Shown here: piece by piece, positions 1 to 45,994 of the stretch
Numbering within the stretch: the stretch's first letter is position 1
Layout of the letters: every line of letters starts with the position of its first letter
From: Candidatus Schekmanbacteria bacterium
Lineage (GTDB): Bacteria > SZUA-182
NCBI GenBank assembly: GCA_016235675.1
Contig: JACRJN010000111.1
Coordinates: 1-45,994, forward strand
Reading direction: 5' to 3'
DNA: 45,994 nt
Position numbers and translations under genes: made by a program
The notes under the pieces: generated by a model
What the model was told of the DNA's origin: nothing
Database searches by the model: none
What the model saw: the letters and a program-made list of their open reading frames with translations, nothing else

Positions 1-129
1 ACACTAAAACGGGAAGTGGTGAGTTGGGAGCAACTTCGCAACAATGCCAACGCCATGGTCAATTGGCAGTTCACGACTAAGGACGCAAGAATAAAACTTA
101 AACAACTTTATCCTACTTTAGATAGTTGA
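1..129 (+). pseudogene. IS630-like transposase, C-terminal part (cut by window edge)
   Basis: Frame 1 is open from base 1 to a TGA at 127-129. It encodes a tail containing SWEQLRNNANAMVNWQFTT and ending DARIKLKQLYPTLDS. The pattern W-x2-R-N...VNWQFTT-x-DARIKLKxLYP is typical of the C-terminus of IS630-family DDE transposases. Only about 42 codons are visible, so I cannot tell whether the element is intact to the left. It sits directly against the 3' end of the nuclease gene on the other strand, which puts an IS at the left edge of the accessory module. The family call rests on this tail alone. Confidence 0.7.
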
Positions 130-157
130 CATGACAGTAGAGCCTGTAGCCTGTTTT

Positions 158-1174
158 TCAAAATGCCAGTTCGTTACTGTTGTCATCTGTATTTTTCAAT
201 TCTTCATGCGGTGCCGTCACCTGATAATGATTTTCGATCACGTTAGCCGGATTATCGGCGCTGCAAATTGGGTAGTAGGCACATGGCCGGTTAAAATGAA
301 AGCAAAAGGCGGTGTTCTGATAAAAATGCCCTCGCCGCCGGGCTTCCAGAAAGGCTTGCGTCAGTTCCCACAATTCAGCCTGCAAGACAGCGTAGCGATC
401 ACGGGAGATGTAAAGCATTTCCCGCTGAAATATGCCCGGTTCGGCATACTTGACTGCCAACCGCGTCTGGAAATCCGCATCGCTTTCCGGCAGCTTGCGC
501 TGAGCGGAAGTCTTGCCGGTCTTGGATTTGGCCAGCAATTCTGCTTTGCGTTCCTCAAACTCGGCCTCCGTTTCGCCCTTGCCTTGCTGTAACTTGGCCT
601 TGACCAAAATGTTATAAATGATTCCGGCAATAGGGATGCCCATCGTTTCCCTGACGTACCAGGCATAGAGAATGATCTGAAAATCAGTCCACAAGCGTTC
701 CAGGTAACCGGAGTCAATCTGGGATGCGGTTTTGTGCTCCAACAGAAAATATTCGCCTTCAAGGTGAACTATCCCATCCACCTTTCCCGCTATAGTAAAA
801 CTGCGGGAAGACACCCCTGTGGAAGGATTGATGATCCTGCCCTTGAATCCCTTTTCCAACGCTATAACATGAAACTTTTCTTCTGCGAAACAAGCGGCGT
901 ACCCCGTCATCATGGCCGTGGCCAGATGCCGGTTCTTCTTCTGCTCCTCATCCTGAACCCGATTGGGATAAGCCCGGTCAATATGATCCAACACCTTCGC
1001 CAAATCCCGCTCCCTATGCCATAACTCCAAACATTCATGGATCAATGCGCCAAAGGAAAGATTGGCATCCTTGCTGATTGGCACTAGCCCTTGCAGATAC
1101 CGGTAATCGCACCCCTTACGGCAGTTGCGGAATTGACTCCACAGCGAATAAGTCGTAACCATCGGATTGCTCAT
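158..1174 (-). CDS. PD-(D/E)XK (RecB/Cas4-like) nuclease
   Basis: Predicted nuclease of about 338 residues. The start at 1174 is chosen because the ATG follows a strong ribosome binding site (AAGGAGGGTGATGTA) and overlaps the stop of the upstream gene by one base (TAATG); a longer frame to 1225 has no such signal. Visible motifs are an N-terminal YSLWSQFRNCRKGC (Cys18, Cys22), the core GKVDGIVHLEGEYFLLEHKT around residues 130-148 (the D...E-x-K triad of the PD-(D/E)XK fold), and a C-terminal cysteine trio CFHFNRPCAYYPIC near residue 305. Cysteines flanking the nuclease core resemble the Fe-S arrangement of Cas4/AddB-like proteins and phage RecB-type exonucleases. It is translationally coupled to the small membrane protein. 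No CRISPR array or other cas gene is present, so a role in element or phage DNA processing is more likely; that is inference. Confidence 0.8.
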   Translation of the reverse strand: MSNPMVTTYSLWSQFRNCRKGCDYRYLQGLVPISKDANLSFGALIHECLELWHRERDLAKVLDHIDRAYPNRVQDEEQKKNRHLATAMMTGYAACFAEEKFHVIALEKGFKGRIINPSTGVSSRSFTIAGKVDGIVHLEGEYFLLEHKTASQIDSGYLERLWTDFQIILYAWYVRETMGIPIAGIIYNILVKAKLQQGKGETEAEFEERKAELLAKSKTGKTSAQRKLPESDADFQTRLAVKYAEPGIFQREMLYISRDRYAVLQAELWELTQAFLEARRRGHFYQNTAFCFHFNRPCAYYPICSADNPANVIENHYQVTAPHEELKNTDDNSNELAF

Positions 1175-1365
1175 TACATCACCCTCCTTAACAGCCACAC
1201 ATAAATTATTATCCCCGCCAGACACAGCAGAACCACAAGCGTAGCAATCATCCCGGCCAAAACTTCCCGCTCATGTTTATGAGCCTGCCTTTGCTGATTT
1301 AACAAATTGGAACACTGCCAGCAGTCGTAGCTGCCGTAAACCGGGTTGGTCTGTACTTGACTCAT
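1174..1365 (-). CDS. Small single-pass membrane protein
   Basis: A 63-residue product. The start at 1365 (MSQVQTNPVYG) is preferred over an in-frame ATG at 1386 because GAGGAA lies just upstream. The N-terminal half is polar and has a C-x2-C pair (YDCWQCSN). Residues about 36-58 form one hydrophobic helix (GMIATLVVLLCLAGIIIYVW) followed by LLRR, suggesting a single membrane anchor with the positive end inside. The stop overlaps the ATG of the nuclease gene, so the two are probably co-translated. I do not recognise the family. A small membrane partner coupled to a nuclease could be a holin-like or localisation factor, but nothing in the sequence proves that. Confidence 0.6.
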   Translation of the reverse strand: MSQVQTNPVYGSYDCWQCSNLLNQQRQAHKHEREVLAGMIATLVVLLCLAGIIIYVWLLRRVM

Positions 1366-1405
1366 GGCTAGATTCCTCTCTGGCAAAAAATGAAATATTC
1401 ACTAT

Positions 1406-1441
1406 TGTTATTTGCCAGGCAAAATCGCCCAGGGGACATTT
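1406..1441 (-). promoter_or_regulatory. Conserved 36-nt direct-repeat site, copy A
   Basis: Read on the minus strand it begins AAATGTCCCCTGG, has a variable middle, and ends CCTGGCAAATAA. It lies about 40 bases upstream of the small membrane protein start. A near-identical 36-nt site (about five or six differences) lies at 3239-3274 in the opposite orientation, upstream of the serine recombinase. CCCTGG appears twice in each site, roughly 15 bases apart, as expected for a repressor or activator binding in tandem. The likely role is shared control of the nuclease pair and the recombinase. No regulator is identified. Confidence 0.6.
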
Positions 1442-1456
1442 GGTATAAAATATTTT

Positions 1457-2242
1457 TCATTTTTTCAGCCCATTCAAAGGCAACCCATTGTTTTGTAAAT
1501 ACGTTTCAATTTTATTTTTTGCCCGCTGAATTTTCTTTTTGGCGGCTTCGTAACCTGTTCCTTCCAGTTTTTCCTCTTGAGCGGCAATCAAATCCTTCAG
1601 TTGCCGCCGGTATATCCGGGTGCCGGTTAAAAGATATTCTTCCAGTGGGCTGATTACTCCCTGGGTTTTCAGCAACTCAAGGAAATTACAGATAACATCC
1701 GGCTCATCCCAATCCTCTTCCTCTTCCGCTTCTAAATTTGCAGGCTGGGAATGTTCTTCCAATTCGGTAAACAAGTTGAAATAGTTGATTTCCTGACTTT
1801 CCCAGCGCAAGAATTGCCGTCTGGTATATTTGACTATGGTTTTCGCAAGAGTTCCTTGTTCCGGTGTGGGCTTAAACGTATCGACAGTTTTCAACAAGGC
1901 ACAGACCGCTTCCCCCATAATTTCGCTGTACTCCAGGTTTTTGCCGGAAAAAGGACGGATCATATTGGCCAGCGCCGGGCAAAAAATAACAATGAAGACG
2001 GCATGTAAAAGCGGTGGATTGCGCCGGGACTGAAATTCAGTGAGCAGAATTTGCAGCAGCTTATCTTTTAAGTTATAATCTTTTAGCTGCCGGTCATTCA
2101 GAAAGGCAATGAAGTCTTCAATCTTTTTGAATTGCCTGAAACAGGCATGACGCTTTTTAAGATTCCGGTACCAGACGCTTCCCCCGTTTCTAATTTCAGA
2201 CAAACAGGTGTCCATAACCTGTGACAGCGACAGATCGGGCAT
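1457..2242 (-). CDS. Hypothetical protein, weakly sigma-factor-like
   Basis: A 261-residue protein with a good ribosome binding site (GGGAGGTCAATT before ATG). The C-terminal 60 residues (about 200-260) form basic helices, with RRQLKDLIAAQEEKLEG followed by AAKKKIQRAKNKIETYL. The middle holds an acidic stretch rich in E and D near residue 175. The layout, a helical N-terminal half and a basic C-terminal helix pair after a short linker, is reminiscent of divergent sigma-70-like proteins in phages and conjugative elements, but no region 2 or 4 motif is clear enough for a firm call. It lies between the toxin-antitoxin pair and the nuclease operon on the minus strand and is probably part of the same mobile module. 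Confidence 0.5.
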   Translation of the reverse strand: MPDLSLSQVMDTCLSEIRNGGSVWYRNLKKRHACFRQFKKIEDFIAFLNDRQLKDYNLKDKLLQILLTEFQSRRNPPLLHAVFIVIFCPALANMIRPFSGKNLEYSEIMGEAVCALLKTVDTFKPTPEQGTLAKTIVKYTRRQFLRWESQEINYFNLFTELEEHSQPANLEAEEEEDWDEPDVICNFLELLKTQGVISPLEEYLLTGTRIYRRQLKDLIAAQEEKLEGTGYEAAKKKIQRAKNKIETYLQNNGLPLNGLKK

Positions 2243-2449
2243 AATTGACCTCCCGGTTTTGTGGTTTTGGGCTTTGAAAAACTCAAAACCAAACCGGAAA
2301 GGTCGTTATTAATTCTGCGGGATAAGCCGGTAAGGACGGTCGCCAGGCGGTCAGCGGATGGTAATTTTCAGGTCGGCAGCGGGTAACTTTCTGGTAATGT
2401 TGTTGATAAATAAAAGGAATTGCTTACTGGAAGACGGTTCTCCTGCCAC

Positions 2450-2510
2450 TTGACAAGCAGCCTTATTGGTGTATACTTATAAGTGAGTATTAACAAGTAT
2501 TACTTTCAGG
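2450..2510 (+). promoter_or_regulatory. Promoter and possible operator of the toxin-antitoxin pair
   Basis: TTGACA at 2450-2455 and TATACT at 2472-2477 are 16 bases apart, a near-consensus sigma-70 promoter. The -10 box is embedded in ATACT-TATAAGTG-AGTAT, an imperfect palindrome, and another AAGTATTACTT follows. Such AT-rich inverted repeats over the -10 are the usual place for ribbon-helix-helix antitoxins to autorepress. Transcription would start near 2485, ahead of the antitoxin ATG at 2522. Confidence 0.65.
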
Positions 2511-2521
2511 GAGAAACAATA

Positions 2522-2764
2522 ATGCGCACCACTAAAATACTTTCTATTTCGCTTCCGCCCCAGATGCTTGAGCAAACCGAACTTCTGGCCAAAAAGTGGG
2601 GAAGAACCAAGAGCGAACTTTTGCGGGAGGCACTGCGGCGTTTTATCCAGGAGGAAGAATGGCGGGAACTGCAAAGATACGGCGCAGGACAGGCACGTAA
2701 ACTGGGCATCAGGGAAACGGACGTCGAACGCCTGATTCATGAACACCGGCAGGCCAGGCATTAA
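2522..2764 (+). CDS. Ribbon-helix-helix antitoxin (CopG/MetJ-type)
   Basis: An 80-residue product. The ATG at 2522 follows CAGGGAGAAACAATA; the in-frame extension to 2483 overlaps the promoter and is rejected. The N-terminus TTKILSISLPPQMLEQTELL is a ribbon-helix-helix strand and helix, followed by KKWGRTKSELLREALRRFI, the second helix with the typical (S/T)KSELLREALR pattern. The C-terminal tail is charged and would bind the toxin. The stop is three bases before the ATG of the PIN toxin gene. Role: neutralise the PIN nuclease and repress the pair's own promoter. Confidence 0.85.
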   Translation: MRTTKILSISLPPQMLEQTELLAKKWGRTKSELLREALRRFIQEEEWRELQRYGAGQARKLGIRETDVERLIHEHRQARH

Positions 2765-2767
2765 GCC

Positions 2768-3193
2768 ATGATTAAAGTGGTTGCCGACACCAATATTTAT
2801 ATTTCCGCCCTCAATTTTGCGGGGATTCCTGACGAGATTCTGTCCCTGGCAAGAAAGGGAGAGATTGAGCTTTTTATTTCTCCGCCAATTTTGCAGGAAA
2901 TAGAGGAGGTCTTGCTGGGCAAGTTTGAATGGGCGGCGGCAAGATTCAAAAAAGCGGTCGTTGATATCGAAAAATTCACCCACCTTGTCCAGCCCATGGA
3001 AAACCTCCTGATAATCAAAGAAGATGAAGACGATAACCGGATTCTGGAATGCGCTCAGGCGGCCCAAGCCCAATTCATCGTTTCCGGCGACAATCATCTC
3101 AGGAAGTTAAAAACTTTTCAGGAAATCAAAATTGTTTCCCCGATAGAATTCCTGGGGTTGTGGGAAAATCAGTTCGAAACTGACGAAAAGTAA
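2768..3193 (+). CDS. PIN-domain toxin (putative RNase)
   Basis: A 141-residue PIN-domain protein. The N-terminus VVADTNIYISALNF carries the first acidic residue (D7) and TN. EDEDDNRILECA gives the middle acidic cluster near residue 83, and FIVSGDNHLRKLKTF near residue 100 gives the (S/T)xD motif. ISPPILQEIEEVL is the usual PIN helix. Family members are Mg-dependent endoribonucleases that act as toxins and are held inactive by a co-encoded ribbon-helix-helix or AbrB antitoxin, here the gene three bases upstream. In this setting it probably stabilises the mobile element. All expected acidic residues are present, so it looks functional. Confidence 0.85.
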   Translation: MIKVVADTNIYISALNFAGIPDEILSLARKGEIELFISPPILQEIEEVLLGKFEWAAARFKKAVVDIEKFTHLVQPMENLLIIKEDEDDNRILECAQAAQAQFIVSGDNHLRKLKTFQEIKIVSPIEFLGLWENQFETDEK

Positions 3194-3238
3194 TGCCTCA
3201 TTTCTAAATTCGTAATCCTTCCATCAAAAAATTCATTT

Positions 3239-3274
3239 CAAATGTCCCCTGGACAAATTCCCCTGGCAAATAAG
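3239..3274 (+). promoter_or_regulatory. Conserved 36-nt direct-repeat site, copy B
   Basis: Starts AAATGTCCCCTGG and ends CCCCTGGCAAATAA, with CCCCTGG repeated about 15 bases apart. It matches copy A (1406-1441, minus strand) almost base for base and sits about 87 bases before the recombinase start. Between it and the gene, 3325-3352 holds a TTGGTT...AACCAA inverted repeat, a second candidate binding site. Confidence 0.6.
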
Positions 3275-3360
3275 ATATATATAACCGTCTTGACTTCCGC
3301 CCCCAACCATGGCAAGAATTGGTTGATATAACTTATTGATAACCAAGGGACAAATACATT

Positions 3361-4884
3361 ATGACTATGAAAGTTGCCTTTTATACCCGTATCTCCACTG
3401 ATGAAGAACATCAAAAATATTCTCTGAAAGCCCAGAGGGATCGTCTGGAAGCCTATTGCAATTCCCAGTACGATCATTGGGAACTGCACCAGCTTTACTC
3501 CGACACCGAAATCGGAACCAAGCTGGAACGAACGGCGTTGCAGGAAATGTTGCGCCATGCCAGGCAAAAGGATTTCGATGTCCTGCTGGTATTCAAGGTA
3601 GACCGCCTCTCCCGCAATGTGCGCCAGCTTTCCCAGATGGTGGATGAACTCACCAAGCTGGGAATTATCTTAAAAAGCGTTTCCGAACCCTTTGATACCT
3701 CCAACCCCGCCGGCAAGATGATGTTGCAAATGCTGGGGGTGTTCGCCGAATTCGAGCACGCCACCATTGTCCAGCGCACAAAAATGGGGATGCAGAAAAA
3801 GGCCAAAAACGGGGAATGGTGCGGGGGAACCATCCCTTACGGCTATAACCTGGAAGAGGAAAAAGGACTGGTAATAAGCGAGGAACAGGCGCCAGTTGTA
3901 CGCTTAATCTATGACCTGTATGCCGTGAAACGCTTAGGCGGGGTGACTATCGCCAAGCATCTCAATGCCAAAGGATACCGGCGCAGAAGTGGCAAATTGT
4001 GGCAGAACAAGGCTGTACTGGAATTGATTAAGCGGCACTTTTATTGCGGCATGATCAATTGGGGCGGGGTTGTGCAGGAAGGAATACATGCGGCTATTAT
4101 TGATAAAAAACAGTGGGATTTGGCTCAAGCTATCATGAAAGAACGGGCTGGTGATGTAACGGCAAAATTGTCCAATCGCAGCCAGTTTTTGCTTACCGGA
4201 AATATTTACTGCAACAAGTGCGGCCATAAAATGTCCGGCTCCAGCGGACGCAAAAACGGCCAAAAGATGATTTACTATGTCTGCACCAACCGGCAGCAAT
4301 ATGGGAAAGGCCAATGCGACCAGGATTATATCCGGGCCGACCACCTGGAAAACGCCATCCTCGAACAAATTCGCAATATTGTGCGGGATAAAGAAATATT
4401 CGCCGAAATTATAAAGCGGGCCAATGAAAAACTATCTCAGGAACGACCCAGCTATCAGGCAACGCTTAAAACGCTGGATTCCAAAATCGCCAAGGTGAAA
4501 AAGGCGCTGGAGAAATATTTCAAGGCTTTTGAGTCAGGAGAATTGAAGGCGCAATTGTGCGGCAACCGGCTGGAAGATTTAGACCAGGAATTACGGCAAC
4601 TGATGGATGAGCGGAAAGAAGTGGCGGGGAAGGCCGATGAAGTGACAATCAGAGGAGTGGAAGGCAAACAGGTGGAATTATTTTTAAATCATTTTGAGGA
4701 TATAATAAAAAATGCTCCCTTTTCGCAAAGGAAGCATTTTATAAAAATGCTCGTACCAAGGATTGTGGTGTACACTAAAGAAGAGATTGAAGTCTTCTTC
4801 CGTGCGCCACTATCCTTGGTTCGAGTCACGAGTAGTTTGGCTCCCCGACGCCGGACGCTTTTACTAACCACAAATCTGAGATAG
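3361..4884 (+). CDS. Large serine recombinase / site-specific integrase
   Basis: A 507-residue large serine recombinase. Residues 1-150 are the resolvase catalytic domain: VAFYTRIST with the catalytic serine, YSLKAQRDRLEAYC, and VFKVDRLSRNVRQLSQMV with the conserved R-L-S-R. Residues about 160-290 are the recombinase domain (GGTIPYGY, GGVTIAKHLNAKGYR). About 290-330 is the zinc ribbon (CNKCGHKMSG ... YYVC ... GQC). About 345-420 is a charged coiled coil typical of the phiC31/TP901 class. Such enzymes integrate and excise phages and conjugative elements at att sites usually next to their own gene. The start is ATG at 3361 behind AAGGGAC; ATG at 3367 is an alternative. It is the rightmost gene of the accessory module, so the element end is expected just downstream. 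The host site is unknown. Confidence 0.92.
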   Translation: MTMKVAFYTRISTDEEHQKYSLKAQRDRLEAYCNSQYDHWELHQLYSDTEIGTKLERTALQEMLRHARQKDFDVLLVFKVDRLSRNVRQLSQMVDELTKLGIILKSVSEPFDTSNPAGKMMLQMLGVFAEFEHATIVQRTKMGMQKKAKNGEWCGGTIPYGYNLEEEKGLVISEEQAPVVRLIYDLYAVKRLGGVTIAKHLNAKGYRRRSGKLWQNKAVLELIKRHFYCGMINWGGVVQEGIHAAIIDKKQWDLAQAIMKERAGDVTAKLSNRSQFLLTGNIYCNKCGHKMSGSSGRKNGQKMIYYVCTNRQQYGKGQCDQDYIRADHLENAILEQIRNIVRDKEIFAEIIKRANEKLSQERPSYQATLKTLDSKIAKVKKALEKYFKAFESGELKAQLCGNRLEDLDQELRQLMDERKEVAGKADEVTIRGVEGKQVELFLNHFEDIIKNAPFSQRKHFIKMLVPRIVVYTKEEIEVFFRAPLSLVRVTSSLAPRRRTLLLTTNLR

Positions 4885-5089
4885 ATTTTATAGGGATTTT
4901 ATAGGATTATAAGCGAAAGTTCGTAAACGCGTGTGTTTCGATGGTTTGTAACTTCATGATTATATTGCATGTCGATCGAGACAAACGCTCCTCGGAATTT
5001 TATTTTATAAAATGAATATAGAGAATTTTTATAGCATATTGGGGTAAATTCGGAAACTTTCGCTCTTTAGGGACTGTGCTTATCACTGC
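4885..5089. repeat. Gap with 10-bp inverted repeat, possible element end
   Basis: No gene is seen. AGCGAAAGTT at 4912-4921 is matched by its exact complement AACTTTCGCT at 5055-5064, bounding a 153-base AT-rich segment. Before it, ATTTTATAGG occurs twice (from about 4886 and 4896). Because it lies directly downstream of a large serine recombinase it could contain the attachment site or the end of the mobile element, but no duplicated core is visible in the window. Confidence 0.4.
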
Positions 5090-5173
5090 TTATAATTCCA
5101 AAACACCCTGGTGCGGGCGGTATTTGTTGTACCAGAGCATATATTCATCGAGATACTTCTGTAACGCATTGTG
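5090..5173 (-). pseudogene. IS transposase (rve integrase core), C-terminal scrap
   Basis: On the minus strand a short open stretch reads NALQKYLDEYMLWYNKYRPH and then QGVLEL before TAA at 5090-5092. This is the C-terminal signature (YNxxRPHxxL) of integrase-core transposases such as IS3 or IS481 members. The frame breaks at about 5174, exactly where the IS982-like element starts. The older insertion sequence was therefore probably cut by the younger one, and its upstream part is not found on the other side. Confidence 0.75.
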
Positions 5174-5178
5174 CTAGT
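5171..5178 (+). repeat. Left terminal inverted repeat of IS982-like element
   Basis: TGCTAGTT followed by GAGAAAAAGAG. Its complement AACTAGCA ends the element at 6160-6167. A clear target-site duplication is not visible. Confidence 0.55.
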
Positions 5179-5270
5179 TGAGAAAAAGAGTAGAGATTTC
5201 AGCCGAATAATGCTATATAGGCAGAAAATAAAGGTAGTTAATAACTAACAACTGCATATAGGAGAGCACC

Positions 5271-6161
5271 ATGCCGGACAGAAATCTCTACAACAATCCC
5301 ATTATAGCCAAAAAAGATTTAACATTGGAAGACTTATTTGTCATGTGTTTTTGTATTATTGACGACCAATACAAACTTTTATTTGCTTCTCCCAAATACT
5401 GGCGAAACTCCAATAATTATGCCCCGGAGTTTACAGACCCGGAGGTTTTAACTATCGGGCTGGTAAAAGAGCTCTGCCGGGTCAAATCATTTTAGAACTG
5501 GCAACGGACGGTGGCAAACAATTACAGCCATTTGTTCCCCAATCTGATTTCCCGTTCCCGCCTGTGCCGCCGCTTGAAAGGCTTGCTTAGGGCAATGGAA
5601 ATTATTCGGCAAAACTTGTTGTTTCTGCTCAATGCCGACTTGACCAGCATCCGCATTGTAGACAACTTTCCCTTACCGTTATGTCATTTGAAACGGCTCT
5701 CCCGTTCCACTTGCCCCTTTGAATATCTGGCCAATGTAGGCCGTTGCGAATCCAAAGGAGAAACCTATTACGGGGTTAAAGTCCATATTATGGCTACGTT
5801 GAGCGGTATCCCTGTCGGCTATTGCATAACCCCGGCCTCGACACACAACACCAAATGCCTCATCGCCCTGTTGGCCGATACCCCCAATTTACTGGGAATA
5901 ACCATTTTGGGGGATAAAGGTTATGCGGGCAAAGAACTACACGAACTTGTTTTGCAACAATTCGAAGTAACTATGTTGGTTCAGCAACGCTGCTACAATA
6001 AAGAGTTACCTGAATCAGTAGCAATGCACGCCGGGCAAAATCTTACACGTTCAGTTACAGGACTTATGTTACAACTTAAAGCTAAGTTTACTGCTTTTAA
6101 CCTGGCAAATTACTTGAATGTACTTTTGGATGAACCAATTTTGCAAGTGGCATCTTTTTAA
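5271..6161 (+). pseudogene. IS982-family transposase, inactivated
   Basis: Two open stretches, 5271-5495 and 5511-6161, lie in the same reading frame and are separated only by a TAG at 5493-5495, so a single nonsense change (perhaps CAG to TAG) splits one gene. The protein matches the IS982 layout: LTIGLVKELC, NNYSHLFPNLISRSRLCRRL, IVDNFPLPLCHLKR (first catalytic Asp), YYGVKVHIMATLSGIPVGY, TPASTHNTKC, and GDKGYAGKEL (second Asp). The segment that should carry the third acidic residue (an IETxF-like motif) is missing between YNKELPE and LTRSVTGL, indicating an internal deletion. The C-terminus KFTAFNLANYLNVLL is normal. The ribosome binding site is AGGAGAGCACC. With both lesions the enzyme should be dead. 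Confidence 0.85.
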
Positions 6162-6167
6162 CTAGCA
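6160..6167 (+). repeat. Right terminal inverted repeat of IS982-like element
   Basis: AACTAGCA is the exact complement of the left end at 5171-5178 and lies immediately after the transposase stop codon, as is usual in this compact family. Like several palindromes in this window, the element end carries CTAG. Confidence 0.55.
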
Positions 6168-6209
6168 CATGTCGTCATAATAATTTGACGTAATTTATTT
6201 CAATAGCGG

Positions 6210-7364
6210 TTAGTTATCTTGAATACTCACTTCAGCATAAGCATCTTCAAGCTGTTTTACGATATTAACTATATCATACTTCTCAGAAACCTTCTTCAAT
6301 GCCCTATTTTTAACCTCTTTCCTGACATCTGGGCGATCCAATAAGAACAGGACCTTCTCTGATAGTTGCTCCGAGTCTCTCGGATTGACCAGAAACCCAT
6401 CGATACCATCTTCGATAATCTCTGCCGGACCTCCACTCCTAGTGGCGATCACAGGCACCCCTGAGGCCATAGCTTCCAGTATAACTATACCAAACGATTC
6501 TGATAAAAACGCCAAAAGAAAAATATCAAAGCAGGGTAAAATTCGTGGTACATCACTCCGGTATCCAGTAAATATTATTTTTTGGGGTTTACTACTAGCC
6601 AACGCCATTTTCTGAAGCTTATCTCTCATTGGCCCATCGCCAACGATAACAAAAGTTACATCTTCTCTTGTAGTCAAAACGTTATTAGCAGCTGCCACAA
6701 AGGATTCCATACCTTTTTCTGAGGACAACCTGCAAACCGTGCCTATTATTTTCTCGTCTTGTGTTATTTGAAGTTCTTTCCTCAAAATGTTTTTTTCGTT
6801 GCTTGGATTAAACTTATTAATGCAAATACCATTTGGCATAAGTAAGATTTTCCTCCCCGAAATAATACTATTATCTAAATAATAATTAAAATCTCTTTTG
6901 GTTAATACTATCAACTTGTCAACATACATTAAAAAAAAATAAAATAGGGAGAAATAAATTTTATTAAATAACTTCCATCGAAAATATGAATCAAATATAT
7001 CCGTAGTTGTACCGGAGTGATCGTGAACTATTATTTTTACATGCGATAAAAAACCTGCAATCACACCTATTAAATTTGAATAAAACAAGTTAGTATGAAT
7101 AATTTCTATTTTGTTATTTTTAATGACATTTATTATATTGAAGATGGTTAATAGATTGTACTTACTTTTGTTCAGATTAATTATTCTAACGTTTAAGTTT
7201 TTAAAATTTTTGGTATAATGATTTTCCCCTCCCAAACAACAAACCATAATCTCATATTTGTTACAATTAATCTCCTCTACTATGTTTATAAGGATCTCCT
7301 GAGCACCCCCTATCCTTAAAGAATCTATGATAAATAATACCTTTACAGCCTTATTATTTTTCAA
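6210..7364 (-). CDS. Glycosyltransferase family 4
   Basis: A 384-residue GT-B fold enzyme that transfers a sugar from a nucleotide donor with retention. The N-terminal acceptor domain begins VLFIIDSLRIGGAQEILINI (GGAQ loop) and continues through IEIIHTNLFYSNLIG. The C-terminal donor domain has GTVCRLSSEKGMESF, VIVGDGPMRDKL, and SESFGIVILEAMASG with the E-x7-E pair at about residues 289 and 297, then VPVIATRSGGPAEII. The length is normal. The start is TTG at 7364, inside the end of the upstream methyltransferase (11-base overlap), with no clear ribosome binding site, so coupled translation is likely. This stretch and the next gene are visibly more AT-rich than the flanking core genes, suggesting acquired glycan genes. 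Confidence 0.9.
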   Translation of the reverse strand: MKNNKAVKVLFIIDSLRIGGAQEILINIVEEINCNKYEIMVCCLGGENHYTKNFKNLNVRIINLNKSKYNLLTIFNIINVIKNNKIEIIHTNLFYSNLIGVIAGFLSHVKIIVHDHSGTTTDIFDSYFRWKLFNKIYFSLFYFFLMYVDKLIVLTKRDFNYYLDNSIISGRKILLMPNGICINKFNPSNEKNILRKELQITQDEKIIGTVCRLSSEKGMESFVAAANNVLTTREDVTFVIVGDGPMRDKLQKMALASSKPQKIIFTGYRSDVPRILPCFDIFLLAFLSESFGIVILEAMASGVPVIATRSGGPAEIIEDGIDGFLVNPRDSEQLSEKVLFLLDRPDVRKEVKNRALKKVSEKYDIVNIVKQLEDAYAEVSIQDN

Positions 7365-8067
7365 TTTTTTTAGCTATGATTAAAAAGTTTTCTGAAAATG
7401 TTAGTTTAGCCTTATAAAAAAAACCGGCATGGAAATATTTACCGAACAGAACGTCGAACCACTTCCACGGATATAATCTATTTAAGTACTTAACAATAAA
7501 TCTTTTCCCCCCAAACAAAAAACCAGAAAATAGTAATGTATCAACTACTTGAAAACCATTATCTGTTAATAATTGGGCAACCCTTCTAGGGGTGGTTACA
7601 TAATTGTGAGTAAAATCACAGTTAAAGAATTCATCTCTCCAATCAAGGTAATTTGGACCAACTATTACAATATATCCATTCACAGTAAGCTTGTTATAAA
7701 TTTCTTGAATCATGTTTTGCGCCATTTTAAAATCGTTCATATGCTCTAAAACATGAGCGCAATAAATTATGTTAAAAAAATTATCTTTACAGGGGATAGG
7801 AGGTATATAACAACAAGTTATTTCAAACCCTTCTTTTTTTAAGGTATCAGCTTGTTTTTCGTTCGGCTCAATGCCCACATAATTTATACTTTTTCCTTTA
7901 CATGTTCTGGCAAAGTGCCCTTTTCCTGTTCCAATTTCTAATAGATTGACATTTTTATCCCTGATAAAAGTATTTATATGCGAAAAGATATATTTGTTTT
8001 GTTTTTTTTCAATGAGTAAACCAATGTCACTCACATTCCCTTCAAAATAATGGTCAAAAAATTTCAT
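7354..8067 (-). CDS. SAM-dependent methyltransferase (class I)
   Basis: A 237-residue class I methyltransferase. NLLEIGTGKGHFAR (about residues 39-52) is the SAM-binding motif I, VGIEPNEKQA the acidic loop, and IIYCAHVLEHMNDFKMA the post-motif II region shared by Methyltransf_11/23 proteins. NGYIVIVGPNYLDW follows as motif III. The C-terminus is basic and aromatic (YPWKWFDVLFGKYF), perhaps contacting membrane. It overlaps the glycosyltransferase by 11 bases and follows another methyltransferase by 7, so the three form one transcription unit. Substrate unknown; sugar or lipid-linked glycan methylation is likely from context. Confidence 0.85.
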   Translation of the reverse strand: MKFFDHYFEGNVSDIGLLIEKKQNKYIFSHINTFIRDKNVNLLEIGTGKGHFARTCKGKSINYVGIEPNEKQADTLKKEGFEITCCYIPPIPCKDNFFNIIYCAHVLEHMNDFKMAQNMIQEIYNKLTVNGYIVIVGPNYLDWRDEFFNCDFTHNYVTTPRRVAQLLTDNGFQVVDTLLFSGFLFGGKRFIVKYLNRLYPWKWFDVLFGKYFHAGFFYKAKLTFSENFLIIAKKIEK

Positions 8068-8074
8068 AAAAATT

Positions 8075-8932
8075 TTAGTCCTTCTGTTTTTGAGCTATTA
8101 TTTTCAAACTGGTATTGACCTGTAGTTTTTTTGCCAGTGAATTTGTCAACCGGAATCCCATTTCTGGGAATTTTTTGAAATTCAGTATCTTATAATAATT
8201 CTGGAGTAGTTTCTCCTGGAGCAGGTTTTCATCCAGACCTTTACCCGCATAATACTCGGCCAAATTTTCATCCACATAATCCTTGCGAGAAGGGGTTAGA
8301 AAAGGGATCACCCGACCGCCGATTTTTTTTAGGATACTTACCATCTGTACAGGCATCACCCAAATCTTATAGGCTATATTAAACAAGATATCGATTTTTA
8401 ATACAAACCTGGTTAAGAAATCCTGGCCTACTGCGCTGGCTGGTTCGCCCACAATATATACTATGCCATCTGGGGTTACGCGCTTAAGACCGGTTTCCAA
8501 AATATTCAGGTAATCCGGGAGATGATGCAGTACTGCACCGAATGAAATAACGTCATATTTTTCATCCGTGTTTTTGGCGAAGAAGGTCTCCAAATCGCTT
8601 TGATTTAAGGATATATCCTTCTTTAAAGATTGGGCTTTTTGGGCGATCTCTCCCAGCATTTTCGCCGATATATCTACACCAGTCACCTGACAGCCCCGTT
8701 CCAGAAATTTCAGCGAAAGATTGCCTGTCCCGCAGCCACAATCTAAAACCTTTATGGTATCCTTTTCATGGAGTTTACCTAAAATAAAATCAATATCCTC
8801 ATAGAACATCCTTTGCATCCACTTATTTCTCATATAAGGATGTCTTATATCATAGATGCGGCTGTCCCGGTCATGCATCTTGATGTTTTCAGCTTTTATT
8901 CTGGCCTTTAAATCGTCGTGGATAATTTCCAT
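8075..8932 (-). CDS. SAM-dependent methyltransferase (class I)
   Basis: About 285 residues. The ATG at 8932 with AGAAG upstream is preferred to the in-frame TTG at 8938. TIKVLDCGCGTGNLSLKFLE is motif I at about residues 60-78, VTGVDISAKMLGEIA the acidic loop, and YDVISFGAVLHHLPDYLNIL the motif II region, a UbiE/Methyltransf_11-like pattern. The C-terminal third contains VLKIDILFNIAYKIWVMPVQ, a hydrophobic stretch that may be a membrane-facing helix. It heads the short operon with the next methyltransferase and the GT4 enzyme. Likely a glycan or lipid modifier; substrate not deducible. Confidence 0.85.
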   Translation of the reverse strand: MEIIHDDLKARIKAENIKMHDRDSRIYDIRHPYMRNKWMQRMFYEDIDFILGKLHEKDTIKVLDCGCGTGNLSLKFLERGCQVTGVDISAKMLGEIAQKAQSLKKDISLNQSDLETFFAKNTDEKYDVISFGAVLHHLPDYLNILETGLKRVTPDGIVYIVGEPASAVGQDFLTRFVLKIDILFNIAYKIWVMPVQMVSILKKIGGRVIPFLTPSRKDYVDENLAEYYAGKGLDENLLQEKLLQNYYKILNFKKFPEMGFRLTNSLAKKLQVNTSLKIIAQKQKD

Positions 8933-8938
8933 AATCAA

Positions 8939-9188
8939 ATCTTCTTGGTCAATTTCCTCGAAAATATCTCCGTAGCAGAGGCATTCGCCTCGTAATGTAC
9001 GGGACTAATGGCTCTAGTCCATAACATTTTCAGGCTTAGTAGCAATCCTGTTCACTTAACGTAGCGCAAACCTTTAGGTTTGCTCCTTCGTTCCCGCCAA
9101 AGCCACCCCGAAAGCAGGGCTAAAGCCCTGCGCTACGTCTTAAGTGAACGGTATTGGGCTTAGTAGCGCTCATCGGGGCATAAGAGTT
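8939..9188. repeat. Gap filled with nested palindromes
   Basis: No gene. The outer arms GTTCACTTAA (9050-9059) and TTAAGTGAAC (9140-9149) enclose two hairpins: GCAAACC-TTTA-type at 9065-9082 and GCAGGGCTAAAGCCCTGC at 9114-9131. GTAGCGC and GCGCTAC lie just inside the arms. Upstream, 8965-9005 has smaller hairpins (AGAGGCATTCGCCTC, GGACTAATGGCTCTAGTCC). The AGGGCTAAAGCCCT core recurs at 18721-18745 and about 28366-28383. Confidence 0.75.
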
Positions 9189-10808
9189 CTATGATAAATA
9201 CCCCAATCCCTGAAGATTTCTCTTCAATGTTTCCAGCTCCTCAGCGGTAAAATCCTTTTCAGGGCTGAAGCCGGTCATTTTCTGCCGCTCCGTATACTTA
9301 ACCGGCATCTTTTCCAGGAGATCTTTTTCTATAAGACCTTGCAGAATGACGCCGTCCATGTCTGCCAGAACAGGTGCTCCCATCAGATATAAAAAAGTAG
9401 GTGCCAGGTCAATAATCCGGGCATTTTCTATCTTCTGGCCCCGGAGGATATTTTTACCTTTGGCCATCAACACCCCTTGCATTTTATGCGAGCCGGTGTT
9501 TGTGTTATCCAGTGGGCCGAAAACCCCCTTTTCTTCAAAACCAAACTTTAAGGTAAAGAGTATGTCGTAATCCTTAGTTTCTACAATAAGGTCAGGACAG
9601 TTGCCGGTTAAATCCGTGGCTCCCAGTTCGTCGCGCCTCAGTATCCTTGTGACCAGCGGCGTTCCATAATCGGGGTCCCTTAGGGAAGAGAATGCCCTGA
9701 TCAAATCGTTTATTATTTGTTCATACTCTTCTCCCGGCTTTACTATTCCATTTGGCTCCCGCCCGACTAAATTCACGTATATACTTCCGAACATCCCATT
9801 AGAGTATGCCTTGGTTTGCAACCAATCAATATCGGAAAAAGACATAAAGGCATTGGTTATTTTACGTTTAGTGGTTTCCTTGACTATGGATTGCAGCCAA
9901 CTCAAATGAACCCTGGCCATAAACTTCCGGGCATTATGATGGAAATTCAAGCGACTCAAGAAATATTTAGTATAGAACGAAAGGCTTTGGTCAAACCGTA
10001 AAAATCCTTGCTTCTCCAGCCACCGGTTAGCGTAGAACCCCTTTCTTACCGGTCCGCTTCCATGATCTGAGATAATAAAATAGGTGCATTCCGGGCCGAA
10101 TCTTTCCAGCACATCGCCTATGATAGCGTCTATCCTGGTGTAAACCCTTTCCAGTTCATCGGGGAGATGAAAAAAACGATGCTGGGCATTGTCCGCCTCT
10201 ACAATCACGATTACATGGCAATCGCAATCAAAACTGTCCAATAAATAGGCCAAGATTTTCTCTCTTTTATCAAAGCAGGAATAAAAATCCTGGATAAATT
10301 CAACCTGGTTGGAACCGTTATATACAACCTTGGGACGAACCTGGTAACCATCAAAACGGTTATTGATTTCCTCGGATAAGGCTTCAGGATAGGTAAAACA
10401 AACCTTATTGCTGGGGGTCAGATTCTCATCGGTTAACATGAATCCGTTTACCGGTGTGGGGGGATAGGTCATGGGCACATTAAAGAGACCTACTTTCAGG
10501 CCGCCATCGCCCATTAACTCCCAGAACCTAGGTTCCTTGATAAAACTGCCGTTTACCAGAACATTTTCATAGCTGGCCTTATCCCGGGTTACAAAATCGA
10601 AGATACCATGTTTGGCCGGATTTTTGCCGGTGGCAAATGATGCCCAGGCTGCCGGAGAAATAGGGGGATAGGTGGACAAAAGCTCTCCGACCGTGCCTTC
10701 CTCGTAGAATTTTTTCAGGTTGGGCAATTTACCTTCTCTTACCAGAGGGTCAATGCAGTTGAAGGTGGCCCCGTCAATACCGATAATAACCAGCTTATTT
10801 GGCCTCAT
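9189..10808 (-). CDS. Type I phosphodiesterase / nucleotide pyrophosphatase superfamily protein
   Basis: A 539-residue alkaline-phosphatase-superfamily enzyme (PF01663-like). The first metal ligand is in KLVIIGIDGATFN (D12). LPNLKKFYEEGT and PPISPAAWASFATGKNPAKH hold the nucleophile region, and FDFV follows as in AP-family proteins of archaea and bacteria. DNAQHRFFH near residue 205 and YFIISDHGSGPV near residue 245 supply further metal-binding D and H, and TGSHKMQGVLMAKG gives the last H. There is no signal peptide, so it appears cytoplasmic or peripheral. It overlaps the upstream UPF0104 gene by 14 bases, pointing to a shared lipid- or glycan-phosphate substrate. Exact reaction unknown. Confidence 0.85.
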   Translation of the reverse strand: MRPNKLVIIGIDGATFNCIDPLVREGKLPNLKKFYEEGTVGELLSTYPPISPAAWASFATGKNPAKHGIFDFVTRDKASYENVLVNGSFIKEPRFWELMGDGGLKVGLFNVPMTYPPTPVNGFMLTDENLTPSNKVCFTYPEALSEEINNRFDGYQVRPKVVYNGSNQVEFIQDFYSCFDKREKILAYLLDSFDCDCHVIVIVEADNAQHRFFHLPDELERVYTRIDAIIGDVLERFGPECTYFIISDHGSGPVRKGFYANRWLEKQGFLRFDQSLSFYTKYFLSRLNFHHNARKFMARVHLSWLQSIVKETTKRKITNAFMSFSDIDWLQTKAYSNGMFGSIYVNLVGREPNGIVKPGEEYEQIINDLIRAFSSLRDPDYGTPLVTRILRRDELGATDLTGNCPDLIVETKDYDILFTLKFGFEEKGVFGPLDNTNTGSHKMQGVLMAKGKNILRGQKIENARIIDLAPTFLYLMGAPVLADMDGVILQGLIEKDLLEKMPVKYTERQKMTGFSPEKDFTAEELETLKRNLQGLGYLS

Positions 10809-11787
10809 ACTTGTTCTTTTGGCAATAAGAGAGCTTGTTTGTTAACATCTCTCTTATCTCAAAAAGACCTCCTATAAGCGAAATCACAACATATACGCCA
10901 AAAACCAAAAGAGAAAAAACTAAAGCATCAGCATAAGGAACATTGTACTTATCTAAAAGGAAGATTACGGCTCCTTCCCTTAGGCCCAGGCCGGCAATGC
11001 TAATCGGCAGCATCTGGATTAAGATACTAACCGCCCTTACCCAGGCAAAAACGAAAATGGAAAGCCTAAGCTTAATAGACAAGCCCAAAATGTAATGTGC
11101 CGTAATACCCGTAAGCTCTATAATTACGATCGTGACTAAAATGGAGAGCACTTTAAAGAGGGGTAATTTCTGGAAGCTTTTTAGACTTTCCCAAACTTTT
11201 CTTAATTTCTCTTCGATTCTGGAAGGAGCAATAGCAAATAGTGGGGACATTATGTATTTATCCACCAAGGCGGAAGCGGATTTATTGAATATAAAGATAG
11301 CCACCAGCAGCAACAGGCTAAGAAGGGAGTAAATCCACATATTCAAATTTGTTTTTGAAAAAGGGTTCTTTATCGCCAGGGCTATTAAACCGTCCATAAT
11401 TATAGCGAATACAGGAAGTAGCCAGGCAACTAATATCACGGAAAAGGCCTGCGCGCGCTTACCGTCAACCCGGGAGAATTTATACCATTTAACTACGCCA
11501 CCGCCCATATCTCCAGGTATAAATAATGTATAGAATGTGGAAATAAGATTAATCTTGAAGACTTGGGCTGTAGGCAATAAAATACCTTGATGGGCAAGCA
11601 AAACCTGAGTCTGAACGGCATTTAAATAACGTACCAGCATAGCCAAACTGAGAGCTATCAATAAATATCTTATATCCGCGGAGAGCATGACCCGCACAAT
11701 TTTTGACCAGCCTATTTTAGAAAATAAGTAGTATAATATACCTAAAGTAATACTTAGTTTACCCAATAAAACGAGTACCTTTTTCAT
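10795..11787 (-). CDS. UPF0104/LPG-synthase-type membrane protein (flippase-like)
   Basis: A 330-residue polytopic membrane protein with about eight hydrophobic segments. Family marks are TFYTLFIPGDMGGGVVKWYKF (the PxxxGgd-xx-R/K motif near residue 90) and LPISIAGLGLREGAVIFLL near residue 265, both typical of PF03706, the membrane domain shared with lysylphosphatidylglycerol synthase. Members without the soluble synthase domain are thought to move or handle lipid-linked substrates. Its 3' end overlaps the phosphodiesterase gene by 14 bases. A second, divergent paralogue lies at 13679-14620. Confidence 0.85.
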   Translation of the reverse strand: MKKVLVLLGKLSITLGILYYLFSKIGWSKIVRVMLSADIRYLLIALSLAMLVRYLNAVQTQVLLAHQGILLPTAQVFKINLISTFYTLFIPGDMGGGVVKWYKFSRVDGKRAQAFSVILVAWLLPVFAIIMDGLIALAIKNPFSKTNLNMWIYSLLSLLLLVAIFIFNKSASALVDKYIMSPLFAIAPSRIEEKLRKVWESLKSFQKLPLFKVLSILVTIVIIELTGITAHYILGLSIKLRLSIFVFAWVRAVSILIQMLPISIAGLGLREGAVIFLLDKYNVPYADALVFSLLVFGVYVVISLIGGLFEIREMLTNKLSYCQKNKYEAK

Positions 11788-11860
11788 TTTTTATCATTCC
11801 AATTGGAGAACAGTCTAACCTACGTGGGCAACAATCTCTTATGCGCCAATATGTTGATCC

Positions 11861-12103
11861 TCAGAGGATAGATCGGGCGCCCTTTTTAATCCCCCGCACA
11901 ATGAAATTAGATGTGCTTTTAAACCTGCCGGTTTTGGGATTAAGCAGTTCAAAGGTTAAGCCATGCGTTTCATACAGGCGCTGCATTTGCTCTGTGGTAT
12001 AAAAATGTTTTTCCGGCACGAAAAACCAGTCTTCAATCTTTGACTCCAAACGAGAATTATCATCCCTTAGCCACGGTATTATTTTAGCCCAAACAATGGT
12101 CAA
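11861..12103 (-). pseudogene. Methyltransferase C-terminal fragment (duplicate)
   Basis: The last 45 codons (VPEKHFYTTEQMQRLYETHG to FIVRG) are almost identical to the end of the truncated methyltransferase at 15413-15985, and the DNA at 11891-12021 matches 15428-15556 with only a few changes. No SAM-binding motif is present. The frame stays open upstream into the neighbouring gene, but that sequence does not resemble a methyltransferase N-terminus. A possible N-terminal remnant of the same gene lies at 12991-13035. I read it as debris of a duplicated methyltransferase. Confidence 0.7.
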
Positions 12104-12174
12104 TAAAGAAAATCGTAGTTTATTGTTCTGCGCAAGAAAAGTAGTTTTCGGGCCAATTCCTATATGGCAAAATC

Positions 12175-12924
12175 CTATTCCTTTCTTGCCACAAAAAAAT
12201 AAAAAGGGCAGTACTCCTTCGCCATAAATATTTTATCGGCTACTATAGCAAATAAATTTACCATGGCAATTAGTAGAAATGTGAGCGGCAAAAAGATTAT
12301 CTGAAACACCTTTTTATAGGCCCTGCCTTTGTAAGGGTACTTGATTATAAAGGTGTTAAATAATTTCGCCATTGAGGCTAACAAATAGCCGCAATAATAT
12401 GTTTTCTCTATCTTCAGCCCACATTTTTCAAATAAGTAACTATATCCATATTCGGTTAATCTAACGTAATCATAAGGAGCACCATGTACCTGGCAGGCAA
12501 TTCCAGGGCCAGTTAATATAAGGATCGCGCCTTTTTTCATAACCCTCGATATCTCAGATATCATTTGAAATGGATCGGGTATATGTTCAATTACGGAAAA
12601 ACATAATATTGTATCAAAACTATCATTAACAAAAGGCAAATAAAGTGAGTTGCCACATACGTCTGGTTTTTCAAAGTCAGGGAGGGTTTCCTGAACAACG
12701 GGATAGTCAAAGGCAATATATCGTTCCACCTTGGGGTTGAAAATATCCTTATATGGCATAGTTCCACACCCCAGATCAAGGAGGATTCCCTTAGCCAAAT
12801 AGGCATTTTCCTTACATCTTTTAACTGCATGTCGGATTTCAGCATAAGCTGGGTGAAAGACTGTTTTTTTAATAGCCTTCTCTTTTTTATTATAATAAGC
12901 GTATAACTCTTGTACAATTTTCAT
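12175..12924 (-). CDS. SAM-dependent methyltransferase with hydrophobic C-terminus
   Basis: A 249-residue class I methyltransferase. GILLDLGCGTMPYKDIF is motif I near residue 46, YIAFDYP the acidic loop, and FDTILCFSVIEHIPDPFQMI the motif II region near residue 103. The C-terminal part has a strongly hydrophobic stretch (IIFLPLTFLLIAMVNLFAIV) that would act as a membrane anchor or hairpin, fitting modification of a lipid-linked glycan. It sits between two fragments of another methyltransferase, which suggests it arrived by recombination into that gene. The ATG start at 12924 is plausible; no strong ribosome binding site is seen. Confidence 0.85.
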   Translation of the reverse strand: MKIVQELYAYYNKKEKAIKKTVFHPAYAEIRHAVKRCKENAYLAKGILLDLGCGTMPYKDIFNPKVERYIAFDYPVVQETLPDFEKPDVCGNSLYLPFVNDSFDTILCFSVIEHIPDPFQMISEISRVMKKGAILILTGPGIACQVHGAPYDYVRLTEYGYSYLFEKCGLKIEKTYYCGYLLASMAKLFNTFIIKYPYKGRAYKKVFQIIFLPLTFLLIAMVNLFAIVADKIFMAKEYCPFYFFVARKE

Positions 12925-12990
12925 CTAAAATCCGCTAACCCCATGTGGGCACCACAAAGTATAAAAATATCATTGCGCGGCAGGTTTACT

Positions 12991-13035
12991 GCCAAGGCAT
13001 TCACCCCAGTGCCGCGATGCCGTTAAGGGCTAAAT
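12991..13035 (-). pseudogene. Methyltransferase N-terminal remnant
   Basis: About 36 of 45 bases match 15840-15885, which encodes the LALNGGCGTRMNALAL SAM-binding motif of the truncated methyltransferase. Here the frame is broken (a TGA appears), so it is not translated. With 11861-12103 it makes a scattered second copy of that gene. Confidence 0.55.
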
Positions 13036-13330
13036 TATTCGAATACTAGCTTATGAGAATTACTAAAATTGCCCCACGGTTCAGCCTCATACCTACTCCT
13101 TACCCTCCAATAGTATATCTGATTTTTATTTAACCATTCATTCCTCACCAAGAAACTATTTTGCCGTGTTACTATATCTAAATTTGGGGAAATTGGCACC
13201 AGAAAATCACTCCTAAAAGCTAATTGAAAATTATTCTCTACAATCAATCTTTTTGAATTATAAGCCGGGATTTTCCAGCTAAACAGTATGCCATCTTTAG
13301 TCTTTTCTGGAATAGAGTAACTGCATACAT
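13035..13330 (-). pseudogene. C-terminal fragment of an unknown protein, possibly FN3-like
   Basis: A frame open from about 13330 to the stop at 13035 includes DGILFSWKIPAYNSKRLIV and ends YYWRVRSRYEAEPWGNFSN with SHKLVFE. The WRVR-x-RY...PWGNFS pattern resembles the last strands of fibronectin type III-like modules in surface proteins. There is no start codon with a ribosome binding site, and the upstream side runs straight into an IS5-like transposase scrap, so only the 3' end of the gene survives. The original function cannot be deduced. Confidence 0.5.
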
Positions 13331-13455
13331 AATCCGTTGCGAAAACGTTCCGCCAAAATCTTGAAGATTTTCATTTTATCGATAACATGCTCGACAATAA
13401 TCCTTTCCCGGCTGTGTTGACGGTTGAATTCCTTTTGCTCTTTGGATAGCGGTTT
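13331..13455 (-). pseudogene. IS5-like transposase C-terminal scrap
   Basis: The minus strand encodes PLSKEQKEFNRQHSRERIIV, then EHVIDKMKIFKILAERFRNG. This is the end region of DDE_Tnp_4/IS5-group transposases, with the catalytic Glu in (I/V)EHVI. Both sides are cut: the upstream part joins a glycosyltransferase fragment and the downstream part joins the WRVR-type fragment. It marks a recombination scar. Confidence 0.75.
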
Positions 13456-13628
13456 ATTTTTACTCTTTTTAATTCATTAATTCCGCTAAAATTCCCCAAA
13501 AAGATATCATAATCTATTAATTCATATCGCTCTATCAGCTTGGCAAACTCCTTCGGCAGGTTATAGATAGCGTGGGCCGCGTTTCCGCCTAATGCGGGGG
13601 ATTCATAGTTTAGGAGAAGTAGATTCAT
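13455..13628 (-). pseudogene. Glycosyltransferase N-terminal fragment
   Basis: The start MNLLLLNYESPALGGNAAHA is the usual N-terminus of a GT4 glycosyltransferase (N-Y-E-x-P-x-x-G-G-x-x-x). After IYNLPKEFAK the sequence jumps to YELIDYDIFLGNFSG and then merges into the IS5-like scrap, so the acceptor domain is cut and the donor domain is gone. It was probably another glycosyltransferase of this locus destroyed by the insertion. Confidence 0.65.
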
Positions 13629-13678
13629 TTAGCTTTTTGTGCCGGACTATTGTGCCAAAATCCACTGCCTATTTTCCC

Positions 13679-14620
13679 TTACTCAGCAGCATAAACTAAC
13701 CCGCCGATCAAACCCATCCCGATTACTATGCTTAAAACGGCCAGAGAGATAGCGAAGGCAGAGGCAGCAGGTATTCCTAAAGTAGCAAAACAAGTGATAT
13801 AGGAAATATCCCTTAACCCTATGCCATTGATGGAAATAGGGAGCATAGTTACTAAACATATTAAGGGAATAAAAATCCAAAAATAAACAAAAGGAACATT
13901 TACCCCCAAGGCTAAAGCAACCAGATAATTAACAACCACTGTGATAAACTGAAAAACAAAACTTAAAAAAATTAAATATATTGCTAATTTCTTTTTATTT
14001 TTATATGCGTATATAGCTTCATAAATTTTTTTTGCAACTTCTTCTATTTTTAATCTAACAAATATGACGTGCAACAATTTAAATCTACTCCATAATTCTC
14101 TGTTATAGATTAACCATAAAGAAAATAGAGAAAGAAAGAGAAGAATTAAAATCAAATTTATTGCTTTGGTTTTTATCCCAAATTGATAGGCTAAAAAAAC
14201 AGCTATTATTGAATTTATCAGCAAACCCAATAGGCCACTTAATCTATCTATTATCACGGAAATATATGACATGGTTTTATTGTCACTTTCACGCGACATA
14301 TAATGTCCCCTTATTAAATCGCCTCCTATTGTGCTTGGCATAAATAGGTTAAAAAACATCCCTATAAAATAGTAGCTACAAACTTTTTTAAACGGCACAT
14401 TTATTTCATAGGAAGATAATATTTCTCTCCATTTATACCCATTAATTAATCCGTTATCAAAAACAGCTAAAACAAATGCAGACACTAGCAGAAGTTTATT
14501 AGAATTTGCAAGGGTCCCCCCTAATCTGATGAAATTAATATTCCTTACAATAATGAATATTAATCCACAGCTGACTGATATTTTAACTATTTGATAAAGT
14601 ATTTTTTTAGTCACAGGCAA
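13679..14620 (-). CDS. UPF0104/LPG-synthase-type membrane protein, second paralogue
   Basis: A 313-residue polytopic membrane protein. GMFFNLFMPSTIGGDLIRGH near residue 90 and MLPISINGIGLRDISYI near residue 260 are the two family motifs of PF03706-type proteins. TTG at 14620 or GTG at 14614 could start it; neither has a strong ribosome binding site. It diverges from the 10795-11787 paralogue except at these motifs. The gene is AT-rich compared with core genes. It follows a methyltransferase by 28 bases. A role in moving or handling lipid-linked glycan is inferred from family and context. Confidence 0.8.
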   Translation of the reverse strand: MPVTKKILYQIVKISVSCGLIFIIVRNINFIRLGGTLANSNKLLLVSAFVLAVFDNGLINGYKWREILSSYEINVPFKKVCSYYFIGMFFNLFMPSTIGGDLIRGHYMSRESDNKTMSYISVIIDRLSGLLGLLINSIIAVFLAYQFGIKTKAINLILILLFLSLFSLWLIYNRELWSRFKLLHVIFVRLKIEEVAKKIYEAIYAYKNKKKLAIYLIFLSFVFQFITVVVNYLVALALGVNVPFVYFWIFIPLICLVTMLPISINGIGLRDISYITCFATLGIPAASAFAISLAVLSIVIGMGLIGGLVYAAE

Positions 14621-14648
14621 TCTGGCTTGTCAGTCTTTGATCTATATA

Positions 14649-15410
14649 TCAATGGGAGTCGACCTTTTCTGCTAAAACCATAAGCACTCTTCCCTTATCG
14701 CCTTTAATAAAGAAGTCATCAAAAAAGAAAAGCAAATATGCCAAAAAAGCAAGCACTTTTACCCCCCCCTTTTTTTTCTCCCATGTACTTTCCGGCTTAA
14801 GTTGCTTTAATACCAAATTATAATACAAATTGTATAATGGATAACCCCATGTAAAACCCCGAAGTACCTTGAAGCCATTTTTCTGAAGTTTCTCGATCAA
14901 CTCTTGTTTTTCATAACGCCGCAAATGGGCAGCAGCAGTATCATGTGGAGTCCAATATTCCTGATTATGAGGCAAAGTCAATAACAATTTCCCTTTGGGC
15001 GATAATAAATATGCCAGATTAGAAAGAGCCAGTTTGTCCTCTGGCAGATGTTCTAATACCTCGGAACAGATAATGAAATCAAATTTCCTTTTGGGTAACT
15101 CTTCCTGAGATTGTAAATCACCTACGATATACTGAATATTGGTTCCTGCTCTTTTTTGGGCTAGCTCAATGGCTTTTTGAGAAACATCCATGCCAAAAAG
15201 CTGGAAGAGGGGATAGTTTGTTAAGCTCTTAAGCACGAACCCATCTCCACAACCAATGTCTAGTATATCCAGTTTGCAATGCTTGTATTGCTTTAAGATA
15301 TTTAAAATCAGTCTCTTGCGATGTCTGGAACTTGGACCATGATACTCCGTTTCAGTCTCCCATCCCTCGCTCCATAATTTTTCATAGCTTTCTCTGATAT
15401 TATTGGCCAT
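14649..15410 (-). CDS. SAM-dependent methyltransferase (class I)
   Basis: A 253-residue methyltransferase. LDILDIGCGDGFVLKSL is motif I near residue 50, LFGMDVSQKAIELAQ the acidic loop, and FDFIICSEVLEHLPEDKLAL the motif II region. GKLLLTLPHNQEYW with HLRRYEKQELIEKLQKNGF is the typical LRRY segment of Methyltransf_23-like enzymes. The C-terminus contains a short hydrophobic FLAYLLFFFDDFF. It begins two bases after the stop of the truncated methyltransferase. Likely a glycan or lipid carrier modifier; substrate unknown. Confidence 0.85.
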   Translation of the reverse strand: MANNIRESYEKLWSEGWETETEYHGPSSRHRKRLILNILKQYKHCKLDILDIGCGDGFVLKSLTNYPLFQLFGMDVSQKAIELAQKRAGTNIQYIVGDLQSQEELPKRKFDFIICSEVLEHLPEDKLALSNLAYLLSPKGKLLLTLPHNQEYWTPHDTAAAHLRRYEKQELIEKLQKNGFKVLRGFTWGYPLYNLYYNLVLKQLKPESTWEKKKGGVKVLAFLAYLLFFFDDFFIKGDKGRVLMVLAEKVDSH

Positions 15411-15412
15411 AA

Positions 15413-15985
15413 TTAGCTTTTCATCTGCCCCCGCACAATGAAATTAGATGTACTCTTAAACCTGCCGGTGTGGGGATTAAGCAGTTCAAAGGTTAAGCCA
15501 TGCGTTTCATACAGGCGCTGCATTTGCTCTGTGGTATAAAAATGTTTTTCCGGAACAAAGGTTAGCCTTGTCTTTAAATACACCGCCAGCACCAGATAAC
15601 CGCCTGGTTTTAACACCCGCACTAACTCCCTGAAGGCTTGATCGGGGTTTACCGTATGGTGAATTACGCCCCAGGAATAGACCAGATCAAAAGTTTCATC
15701 TTTGAAGAGGATTCCCAATAAGCTGGCCTGATTGAAAACTATGTTGTTTTTTAAAGTCTTCTGAGCCAACCCGGCAGCGGTATTCATGGATTGCCGGCTA
15801 ATATCCACCCCTACCACCTTATCTGCCAATTCGGCCAGCGCCAAAGCATTCATCCTTGTACCGCAGCCGCCGTTAAGGGCTAAATGATAATGTTGCTGCG
15901 GGACAATGGCAAAGACATGCTCTCTAGTCTTTGCATAATCCGGCACATTCTGCGGCCAGTACCCATCATAAAAGCTGTCTGTCTA
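15413..15985 (-). pseudogene. SAM-dependent methyltransferase, 5'-truncated by a palindromic element
   Basis: The frame is open from the CTAG at 15983-15986 to the stop at 15413. It starts within coding sequence (DSFYDGYWPQNVPDYAKTRE) rather than at a credible start codon; GTG at 15946 would give 177 residues. HLALNGGCGTRMNALALAEL is motif I, VGVDISRQSMNTA the acidic loop, and FDLVYSWGVIHHTVNPDQAF the motif II region. The C-terminus VPEKHFYTTEQMQRLYETHG is duplicated at 11861-12103. A CTAGTAC-bounded palindrome begins exactly where the gene is cut, so the 5' end was lost by that insertion or a later deletion. Partial activity from the GTG start is possible but doubtful. Confidence 0.75.
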
Positions 15986-16197
15986 GTACCGTGTCACACT
16001 TAATTTTTCGGTTGCTTTTTACGTGCAAGGCAGTAATGTTCAGTTCCCCTCTTTGGCAAAGAGGGGTTAGGGGAGATTTTCTAATAAATTCCTTCCGGCT
16101 TTATGTTGTATAAAGACATTATTAGAAAATCCCCCTTGATCCCCCTTTGCCAAAGGGGGAAATGGAATGCGTCAAATTAAGCGTTACACGGTACTAG
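15983..16197. repeat. CTAGTAC-bounded nested palindrome, element E1
   Basis: Ends are CTAGTACCGTGT and the complement-related ACACGGTACTAG. Inside lies a second inverted pair, CCCCTCTTTGGCAAAGAGGG (about 16046-16065) with GGGGAGATTTTCTAAT, mirrored by ATTAGAAAATCCCCC and a CCTTTGCCAAAGG hairpin ending near 16160. The same inner core starts again at about 45851. It carries no gene and truncates the methyltransferase on its left. Confidence 0.8.
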
Positions 16198-16350
16198 TAC
16201 ACGATTTTACAAATAACTAAGATTATTTTGTGGGCGTCATTGCGAGCTTAAGCGAAGCAATCTAAAGTTCGTGCGTCTGAGATTGCTTCGGCGATAAGGC
16301 TGCCTCGCAATGACAGCATAAACTCAGTTATTTATAAAATCGTGTACTAG
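16194..16350. repeat. CTAGTAC-bounded nested palindrome, element E2
   Basis: The arms CTAGTACACGATTTTA (from 16194) and TAAAATCGTGTACTAG (to 16350) enclose an ATTGCGAG...CTCGCAAT core at 16236-16314. Its left CTAG is the right CTAG of element E1, so the two elements abut and share the tetranucleotide. Confidence 0.8.
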
Positions 16351-16377
16351 TTTGTTGTATGTTCGGCATCTTATTTC

Positions 16378-16480
16378 ACCGCCACCACAACATAATCCAG
16401 GGCATAGAGCTTTTGCCTCTCCAGATGCTCATCCAGCCAGGTAAGCAGCCGGACATAAAGTTTGTTGATCTTCATAGTCA
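16378..16480 (-). pseudogene. Unidentified C-terminal fragment
   Basis: The minus strand reads [20 protein letters not shown], then KLYALDYVVVAVK and TAA. The ending DYVVVAVK is common at the C-terminus of surface-glycan enzymes, but too little is left to name it. It joins the asnB remnant in another frame at about 16485. Confidence 0.4.
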
Positions 16481-16484
16481 GCGG

Positions 16485-16745
16485 GTGGAGTAAGGATAAG
16501 CTTCTCTCTCAACACCCGGTAATTATATATTTCGCCGTTAAAAACTATGGATAACCGCTTATCCTCATTGAACATTGGCTGATGACCACCAGCCAAGTCA
16601 ATGATACTTAAGCGCAAATGACCCAATCCTAAGTTCTAGCCAGAATAGGTCCGGAATCATCCGGCCCCCGACGAGACATCGCTTGGCACGTTTGCCTTAG
16701 CAAATTTTCATCATTTAACCCTATTATTCCACATATCCCGCACAA
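16485..16745 (-). pseudogene. Asparagine synthetase B remnant (glutaminase domain)
   Basis: The frame from about 16745 reads CGICGIIGLNDENLLRQTCQ, then [17 protein letters not shown] before a TAG near 16634. In the next frame it continues [20 protein letters not shown], then [20 protein letters not shown]. These are the Cys2 nucleophile, RGPDDSG and NGEIYNY motifs of the AsnB/GATase II domain, in order. A frameshift separates the two parts and everything after about residue 85 is lost. AsnB-like amidotransferases are common in polysaccharide loci, so this was probably part of the glycan cluster. Confidence 0.8.
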
Positions 16746-16749
16746 AACA

Positions 16750-17168
16750 GTAATTCTCCAGATTCCCTAAACTTTAGGAAAATATTTACTGTGAGGTTAC
16801 TACAAATCACGGACAAAGTCTATCCCAAAATTAGTACAAACGCTCATCCATATAGAGTTATACTCAAAAAGTTCACAAATTGTGATTTGCTCTAAAAAAT
16901 TGGTAGCGTAGAAATACCGCAGACCTGAGGCGTCATTGCGAGCGAAGCGAAGCAATCTCCATGCGTGCACATGAGATTGCTTCGGCGATAAGGCTGCCTC
17001 GCAATGACGCTTTAGGTCTCTTATTGAGAACGCTACCAAAAAATTAGAAGAGAAGATAGCCACGAAAAACACGAAAGGGCACGGAAAAAATAATTATTTA
17101 GTCAAATTAAAGTATAGTTGTATCCTGTCTTGGTAGCGCAGGCTGGAGGCCTGTGCTACCGCCGCCAG
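16750..17168. repeat. Gap with palindromes, no gene
   Basis: The compound repeat at 16900-17038 has outer arms TTGGTAGCGT / ACGCTACCAA and an ATTGCGAG...CTCGCAAT core at 16932-17008. A second hairpin at about 17132-17158 (GTAGCGCAGGCTGG / CCTGTGCTAC) abuts the efflux gene. Degenerate CCACGAAAAACACGAA repeats lie near 17058. A 90-codon open frame here is made of repeat sequence and is not called. Confidence 0.75.
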
Positions 17169-18599
17169 TTATTCCATCGCCTCCCAGCCGCCGCCGAGGG
17201 ATTTATAGACGGCCACCAAATTAGACAATACCGCGCTTCTGCTTTGGGCAAGTTGGCTTTCGACAGAATAGAGGGAGCGTTCGGCATCCAGCACCGGGAA
17301 GAAATCGCTCAATCCGTTTAAATATAGCTCCTGGGCTAAATCCAAAGCGCGGCAGTTAGCGGATCGGGCGTCTTCTAAATGGTAACGATGCTTTTGCTCA
17401 CGAACATAAGCGGTAAGGGCGTTTTCCACCTCTTCCATGGCGGTAAGCAGGGTTTGCTCATAGCGGATCAGGGCTTGTTCCTGTCGGGCAACTTGCGTTT
17501 TGATATTTGACCGGATGCGCCCGGCGTTGAACAGGGGAAAACGGAGGCTGGGGCCGAAAGACCAGAATTTGCTCGGCCATTGTAAAAGTGTGGAAATATC
17601 GGTGCTTTGAAAACCGAGGTTGCCGGTTAGGGTTAACTGAGGATATAAATCCGCGTAAGATGCCTGAGATTTGGCAAAGGCTGCGGCCAATTCCCGTTCG
17701 GACTGGCGCAAATCGGGACGGCGGCGCATTAAATCGGCGGGCAGACCGACCAAAACTTCATCGGGAGTGATCGGTAAATCTTTAATCGGGGATAATTCCG
17801 ACCACAACGCCCCCGGATCCAACCCTATCAATATTGCCAAACGATGAGCGGCGCGCTTTTGTGCAATTTCCAGGGTGGGAATTTGTGCCAAAGTCAGGGA
17901 TACCTGGGACTCGGCGCGGGATACATCCAGATCGTTGCCTAATCCGGCTTCCAGGCGCACCTTGGTCAGGAGAAAAAAATCCTGCTGTATTTTTAGATTC
18001 TTCCCGACAATGGAAATCTGCTGTTGCAGCCCCCGAAATTCGATATAATTGCGTGATACTTCAGCCAAAAGGCTAATCATTATTCCCCGCCGGGCTTCTT
18101 GAACCGCCTCCATATCCGCCTGCGCCGCCTCGACTAAATGTTTCGCCTGCCCGTAAATGTCGATTTCCCAGGAGGCATCGAATCCGGCCTGGTAGAAATT
18201 ATAATCCAGCCTGCTGGAAAATCCGCCGCCGGTTCGTCCGCCTGCGATAACCGCAGCATTCTGGCTGCGTCTGTTGCGGCTATAGGATGTCCCCGCATTT
18301 ACCTGGGGGGACAAATCGGCTTCCACCGCCCCGCGCAAGGCGCGCACTTCCCGCAAACGGCTGTCCGCCTGGCGTAAATCAAGATTTGAAGCCGCCGCCT
18401 GTTTAATCAACGCATCCAATTGAGGGTCTTTAAAATACCGCCACCAGCGGACATCTTCCTCTGATGTGGGTTTAATTTCTTTAGCTTGCGTCTCATCCCA
18501 TTTTTCAGGAACCACCAATTGAGGCGGCTGGTAATTCACCTTGGGAGCGCAAGCGGCGCTGATGGTGCACAGGATTAATATGTAGATGATTTTGTTCAT
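17169..18599 (-). CDS. Outer-membrane efflux lipoprotein (NodT/TolC-like)
   Basis: About 476 residues. The start at 18599 follows GAGAGG and gives a lipoprotein signal, MNKIIYILILCTISAAC, with the lipobox Cys at residue 17. The body has two repeated TolC halves: early LIKQAAASNLDLRQADSRLR with GAVEADLSPQVNAG, and later LMRRRPDLRQSERELAAAF with YADLYPQLTLTGNLGF. RRPDLR and YPxLxLxGxLGF are hallmarks of the RND-type outer-membrane factor (NodT) family. It forms the outer-membrane channel for the fusion protein and ABC pump encoded upstream, and is the last gene of the tetR-led operon. The 190-base gap to the preceding gene is filled with palindromes. Confidence 0.92.
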   Translation of the reverse strand: MNKIIYILILCTISAACAPKVNYQPPQLVVPEKWDETQAKEIKPTSEEDVRWWRYFKDPQLDALIKQAAASNLDLRQADSRLREVRALRGAVEADLSPQVNAGTSYSRNRRSQNAAVIAGGRTGGGFSSRLDYNFYQAGFDASWEIDIYGQAKHLVEAAQADMEAVQEARRGIMISLLAEVSRNYIEFRGLQQQISIVGKNLKIQQDFFLLTKVRLEAGLGNDLDVSRAESQVSLTLAQIPTLEIAQKRAAHRLAILIGLDPGALWSELSPIKDLPITPDEVLVGLPADLMRRRPDLRQSERELAAAFAKSQASYADLYPQLTLTGNLGFQSTDISTLLQWPSKFWSFGPSLRFPLFNAGRIRSNIKTQVARQEQALIRYEQTLLTAMEEVENALTAYVREQKHRYHLEDARSANCRALDLAQELYLNGLSDFFPVLDAERSLYSVESQLAQSRSAVLSNLVAVYKSLGGGWEAME

Positions 18600-18788
18600 T
18601 ATACCTCTCAGGTGCAAGTCAATGCTGTTGACTTAAGACGTATCGTTGGGGTTTAGTTGGGGTTTATCCCCAACAGCAGACGTAGGAACCCTGCATCGAA
18701 AGCGGGGGATGAACCCCCGCTCTACACGTAGCGCAGGGCTTTAGCCCTGCTTTCGGACACACATCAAACCCACTAGCCGGTAGCAGAC
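18600..18788. repeat. Palindrome cluster between efflux genes
   Basis: Contains TTGGGG...CCCCAA and GGGGGATGAACCCCC hairpins (about 18651-18725), a GCAGGGCTTTAGCCCTGC hairpin near 18726-18743, and a further AGACC-TAACG-GTCT hairpin near 18784-18797. The 18651-18725 segment is nearly repeated at 21031-21102. No promoter is evident. Confidence 0.7.
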
Positions 18789-19901
18789 CTAACGGTCTGC
18801 ACTACGTAAAAATTCCTCACCCCTCACGCCTTTAGTCCCTTCCGCCTTATCCTCAATCGGTGCAGCTTCGATAAACACATCCATTTGCTGCCCGACATAA
18901 ACCGGCAGACGATGCCGGTCAAAGCTATAGATCACCTGCAATACCCGCGTATCGACGCGTTCGGTACTGTCGCCGCTCAAAGATCGCTTGGGTACCACAT
19001 AGGGCTCGGTACGCCGGTAAACCAAATCCGTTTTCAAATCGTTGTTACTTCTGACAAAGGCAATGGCGCGCGCCCGATCTTTAAAACGCCAGGCGTCATT
19101 TTCATCTATGTCGATGCGTACATGGAGTTGTTCCAGATTTCCCACCACCATCAACGGTTTGGATAACACCCCGGCCTGGGCGTATTCGCCGGTGCGGATA
19201 TTTATTTGCAAAACCTCGCCATCGATCGGCGAGCGAATAATCAAGCGCTCGATCTCGGTTTCTATGGCTTTGATTTGAGCGGCGGCCGCTTTTATTTCCG
19301 CTTCCGCCACGGCAATATCAGGTGCCCATCCGCCCGCTTTGATTTGTGTTAGCTGTGTTTGGGTCTCGGCTAATTTATCTTCGGCTAATTTCACGGCATA
19401 ACGGCGCGATGTGACTTCTTCCTGGCTTACCGCCCGTTTATCGCTGAGATTCTCCACCAAAGACAGGCGGGAGCGGGCCTCGGCTAAAGCGGTTTCGGCC
19501 TCATTTACCCGCGCCTGCATTGGTGCGACATCCTCTATGCGGGGCAGGCTTTTTAAGCGGATAAGCTTTTCCTGCGCGGTATTTAAAGCCGCCCGGCGTA
19601 CCATAGTTTCCGCTTTTTGATTCCGATCATCCAGTAAAAATAACGGCTCGTTCTTGTGCACCTTTTGCCCTGCAGCGACCTTAATCTCCTTGACGATTCC
19701 CGACAGGGGAGTGCCCACCGCGATATTTTCCGTTTCCGCTTCGATTATTCCCGCTCCGGCGATATAGGCCGGATACGGGGCTTTAGAAGGCTGCGCCGGC
19801 GGCAACATTGCCGGAACTTCCTTGCTTCCCGCGATTACCGTGCGGATGGCGAAGATTAGCCCGAAGAGAGCTAAGAGGGGGAGAATATATTTGCGTATCA
19901 T
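18789..19901 (-). CDS. HlyD-family membrane fusion protein (DevB-like)
   Basis: A 370-residue periplasmic adaptor. An N-terminal signal anchor (YILPLLALFGLIFAIRTVIA) is followed by the first lipoyl half (GIIEAETENIAVGTPLSGIV, DRNQKAETMVRRAAL), a long alpha-hairpin coiled coil of about residues 85-195 (MQARVNEAETALAEARSRLS, VSQEEVTSRRYAV), and the second lipoyl half IRSPIDGEVLQINIRTGEYA. A beta-barrel with VRIDIDENDAWRF follows. This links the inner-membrane pump to the outer-membrane channel. The start ATG at 19901 has AAAGGAAA upstream. The last residues (RGEEFLRSADR) run into repeat sequence at 18789-18800, so the original C-terminus may have been altered. Confidence 0.92.
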   Translation of the reverse strand: MIRKYILPLLALFGLIFAIRTVIAGSKEVPAMLPPAQPSKAPYPAYIAGAGIIEAETENIAVGTPLSGIVKEIKVAAGQKVHKNEPLFLLDDRNQKAETMVRRAALNTAQEKLIRLKSLPRIEDVAPMQARVNEAETALAEARSRLSLVENLSDKRAVSQEEVTSRRYAVKLAEDKLAETQTQLTQIKAGGWAPDIAVAEAEIKAAAAQIKAIETEIERLIIRSPIDGEVLQINIRTGEYAQAGVLSKPLMVVGNLEQLHVRIDIDENDAWRFKDRARAIAFVRSNNDLKTDLVYRRTEPYVVPKRSLSGDSTERVDTRVLQVIYSFDRHRLPVYVGQQMDVFIEAAPIEDKAEGTKGVRGEEFLRSADR

Positions 19902-19920
19902 ATGGGTTTCCTTTGTTTAA

Positions 19921-20073
19921 TACCAAGTTGCGTTCATAGGAGTAAATTACGTTTTAATGGTCATTGCGAGGCAGCCTTATCGCCGAAGCAATCTCAGATG
20001 CTACAATTCGAGATTGCTTCGCTCCGCTCGCAATGACAACCTTCTATTTTACTTCTATGAATGCAACTTGGTT
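19921..20073. repeat. Compound palindrome between fusion protein and ATPase genes
   Basis: The outer arms ACCAAGTTGCGTTCATAG (19922-19939) and CTATGAATGCAACTTGGT (20055-20072) differ at one position. The inner ATTGCGAG...CTCGCAAT core is 19960-20037. A sister with the same arm family is at 22345-22487. Confidence 0.85.
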
Positions 20074-20091
20074 AAGCTGTCAGCTTTTAGT

Positions 20092-20802
20092 TTACAACTC
20101 CTTCGCACTATTGACCACCTTCTCGATATGCCCGTCGTCCATTTTGGCGATGCGGTCGGCGAATTCGAAGATACGGGCGTCGTGGGTAACTACGATCAGC
20201 GCACGGGTAGGGCCGACAGCCACTTCCCGCAACAGCTCCATAATCTTATGGCCGGTTTGGTGATCCAGGGCGCTGGTCGGCTCATCGCAAACAATTAACC
20301 GGGGATTGTGCACCATCGCTCTGGCGATGGCTACCCGCTGCTGCTGTCCGCCGGAAAGATCGGCGGGCAGGCGGTTAAGCTTATCACTCAAGCCTACCCG
20401 CTCCAAAAACCCGACGGCTTTTTTAATCGCCTGGCGTTTACTCATCCCGTTTATTACCAGCGGAACACAGGCATTTTCCGCCGCGGTAAGGGTGGGAAAC
20501 AGGTTATACGCCTGAAAAACAAAGCCGATGTTCTGTCCGCGGAAACGGGTTCTGTGCTTTTCCCGCATCTTATTGAAATCATGATCAAACACCACACAAT
20601 CGCCGTTGTCATGATTAAGGATTCCGGCAATCACGGAAATCAGCGTGGTTTTGCCGCAGCCCGATGGCCCCACCAGCATCATCAATTCACCGCTGTAGAC
20701 CTCCAGGTCGATGCCGCGTAATGCCTGCACCTGAGCGCTTCCGCTGCCGTATGTTTTAGTGACCTGGCGGCAAGAAACCGCCAGGGAAGAGTTGTTAGCC
20801 AT
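20092..20802 (-). CDS. ABC transporter ATP-binding protein (MacB/LolD/DevA type)
   Basis: A 236-residue nucleotide-binding subunit. Walker A is MLVGPSGCGKTTLIS near residue 45; the Q-loop is FVFQAYNLFPTLTA; the signature LSGGQQQRVAIARA is near residue 145; Walker B is LIVCDEPTSALD; and the H-loop is VTHDARIFEFAD. NLFPTLTAAENA and the length are typical of the MacB/LolD/DevA exporter subfamily. It powers the FtsX-like permease encoded upstream. The ATG at 20802 has only a weak ribosome binding site. Confidence 0.93.
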   Translation of the reverse strand: MANNSSLAVSCRQVTKTYGSGSAQVQALRGIDLEVYSGELMMLVGPSGCGKTTLISVIAGILNHDNGDCVVFDHDFNKMREKHRTRFRGQNIGFVFQAYNLFPTLTAAENACVPLVINGMSKRQAIKKAVGFLERVGLSDKLNRLPADLSGGQQQRVAIARAMVHNPRLIVCDEPTSALDHQTGHKIMELLREVAVGPTRALIVVTHDARIFEFADRIAKMDDGHIEKVVNSAKEL

Positions 20803-20833
20803 AGTTATTTTTTTAGAGGCCAGGTGTTAGGGA

Positions 20834-21008
20834 CTAGTACGCCGTCCATTTAATGTTGACGGGTTCCAACATGTCATCCCCGAATGCCTTTATCGGGGAT
20901 ATGGTGTTGAAAAAAACCAGATTCCCGATAACATCATTCGGGAATGACAAAACGAAGAGTATAAAATCTTTATCCCAACCCGTCAATATAAAATGGACGC
21001 TGTACTAG
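20834..21008. repeat. CTAGTAC-bounded nested palindrome, element E3
   Basis: Ends are CTAGTACGCCGTCCATTT and AAATGGACGCTGTACTAG, with TTGACGGG / CCCGTCAA just inside. The inner core is the GTCATCCCCGAAT...ATTCGGGAATGAC family (about 20873-20949), related to cores near 24669 and 37242. It shares its terminal heptamer with E1 and E2 but not its arms. Confidence 0.8.
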
Positions 21009-21030
21009 GTGCTAGTTAAGAAAATATAGC

Positions 21031-21102
21031 ATTGGGGTTCATCCCCAACAACAGACGCAGGAACCTTGCATCGGATGCGGGGGATGAACCCCCGCGCTAC
21101 GA
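21031..21102. repeat. Double-hairpin repeat
   Basis: TTGGGGTTCATCCCCAA followed by GCGGGGGATGAACCCCCGC. Nearly the same sequence lies at 18651-18725 in the same operon. Confidence 0.7.
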
Positions 21103-21134
21103 ATTGCTAGCCCCTAATCCCTAGCCTCTTATTT

Positions 21135-22295
21135 TTACCCCTTAAAAACAATCGCCGGTTCCAGCTTCATCACCTTGTGAATGCTCAGCAGCGCCGAGAT
21201 CAGGCAAATGATCACAATGGCCGTACCGCTGATGACCAAGATCTGCCAGGGCAGCTTAAAGGCCAGTTCGGTATTGCGGGCTAAATAGCCTATCGATGAC
21301 GCCGCCCCCACTCCCAGTCCGTAGCCGATACTGCCGACAACGAGGGCTTGCAGGATAATCATGCGCAGCAATTTGCCGTTAGTTGCTCCCATCGCCTTGA
21401 GCGTACCGAAATAGCGCAGGTTTTCCACGGTAAAGTTATAAAAGGTCTGTCCGGCGATAATCACCCCCACGACAAACCCTAAAGTCACCGCAATCCCGAA
21501 GTTTACCGGGATGCCGGTATTTTTTAGAAAATATTGGATAGTAATCATTTTAAACTGGTCTTTGGTATGTGCTCCCAATCCGGTCTGGCGCTGGATCCGG
21601 TCGCATAAAGCGGCAATATCCTGACCGGGTTTGGCCTTGACCAGGATGAACGACAGGCTTTTGCGCTCCTGCGGGGCAAAAATCTTGGTGCGGGAATAAG
21701 TGGTGTAAATTACCGGAAAGGCCATAAAAACCTTGGAGCCGCGGAAAAATCCCGCTACCACCGCCCGGTGATCATTTAATTCCAGGGTGTCTCCCAGTTT
21801 CAGGGGAATCCGCTCTCCGTCAGGCGTCAGGGGAGGCTTGGCCAGTTTTTTTTGGGAAGCGACTATATCCACGATAACGCTGTCGCTTTGGCGCAAATCG
21901 GATAATTTGCCCTGCACCATTTCCGAAGGGCCGCCGATTAACGTGGCGTCATCCAATCCCATTACCGAACAGGTCTGAAAATTGCCGTCCTCCATCCTGA
22001 CGCGCAAAAGCCCGCGGTAGAGCGGCACCGCCCATTCCACACCTTTGACCCCGCGTACCCGCAAAACCTGGGTATCCTTCAAGGGCTTGATGTCGTCTAT
22101 ATACTGAACCTTGGAATCCATCACCCAAATATCGGGCAAGCTTGCATCGCTAATCGCTCCATAAGCGCGCGCCATGATTCCGGTAAAGATTCCCAATTGC
22201 TGGGTAATCAGCAGGGAGGCAAAGGTTAAGCCGGTCAGGATGCCGATATATTTGGCGCGGTCGCCGATTAGCATTTTCAGGGCGATGAAATTCAT
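21135..22295 (-). CDS. FtsX-like ABC permease (DevC/MacB type)
   Basis: About 386 residues. The start at 22295 (MNFIALKMLIGDRAKYIGIL) is chosen because the longer frame to 22322 is made of repeat sequence. The first membrane helix is GILTGLTFASLLITQQLGIF. A long periplasmic domain follows (about 45-255), with WVMDSKVQYIDDIKPLKD and VIVDIVASQKKLAKPPLTP. Three C-terminal helices follow, including FGIAVTLGFVVGVIIAGQTF and the coupling segment LRYFGTLKAMGATNGKLLRM. The four-helix FtsX fold and the partner genes fit a DevBCA- or MacAB-type exporter of lipids, glycolipids or drugs. Substrate unknown. Confidence 0.9.
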   Translation of the reverse strand: MNFIALKMLIGDRAKYIGILTGLTFASLLITQQLGIFTGIMARAYGAISDASLPDIWVMDSKVQYIDDIKPLKDTQVLRVRGVKGVEWAVPLYRGLLRVRMEDGNFQTCSVMGLDDATLIGGPSEMVQGKLSDLRQSDSVIVDIVASQKKLAKPPLTPDGERIPLKLGDTLELNDHRAVVAGFFRGSKVFMAFPVIYTTYSRTKIFAPQERKSLSFILVKAKPGQDIAALCDRIQRQTGLGAHTKDQFKMITIQYFLKNTGIPVNFGIAVTLGFVVGVIIAGQTFYNFTVENLRYFGTLKAMGATNGKLLRMIILQALVVGSIGYGLGVGAASSIGYLARNTELAFKLPWQILVISGTAIVIICLISALLSIHKVMKLEPAIVFKG

Positions 22296-22308
22296 AGTTA
22301 ATCTCGTT

Positions 22309-22487
22309 GGTAGCGCAGGCATCTTGCCTGTGCTAACGAAGGCAGGGGATTAATACCAAGTTACGTTCATAGAAGTAAATTACGTTTTAATTGTCATAGC
22401 TCAGCAGCCTTACCGCCGAAGCAATCTCAGACGCTACAATAAAATCGAGCTTGCTTCGCTTAAGCTCGCAATGACAACCTTCTATTT
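22309..22487. repeat. Compound palindrome between tetR and permease genes
   Basis: A GTAGCGCAGGCATCTTGCC hairpin near 22309 is followed by the ACCAAGTTACGTTCATAG arm (22345-22362) and an ATTGCGAG-family core at 22393-22475. The right arm survives only as TTCTATTTTACTT and then becomes the 3' end of tetR, whose TAG lies inside the repeat. Confidence 0.75.
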
Positions 22488-23111
22488 TACTTTATTAAGC
22501 CCCGCCAGCGAAAATTCCGTAATATGCTTTGCCAGGCGCTCTATATCCTGCCGGGTGTATTTTTGCTCCGGCATCAGACGGGAATGCACCGGGCGAGAAC
22601 AATAATAAAAGATACATTGACCGACGATGCTGGATTTATATAAATTTAGCTCCTGCTCGCTGATATTCTGACCGAGAAATTCTTTTAATATGCCGGACAG
22701 CCGGTTAAATAACGGGCGTAACGCTTCCTCGATAAAGATATTTAAGGCCGGGGTAGGCTCCAGCATCTCCCGTTTCATCAGCTTCCCATACCAGCCGGCG
22801 TGCTCTTCATCCAAAATACGCAACAGAAAGGAAAGGATAAAGGCATATAATTGCTGCCCGGCGGCAGCTCCCGGTTGCAACCCCAAATCCGGCGGGTATT
22901 TTTGAATAATCCTGCCGAAAGATTGCTTGAGCAAGGTCAGATAGAGTTGCTCTTTGTCGCCGAAGTGATAATTTACCGCAGCCAGATTTACCTGAGCGCG
23001 TTTGCAAATCTTCCGTACCGTTGCCGCTCTAAAGCCATGCTCGGCAAAAACCGCTCCGGCAGCTTCCAATATCCGCTGCCGGGTGTTGGAAATATCGTTG
23101 ACCGTTTCCAT
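22482..23111 (-). CDS. TetR-family regulator (DUF1956/CerR-like C-terminus)
   Basis: About 209 residues. The start at 23111 (METVNDISNTRQRILEAAGA) is preferred because the longer frame runs through the promoter and operator. The N-terminal HTH covers residues about 8-55: FAEHGFRAATVRKICKRAQV followed by NLAAVNYHFGDKEQLYLTLL, the classic TetR recognition helix. The C-terminal ligand domain has YGKLMKREMLEPTPAL and a tail like YbiH/CecR-type proteins (DUF1956). It heads the efflux operon and probably represses it until a substrate binds. The last codons (NKVK and TAG) lie in repeat sequence, so the natural C-terminus may have been replaced. Confidence 0.9.
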   Translation of the reverse strand: METVNDISNTRQRILEAAGAVFAEHGFRAATVRKICKRAQVNLAAVNYHFGDKEQLYLTLLKQSFGRIIQKYPPDLGLQPGAAAGQQLYAFILSFLLRILDEEHAGWYGKLMKREMLEPTPALNIFIEEALRPLFNRLSGILKEFLGQNISEQELNLYKSSIVGQCIFYYCSRPVHSRLMPEQKYTRQDIERLAKHITEFSLAGLNKVK

Positions 23112-23133
23112 ATTTAAACCCCTGTTTAAAACA

Positions 23134-23162
23134 ACTGTATCAAACATATGTTTGAATGTCAA
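23134..23162 (-). promoter_or_regulatory. Efflux operon promoter with TetR operator
   Basis: On the minus strand TTGACA (23157-23162) and TACAGT (23134-23139) are 17 bases apart. The spacer holds the perfect 14-bp palindrome CAAACATATGTTTG (23141-23154). An operator between the two promoter boxes would block polymerase when the TetR protein is bound. Confidence 0.8.
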
Positions 23163-23175
23163 GATATTTTTCCCT

Positions 23176-23211
23176 TAAAAAAAAGGGGCGACATGGAATA
23201 TGCCGCCCCTT
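23176..23211 (-). terminator. Rho-independent terminator
   Basis: On the minus strand the stem AAGGGGCG / CGCCCCTT (arms 23204-23211 and 23183-23190, 13-base loop) is followed by a run of T. It would stop transcription from the PEP-CTERM gene before it enters the tetR promoter. Confidence 0.8.
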
Positions 23212-23231
23212 AAATGTATTCGGGTACAATT

Positions 23232-23375
23232 AATTGGTTGCGTTCTCAATAAGAGACCCAAAGCGTCATTGCGAGGCAGCCTTATCGCCGAAGCAATCTT
23301 AATACGCTCGCCTGGAGATTGCTTCGCTCCGCTCGCAATGACGCTTCAGGTCTCTGTATTTCTACGCTACCAATT
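23232..23375. repeat. Compound palindrome downstream of PEP-CTERM gene
   Basis: The outer arms AATTGGTTGCGTTCTC and the related GTAGCGTAGAAAT-type complement ending CTACCAATT surround an ATTGCGAG core at 23265-23342. An AGAGACC / GGTCTCT pair lies between. The arm family is shared with 16900-17038 and the right side of 42219-42320. Confidence 0.8.
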
Positions 23376-24096
23376 AATTTGAAGTTGTCCGTTTCTTTCG
23401 GCCTAAACCGATTAAAGCTCCCAACCCGGAAGCTAAAAGCGACAGGCTGGCCGGTTCGGGAACGGTAGCGACAGCGACATCAGTTATTTCTAAGCCGGAA
23501 GAAATCTGACAATGCTTATTTTCCTGATACGGAGAATTTCCGGCAATTACGATATAATCCGTTAAGCCGTTATCTGCAATAATATCAAGGGGTATGCTTA
23601 TATTTAATCGGGTGTTATTCCAGGAACCCGGCACATCGCCAATTGTATTTCCCCAATCTCCCCATGGTGTACTCTCTATCTTGAGAAGACCAAAAGTTCC
23701 GCTATTCGGTAATTGTCCGGGGGTAAACATACAAAATGGGATGTTGTAGTCGATACCCAATCCTAAAGAGGAATGCCCGTCGCTGCCGTAAGACGACACC
23801 TGATGAGCGCCGGTAGCTGAATTTTGATCGGTATCCAAACCCAGAAACCCGCAAAGTTGGTTGTTTGCAGCGTATCCCATCAAACCTGAAAGTACTGGCT
23901 CGCGGTTTAAATTTATCGAGAAATTCAGATAGCCGGGGCTGATGGTGTCGGTTACCGTCAAAATATCATAGTCTACAAAGCGTCCGCTGCCCGGATAATC
24001 CATGCCCGGATCATTTACTGTCCTGGCGGATGCTTTGGCGTTTCCGCCCAAAGTGATTAAAATCGCTGCCAGCAAAGCGGTAAATTTGTGTTTCAT
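23374..24096 (-). CDS. PEP-CTERM exported protein
   Basis: About 240 residues. The start at 24096 follows GGAGAAAGGCAAAAA. A signal peptide (KFTALLAAILITLGGNAKAS) is followed by a beta-rich body containing GLDTDQNSATGAHQVSS, a calcium-like acidic loop, and WGDWGNTIGDVPGSWNN. The C-terminus VPEPASLSLLASGLGALIGL with GRKKR is a textbook PEP-CTERM sorting signal: VPEP, hydrophobic helix, basic tail. Such proteins are cleaved by an exosortase and delivered to the surface or to extracellular polysaccharide. No exosortase is in this window. The function of the body is unknown. Confidence 0.9.
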   Translation of the reverse strand: MKHKFTALLAAILITLGGNAKASARTVNDPGMDYPGSGRFVDYDILTVTDTISPGYLNFSINLNREPVLSGLMGYAANNQLCGFLGLDTDQNSATGAHQVSSYGSDGHSSLGLGIDYNIPFCMFTPGQLPNSGTFGLLKIESTPWGDWGNTIGDVPGSWNNTRLNISIPLDIIADNGLTDYIVIAGNSPYQENKHCQISSGLEITDVAVATVPEPASLSLLASGLGALIGLGRKKRTTSN

Positions 24097-24117
24097 TTTT
24101 TGCCTTTCTCCTTGCAT

Positions 24118-24778
24118 AAAGTATTATTTATGGTACGTTACGTTACCAATAACACAATATGTGTATTGTTGCAATATGTATTTTGACGGACACGGGGGGA
24201 GGGATTTTGAAATAATGTTGACCTACATCAGTAGCACAGGCATCTTGCCTGTGATGTGGGCAACGCCCACACAAAAACGGTACAATTACTGGAAGTCGTT
24301 GGTTGAATCAGAGTTTCCATCCCATGCCGCAACACAGGCAAGATGCCTGTGCTACCAAATAACCTGAGTTCGGGATAAGATAAATCGTAGTCCCAGCCCT
24401 TTAGGGCTGATTTTCATGGCGAAGCCATGCAATAACGACTCACAAATGGTTAAATCTTCTCAAGTTAATTCACCCCTTTCGGACTGAACATGCCTTTTAT
24501 CTCAGCCTAAGGCTGAAAATGCGTGGCTAAAGCCACGGGACTACATTTTTATGTCGAACTCAGGTTAAATAGCAAACACAGGCTGGAAGCCTGTGCTACC
24601 GAATGCAGAACAACATTGATGTTTCGGCGTGTTCCCACGCCGAAACATCAATTAAGACTCTAAGTCTGTCATTCCCGAATGTCTTTATCGGGAATCTGGT
24701 TTTTCAAGCAGTTAAAACCAGATTCCCGCTCAAAATCACTGCGGGAAGACAGATTGAGGACTTGTGCAAGAAGCTCAA
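24118..24778. repeat. Repeat-filled gap upstream of PEP-CTERM gene
   Basis: No gene. From left to right: ACAGGCATCTTGCCTGT at about 24237 with its inverted partner ACAGGCAAGATGCCTGT near 24331; a compound palindrome 24361-24567 with arms CCTGAGTTCGGGATAAG / CGAACTCAGG around AGCCCTTTAGGGCT and CATGGC-GAAGCCATG hairpins; an ACAGGCTGGAAGCCTGT hairpin near 24581; a perfect 16-bp stem TTGATGTTTCGGCGTG at 24616-24651; and a GTCATTCCCGAAT-family element at 24669-24752. Confidence 0.75.
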
Positions 24779-27700
24779 TTATTTCAACCTGTCCAAAATC
24801 CCCCGAATCTCCCTGCAGACCTGATCCTCTTCAAAATGGGCTTGCTTCACCACCAATTGATTTTCCGGGGTAATGGACATAATGCGCGGATTTTTCTGCA
24901 CCAAACCGACAACCTTTTGGGGCGATATGGGGGTATGTTCGCTGAAACTGAAGCGATAGGCTTTGTTTTCCCGCTGGACTTTGGTGACTCCCAGGCGGCG
25001 CAGGACTATTTTCAGCGCCATTATTTCCAGCAATAGGGCGGCATCGATGGGCGGGCGGCCATAGCGGTCTTTCAATTCATCCACCAAACGCTGCAATTCC
25101 GCCTCATTTTCCACGGTGGACAGGCGTTTATACATGGTCAGGCGCTGGTTGGTGTCGGGGATGTATTCCTCGGACAGACGGGCGTTGAGGTTCAATTCCA
25201 GCAGCGGCTCGATGCGGGCTTGCGCGGCCTGCCCCTTGATCTCGTTCATGGCTTCGTCCAGCATTTGGCAATAGAGGTCAAAGCCGATCATATCGATTTG
25301 ACCGGACTGCTCTGCACCCAAAACATTTCCCGCCCCCCGGATTTCCAGGTCATGGGCGGCGATGCGGAAACCCGCTCCCAACTGGCTCAATTCCTTGATG
25401 ACCTTCAAACGCTTGCGGGCGTTATCGTTCAAAATCTGGCCGGGAGGGATCAGCAGGTAAGCGTAGGCGCGCTGGGTTGAGCGTCCCACCCTGCCGCGTA
25501 ATTGATACAACTGCGCCAGACCGAAGGCGTCGGCGCGATTGATGATAATGGTGTTGGCGCGGGATATATCCAGCCCCGATTCGATAATGGTGGTGGAGAT
25601 CAAGACGTCGTACTTGCCGCTTATGAAATCCAGCATGATCCCTTCCAGCACATGCTCGGACATCTGCCCGTGAGCCACCACCAGCCGCGCCTCAGGTGCC
25701 AGATGGCGGATTTGATCGGCGATCTGCTCGATGTTTTCCACCCGGTTGTGGACGAAAAACACCTGCCCGCCGCGCCCAATTTCCCGCATAATGGCCTCGC
25801 GGATCAGAGACTTGTCAAAAGCCGCCACCTCGGTATGAATATCCATGCGGCCTTCCGGCGGGGTGTCGATGATGCTCAAATCGCGCATCCCGGATAAGGC
25901 GTAATGCAGTGTGCGGGGGATCGGGGTGGCGGTCATGGTCAGAACGTCTACTTCGCTCTTAAGGGCTTTGATTTTTTCCTTATGCCTGACCCCGAAGTGC
26001 TGCTCCTCATCCACCACCAATAAGCCCAGATTTGCGAATTTTGTGCCTTCCTGCAACAGACTGTGTGTGCCGATGATTACATCGATTGTTCCATCCTTCA
26101 ACCCCTGGATAATATCCTTGCGCTCCTTGAGGCTGCGAAAGCGGCTGAACATCTCCACCTTGAAGGGGTAAGAGGCGAAACGCTGAGAGAAGTTTTTATA
26201 GTGTTGCTGCGCTAAAATGGTCGTAGGCACCAGAACCGCTACCTGCTTGCCGTCCGTTGCCGCCTTGAAAGCCGCCCGAATGGCCACCTCGGTCTTGCCG
26301 TAGCCGACATCCCCGCAAACCAGGCGATCCATCGGTTTTTCCTGTTCCATGTCGTTTTTGACTTCCTCGATTACCCGCAACTGATCCGGCGTTTCAGTAT
26401 ACTCAAATGCGGCTTCGAACTCCTTCTGCCAGTGGGTATCCGGGGCAAAAGCGTGTCCGCCCAGCACCTTGCGCGCCGCCGAAATCCGGATCACCTCATC
26501 GGCCATGGCCAGCAGGTCGGCTTTAATTTGAGCCTTTTGCCGCTCCCATTTCTTACCGCCCAGCTTATGCAGTTCAATCTGCCGCTCGCTGTCCCCGCTC
26601 ATGTATTTCTGCACCAGATAAAGGCGATCCAGCGGCACATAAAGCTTATCGTTATCCTGATATTCGATCAGCAGGAAATCCAGGATGCGGTTTTCCAGTT
26701 CCAGCTTGGTCAAACCCAAGTAGCGCCCGATGCCGTGATCCACGTGCACCACATAATCGCCTACCTGCAAGTCGCTGAAGGTGGAGAGAAAACGGCTGCT
26801 GCGGTAAGCAGAGCGCGGACGCTGCTTTTTTACCTCACCGAAGATGTCGCCTTCGCTGATGATGGTGAAAAACTCGCCTGGAAGACGAAAGCCGCCGGGC
26901 AGATCGCCGACGGTGATTAACAACCGCTCTTCATCCGTTGCTTTTTGCTGCCAGTTCCAATGCAGATTTATGACCAGAGCCGCCACTAAATCATAATCCA
27001 GAAACACCTCCTGCATCCGTTGCGCTTGCCCCTCGCTACCGCACACCACCAACACCCGCTCCCCCTGATCGATCCATTCGCCGATGCGTTTGCTGACCTG
27101 CGCCAGGTGGCTTTGCTCCTTCTGCATCTTTATGTGGATGTCGGCCAGTTTGATGGATTTGACCTCGTATTGCAGCGGCGCTGCGGCTTCTTTCTCCTTG
27201 GTGATGGAGAGGGAGGTCAGATCGATCAGCGGATGACGGCTGACGGCGCGCTTACATTGTTCCCAGGTCAGATAGGCTAAATCCGGGGCCGGATAGGGAG
27301 TCTTGCCGATTTGGTGGAATTCCTGATGAGTCTTATGCTCAAAATCCGCCCCTTGTTTTTCCAAATACTCCGGCTCGTCCTGTACGATGATGGTATCATC
27401 CGACAGGTAATCGAATAAAGTTTCGGTTTTTTCATACAGGAAGGGCAGGTATTGCTCGATTCCGGCAAAGTGCTGCTTTAGCTCCAGACGTGTGAGTAAT
27501 TCTTCCTGTAAGATTGATTCGCCTAAATTCAGGTGTTGGATGTTTTGTTTCAAACGCTCGATGGTTTGCTGGCTTAAGATGGCTTCGCTGGCCGGCAGGA
27601 TAGTAATCTCGTTCAAATCCTGTAAAGACCGCTGAGACTCGTAATCGAAAAAGCGCAGGGAGGCGATTTCATCCCCGAAAAGTTCCACCCGCACCGGATG

Positions 27701-28309
27701 GTCATACCCCGGCCCCCACAGATCGATAATCCCGCCGCGGATGGAGAATTCCTCCTGCCGCTCCACCATGTCCACCGCCTGGTAGCCGGCTTGTTGCAGT
27801 TTGGCCAGTAATTTCTCCCGCTCGATTTCCTCCCCCACCGCTAACAGTTCCGCTACGTTACCCAAAACCTGCCTGGGGATGAGACGCTGCATCACCGCGG
27901 TCAGCGGGGTAACGATCAGCGGGTTGCCTTCGCCCATCAGCAGTTGATAGAGCAGGTGCAGGCGTTGGGCGACAATCTCATTCTGCGGGGATAACGGCTC
28001 ATAGGGCAGAATTTCCCAGGAGGGAAAGTAGGCAATGGTCTTATCCGTAATTTGGGCGGTCAGCAGCTTATGAAAGAATTTAATATCCTGAAAAAGCGCC
28101 GCACCCTCGACGGCAGATGCCGTAATCACCAGAACAGGCCGCTCCTGCATCACATGCAGCCCGGCAATCAGCAGTCCCCGCGCCCCGCCCCATAATCCTT
28201 TGAGGCTGACGCGCTTTTGGCCGTGGTGTAATTTGTCCAGGATGGGAGTAAGCCAGAGTTCCAGGTTGAAGAGGGATCTTTCTTTAATTGAATTATTGTT
28301 TATTGCCAT
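24779..28309 (-). CDS. mfd: Transcription-repair coupling factor
   Basis: A 1176-residue Mfd, a DNA translocase that removes stalled RNA polymerase and recruits UvrA to the lesion. The N-terminal UvrB-like module has KGLWGGARGLLIAGLHVMQE and YFPSWEILPYEPLSPQNEI. The CarD-like polymerase-interaction domain lies near residue 520 (VGDYVVHVDHGIGRYLGLTK). The helicase core has Walker A (CGDVGYGKTEVAIRAAFKA, about 665), DEEQHFGVRHKEK (about 767), VLTMTATPIPRTLHYALSG and the translocation motif QLRGRVGRSTQRAYAYL. The C-terminal TRCF domain includes IPDTNQRLTMYKRLS. Length and motif order are normal, so it should be functional. It sits alone between two PEP-CTERM genes. Confidence 0.97.
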   Translation of the reverse strand: MAINNNSIKERSLFNLELWLTPILDKLHHGQKRVSLKGLWGGARGLLIAGLHVMQERPVLVITASAVEGAALFQDIKFFHKLLTAQITDKTIAYFPSWEILPYEPLSPQNEIVAQRLHLLYQLLMGEGNPLIVTPLTAVMQRLIPRQVLGNVAELLAVGEEIEREKLLAKLQQAGYQAVDMVERQEEFSIRGGIIDLWGPGYDHPVRVELFGDEIASLRFFDYESQRSLQDLNEITILPASEAILSQQTIERLKQNIQHLNLGESILQEELLTRLELKQHFAGIEQYLPFLYEKTETLFDYLSDDTIIVQDEPEYLEKQGADFEHKTHQEFHQIGKTPYPAPDLAYLTWEQCKRAVSRHPLIDLTSLSITKEKEAAAPLQYEVKSIKLADIHIKMQKEQSHLAQVSKRIGEWIDQGERVLVVCGSEGQAQRMQEVFLDYDLVAALVINLHWNWQQKATDEERLLITVGDLPGGFRLPGEFFTIISEGDIFGEVKKQRPRSAYRSSRFLSTFSDLQVGDYVVHVDHGIGRYLGLTKLELENRILDFLLIEYQDNDKLYVPLDRLYLVQKYMSGDSERQIELHKLGGKKWERQKAQIKADLLAMADEVIRISAARKVLGGHAFAPDTHWQKEFEAAFEYTETPDQLRVIEEVKNDMEQEKPMDRLVCGDVGYGKTEVAIRAAFKAATDGKQVAVLVPTTILAQQHYKNFSQRFASYPFKVEMFSRFRSLKERKDIIQGLKDGTIDVIIGTHSLLQEGTKFANLGLLVVDEEQHFGVRHKEKIKALKSEVDVLTMTATPIPRTLHYALSGMRDLSIIDTPPEGRMDIHTEVAAFDKSLIREAIMREIGRGGQVFFVHNRVENIEQIADQIRHLAPEARLVVAHGQMSEHVLEGIMLDFISGKYDVLISTTIIESGLDISRANTIIINRADAFGLAQLYQLRGRVGRSTQRAYAYLLIPPGQILNDNARKRLKVIKELSQLGAGFRIAAHDLEIRGAGNVLGAEQSGQIDMIGFDLYCQMLDEAMNEIKGQAAQARIEPLLELNLNARLSEEYIPDTNQRLTMYKRLSTVENEAELQRLVDELKDRYGRPPIDAALLLEIMALKIVLRRLGVTKVQRENKAYRFSFSEHTPISPQKVVGLVQKNPRIMSITPENQLVVKQAHFEEDQVCREIRGILDRLK

Positions 28310-28639
28310 TGCATTAAAAAAACTGTTGGTAACCAGTGATAATATTTCCCTTTTTAGCCGTAGTGCCAGGGCTTTAGCCCTGGAAGTTCAGCCCTGAAGG
28401 GCGGACTACGGAATTTAAGATTTTTTCCTGATGCAAACAAAAAAGTCTTTCTGTCTATACACTACCAAAAATTTATAATATCCAAAAAGTAATTTATTGT
28501 CAAATGGTTATATAGCCCAATTTTTGGTCACGCTTTTTACTTGACAATAATTCTGCTTGTGGTATATCATAACTCATATATATAATGATTGACTGACAGG
28601 TACTATATCGACAGAACATCAAAACAATGAGGAGGTATT
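28310..28639. promoter_or_regulatory. Intergenic region with palindrome and PEP-CTERM gene promoter
   Basis: A double hairpin at 28358-28411 is bounded by CCGTAG / CTACGG and holds CCAGGGCTTTAGCCCTGG and GCCCTGAAGGGC. Further right, TTGACA at 28541-28546 and TATCAT at 28565-28570 (18-base spacer) form a likely promoter for the gene at 28640. The rest is AT-rich without other structure. Confidence 0.6.
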
Positions 28640-29374
28640 ATGAAAGTGAAAAAGCTGGGTGGAGTGTGTCTTGTAACCTTCTTTTTGCTCTTATTGTCGC
28701 TTAATGCCGGCGCGGCAACAATTTTTAGCGATGATTTTAATGACGGGAATGCTGCGGGATGGGCTTTTTATGGCCCCAATTCAGGCTACTGGTCAGTCAA
28801 CAACGGGACATTGCATCACAATAGTCCTGGCGGCTATAACTCTTACAGTGAATTTGCTCTGATTGACGGGATTACTACACCTAACCGGTTTACCCTGGAA
28901 GCAGATATAAACGTTCTTGGCAGTAAATATGGAAACGATTGGGGACACGTCGGATTAATCTGGGGAGTAAACGATTTTAATTACCCTTTCCAATCCTTTA
29001 ATACCTCATATCTGAGAACCCATCAGGATCGGGTAACAAACTGGAGTCAGGTAAACGGTAACTGGGCATACGGAAATGAGAGGTTTTTGAATGTTACCGG
29101 CGGAGCGACTAATGGGGTGACTTATCATCTAAAGGTGGATGTTGACTATACGACGCGTTTAATGACTGTGGGTTTGAATTCCGACTCCATAACTTTTAGC
29201 GATTCCACTTTTGATTTATTAAATCAGAACAGCGGCGGCGGTATTGGTCTGATTAGCTGGAATGACCACATATCTTACGATAATGTCAGATTAACTGTTG
29301 TCCCGGAACCGGCAACAATATTGCTTTTAGTGCCTGGTTTTTTGGGTATGATTGGGTATAAAAAAGGCAGATAA
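28640..29374 (+). CDS. PEP-CTERM exported protein, lectin/glucanase-like body
   Basis: 244 residues with a strong ribosome binding site (GAGGAGGTATT). The signal peptide is GGVCLVTFFLLLLSLNAGAA. The body begins IFSDDFNDGNAAGWAFYGPN and continues with NRFTLEADINVLGS, WGHVGLIWGVNDFNY and GGIGLISWNDHISYDNVRLT. This pattern, FxDDFxDG...W near the start and G(I/V)GLxxW..xxxYDNVxL at the end, is typical of LamG/DUF1080-like jelly-roll domains that bind or cut carbohydrates. The C-terminus VVPEPATILLLVPGFLGMIG with YKKGR is a PEP-CTERM signal. It should be exported and anchored or released by an exosortase. Confidence 0.9.
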   Translation: MKVKKLGGVCLVTFFLLLLSLNAGAATIFSDDFNDGNAAGWAFYGPNSGYWSVNNGTLHHNSPGGYNSYSEFALIDGITTPNRFTLEADINVLGSKYGNDWGHVGLIWGVNDFNYPFQSFNTSYLRTHQDRVTNWSQVNGNWAYGNERFLNVTGGATNGVTYHLKVDVDYTTRLMTVGLNSDSITFSDSTFDLLNQNSGGGIGLISWNDHISYDNVRLTVVPEPATILLLVPGFLGMIGYKKGR

Positions 29375-29402
29375 ACGAAAGTAAAAATTTCCGGTTGTAG
29401 AT

Positions 29403-29434
29403 GGGCTGTGCTTGCCAATTGGTGAGCACAGCCC
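29403..29434. terminator. Hairpin between convergent genes
   Basis: GGGCTGTGCT and AGCACAGCCC form a perfect 10-bp stem with a 12-base loop between the PEP-CTERM gene and the convergent lipoprotein gene. No T-run follows, so it may be a weak bidirectional terminator or another repeat. Confidence 0.5.
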
Positions 29435-29437
29435 ACC

Positions 29438-30070
29438 CTACTCCAGCGGCTTTTCCAGAAAATCCCAGTCGATTTTTAATTGGGCGACGGCGCTGGCGAA
29501 TTCGAGGGAAAAGCGGCATTTTTGCTCGTCGATTACCGGCAGATTCTGGCAGGTGTTGGGAAATGTAATTTTATACACCCGTTTGAATTGAGCGATGAAG
29601 GGATAATACGACTTAAGATAAATCGGCACCTCTTTCATGTGTTCAACCGAAATAGGTTCCACTCGCAGTCCGCCGGAGCCTGCCAGACTGACTTTCCAGA
29701 TGGTGTCGTCTTTTTCCAGCTTTTGCCAGTCTTCTTCATCGCTGAAAATGGCGACGATGAATTGCAGTCCCTTTTCGGCGTCCGCCTTTTGTTCCTGGGC
29801 TAACTTCTCTTGTTCCTGGGGGGTAAGATGCAAATCCTCGATATATTGCTTGATGAAAGCCCGACGCACATCGGAGTGCATATAGGTTGCGGAGACCAGC
29901 AGGATAGTGTTCATGCCGTGATAAACCTTACCCGTTTGCGTCCATTTGCGCAAAAGCAGCGGGAAAGATTCGGGCGGCTGCCGCCACCAGAAGTAACGGG
30001 GCTGGCAGGATAAGGTTAAACTTAGCGCGATCAGAAGAAGACAGGATAAGCGTTTTATTCTGCTGTGCAT
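29438..30070 (-). CDS. Hypothetical lipoprotein
   Basis: 210 residues. The N-terminus RIKRLSCLLLIALSLTLSC ends in a lipobox (LTLSC), so it should be lipid-anchored. The mature part has WRQPPESFPLLLRKWTQTGK, HLTPQEQEKLAQEQKADAEK (charged helix), and VYKITFPNTCQNLPVIDEQK near the end. It contains no known catalytic motif that I recognise. It precedes the DUF1858 gene's 3' side by 15 bases and is likely co-transcribed with it. Envelope location is well supported; function unknown. Confidence 0.75.
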   Translation of the reverse strand: MHSRIKRLSCLLLIALSLTLSCQPRYFWWRQPPESFPLLLRKWTQTGKVYHGMNTILLVSATYMHSDVRRAFIKQYIEDLHLTPQEQEKLAQEQKADAEKGLQFIVAIFSDEEDWQKLEKDDTIWKVSLAGSGGLRVEPISVEHMKEVPIYLKSYYPFIAQFKRVYKITFPNTCQNLPVIDEQKCRFSLEFASAVAQLKIDWDFLEKPLE

Positions 30071-30085
30071 TTATCCCTCTATCTG

Positions 30086-30280
30086 TTACTTCTTCAGTAA
30101 ATTATTCAAATCGGTCATCAGCGTATCCAAGTCAATGCCGTGCATTAATGCTCCGTTTTCGATGGATTCAGCCATCGCCCCCATACAGGAAAAGCATCCC
30201 ATGTGGTATTTATTGAATACTTCTACTACTTTGGGATCAACCTGTAGCGCCTCACCGATTGACATTTCTTTTGTGAACAT
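30086..30280 (-). CDS. DUF1858 redox-disulfide protein
   Basis: A 64-residue protein. MSIGEALQVDPKVVEVFNKY is followed by HMGCFSCMGAMAES with a C-x2-C pair, then a helix ending DLDTLMTDLNNLLKK. This is the DUF1858 / hybrid-cluster-protein-associated disulfide domain, a small helical domain found free-standing or fused to redox enzymes in anaerobes. The free-standing form is expected to undergo disulfide exchange. A ribosome binding site (AAGGAGGAAAAA) precedes the ATG. It suggests an anaerobic or facultative host, but only weakly. Confidence 0.85.
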   Translation of the reverse strand: MFTKEMSIGEALQVDPKVVEVFNKYHMGCFSCMGAMAESIENGALMHGIDLDTLMTDLNNLLKK

Positions 30281-30430
30281 TTTTTCCTCCTTGATTATTC
30301 ATTAGTAAAAAATCCTTGTATTCTTAGGGAAGTTATGATAGCATAATTTTTCTTTCCGGCAAATAGTTTTTGTAGTCTCTTTTATAAATTATAATCAAAT
30401 TTTTGATTTTTCAAGAGGAGGTTTTTTTCA

Positions 30431-30622
30431 ATGGCTGGGACTTGTGATATTTGCGGCAAAGGCATTCAATTCGGCAATAAGGTGAGCCATGCCAATAACA
30501 AGGCCAAGAAAATATGGCATCCGAATATTCAAAAAGCCCATGTAATAGTTAACGGCACTACCAAACATGTCGATATTTGCACCAAGTGTCTGAGTGCAGG
30601 CAAGGTACAAAAGATAGCGTAG
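30431..30622 (+). CDS. rpmB: 50S ribosomal protein L28
   Basis: 63 residues with a strong ribosome binding site (AAGAGGAGG). CDICGKGIQFGNKVSHANNK is the conserved N-terminus, RNA-binding basic residues follow, and CTKCLSAGKVQKIA ends the protein. The two C-x2-C pairs make it the zinc-binding (C+) form. It binds 23S rRNA near the exit-tunnel side of the large subunit. It stands alone on the plus strand between minus-strand genes; rpmG is not adjacent. Confidence 0.95.
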   Translation: MAGTCDICGKGIQFGNKVSHANNKAKKIWHPNIQKAHVIVNGTTKHVDICTKCLSAGKVQKIA

Positions 30623-30687
30623 GTTTTAAAAATGACATTAAAACAGGTGGACACAGCCCACCCTACATTTTTTCGTGTTTTTCGTGG

Positions 30688-31101
30688 CTAAATTTTTGGC
30701 TTTTTCGCCTTATCCAACGTTTGATTAACCAAGCGATCGGCGGCTTTATTTTCTTCCCTGGGGATATGCTTAAACACAATCCGCTCGAACTTTTGCGCCA
30801 GTTTTTGCGCCTGTCCGAAGAGGGGTATCAAACCCTCGTGTTTTACTTTATATTTCCCTTGCATCTGTTTGACGATAAGTTCGGAATCAGCATGTAGTTC
30901 CACCTGGGTTGCGCCCAATGCCTGCGCCCTGGTCAAGCCTAAGATCATACCTTGATATTCGGCGATATTATTGGTAGCCTGCCCCAAATAACAGGCTTGC
31001 TGCTCCAGTAAATTATTATCGCCGTTATATATTATCGCCGCCGCCGCCGCTTCTCCCGGATTGCCGCGGGAACCGCCGTCGGTAAAGATTTTCACAAGCA
31101 T
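30688..31101 (-). CDS. Ribonuclease HI-like protein
   Basis: About 137 residues. The start at 31101 has AAAGGACTAATA upstream; the longer frame to 31149 is repeat sequence. MLVKIFTDGGSRGNPGEAAA holds the first catalytic Asp. TNNIAEYQGMILGLTRA has the catalytic Glu, VELHADSELIVKQMQGKYKV the third Asp, and REENKAADRLVNQTLD the last. This is the short RNase HI form related to YpdQ/RnhA-like archaeal and Gram-positive types; it cuts RNA in RNA-DNA hybrids. It follows the zinc-ribbon gene with a palindrome between them. Confidence 0.9.
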   Translation of the reverse strand: MLVKIFTDGGSRGNPGEAAAAAIIYNGDNNLLEQQACYLGQATNNIAEYQGMILGLTRAQALGATQVELHADSELIVKQMQGKYKVKHEGLIPLFGQAQKLAQKFERIVFKHIPREENKAADRLVNQTLDKAKKPKI

Positions 31102-31125
31102 TATTAGTCCTTTTTTTATATAAAT

Positions 31126-31194
31126 GTCATTGCGAGCAGAGCGAAGCAATCTCTACTCGTGCGTTTGAGATTGCTTCGCTCTGCTCGCAATGAC
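31126..31194. repeat. ATTGCGAG-family palindrome, simple form
   Basis: GTCATTGCGAGCAGAGCGAA and its mirror TTCGCTCTGCTCGCAATGAC surround a short loop. No outer arms are visible, so this is the bare core. Confidence 0.85.
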
Positions 31195-31227
31195 GATTTT
31201 TCCCCTCAAGCCTCACTAGCTCAAGCC

Positions 31228-31944
31228 TCAAGCCTGCTTTGCCCCATACCAATACAAAATCCGGGAGCAGTGGGAGCAGAAATAAATTTTATCCCCGACT
31301 TTGAGTTCCTCATAATCCTGAGCGGGGATATTGATAAAACAGCCCTGGCAAGTGCAATTTTTCACCGCGGCGATGGCTAACCCGGCGCGTTTTTGCGCTA
31401 ATTTAGTATATTCGGCTATCATCCGGGGGCTGATCTCTCCGGCAATCCGGGTTCTCACTTCTAATCCCGCATTGATTTGCACCTGCAATTGGGCGAGATC
31501 ATCCTGCTTGGTTTTGCGTTGAATCCCCACGTTAGTTTCAATCGCTTTAATTTTCTCTTTGTTCTCTTTTACTTTGCCTTGTAATTCTTCAATCAAATCC
31601 AGGGCTTTGATAACACTTTCCTCAAGCGCCCCCTTTGCCGCTTCCTCTTGCTTAATTTCCCCCTGCATGGCTTGATATTCTTTGTTAGTTTTCAGATTAA
31701 GCATTTGTGTCTTGTACTTGCCGATTTTGACGTCTTTTTCTTCCGACTCCCTTTCCAGACGGCGGTGCTCCTTTTGCGTCTCGGACAAGCGGTCTTCCGC
31801 GGTTTTCTGCTCGGTTTGCGCCTTGTCGATTTCAGTTTGTAATTCTTTGATTTCTTTTTCCAGTTGAGCGCATTTTTTTTGTAAATCGACATTCTTTTTG
31901 TCTACTTCCTGTAATTCAATCAACTTCTTAATTTCGGCTTTCAC
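31228..31944 (-). CDS. C4-type zinc-ribbon coiled-coil protein (zf-RING_7/DUF164)
   Basis: 238 residues. Residues about 1-170 are a long coiled coil (LIELQEVDKKNVDLQKKCAQ, EEKDVKIGKYKTQMLNLKTN, KEYQAMQGEIKQEE). The C-terminus has NCTCQGCFINIPAQ and YFCSHCSRILYW, a four-cysteine zinc ribbon. The family (PF02591) is widespread and commonly encoded next to a Nif3-like protein, exactly as here (15-base gap). Likely a nucleic-acid or RNA-processing-associated factor; its reaction is unknown. Confidence 0.9.
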   Translation of the reverse strand: MKAEIKKLIELQEVDKKNVDLQKKCAQLEKEIKELQTEIDKAQTEQKTAEDRLSETQKEHRRLERESEEKDVKIGKYKTQMLNLKTNKEYQAMQGEIKQEEAAKGALEESVIKALDLIEELQGKVKENKEKIKAIETNVGIQRKTKQDDLAQLQVQINAGLEVRTRIAGEISPRMIAEYTKLAQKRAGLAIAAVKNCTCQGCFINIPAQDYEELKVGDKIYFCSHCSRILYWYGAKQA

Positions 31945-31959
31945 GGTCTTTCCCTTTTT

Positions 31960-33075
31960 TTAAAAATAAATAAACGGGTCATTGTCACCCTGATAGAATT
32001 CAACCTTTACCCCTAAACCTTCTTTATCAGACCACCCTTTAAGATTTTCGGCTAAGGTAGCCATAGCCTGATTTTCGCAAGCAAAGTGCCCGATGTCCAT
32101 AAGCGCCAGATCAAGCATCTGAGCCTGTCTTGCCTGATGGTATTTGAAATCTCCGCTGATAAATAACTGCGCTCCGGAATTTTTGGCCTGCTTTATCAAA
32201 TCCCCGCCGCTGCCGGAACAAATGGCCACCTGCTTAATCTCTTGCTGTGATTGTCCAACCCAACGCAAGCCGTTTAATTTTAACTTATCCGTCAGGATTT
32301 TGGCCAAATCCGGTAAAATATGCGGCTGCGGTAAGTCCCCGATCACGCCCAATCCGGTTTTAGTGCCGGGATTGTGCAAAGGATATAAATCATAGGCCGG
32401 TTCCTGGTAAGGATGGTTATCTTTAATTGCCTGCAACACTGAAGGGATGACAGCTTGCGGAACGATGGTTTCCAAACGCACTTCCGCCAGGCTGTTCATC
32501 TCTCCGGCTTGCCCGACAAAGGGATGGGAACTAACCGCCGCCTGAAAAAATCCTCGTCCGGAGGTTTGGAAAGCGCAATAAGAATAATCGCCGATGACTC
32601 CCGCTCCGGTATCCCCTATAGCCTTGCGTAAAATCTCGGCCTGATCCGCCGGGACAAAAACCACTAATTTGTAGGTCTTTTCCTTGACCGGAGATAAAAC
32701 TTTTCGATTTTTCAATCCCAATAAATCGGCAACTAAATTGCTGCCGCCTAAAACACAGGCGTCAAAATTGGTGTGGGTAATGTAGATATTGAGATTATTT
32801 TGGATGATTTGCTTTAAAAGTAGTGATGAAGGTTCTTGCCGGGTGAGATTATCGATTGGGGTGAAGATTAAAGGATGGTGGGCGATGATTAATTGCGCTC
32901 CGATTTGAGCGGCGTGGCTGACGGCGCCGGGGGAGACATCCAAGGTCACCGATAAACTACTGATTTGCCCCTCCCTGTCGCCTATCTGCAAACCCACCTT
33001 ATCCCACTCTTGCGCCCAGTACATGGGAGCGATTTGTTCGACGTAACGAATAAGTTGGGGTAAAGGAACGGCCAT
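31960..33075 (-). CDS. Nif3-like dinuclear metal protein, long (YqfO) form
   Basis: 371 residues. The N-terminal half has DKVGLQIGDREGQISSLSVT, QLIIAHHPLIFTP and THTNFDACVLGGSNLVADLL. The C-terminal half has KQVAICSGSGGDLIKQAKNS, FISGDFKYHQARQA and LALMDIGHFACE. These supply the His, Asp and Glu ligands of the Nif3 dimetal centre. The central insert (about 130-235, YKLVVFVPADQAEILRKAIG ... YSYCAFQTSGRG) is the PII/CutA-like domain of the YqfO type. Members are suspected GTP cyclohydrolase I type 2-like or metallohydrolase enzymes; the true substrate is unsettled. It pairs with the zinc-ribbon gene. Confidence 0.92.
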   Translation of the reverse strand: MAVPLPQLIRYVEQIAPMYWAQEWDKVGLQIGDREGQISSLSVTLDVSPGAVSHAAQIGAQLIIAHHPLIFTPIDNLTRQEPSSLLLKQIIQNNLNIYITHTNFDACVLGGSNLVADLLGLKNRKVLSPVKEKTYKLVVFVPADQAEILRKAIGDTGAGVIGDYSYCAFQTSGRGFFQAAVSSHPFVGQAGEMNSLAEVRLETIVPQAVIPSVLQAIKDNHPYQEPAYDLYPLHNPGTKTGLGVIGDLPQPHILPDLAKILTDKLKLNGLRWVGQSQQEIKQVAICSGSGGDLIKQAKNSGAQLFISGDFKYHQARQAQMLDLALMDIGHFACENQAMATLAENLKGWSDKEGLGVKVEFYQGDNDPFIYF

Positions 33076-33149
33076 TTTTCTCTTATGCTAAGGTTTGAGG
33101 CTCGAGTAGCGAGGCTTGAGGAAAATCATGACCTTGCTTCGCAAGAGTC

Positions 33150-33303
33150 CTGGTATAGCGTTTCATAAAAAGGTATACAAACCTGTCATTGCGAGCGGTA
33201 GCGAAGCAATCCCGATTCTACTAGGCACTTCCGAGATTGCTTCGGCGATAAGACTGCCTCGCAATGACAATTAAATGTACATGTTTTTGAAACGTTATAC
33301 TAG
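33150..33303. repeat. Compound palindrome near tRNA gene
   Basis: The left arm CTGGTATAGCGTTTCA and right arm TGAAACGTTATACTAG surround an ATTGCGAG core at 33185-33268. The right end carries CTAG, while the left has decayed to CTGG. It resembles the CTAGTA-ended elements elsewhere. Confidence 0.8.
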
Positions 33304-33351
33304 CCGTTTCTCAAGCCTCAATGCGCAAGCCTCAAGCCTATTTCATATGAT

Positions 33352-33427
33352 TGGTGGGCCCACCTGGATTCGAACCAGGGACCGACCGGTTATGAGCCGG
33401 TAGCTCTACCAACTGAGCTATGGGCCC
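33352..33427 (-). tRNA. tRNA with CAT anticodon (Met, possibly Ile2)
   Basis: The 76-base cloverleaf reads on the minus strand: acceptor GGGCCCA pairing TGGGCCC (7 bp), D arm AGCTCAGTTGGTAGAGCT, anticodon stem ACCGG / CCGGT around CTCATAA (anticodon CAT), and T arm CCTGG-TTCGAAT-CCAGG. The 3' CCA is encoded. CAT could be elongator Met or lysidine-modified Ile2; an initiator is unlikely because the acceptor starts with a G-C pair. Confidence 0.95.
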
Positions 33428-33642
33428 AACCATACTTAAAACCAATACAGTTCATTTAAGCTGTCTTATTCCCTTTCCCTCTGGGAGATGGTCAGGGTGA
33501 TGGTCAGGGTGATGGTCAGGGTGAGGGTACCATAACTAAATTTCTTAAGCTTTTGTGCCCTCATCCCGACCTTCTCCCAAAGGGAGAAGGGGTAAACGAA
33601 GAAACTTAAATAAACTTGGCCTGCATTATAGTACATTTTTGT
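33428..33642. repeat. Gap with 12-bp tandem repeat and palindrome
   Basis: GATGGTCAGGGT is repeated three times head to tail at 33487-33522. CCCTTTCCCTCTGGGAG to the left and CTCCCAAAGGGAGAAGGG at about 33572-33590 form an inverted pair around it. No gene. Confidence 0.7.
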
Positions 33643-35382
33643 CTAATATGCAAAGCTTTTTAGCTTTTTACTGCGGCTCGGATGGCGTAATTTTCGCAAC
33701 GCTTTGGCTTCGATCTGCCGGATACGCTCTCTGGTAACATCGAAACTACGACCGACCTCTTCCAGGGTATGTTCGCATTCCTCCCCGATGCCGAAGCGCA
33801 TACGCAATACCTTTTCCTCACGCTCGTTGAGGGTATTCAACACATGGGTGGTTTGCTCGCTCAAATCGATGCTGATTACCGCTTCCAGGGGCGAAACCAC
33901 CCCTTTATCCTCGATGAAATCCCCCAAATGGCTGTCTTCTTCCTCACCGATTGGGGTTTCCAGAGAGATCGGCTCCTGAGCGATCTTCATCACCTTGCGT
34001 ACCTTTTCCACCGGCATATCCAGCCGTTCGGCCACCTCTTCCGGGGTAGGCTCCCGTCCCATCTCCTGCACCAGATAACGGGAGGCGCGGATCAATTTAT
34101 TGATGGTTTCGATCATATGTACCGGGATACGAATGGTGCGCGCCTGATCGGCAATGGCGCGGGTTATCGCCTGGCGAATCCACCAGGTAGCGTAGGTGCT
34201 GAATTTATAGCCGCGTTTATATTCAAATTTGTCGACCGCCTTCATCAAACCGATGTTGCCTTCCTGAATCAAATCCAGGAATTGCAGACCGCGGTTGGTG
34301 TATTTTTTGGCGATGCTGACCACCAGGCGCAAGTTAGCCTCGATCAATTCGCGTTTGGAATCTTCCGCCTCCCTTTCCCCGATTGCCAGATTATTTAAAA
34401 TACGCTTCAACTCGTTGGTGGAAACCCCGGCCTCGGCCTCGCAGCGACGAATAGTGCGCTGCGCCTGCTTGATATTCCTCTCGATGTCGATCAGTTCCTT
34501 ATAGGAATAATTCCGGCCCTGCACAATAAAGGGGGTACCGATCGTGCGAATATTTTTTAAAATGGTTCGTACCTGGTGAACAGGCACTTCCAGCCGTTTT
34601 TCATAACGGGAGATAACCATTTGAGAATCGTTGACCTTGTCGCGCAACCCTTTAATTTTGCTGACGATTTTATCGGCCTGGGCATTATTCAGATTAATTT
34701 CGGTAATCAGCTTGGCAGTTTTGGCTCTGTTTTTGCCCAAATTTTTAACCAGGCGCACCCGCTCTTCAGCGGCCAGGTTTCTTTTGGTTAAACGAGTCAG
34801 AATTTTGGCGATCTCCTGATCCATGCGCTCGATGGTCTGGACTTTGGCCAGAAAACCATCTTTCAACTGCAATTCCGGTCCGGAGAGGTCCAACTCCTCC
34901 GGCTCTTCCGCTTCTTCCTCGAATTGCACGACTTCCTTGATACTGATGCGGTTTTGCAGCAGCTTATCCCTTAATACGATTATCTCACGGGCGGTTATCG
35001 GCGCGGTGGTCAAAACGCGCTGCATTTCGCGCTTGCCCTTCTCGATTTTTTTGGCGATGCGTACCTCGCCCTCTCTGGTCAACAGAGGAACGGTACCCAT
35101 TTCCCGTAAATACATCCTGACCGGATCGTCTGTACGCCCATAATATTCGGTATCAAATTGTGCTTCTACCGTTTCCAGCGGTTCTTCGACTACTTCTTTG
35201 CCCGCCTCTTTGGTCTCGACTACATCGATGTCCATAGCATCAAACATGAGAAACAGGTCATCCATCTGGCCTGAGGATACATCCGACGGAAGCAGATCAT
35301 TAACCTCGTCGTAAGTGAGAAAACCCTTCTCCTTACCTATGGAAATCAGTTGTCTTACCTCGGTAGTCTTCAGACTATCCAT
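33643..35382 (-). CDS. rpoD: RNA polymerase primary sigma factor (sigma-70)
   Basis: A 579-residue housekeeping sigma factor. Region 1.1 is at the start ([20 protein letters not shown]), region 1.2 is [20 protein letters not shown], and a non-conserved insert spans about 135-320. Region 2 begins [20 protein letters not shown] and includes [20 protein letters not shown] and [20 protein letters not shown] (about 375-410). Region 3 is [20 protein letters not shown]. Region 4 is [20 protein letters not shown] and ends [20 protein letters not shown], the -35-binding HTH. The start has GGGAGAATC upstream. It sits downstream of dnaG by 21 bases, the classic order of the macromolecular synthesis operon. 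Confidence 0.97.
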
Positions 35383-35403
35383 ATAATGATTCTCCCTAAA
35401 AAT

Positions 35404-37164
35404 TTAGCTGCACTTTAATTGTTTCATTAAATCATTGTACTTTGCCAAGGCTTCCCTATCATCCAAAGCTTTGGCTCTTAATTCCTGCATTTGCCTGCGT
35501 AAGCGAAAATTAGACAGGGTTTGCAGACAATCCTGAAATACCTGTTGGGGATTCTCCATTTCTTCCGGCTGCATTCCGGCTTTCGTTACCAACCCTTTAG
35601 CACGTTCGCTCGATAATTGCTGCAAGATATAGTTGATTTCCCCTCTTTTCCCGGCCTCCAAATTTTGTAAAACCAAAAATAATTCCTGACAATCGGGATC
35701 GCTAAAATCGTTAGCGCTTAAATTCTCCAATCCGTGATTCAAATAAGGCCCGTCATTGAGCATTAAGGATAAAATTTGCTGCTGAGCCAGGGCTTCCGCA
35801 CCATGGCTTATTGCGGTTATTTGATCTTTATCGACCGCAATCGCTCGCTGCCGTTTATTCAGGGCTTTGGATAGTTCCCCAAACAGTAACTGTTCTTTGA
35901 TCTTCAAATTATGGGCGATTCTGGTCAAATAGGCGTTGCGCTCCAGCGCATTGGGCACCTGAGCCAATATCGGCAATGCCAGGTTAGCCGCTTCGATCTG
36001 CCCCTCGACCGAATCCGTTTTTACCCCCTTTAATGTTTCCTTCAAAACGAATTCCAACAGCGGAACCGCTTGTTCAATCCGTTGCCGGATACCGATCGCC
36101 CCCGCATGATGTACGAAGCTGTCCGGATCGTATCCGACCGGCACCTGGGCTACCTTTACTTTAAGCTTGCTGTCTAAAAATATCGGGAAACAGCGGGTGG
36201 CCGCTTTGACCCCCGCTTCATCCGAATCGAAAAACAGCACCAATTCCCTGGCGTAATGACCTATCAATTGGGCTTGCTGCCTGGTAAAGGCGGTGCCTAA
36301 CGATGCGACGACATTGGTAATCCCGGCCTGATATAGTGAGATATAATCTAAATACCCCTCGACAATCAGGGCTTTTTGTTCCCGGCGGATGGATTCCAAG
36401 CTCCAGTTTAAGCCGTAAAAACCGTCTCCCTTATGGTAAACGGGCGTTTCCGGGGAATTCATATATTTGGGCGGATTCTTTTCCGCATCGAAACAGCGTC
36501 CGCCGAAACCGATTAAGCGCTCCCGGTGATCGTAGATCGGGAACATCACCCGTTCCCGAAACCGATCGAAACAGCCGCTTTTATCCTGCCGCTCGATAAT
36601 CAGCCCGGCTTGTAATAACAGCGCCGGACTGACCCCCCCGGCTGTTAAATGTTGCAGCAACCCGTCCCAGCTATCAGTGGCAAAGCCTAATTTAAATTGT
36701 TTCCGGGTGTCGGCGCTGATGCCGCGCTTTTCTAAGTATAGCAACGCCTGACGTCCTTTGGGATTTTTATTTAACTGGTTTTGAAAATATTCCGCCGCCT
36801 GTTGATTTATTTCATATAATTTTTGTAAACTTTGTAGTTTTTGCAGGACTTGAGGGTCTTGATCTTTTTGGGGAATGTTTACGCCGCATTGTCCGGCCAA
36901 TAACTTCACAGCCTCGACAAAGTTGAGGTTTTCCTTCTTGATTAAAAATCCAAAAACATCCCCGCCTGCGCCGCAACCGAAACAATGAAAGATTTGTTTT
37001 TCCGGATTAACTGCAAAAGACGGGGTTTTTTCCGTATGAAAAGGGCAAAGCCCGTAATGGTTTTTGCCTTTTTGCTTTAAATTTACATAGCGCGAAATTA
37101 CATCCACGATGTCGCTGCGCTGGCGGATTTCCTCTATGATTTGAGGAGCTATATTCCCTTGCAT
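35404..37164 (-). CDS. dnaG: DNA primase
   Basis: 586 residues. The zinc finger is YGLCPFHTEKTPSF ... FHCFGCGAGGDV (Cys40, His43, Cys61, Cys64). The catalytic core has IYDHRERLIGFGGRCF and KYMNSPETPVYHKGDGFYGL. TOPRIM motifs are LIVEGYLDYISLYQAGI (about 271) and LVLFFDSDEAGVKAA (about 316). The C-terminal 150 residues are a divergent helicase-binding domain. It makes RNA primers for replication. The ATG at 37164 has a poor ribosome binding site, and a long nested palindrome separates it from the upstream Nif3-like gene, so its expression may rely on read-through. Confidence 0.97.
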   Translation of the reverse strand: MQGNIAPQIIEEIRQRSDIVDVISRYVNLKQKGKNHYGLCPFHTEKTPSFAVNPEKQIFHCFGCGAGGDVFGFLIKKENLNFVEAVKLLAGQCGVNIPQKDQDPQVLQKLQSLQKLYEINQQAAEYFQNQLNKNPKGRQALLYLEKRGISADTRKQFKLGFATDSWDGLLQHLTAGGVSPALLLQAGLIIERQDKSGCFDRFRERVMFPIYDHRERLIGFGGRCFDAEKNPPKYMNSPETPVYHKGDGFYGLNWSLESIRREQKALIVEGYLDYISLYQAGITNVVASLGTAFTRQQAQLIGHYARELVLFFDSDEAGVKAATRCFPIFLDSKLKVKVAQVPVGYDPDSFVHHAGAIGIRQRIEQAVPLLEFVLKETLKGVKTDSVEGQIEAANLALPILAQVPNALERNAYLTRIAHNLKIKEQLLFGELSKALNKRQRAIAVDKDQITAISHGAEALAQQQILSLMLNDGPYLNHGLENLSANDFSDPDCQELFLVLQNLEAGKRGEINYILQQLSSERAKGLVTKAGMQPEEMENPQQVFQDCLQTLSNFRLRRQMQELRAKALDDREALAKYNDLMKQLKCS

Positions 37165-37177
37165 AAAATTTTATATT

Positions 37178-37424
37178 AGAGAAGACAGGAGTCAGAAGGG
37201 ACTGTGCCGCAACTACTTGCAAACCCAAAAAACCTTCAAAATGTCATTCCCGTGAAACTTGTCCTCGTGAAAAACGGGGAACGGGAATCCAGTCTTTTCA
37301 AATAGTTCTGGATTCCCGCTTCTGCGGGAATGACAACTGCGGAGTTGCGGCACAGACCCTGAATTCAGAAGCCAGAATAGATGTCATCCTTTATTTATTC
37401 TGACTTCTGACTCCTGTCTTCTCT
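37178..37424. repeat. Triple-nested palindrome between Nif3-like gene and dnaG
   Basis: The outer 20-bp arms AGAGAAGACAGGAGTCAGAA (37178-37197) and their exact complement (37405-37424) enclose the second arms GGGACTGTGCCGCAACT / AGTTGCGGCACAGACCC (37198-37214, about 37332-37348), which enclose a GTCATTCCCG...CGGGAATGAC core (37242-37335). The right end stops two bases from the stop of the Nif3-like gene. Confidence 0.85.
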
Positions 37425-37426
37425 GG

Positions 37427-38386
37427 TTAATTTCTGGAAACCCTTTTGAATCCTGAACAAGCGTTTATTTCCAAAGGCCCTTTTGCCGCGATTAATTTAT
37501 CCAGCATTAAGTTAATCCCCAGGGTATCGCTGGAAATATGTCCGGCAATCACTACATTAATATGATTTTTAATCGCCTCTTTGCGATGATCTTCCCCGAT
37601 GTGCATTCCCACAACCGTGCCGACCTGGGTATTGGCTAAATATTGAAAACTCTCCTTGCTGCCGCCGGTGCCCCCGGTCATATCGACAAAAACCTGGCCG
37701 GCGCGGTTTTTCTTAGCGCCGATCAACACATTGGCCGGATTGTTATTTTGGGCCGCTTCCTGATATTCCGGAATCTCCATCAATATTTCCACTACATCCT
37801 CTAAAAGATAGGGCTTTTTTTCATCCATCAATTTTTGCAAATAAGTGTTGACCGCGTTATCGGTCGGGGTATGGATACAAACCATGGGGATGTCCAGCAA
37901 ACGTGCAATATCGACCGCCCGGTTATGGTTGACCGGCATTACCCGTCTTTCCACCTCTTTAATCCGTTCGCTTAAAATGTCTTCCGCTACGTTGATCGAT
38001 ACCCCGATTGAGGCTAAAATGTCCGCCTGCATGTGCATCACTTCATGAAATTGAGCCATCGCTCGGCCCTCCGGATGATGGGCGATAATCAAATCGACTG
38101 GCTTTCCCGTCTGACGCATCCGGTCGGCTAATAAAACCTCAGGGCCTTCCATATCGACGCCGATCAAAATACTGTTGATCTCCCGATGGGGGTCTCCATA
38201 AAGAATTCTGGTATCGGCATACGGATTATTCAATTTGTCGGCATCGAAATATTTTTTGTCCTTTTCCGACATTTTTTCATAATCTTTTTTGGTACGCGCT
38301 AGTTCTTTTTCGACCTGTTCTGTCCCGCGGGGATCGTTAGCAATCCCTTGTTGAACACAAAAATCGAATAGCTCTTGTAAACGCAA
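37427..38386 (-). CDS. NIF3-related protein (NGG1p-interacting factor type)
   Basis: 319 residues, starting at TTG with AGAGAGGGATACC upstream. SILIGVDMEGPEVLLADRMR, VDLIIAHHPEGRAMAQFHEV, MPVNHNRAVDIARLLDIPMV, CIHTPTDNAVNTYLQKLMDE and VGMHIGEDHRKEAIKNHINV carry the His, Asp and Glu expected for a dinuclear metal site. VVIAGHISSDTLGINLMLDK is the C-terminal ligand segment. It is a different branch from the YqfO-type protein at 31960-33075, found mostly in candidate phyla and Firmicutes-like lineages as NGG1p-interacting factor 3. It lies between rpsU and dnaG, an unusual insertion in that operon. Reaction unknown. Confidence 0.85.
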   Translation of the reverse strand: MRLQELFDFCVQQGIANDPRGTEQVEKELARTKKDYEKMSEKDKKYFDADKLNNPYADTRILYGDPHREINSILIGVDMEGPEVLLADRMRQTGKPVDLIIAHHPEGRAMAQFHEVMHMQADILASIGVSINVAEDILSERIKEVERRVMPVNHNRAVDIARLLDIPMVCIHTPTDNAVNTYLQKLMDEKKPYLLEDVVEILMEIPEYQEAAQNNNPANVLIGAKKNRAGQVFVDMTGGTGGSKESFQYLANTQVGTVVGMHIGEDHRKEAIKNHINVVIAGHISSDTLGINLMLDKLIAAKGPLEINACSGFKRVSRN

Positions 38387-38483
38387 GGTATCCCTCTCTT
38401 TTTTTATTTTAGATTATTTTCTTTTAGATAGTTTTTAGCGGTATGAATTTTTAAAATGAAGATTTTCGATTAAAGAAATATAA

Positions 38484-38521
38484 TTTTGGCCTGCTTCCAA
38501 TTACCGCAAAGCAGGCCAAAA
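38484..38521 (-). terminator. Terminator after rpsU
   Basis: A perfect 13-bp stem, TTTTGGCCTGCTT with AAGCAGGCCAAAA, and a 12-base loop. The A/T ends make it U-rich on either strand. It would separate rpsU from the Nif3-like gene, dnaG and rpoD, or attenuate read-through. Confidence 0.75.
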
Positions 38522-38550
38522 TTTGAAATAACTCATATTGAACACAAACA

Positions 38551-38748
38551 TTATTCCCGTCCGAACCAGGTGCGTTTCAAGGCTTTTTTTCTGGCTGCAA
38601 GGGCTTTTCTTTTCCGCTTGACACTTGGCTTTTCATAATGTTCACGTCTTTTCAGTTCGGTTAGTACGCCCGATTTCTCACATTGTTTTTTAAAGCGTTT
38701 TAAGGCACTTTCAAAGGATTCATCCTCTTTTACCTTAACAATGGGCAA
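38551..38748 (-). CDS. rpsU: 30S ribosomal protein S21
   Basis: 65 residues starting at TTG (38746-38748), with GGAGG eight bases upstream; no ATG is in frame. [20 protein letters not shown] and [20 protein letters not shown] are the S21 helices that bind 16S rRNA near the anti-Shine-Dalgarno end. The TTG start may limit output. It heads the rpsU / Nif3-like / dnaG / rpoD cluster. Confidence 0.95.
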
Positions 38749-38973
38749 ATGTTTCGCCTCCCTCCCTATATATTTTTCTCAAAACCGATTAATATCATAT
38801 TCCCTGAACAGATACAATTATAGCTTCTTGATCGGGGTGACCGGTCAAGTAAATAAGCATAAATAAAAAGTTTACTCTTTATGATATTAAAAGGCCAGCA
38901 GTATATTCAGTATCCGGAATAAAAACTATAGCAATATTTTCCCTTTTTGTCAAGGCGATATTGGGGCATAAAA
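38749..38973. other. AT-rich gap, no gene seen
   Basis: About 220 AT-rich bases between rpsU and the downstream end of the histidine kinase gene. It must contain the rpsU promoter on the minus strand, but I see no convincing -35/-10 pair, and no repeats of the families found elsewhere. Confidence 0.5.
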
Positions 38974-40053
38974 TTACCCTTTCGGCAAAAATACCGTGAA
39001 ACTACTCCCCTTCCCGACCTGGCTTTCTACCTGTATCTGCCCGCCGTGTTCCTGCACGATTTTATAAGATATAGCCAGTCCCAAACCGCTGCCGCTCTTT
39101 TTAGTGGTAAAAAACGGGTTGAAAATATTGGCTAAATTCTCCCGGCTGATCCCATCTCCGGAATCCTCTATGGTTACCGCCAGATAATCCTTATTTTTAA
39201 CGCTAACCTGTTCGATTTTGCAATTAATCTCGCCGCTCCCCGAAATCGCCTGCAAAGCGTTCAGCAACAGATTGAGAAACACCTGGCGCATCCTTTCCCG
39301 ATCTAAAGAAAGCATAGGCAGTAATGCGGCGCCGGTTTTATTGATGACCACCCCGGCCAGTTTTGCCTGTGGGTCGAAAAACTTAATAACGCTTTCCAGT
39401 TCCTTGTTTAAATCTGTGGGGGATAATTCCAAAGGGGCGGGACGGGCAAAATCCAGAAAATTGGTCAAAACCTTATTCAACCGCTCTACTTCTTTGAGCA
39501 AAATCTGCGTCATTTTATGCTTGGGATTTTCCGGGGTAAAATCGCGGCTGATAATCTCCGCCGCACCCTGGATCGATCCCAAAGGATTGCGGATTTCATG
39601 AGCCAGCCCCGCCGTCAATTGGCCGATGGCGGATAATTTTTCCGCCCGCAACAACTCCCGCTCCATACTTTTCAGTTCCAGCAGCGATTTTTCCAGTTCC
39701 TGAGCGGTTTTCCGATGGCGTTCCTTTTCCTCTTTCTCCCTGGTGGCCAGCACCCCGGTCACCAGCGCTACCACATTATAAAGAACCATCTCCAGCGCCT
39801 TTTCCACCGTACGCGCCGGATCGATGTGCTCCATATGCCAAAAGGCATGGGGCGTGTAGACCATGCTGGTAAAGATCGAGGCGCATAACCCGCCCCGTAT
39901 CCCGCCGATAAAAGCGGCGAAAATTATCGGGATATAATAGAGCCGCCGGTAAATATCGTGGAAATAGTGATAACCGGTGCTGGTATAATAATGGAAAAAG
40001 GTTATAACCGCAATGGAGCCGTAGATTATCAGGAGATTTTTTTTGTTTTCCAT
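38974..40053 (-). CDS. Membrane sensor histidine kinase
   Basis: 359 residues. The N-terminal 100 residues hold about three or four membrane segments (NLLIIYGSIAVITFFHYYTS, YYIPIIFAAFIGGIRGGLCA, VLYNVVALVTGVLA), similar to DUF4118-like sensor domains. A coiled linker (EKERHRKTAQELEKSLLELK) leads to the HisKA H-box QLTAGLAHEIRNPLGSIQGA with His near residue 153. The HATPase domain has the N-box LLNALQAIS, G1 IEDSGDGISRENL, F-box IFNPFFTTKKSGSGLGLAIS and the G2 loop. It autophosphorylates and passes phosphate to a response regulator, none of which is in the window. It is therefore an orphan here; signal unknown. Confidence 0.92.
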   Translation of the reverse strand: MENKKNLLIIYGSIAVITFFHYYTSTGYHYFHDIYRRLYYIPIIFAAFIGGIRGGLCASIFTSMVYTPHAFWHMEHIDPARTVEKALEMVLYNVVALVTGVLATREKEEKERHRKTAQELEKSLLELKSMERELLRAEKLSAIGQLTAGLAHEIRNPLGSIQGAAEIISRDFTPENPKHKMTQILLKEVERLNKVLTNFLDFARPAPLELSPTDLNKELESVIKFFDPQAKLAGVVINKTGAALLPMLSLDRERMRQVFLNLLLNALQAISGSGEINCKIEQVSVKNKDYLAVTIEDSGDGISRENLANIFNPFFTTKKSGSGLGLAISYKIVQEHGGQIQVESQVGKGSSFTVFLPKG

Positions 40054-40065
40054 GTTTTTTATTTT

Positions 40066-40092
40066 ACCACGAAGACCACGAAGACCACGAAG
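40066..40092. repeat. 9-bp tandem repeat
   Basis: ACCACGAAG occurs three times in a row, directly upstream of the kinase start. A degenerate cousin lies near 17058. Confidence 0.8.
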
Positions 40093-40160
40093 AAAAATGA
40101 GATTTTATTGGAAATATTTTTTTGACCTCTGCTCCGGAACGTAGACTTCCTTTATTCATC

Positions 40161-40350
40161 GTAGGGGCGGGGTCTCCCCCAATGCTGTTGACTTAAGGAA
40201 TAATGGAAAGGGTTTTCCGTAATCTGTCATTGCGAGCTTAAGCGAAGCAATCTCGATTTTATTGTAGCGGCTGAGATTGCTTCGGCGATAAGACCGCCTC
40301 GCAATGACAATTCCTTAAGTCAACAGCATTGGGGGAGACCCCGCCCCTAC
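40161..40350. repeat. Compound palindrome with 41-bp perfect arms
   Basis: Bases 40161-40201 are the exact reverse complement of 40310-40350 (41 of 41), starting GTAGGGGCGGGG and ending CTTAAGGAAT. Inside, the ATTGCGAG...CTCGCAAT core occupies 40226-40308. The arm motif AATGCTGTTGACTTAAG also appears near 18620. It lies between the divergent kinase and hrcA genes. Confidence 0.9.
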
Positions 40351-40403
40351 ATTCGTGCTATTCGTGGTTTAAAAATCATCAAAGGATATTAAGAAATCCC
40401 CTC

Positions 40404-40469
40404 TTGACAAATCTCTCTAAACTTGTTATTTTATAATCGTTGTTAGCACTCTCATTAAATGAGTGCTAA
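40404..40469 (+). promoter_or_regulatory. Heat-shock promoter with CIRCE operator
   Basis: TTGACA is at 40404-40409, with TATTTT (17-base spacer) as the likely -10; TATAAT at 40432-40437 has a 22-base spacer. The perfect CIRCE element TTAGCACTC-N9-GAGTGCTAA covers 40443-40469. HrcA binds CIRCE and shuts off the operon at normal temperature; GroEL assists HrcA folding in known systems. Confidence 0.95.
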
Positions 40470-40495
40470 CGGTCAGATTGACGGAGGGTTTGTTT

Positions 40496-41542
40496 ATGCC
40501 CGACATTACTTTAGACGAACGCAGCCAATTAATTTTAAATGCAGTGATCAGTTGTTATATCACCACTGCCGATCCGGTCGGTTCGCGTACCCTCTGGAAA
40601 AAATATAAACTGACCGTCAGCCCGGCTACGGTACGCAACATTATGGCCGATTTGGAGGAAATGGGTTATCTCCAGCATCCCCACACCTCCGCCGGTCGCA
40701 TTCCGACCGAGATGGGTTACCGCTTTTATGTCGATGCCCTGACCAAAGCCAAAAGTAAGGCCGATAAAATTGCCCCGCAGATTAAGGAATTATCCCGATG
40801 GTACTCCGGCGGCAGTAAAAACGCCGATGATTTGTTTAAAAGCCTTTGCCGGGAATTATCCGCCATCTCTCAATATATCGGGGTAATAACAACTCCCAAA
40901 TGGCAAAACATTATTTATAAGCATATCAAATTTATCTGCCTGCGGGAAAATCAGTATTTAGTTATTTTCGTCACTCAAAACGGCATCGCCCAACAGCGGC
41001 TGATCGAAGTCAAAGAAGCATATACCCAGGAACAGTTAGACCAGATGGCGCGCTGCCTGAATGATAATTTAAACGGTCAGCCGCTAACGCAAGTCAGAAA
41101 AAAAATATTGGAATTGATGGCGCAGGAAAAAGATGCTTATAATCGCTTGTTGCAGGATGCTGTTGAATTGAGTCAGGGAGTATTGAATAATATTGCCGAA
41201 AGCAAGCTGTATGTGGAAGGCGAATTGAATATGTTAAATCAGCCGGAATTTGCCGACATTGACAAGATGAAGGCAATCTTCCGCGCCTTTGAAGAAAAAC
41301 ATCATCTGATTAAACTGTTAGATAAATGCTTAAACGACGACGGGGTCAACATCTTTATCGGTTCGGAAAACGAGGCCGATAGAATGCGGGATTGCAGCCT
41401 GGTTACGGCAACATACCGGGATCATAACCAGGTGGTGGGAACGCTGGGTGTAATCGGCCCGGTGCGGATGCCTTATTCCCAGGTTATCTCCCTGGTCGAA
41501 TATGCCGCCAAACTGTTGAGCGAAATTTTAAGCAAACAATAA
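40496..41542 (+). CDS. hrcA: Heat-inducible transcription repressor HrcA
   Basis: About 348 residues. The start at 40496 follows ACGGAGGGTTTGTTT; the longer frame overlaps CIRCE. The N-terminal winged helix has RSQLILNAVISCYITTADPV and VSPATVRNIMADLEEMGYLQ, then HPHTSAGRIPTEMGYRFYVD, the HrcA signature. The GAF-like and dimer regions follow, with GVNIFIGSENEADRMRDCSL and GTLGVIGPVRMPYSQVISLV at the end. It represses its own operon through the CIRCE element just upstream. Confidence 0.97.
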   Translation: MPDITLDERSQLILNAVISCYITTADPVGSRTLWKKYKLTVSPATVRNIMADLEEMGYLQHPHTSAGRIPTEMGYRFYVDALTKAKSKADKIAPQIKELSRWYSGGSKNADDLFKSLCRELSAISQYIGVITTPKWQNIIYKHIKFICLRENQYLVIFVTQNGIAQQRLIEVKEAYTQEQLDQMARCLNDNLNGQPLTQVRKKILELMAQEKDAYNRLLQDAVELSQGVLNNIAESKLYVEGELNMLNQPEFADIDKMKAIFRAFEEKHHLIKLLDKCLNDDGVNIFIGSENEADRMRDCSLVTATYRDHNQVVGTLGVIGPVRMPYSQVISLVEYAAKLLSEILSKQ

Positions 41543-41562
41543 ACCAAGCGAGGTAAAAATCG

Positions 41563-42105
41563 GTGTGTGCTGACGATATAAAACCAGATGAAACCCCTGA
41601 GGAAAAAGTTGAGGCTCAGGATACAAATAATAGCGAAAACCTGAAAAAGGAACTGGAACTCAAAAAAACCGAGGCCGCCGACCTCTATGACCGGCTATTG
41701 CGCAAACAGGCGGAATATGAAAACTCCCGCAAGCGCCTGGAAAAGGAACGTAACGAGGCTATCCGCTATGCCACTGAAGAGTTGATCCGCGAGCTTTTGC
41801 CGGTAATTGATTCTTTGGAACAGGCTTTAAGCTCCGCCAATAAAAATCATGACATCCAGGCGTTATCCGAGGGCGTCAAATTGATTTTAAGCCAGTTGAA
41901 AGCTGTGTTGCAAAGGGTGGGATTGGCTGATCTGAAAGCGCAGGGCCAGCCCTTCAATCCGGAACAGCATGAAGCGGTGCAGGTTATCGAAAGCGATGAG
42001 CACGAGGATAATACCGTAGTGCAGGAATTGCGCAAAGGGTATATGTTAAGCGGGCGGATTATTCGTCCTGCGATGGTGACGGTGGCCAAGAAGAAATCGG
42101 CGTAA
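41563..42105 (+). CDS. grpE: Nucleotide exchange factor GrpE
   Basis: 180 residues, starting at GTG (41563) about 20 bases after hrcA. The N-terminal part is acidic and then a long helix (ADLYDRLLRKQAEYENSRKR). The C-terminal beta domain contains GQPFNPEQHEAVQVIESDEH and LSGRIIRPAMVTVAKKK. GrpE opens DnaK for ADP release. The spacing from hrcA indicates one transcript. The 338-base gap to dnaK is unusual and full of palindromes. Confidence 0.95.
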   Translation: MCADDIKPDETPEEKVEAQDTNNSENLKKELELKKTEAADLYDRLLRKQAEYENSRKRLEKERNEAIRYATEELIRELLPVIDSLEQALSSANKNHDIQALSEGVKLILSQLKAVLQRVGLADLKAQGQPFNPEQHEAVQVIESDEHEDNTVVQELRKGYMLSGRIIRPAMVTVAKKKSA

Positions 42106-42443
42106 TTTGATGTTTGTTGATGTTTCGGCGTGTCCCCACGCCGAAACAATTAAGGGGGAACGTTACCCCTTTTACAGTTTCGGTGTGAGGAGACACCGAA
42201 ACATCAAAACTGAAAAATGTCATTGCGAGCTTAAGCGAAGCAATCTCAGACGCACGCATGGAGATTGCTTCGCTCCGCTCGCAATAACGCTACGGGTCTC
42301 TTATTGAGAACGCTGCCAAAATTTTTGATGTTTGTTATTGTATCCCGTCTTTGGTAGCACAGGCTGGAAGCACATGACACAGGCAAGATGCCTGTGCTAC
42401 CGGATTAATCTTATAGCAGGGTATCAACAGGAGGTTGTTAAAT
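42106..42443. repeat. Palindrome cluster inside the heat-shock operon
   Basis: From left to right: a TGTTTCGGCGTG / CACGCCGAAACA hairpin (about 42120-42148), AAGGGG / CCCCTT, GTTTCGGTGT / ACACCGAAAC (42177-42202), an ATTGCGAG core at 42219-42288 with only a right outer arm (GGTCTCTTATTGAGAACGCT), then GGTAGCACAGGCTGG and ACAGGCAAGATGCCTGT hairpins to about 42402. The dnaK ribosome binding site AGGAGG follows at 42429-42434. The hairpins may tune grpE to dnaK read-through or RNA stability. No second CIRCE is present. Confidence 0.85.
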
Positions 42444-44369
<1,926 letters not shown>

Positions 44370-44377
44370 TGAGTAAC

Positions 44378-44405
44378 GAGGACTGAGGTATTAATCTCAG
44401 TCCTC
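44378..44405 (+). terminator. Hairpin after dnaK
   Basis: GAGGACTGAG and CTCAGTCCTC form a perfect 10-bp stem with an 8-base loop, 9 bases after the dnaK stop. There is no T-run, so it may be a partial terminator or an mRNA 3' protector before rsmE. Confidence 0.55.
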
Positions 44406-44424
44406 AGTCCTGAGCAACTACCTT

Positions 44425-45159
44425 ATGCCCTCCTTCTTCATCAACCCATCGGCAATCGTCGACGACGAGATCACCCTCGATCCGCAGGAATCGCACCATA
44501 TCCAACGCGTCCTGCGCCTGGACGTCGGCGATGAAATTATGCTCTTCGACGGTATCGGCAACAAATACTTAGCCGTCGTCACTTCAAACACATCTCAACA
44601 CGTTAAAGCTAAGCTATTACAAAAACAGACTCTTGAGCCATCATCGGTTAACCTTACCCTCATGCAATGCCTGCCGCGCCTGGATAAGATGGATTTGATC
44701 GTGCAAAAAGCGGTGGAACTGGGAGTCTCCCGCATCATCCCCGTCATCAGCCAACGCAGCCAGGCCGCACCTTTAGACCGACTGGCGGATAAGCAAACCC
44801 GCTGGCAGCGCATCGCCCAGGAAGCCGCCAAGCAATGCGGACAGCCGATCCCCCCGCGGGTCGAAAAAGCCCAAAAACTGCCAAGTCTGATAGATCAAAC
44901 CCCAGCCGACGCCCTCTGCATCGCCTGCCACGAAGTCACCCCCCACACCAGCCTGAAAACCCTGCTCCACCGCGTCCCCAACAGCCAAACCATCAACCTG
45001 CTGATCGGCTCCGAAGGCGGCCTCACCCCCGATGAAGCGGATGAACTGCACCGCCACGGATGGAAACTCGCCGCCCTCGGTCCCCGCATCCTGCGCTCCG
45101 AGACCGCCGCCATCACCGCCCTGGGGATTATTCAATATGAGTTGGGGGATTGGGAGTAA
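44425..45159 (+). CDS. rsmE: 16S rRNA (uracil-1498-N3)-methyltransferase RsmE
   Basis: 244 residues. The N-terminal PUA-like domain has PQESHHIQRVLRLDVGDEIM. The SPOUT domain follows with LPRLDKMDLIVQKAVELGVS, IIPVISQRSQAAPLD and the SAM-binding knot INLLIGSEGGLTPDEADELH, GPRILRSETAAITALGIIQY. It methylates U1498 of 16S rRNA in the decoding region. The ATG at 44425 has a weak ribosome binding site. It is commonly near dnaK/dnaJ/prmA genes in other bacteria; here dnaJ and prmA are absent. Confidence 0.96.
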   Translation: MPSFFINPSAIVDDEITLDPQESHHIQRVLRLDVGDEIMLFDGIGNKYLAVVTSNTSQHVKAKLLQKQTLEPSSVNLTLMQCLPRLDKMDLIVQKAVELGVSRIIPVISQRSQAAPLDRLADKQTRWQRIAQEAAKQCGQPIPPRVEKAQKLPSLIDQTPADALCIACHEVTPHTSLKTLLHRVPNSQTINLLIGSEGGLTPDEADELHRHGWKLAALGPRILRSETAAITALGIIQYELGDWE

Positions 45160-45222
45160 TTTTTGGCTTGACAAATTCCTTCAATCCTTTTATCCTTACC
45201 TTAATCTTGAAAGGAGTTTTTT

Positions 45223-45681
45223 ATGCAAAAGGAACATTTTGAAATTCTGCTGGAACATATAGACAGTAATGTTGAATTAATCCTGGAAGGCCATGCTGTC
45301 TTAAATAAAAGGATTGACAACCTTGCCGGAGAAGTAAGAGATCTGCGTTCAGATTTTGAATTTTTAAAGAAAGAAAATGCCATAGCGCACAAAAATATTT
45401 TTAAAGAGCTAAAAGAAAATCGAAAAGAGCATAAAATCTTTCAACAAGAGCTAAAAGAACTCCGCCAAGAGACAAAAGACATCCGGAAAGAACTTGCCGA
45501 ATTCCGCCGGGAAAACGATGCCACTCATGCCGTTTTTATGGAAAAATTTAACGCAAATGATGCCGCTCACGCTGCTAACGCCGCCGTTCATGCCGTTTTT
45601 GAGAAAAAATTGGACGCCTACACTCAAGATGTATCCGATTTAAAAGCCAGAGTCACCCGTCTGGAAACCACATACCATTAA
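45223..45681 (+). CDS. Hypothetical coiled-coil protein
   Basis: 152 residues with a good ribosome binding site (AAAGGAGTTTTTT). It is strongly charged and helical throughout: HIDSNVELILEGHAVLNKRI, DNLAGEVRDLRSDFEFLKKE, then E/K-rich heptads (KELKENRKEHKIFQ, LKELRQETKDIRKELAEFRR). An A/H-rich stretch (NANDAAHAANAAVHAVFEKK) interrupts, and SDLKARVTRLETTYH ends it. No enzyme motif is visible. The layout suggests a homo-oligomeric coiled coil. It is separated from rsmE by 63 bases and probably has its own promoter (TTGACAAATTCC near 45168). Confidence 0.75.
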   Translation: MQKEHFEILLEHIDSNVELILEGHAVLNKRIDNLAGEVRDLRSDFEFLKKENAIAHKNIFKELKENRKEHKIFQQELKELRQETKDIRKELAEFRRENDATHAVFMEKFNANDAAHAANAAVHAVFEKKLDAYTQDVSDLKARVTRLETTYH

Positions 45682-45994
45682 ATGTTAATTCCCCCCTTTT
45701 TATCCCCCTGGAAATTTAACCAAAGACTAAATTTGGGGCAGGTAATTATTGCCGAAACGACGGCAAACACCCCTAGTGGTTCTACTGTAACCTGAGTTCG
45801 GGATAAGTTTATTGTAAATACAATAAGTTAGACATATCTGCAAATAATTTTCTCCTCTTTAGCAAAGAGGGGTGGGGGAGATTTTCTAATTGAAATCAAC
45901 CTTAAGTAATTATTCAAATACAGTATTTTATTGAAAAATATGATTTTTTTATGGAAGATTACCATATAAAAATCCCCCTTAATCCCCCTTTGCC
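45682..45994. repeat. Repeat element running off the window end
   Basis: No gene. CCTGAGTTCGGGATAAG at 45791-45807 is the same 17-base arm found at 24363-24379. From about 45851 the CTCTTTAGCAAAGAGGGG / GGGGAGATTTTCTAAT core of element E1 reappears, and the mirrored AATCCCCCTTAATCCCCC starts its right half at about 45970 before the sequence ends. Confidence 0.8.

What the first reader, a model, noticed from the sequence alone, without database searches (positions are those of the whole stretch)
15983..45994. Modular nested palindromes: shared cores with swapped outer arms
Seen in sequence: many gaps hold palindromes within palindromes. Inner cores fall into families (ATTGCGAG...CTCGCAAT; CTCTTTGGCAAAGAG with GAGATTTTCTAAT; GTCATTCCCG...CGGGAATGAC; AGGGCTTTAGCCCT). 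Outer arms also fall into families (CTAGTAC-; TTGGTAGCG-; ACCAAGTTGCG-; CCTGAGTTCGG-). Arms and cores recombine: the ATTGCGAG core sits in at least five different arm sets (16194, 16900, 19921, 33150, 40161), and the CCTGAGTTCGG arm encloses two different cores (24361, 45791). Inference: elements insert into the loop or centre of existing palindromes, or arms are rebuilt by template switching. REP/RAYT elements and MITEs are known, but this swapping would be unusual.
Basis: partly seen in the sequence, partly recalled or inferred. Interest (0 to 1): 0.75.

Follow-up and report, generated by a model that had tools for sequence, protein, structure and literature searches.

The report
REP palindromes riding inside many mini-transposons
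The nested palindromes are small repeat pairs (REP dimers) carried in the middle of many families of gene-less mini-transposons, so the same core appears in different arms because different transposons picked it up and then copied themselves whole; REPs without a known transposase may spread this way.

Summary
Arms and cores form a many-to-many table, in this genome and in two related genera. The arms are terminal inverted repeats (TIRs) of more than ten miniature transposon (MITE) families. Several have clear target-site duplications: 8 bp (T), 10 bp (D/K), 4 bp (I, E2), CTAG-type. The cores are mostly dimers of tagged repetitive extragenic palindromes, chiefly the CGTC type. In 979 kb of the 2.98 Mb genome, the ATTGCGAG core sits in seven TIR families. 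The D/K and E backbones each carry four core types. Two direct nestings with an empty-site comparison and duplications were found. Swapping is mainly historical: of 57 cores with both arms identified, 53 have matching arms and 4 are chimeric (about 42 expected under free pairing), and cores are more alike within a family. Outer insertion sites are mostly not palindromic, so general centre-targeting is not supported. The elements are composites of known parts (MITEs, REP dimers), close to Coxiella QMITE2 and Neisseria mosaics. Unusual are the number of combinations, and that CGTC REPs, reported to lack a transposase, move as MITE cargo. No matching transposase was found, and how cores first entered is unknown.

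The parts
15987..16193 (.). MITE family F, TIR TACCGTGTCACACTTAA, CTAG duplications at 15983-15986 and 16194-16197; core CTCTTTGGCAAAGAG..GAGATTTTCTAAT (16039-16167)
   Evidence: further copies C18:908, C100:5664
16198..16346 (.). MITE family A (ACZ group), TIR TACACGATTTTATAAATAA, shares one CTAG with F; R1 core 16236-16314
16902..17037 (.). MITE family T, TIR GGTAGCGT, 8-bp duplication AAAAAATT on both sides; R1 core 16932-17008
19922..20072 (.). MITE family G, TIR ACCAAGTTGCGTTCA; R1 core 19960-20037; duplication not resolved
20838..21004 (.). MITE family P, TIR TACRSCGTCCATTTWATRTTGACGGG, CTAG on both sides; core R3 (GTCATCCCCG..CGGGAATGAC)
   Evidence: same TIR with a GTAG-type REP core at C30:8786 and C172:9029
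23236..23371 (.). MITE family T, 8-bp duplication AATTAATT on both sides; R1 core 23265-23342
24361..24566 (.). Family Q, TIR AACCTGAGTTCGG, core of GTAG-type palindromes (AGCCCTTTAGGGCT)
31126..31194 (.). R1 dimer with no recognisable MITE arm
33154..33299 (.). MITE family B, TIR TATAACGTTTCATAAAA, flanked by CTGG and CTAG; R1 core 33185-33268; lies between GGCTTGAG repeats 33091-33123 and 33307-33339
37198..37359 (.). MITE family E2, TIR GGCTGTGCCGCAACT; R3 core; the same family carries R1 at C172:5570 and C25:32329
40180..40331 (.). MITE family D, TIR CAATGCTGTTGACTTAAG, R1 core 40226-40308; lies inside a GTAG-type REP palindrome (40161-40179 / 40332-40350)
42219..42288 (.). R1 dimer with a T arm on one side only
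45790..45994 (.). Family Q arm with the CTCTTTAGCAAAGAG..GATTTTCTAAT core, cut by the contig end
   Evidence: complete copy C29:5907-6151
9043..9156 (.).

Best explanation
These are composite mini-transposons. The outer arms are the ends of several unrelated families of DDE-type MITEs. The cores are REP dimers, mainly CGTC-type (GTCATTGCGAG, GTCATTCCCG, and GTCATTCTGA in relatives), some GTAG-type, and a few other palindromes. A limited number of founding events placed a REP dimer between the two ends of a MITE. The composite was then copied as a unit by a transposase reading only the ends, so the core was neutral cargo. Different backbones acquired the same abundant REPs, and one backbone acquired different REPs in different copies and genera, giving the many-to-many table. 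Later MITEs inserting into REPs of existing composites added layers. Rare recombination through the shared core may make two-family chimeras. Shown: the table, duplications of several families, co-inheritance of arm pairs and cores, and two direct nestings with an empty-site comparison. Inferred: that the founding step was REP insertion, that DDE transposases did the copying, and that CGTC REPs owe much of their copy number to this.
For: Duplications: T 12/20 perfect 8 bp and 16/20 at least 6/8; D/K 7/13 perfect 10 bp, I 7/8 and E2 5/6 perfect 4 bp. Table: R1 in T, A/C, B, D, E, E2, G; D/K with R1, R3, GTAG REP and CCCTCCCCC; E2, P, Q, G each with two contents. E keeps two different ends (left ATTTCAATTATACC, right RTATTAAAATACC) around four cores; left-arm identity beyond the TIR between core classes is 0.70-0.86 against 0.45 background (right arms weaker, 0.59-0.80). 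Across genera, related 29-bp CTAG-flanked ends carry R1 here, R3 in G007 (with two copies lacking a core) and a GTCATTCTGA core in G005. TIR GATGGTTTCGTAAAAAGT carries R3 here and R1 in G007. Co-inheritance: 53 matching against 4 mixed, about 42 mixed expected; core identity 0.907 within and 0.853 between families, 0 of 1000 permutations as large. Direct nesting: L190 against L189, an E2-like MITE in a REP inside a MITE with CGAAG duplicated; C31:6985, an E MITE inside R1 with CTTAA duplicated, where the uninterrupted R1 form occurs 23 times.
Against: No transposase with these ends was found: PF01610, PF00872 and PF13358 have no match in G000, and the four PF01609 matches lack these TIRs at the gene ends. 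The two core-less copies in G007 could be deletions rather than never-filled sites. 18 of 99 R1 dimers have no recognised arm, some of them decayed MITEs, so R1 may also move alone. Only a third of a draft metagenome genome was read, on contigs chosen partly for holding matches. Duplications for B, F, G, P and Q are weak or uninformative.
Confidence: 0.75

Rival explanations
1. Palindrome-centre targeting: the REP dimers, or a single-strand transposase acting on them, insert preferentially into hairpin loops, so MITE centres are chosen as targets rather than being the only tolerated place.
For: Cores sit near the middle of most backbones, e.g. T 29/29, B 31/31 and G 38/35 bases on the two sides. 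Two REP-associated tyrosine transposases are encoded, one (C67) flanked by GTAG REPs. D/K copies at C3:12694 and C108:16301 lie in the apex of GC palindromes. Di Nocera 2013 (PMC3733652) reports REP dimers inside palindromes in three species.
Against: Insertion into an end would destroy mobility, so survivors must have the core in the middle. Reconstructed target sites of 75 outer MITEs are palindromic (score 9 or more) in 5 cases against 3% of control points.
Confidence: 0.2
2. Plain whole-element families: each arm pair has its own core and apparent swaps are divergence or mis-clustering.
For: Most copies are co-inherited whole elements. T, A, H, I, J and F were each seen with essentially one core type in the sample (T and A have some unclassified matches, probably noise).
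Against: D/K and E carry four core types each; E2, P, Q and G two contents; R1 and R3 are distinct families with little in common beyond GTCATT.
Confidence: 0.05
3. Arms are exchanged by recombination or template switching through the shared core.
For: Four chimeras of two TIR families with breakpoints at or within the core: C172:9182, C77:2809, C18:790, C122:5466. C77:2809 joins two same-side core halves.
Against: 4 of 57, against about 42 under free pairing. Short-read metagenome assembly can join repeats wrongly, and some contigs end inside R1 composites. R1 and R3 share too little for homologous exchange.
Confidence: 0.15
4. The cores are kept because they do something for the host or the MITE, such as ending transcription or acting as a hinge that brings the ends together.
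For: Interiors are nearly always palindromic and lengths mostly cluster near 115-160 bp whatever the core.
Against: No direct test was made. No Rfam family matches. Core type is interchangeable.
Confidence: 0.1

Closest known systems
CGTC- and GTAG-tagged REPs (Di Nocera et al. 2013, PMC3733652)
   Same: Cores carry the (C/T)GTC tag, a stem opening with AT, and head-to-head dimer layout; GTAG REPs are present too, one set next to a REP-associated tyrosine transposase. That paper notes REP dimers within palindromes in A. variabilis, T. roseum and H. neapolitanus.
   Different: There one enclosing palindrome consensus is given for each REP family. Here one REP dimer occurs in at least seven MITE families, several with duplications. 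The paper says CGTC REPs seem to lack a dedicated transposase; here most sit as MITE cargo.
Coxiella QMITE2 (PMC5896051)
   Same: A MITE with TIRs and 7-11 nt direct repeats that contains a GTAG REP, with an IS inserting into the REP.
   Different: One MITE family with one REP; no many-to-many table and no CGTC REP cargo described in the passages read.
Neisserial intergenic mosaic elements and dRS3
   Same: dRS3 is a CGTC-1 REP (PMC3733652) lying in mosaics with other repeats.
   Different: The mosaics are described as interleaved clusters of repeats. Here the units are discrete MITEs with the REP dimer between the two ends.
REPINs (Bertels and Rainey 2011, PMC3116915)
   Same: REP doublets forming hairpins; R1 and R3 have this layout.
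   Different: REPINs are held to be moved by RAYT transposases. None was found next to the CGTC cores here.
TIMEs, mosaic miniature elements (PMC4133298)
   Same: Non-autonomous elements sharing ends but carrying different core modules.
   Different: Tn3-family ends and larger cores with genes or plasmid modules, not REP dimers.

Membership tests
[quoted passage not shown]
   TIRs of about 11-30 nt, most elements 100-210 bp, 2 to over 20 copies in 979 kb
[quoted passage not shown]
   T 8 bp 12/20 perfect; D/K 10 bp 7/13; I 4 bp 7/8; E2 4 bp 5/6; CTAG or variants for A, B, F, P, weakly informative because nearly constant; not resolved for G
[quoted passage not shown]
   PF01609, PF01610, PF00872 and PF13358 searched in G000; none carries these TIRs at its ends. 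The genome is about 90% complete and other transposase families were not searched. Orphan MITEs are common, so this is not a strict requirement.
CGTC-tagged REP dimer | (C/T)GTC tag, 8-9 bp stem opening with AT, head-to-head dimers | tested here: inconclusive
   Tag, AT opening and head-to-head layout are visible in R1 and R3; stem and loop lengths were not measured against the published families
REPIN (RAYT-mobilised REP doublet) | Association with a RAYT gene | tested here: not met
   Four PF01797 genes in G000; none has an R1 dimer at its ends. The C67 RAYT is flanked by GTAGCACAGGC REPs
Neisserial intergenic mosaic elements | Clusters of dRS3 interleaved with other repeats | tested here: not met
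   Units here are discrete TIR-bounded elements with one central dimer

The most novel reading that the evidence does not exclude
CGTC-tagged REP dimers are exchangeable cassettes: one REP dimer is replaced by another at the GTC tag inside a standing MITE backbone. This would explain why the ACZ backbone carries GTCATTGCGAG, GTCATTCCTG and GTCATTCTGA dimers in three genera with similar short linkers next to the tag.
Probability: 0.12. Interest if true: 0.75.

Novelty: new variant of a known kind. Interest (0 to 1): 0.5.

Why it matters
CGTC REPs are reported from five phyla and were said in 2013 to lack a dedicated transposase, with mobilisation by 'a broad spectrum of transposases' offered as a guess (PMC3733652). 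Here most dimers of one CGTC-type REP sit as cargo between the ends of at least seven MITE families, several with target duplications, which makes that guess directly testable. It also shows that repeats clustered by core or by arm alone will be misread as one family.

Tried and rejected
Free arm swapping: rejected. General insertion of outer elements into palindrome centres: rejected for most copies. IS630-type, IS256-type and ISL3-type parents: no match in this genome; DDE_Tnp_1 genes found but without these ends. RNA-family origin: only a tRNA in the window. Only nine genomes of this phylum are held, so wider generality was not tested. An exact-sequence literature search gave noise. No structure prediction was made because no protein is involved.
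Full report
What was checked. The window is the whole of contig C71 of a draft metagenome genome of 2,976,116 bases in 190 contigs, 89.65% complete. I therefore read stretches totalling 979,212 bases on 42 contigs, chosen for length and because many hold matches. Counts below are for that sample, not genome estimates.

The window has 35 inverted-repeat diagonals against a mean of 1.7 in 50 block shuffles; the sample has 734 against 75, and 149 enclose another. The ATTGCGAG half-site occurs 253 and 241 times on the two strands of the genome, with none for the reversed sequence.

What the cores are. The commonest core, R1, is a head-to-head dimer GTCATTGCGAG...CTCGCAATGAC, usually 77-84 bases. 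R3 (GTCATTCCCG or GTCATCCCCG) has the same layout, and relatives carry GTCATTCTGA. Tag, AT-opening stem and dimer form fit the CGTC-tagged REPs of Di Nocera et al. (PMC3733652); I did not measure stems and loops against their families. Other cores are GTAG-type REPs, a CCCTCCCCC palindrome and a GGGGATTTTCTAAT palindrome.

What the arms are. They are TIRs of MITEs. Target duplications show it: T (GGTAGCG) composites have 12 of 20 perfect 8-bp duplications and 16 of 20 with at least 6 of 8 (swapped control 0.43 for the latter, because the targets are AT-rich). D/K (CAATRCYGTTSACTTAA) has 7 of 13 perfect 10-bp duplications, I (GAGGTAGTTGCAAAAGT) 7 of 8 and E2 (GGCTGTGCCGCAACT) 5 of 6 perfect 4-bp ones. 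A, B, F and P are flanked by CTAG or close variants (for example GTAG on both sides at C67:10782), informative only where the variant repeats. G and Q are unresolved. Duplications of several lengths imply more than one transposase.

The table. R1 lies in seven TIR families: T, A/C, B, D, E, E2, G. R3 lies in D, E2, P, H, I, J. D/K carries R1, R3, GTAG REP and, once, CCCTCCCCC; E carries R1 (3 copies), CCCTCCCCC (8), GTAG REP (2) and a GGCTTCGGGC repeat (1); P and Q carry two each; G carries R1 or an unrelated interior. E is the strongest case: its two ends differ from one another and each is recognisable beyond the 11-nt TIR across core types. Left-arm identity between core classes is 0.70-0.86 against 0.45 for unrelated 17-mers, 99th percentile 0.65. 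Right arms are weaker, 0.59-0.80, so the right-arm link between the R1 and CCCTCCCCC classes (0.59) is not by itself beyond background. Some D/K subfamilies share little beyond the TIR and a few bases, so for them capture of different interiors by the same ends is as likely as exchange.

Other genera. In class-mate G007 the CTAG-flanked backbone carries R3 in most copies, and two copies (L083, L177) have no core, joined as GCATTATAAACC. In G005 it carries the GTCATTCTGA dimer. In our genome two copies of family C (C56:14465, C183:28986) have similar ends around R1. TIR GATGGTTTCGTAAAAAGT holds R3 here and R1 in G007. The two core-less copies could be deletions.

Direct nesting. L190 differs from L189 in G005 by an E2-like MITE inserted in the REP of the composite, with CGAAG repeated on both sides. 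At C31:6985 an E MITE with a GTAG-type core sits in an R1 half next to a T arm, with CTTAA on both sides; the uninterrupted form ATTGCGAGCTTAAGCGAAGCAAT occurs 23 times.

How much swapping. Of 99 R1 dimers, 53 have two arms of one family, 4 have arms of two families, 18 have no recognised arm, and the rest are one-sided or at contig edges (arm threshold passed by 0.5% of random flanks). Free pairing would give about 42 mixed. Several of the 18 look like decayed MITEs (for example C3:5378, C24:5710, C15:5997). R1 cores are more alike within families (0.907) than between (0.853), with no permutation of 1000 reaching this. So most copies are whole-element copies; the table reflects a limited number of founding events.

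Centre targeting. For 75 elements with ends and duplication I joined the flanks and scored palindromes at the insertion point: mean 5.2 against 4.2 at control points (p 0.0003), but only 5 of 75 reach 9 against 3% of controls. The small shift is what AT-rich symmetric targets would give. Outer elements therefore do not generally choose palindrome centres. Cores lie mid-element because the ends must stay intact, which does not require targeting.

Who moves them. Two REP-associated tyrosine transposases are encoded: C67:23337, flanked by GTAGCACAGGC REPs, and C185:4174, flanked by TTTCGGCCTG hairpins. Neither is flanked by R1. No ISL3, IS256-type or DDE_3 transposase matched in this genome, and the four DDE_Tnp_1 genes lack these ends. 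That DDE transposases copied the composites is inferred from the duplications.

Literature. REP dimers inside palindromes were noted for three species in PMC3733652, which also states that CGTC REPs seem to lack a dedicated transposase. A MITE containing a GTAG REP is known in Coxiella, QMITE2 (PMC5896051). IS insertion into REPs is known (PMC1525189, listed, not read). I found no report of one REP dimer shared by many MITE families, but the library holds only openly licensed papers and the searches were few.

Verdict. A new variant of a known kind: composite MITEs with interchangeable REP-dimer cargo.

Noticed in passing
G000:C67:23337-23528 (L078): A REP-associated tyrosine transposase gene (NF047646) flanked on both sides by GTAGCACAGGC REPs, the same REP as at window 24231-24355: a GTAG REP/RAYT pair.
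   Followed up: partly
G000:C185:4174-4449 (L076): A second REP-associated tyrosine transposase, flanked by inverted copies of a GATGTTTCGGCCTG hairpin resembling the repeats at window 24615-24652 and 42117-42207.
   Followed up: partly
window 15983-16351 and G000:C18:789-1121: The adjacent pair of MITEs F and A, sharing one CTAG, recurs at C18 with 96% identity over most of its length, but there the A element's other arm is a T-type arm: either a duplicated pair with a swapped arm or an assembly error.
   Followed up: partly
window 5511-6161: IS982-family transposase reading frame, apparently missing its start (an upstream stretch may be the interrupted first part); no MITE ends of the families described here at its borders.
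   Followed up: partly
window 40161-40350: The D element lies in a GC palindrome whose two flanks read GGGGTCTCCCC and GGGGAGACCCC, inverted rather than direct copies, so the expected duplication is not seen there.
   Followed up: no
G000:C42:5513-5689 against C100:5502-5634: Two J elements differ by 44 bases inside the R3 core, including a GTCCTC-tagged palindrome: possibly a REP inserted within a REP dimer.
   Followed up: no
contig starts G000 C187, C92, C100, C25: Several contigs begin inside R1 composites, some of them near-identical to one another, suggesting recent copies that broke the assembly.
   Followed up: no
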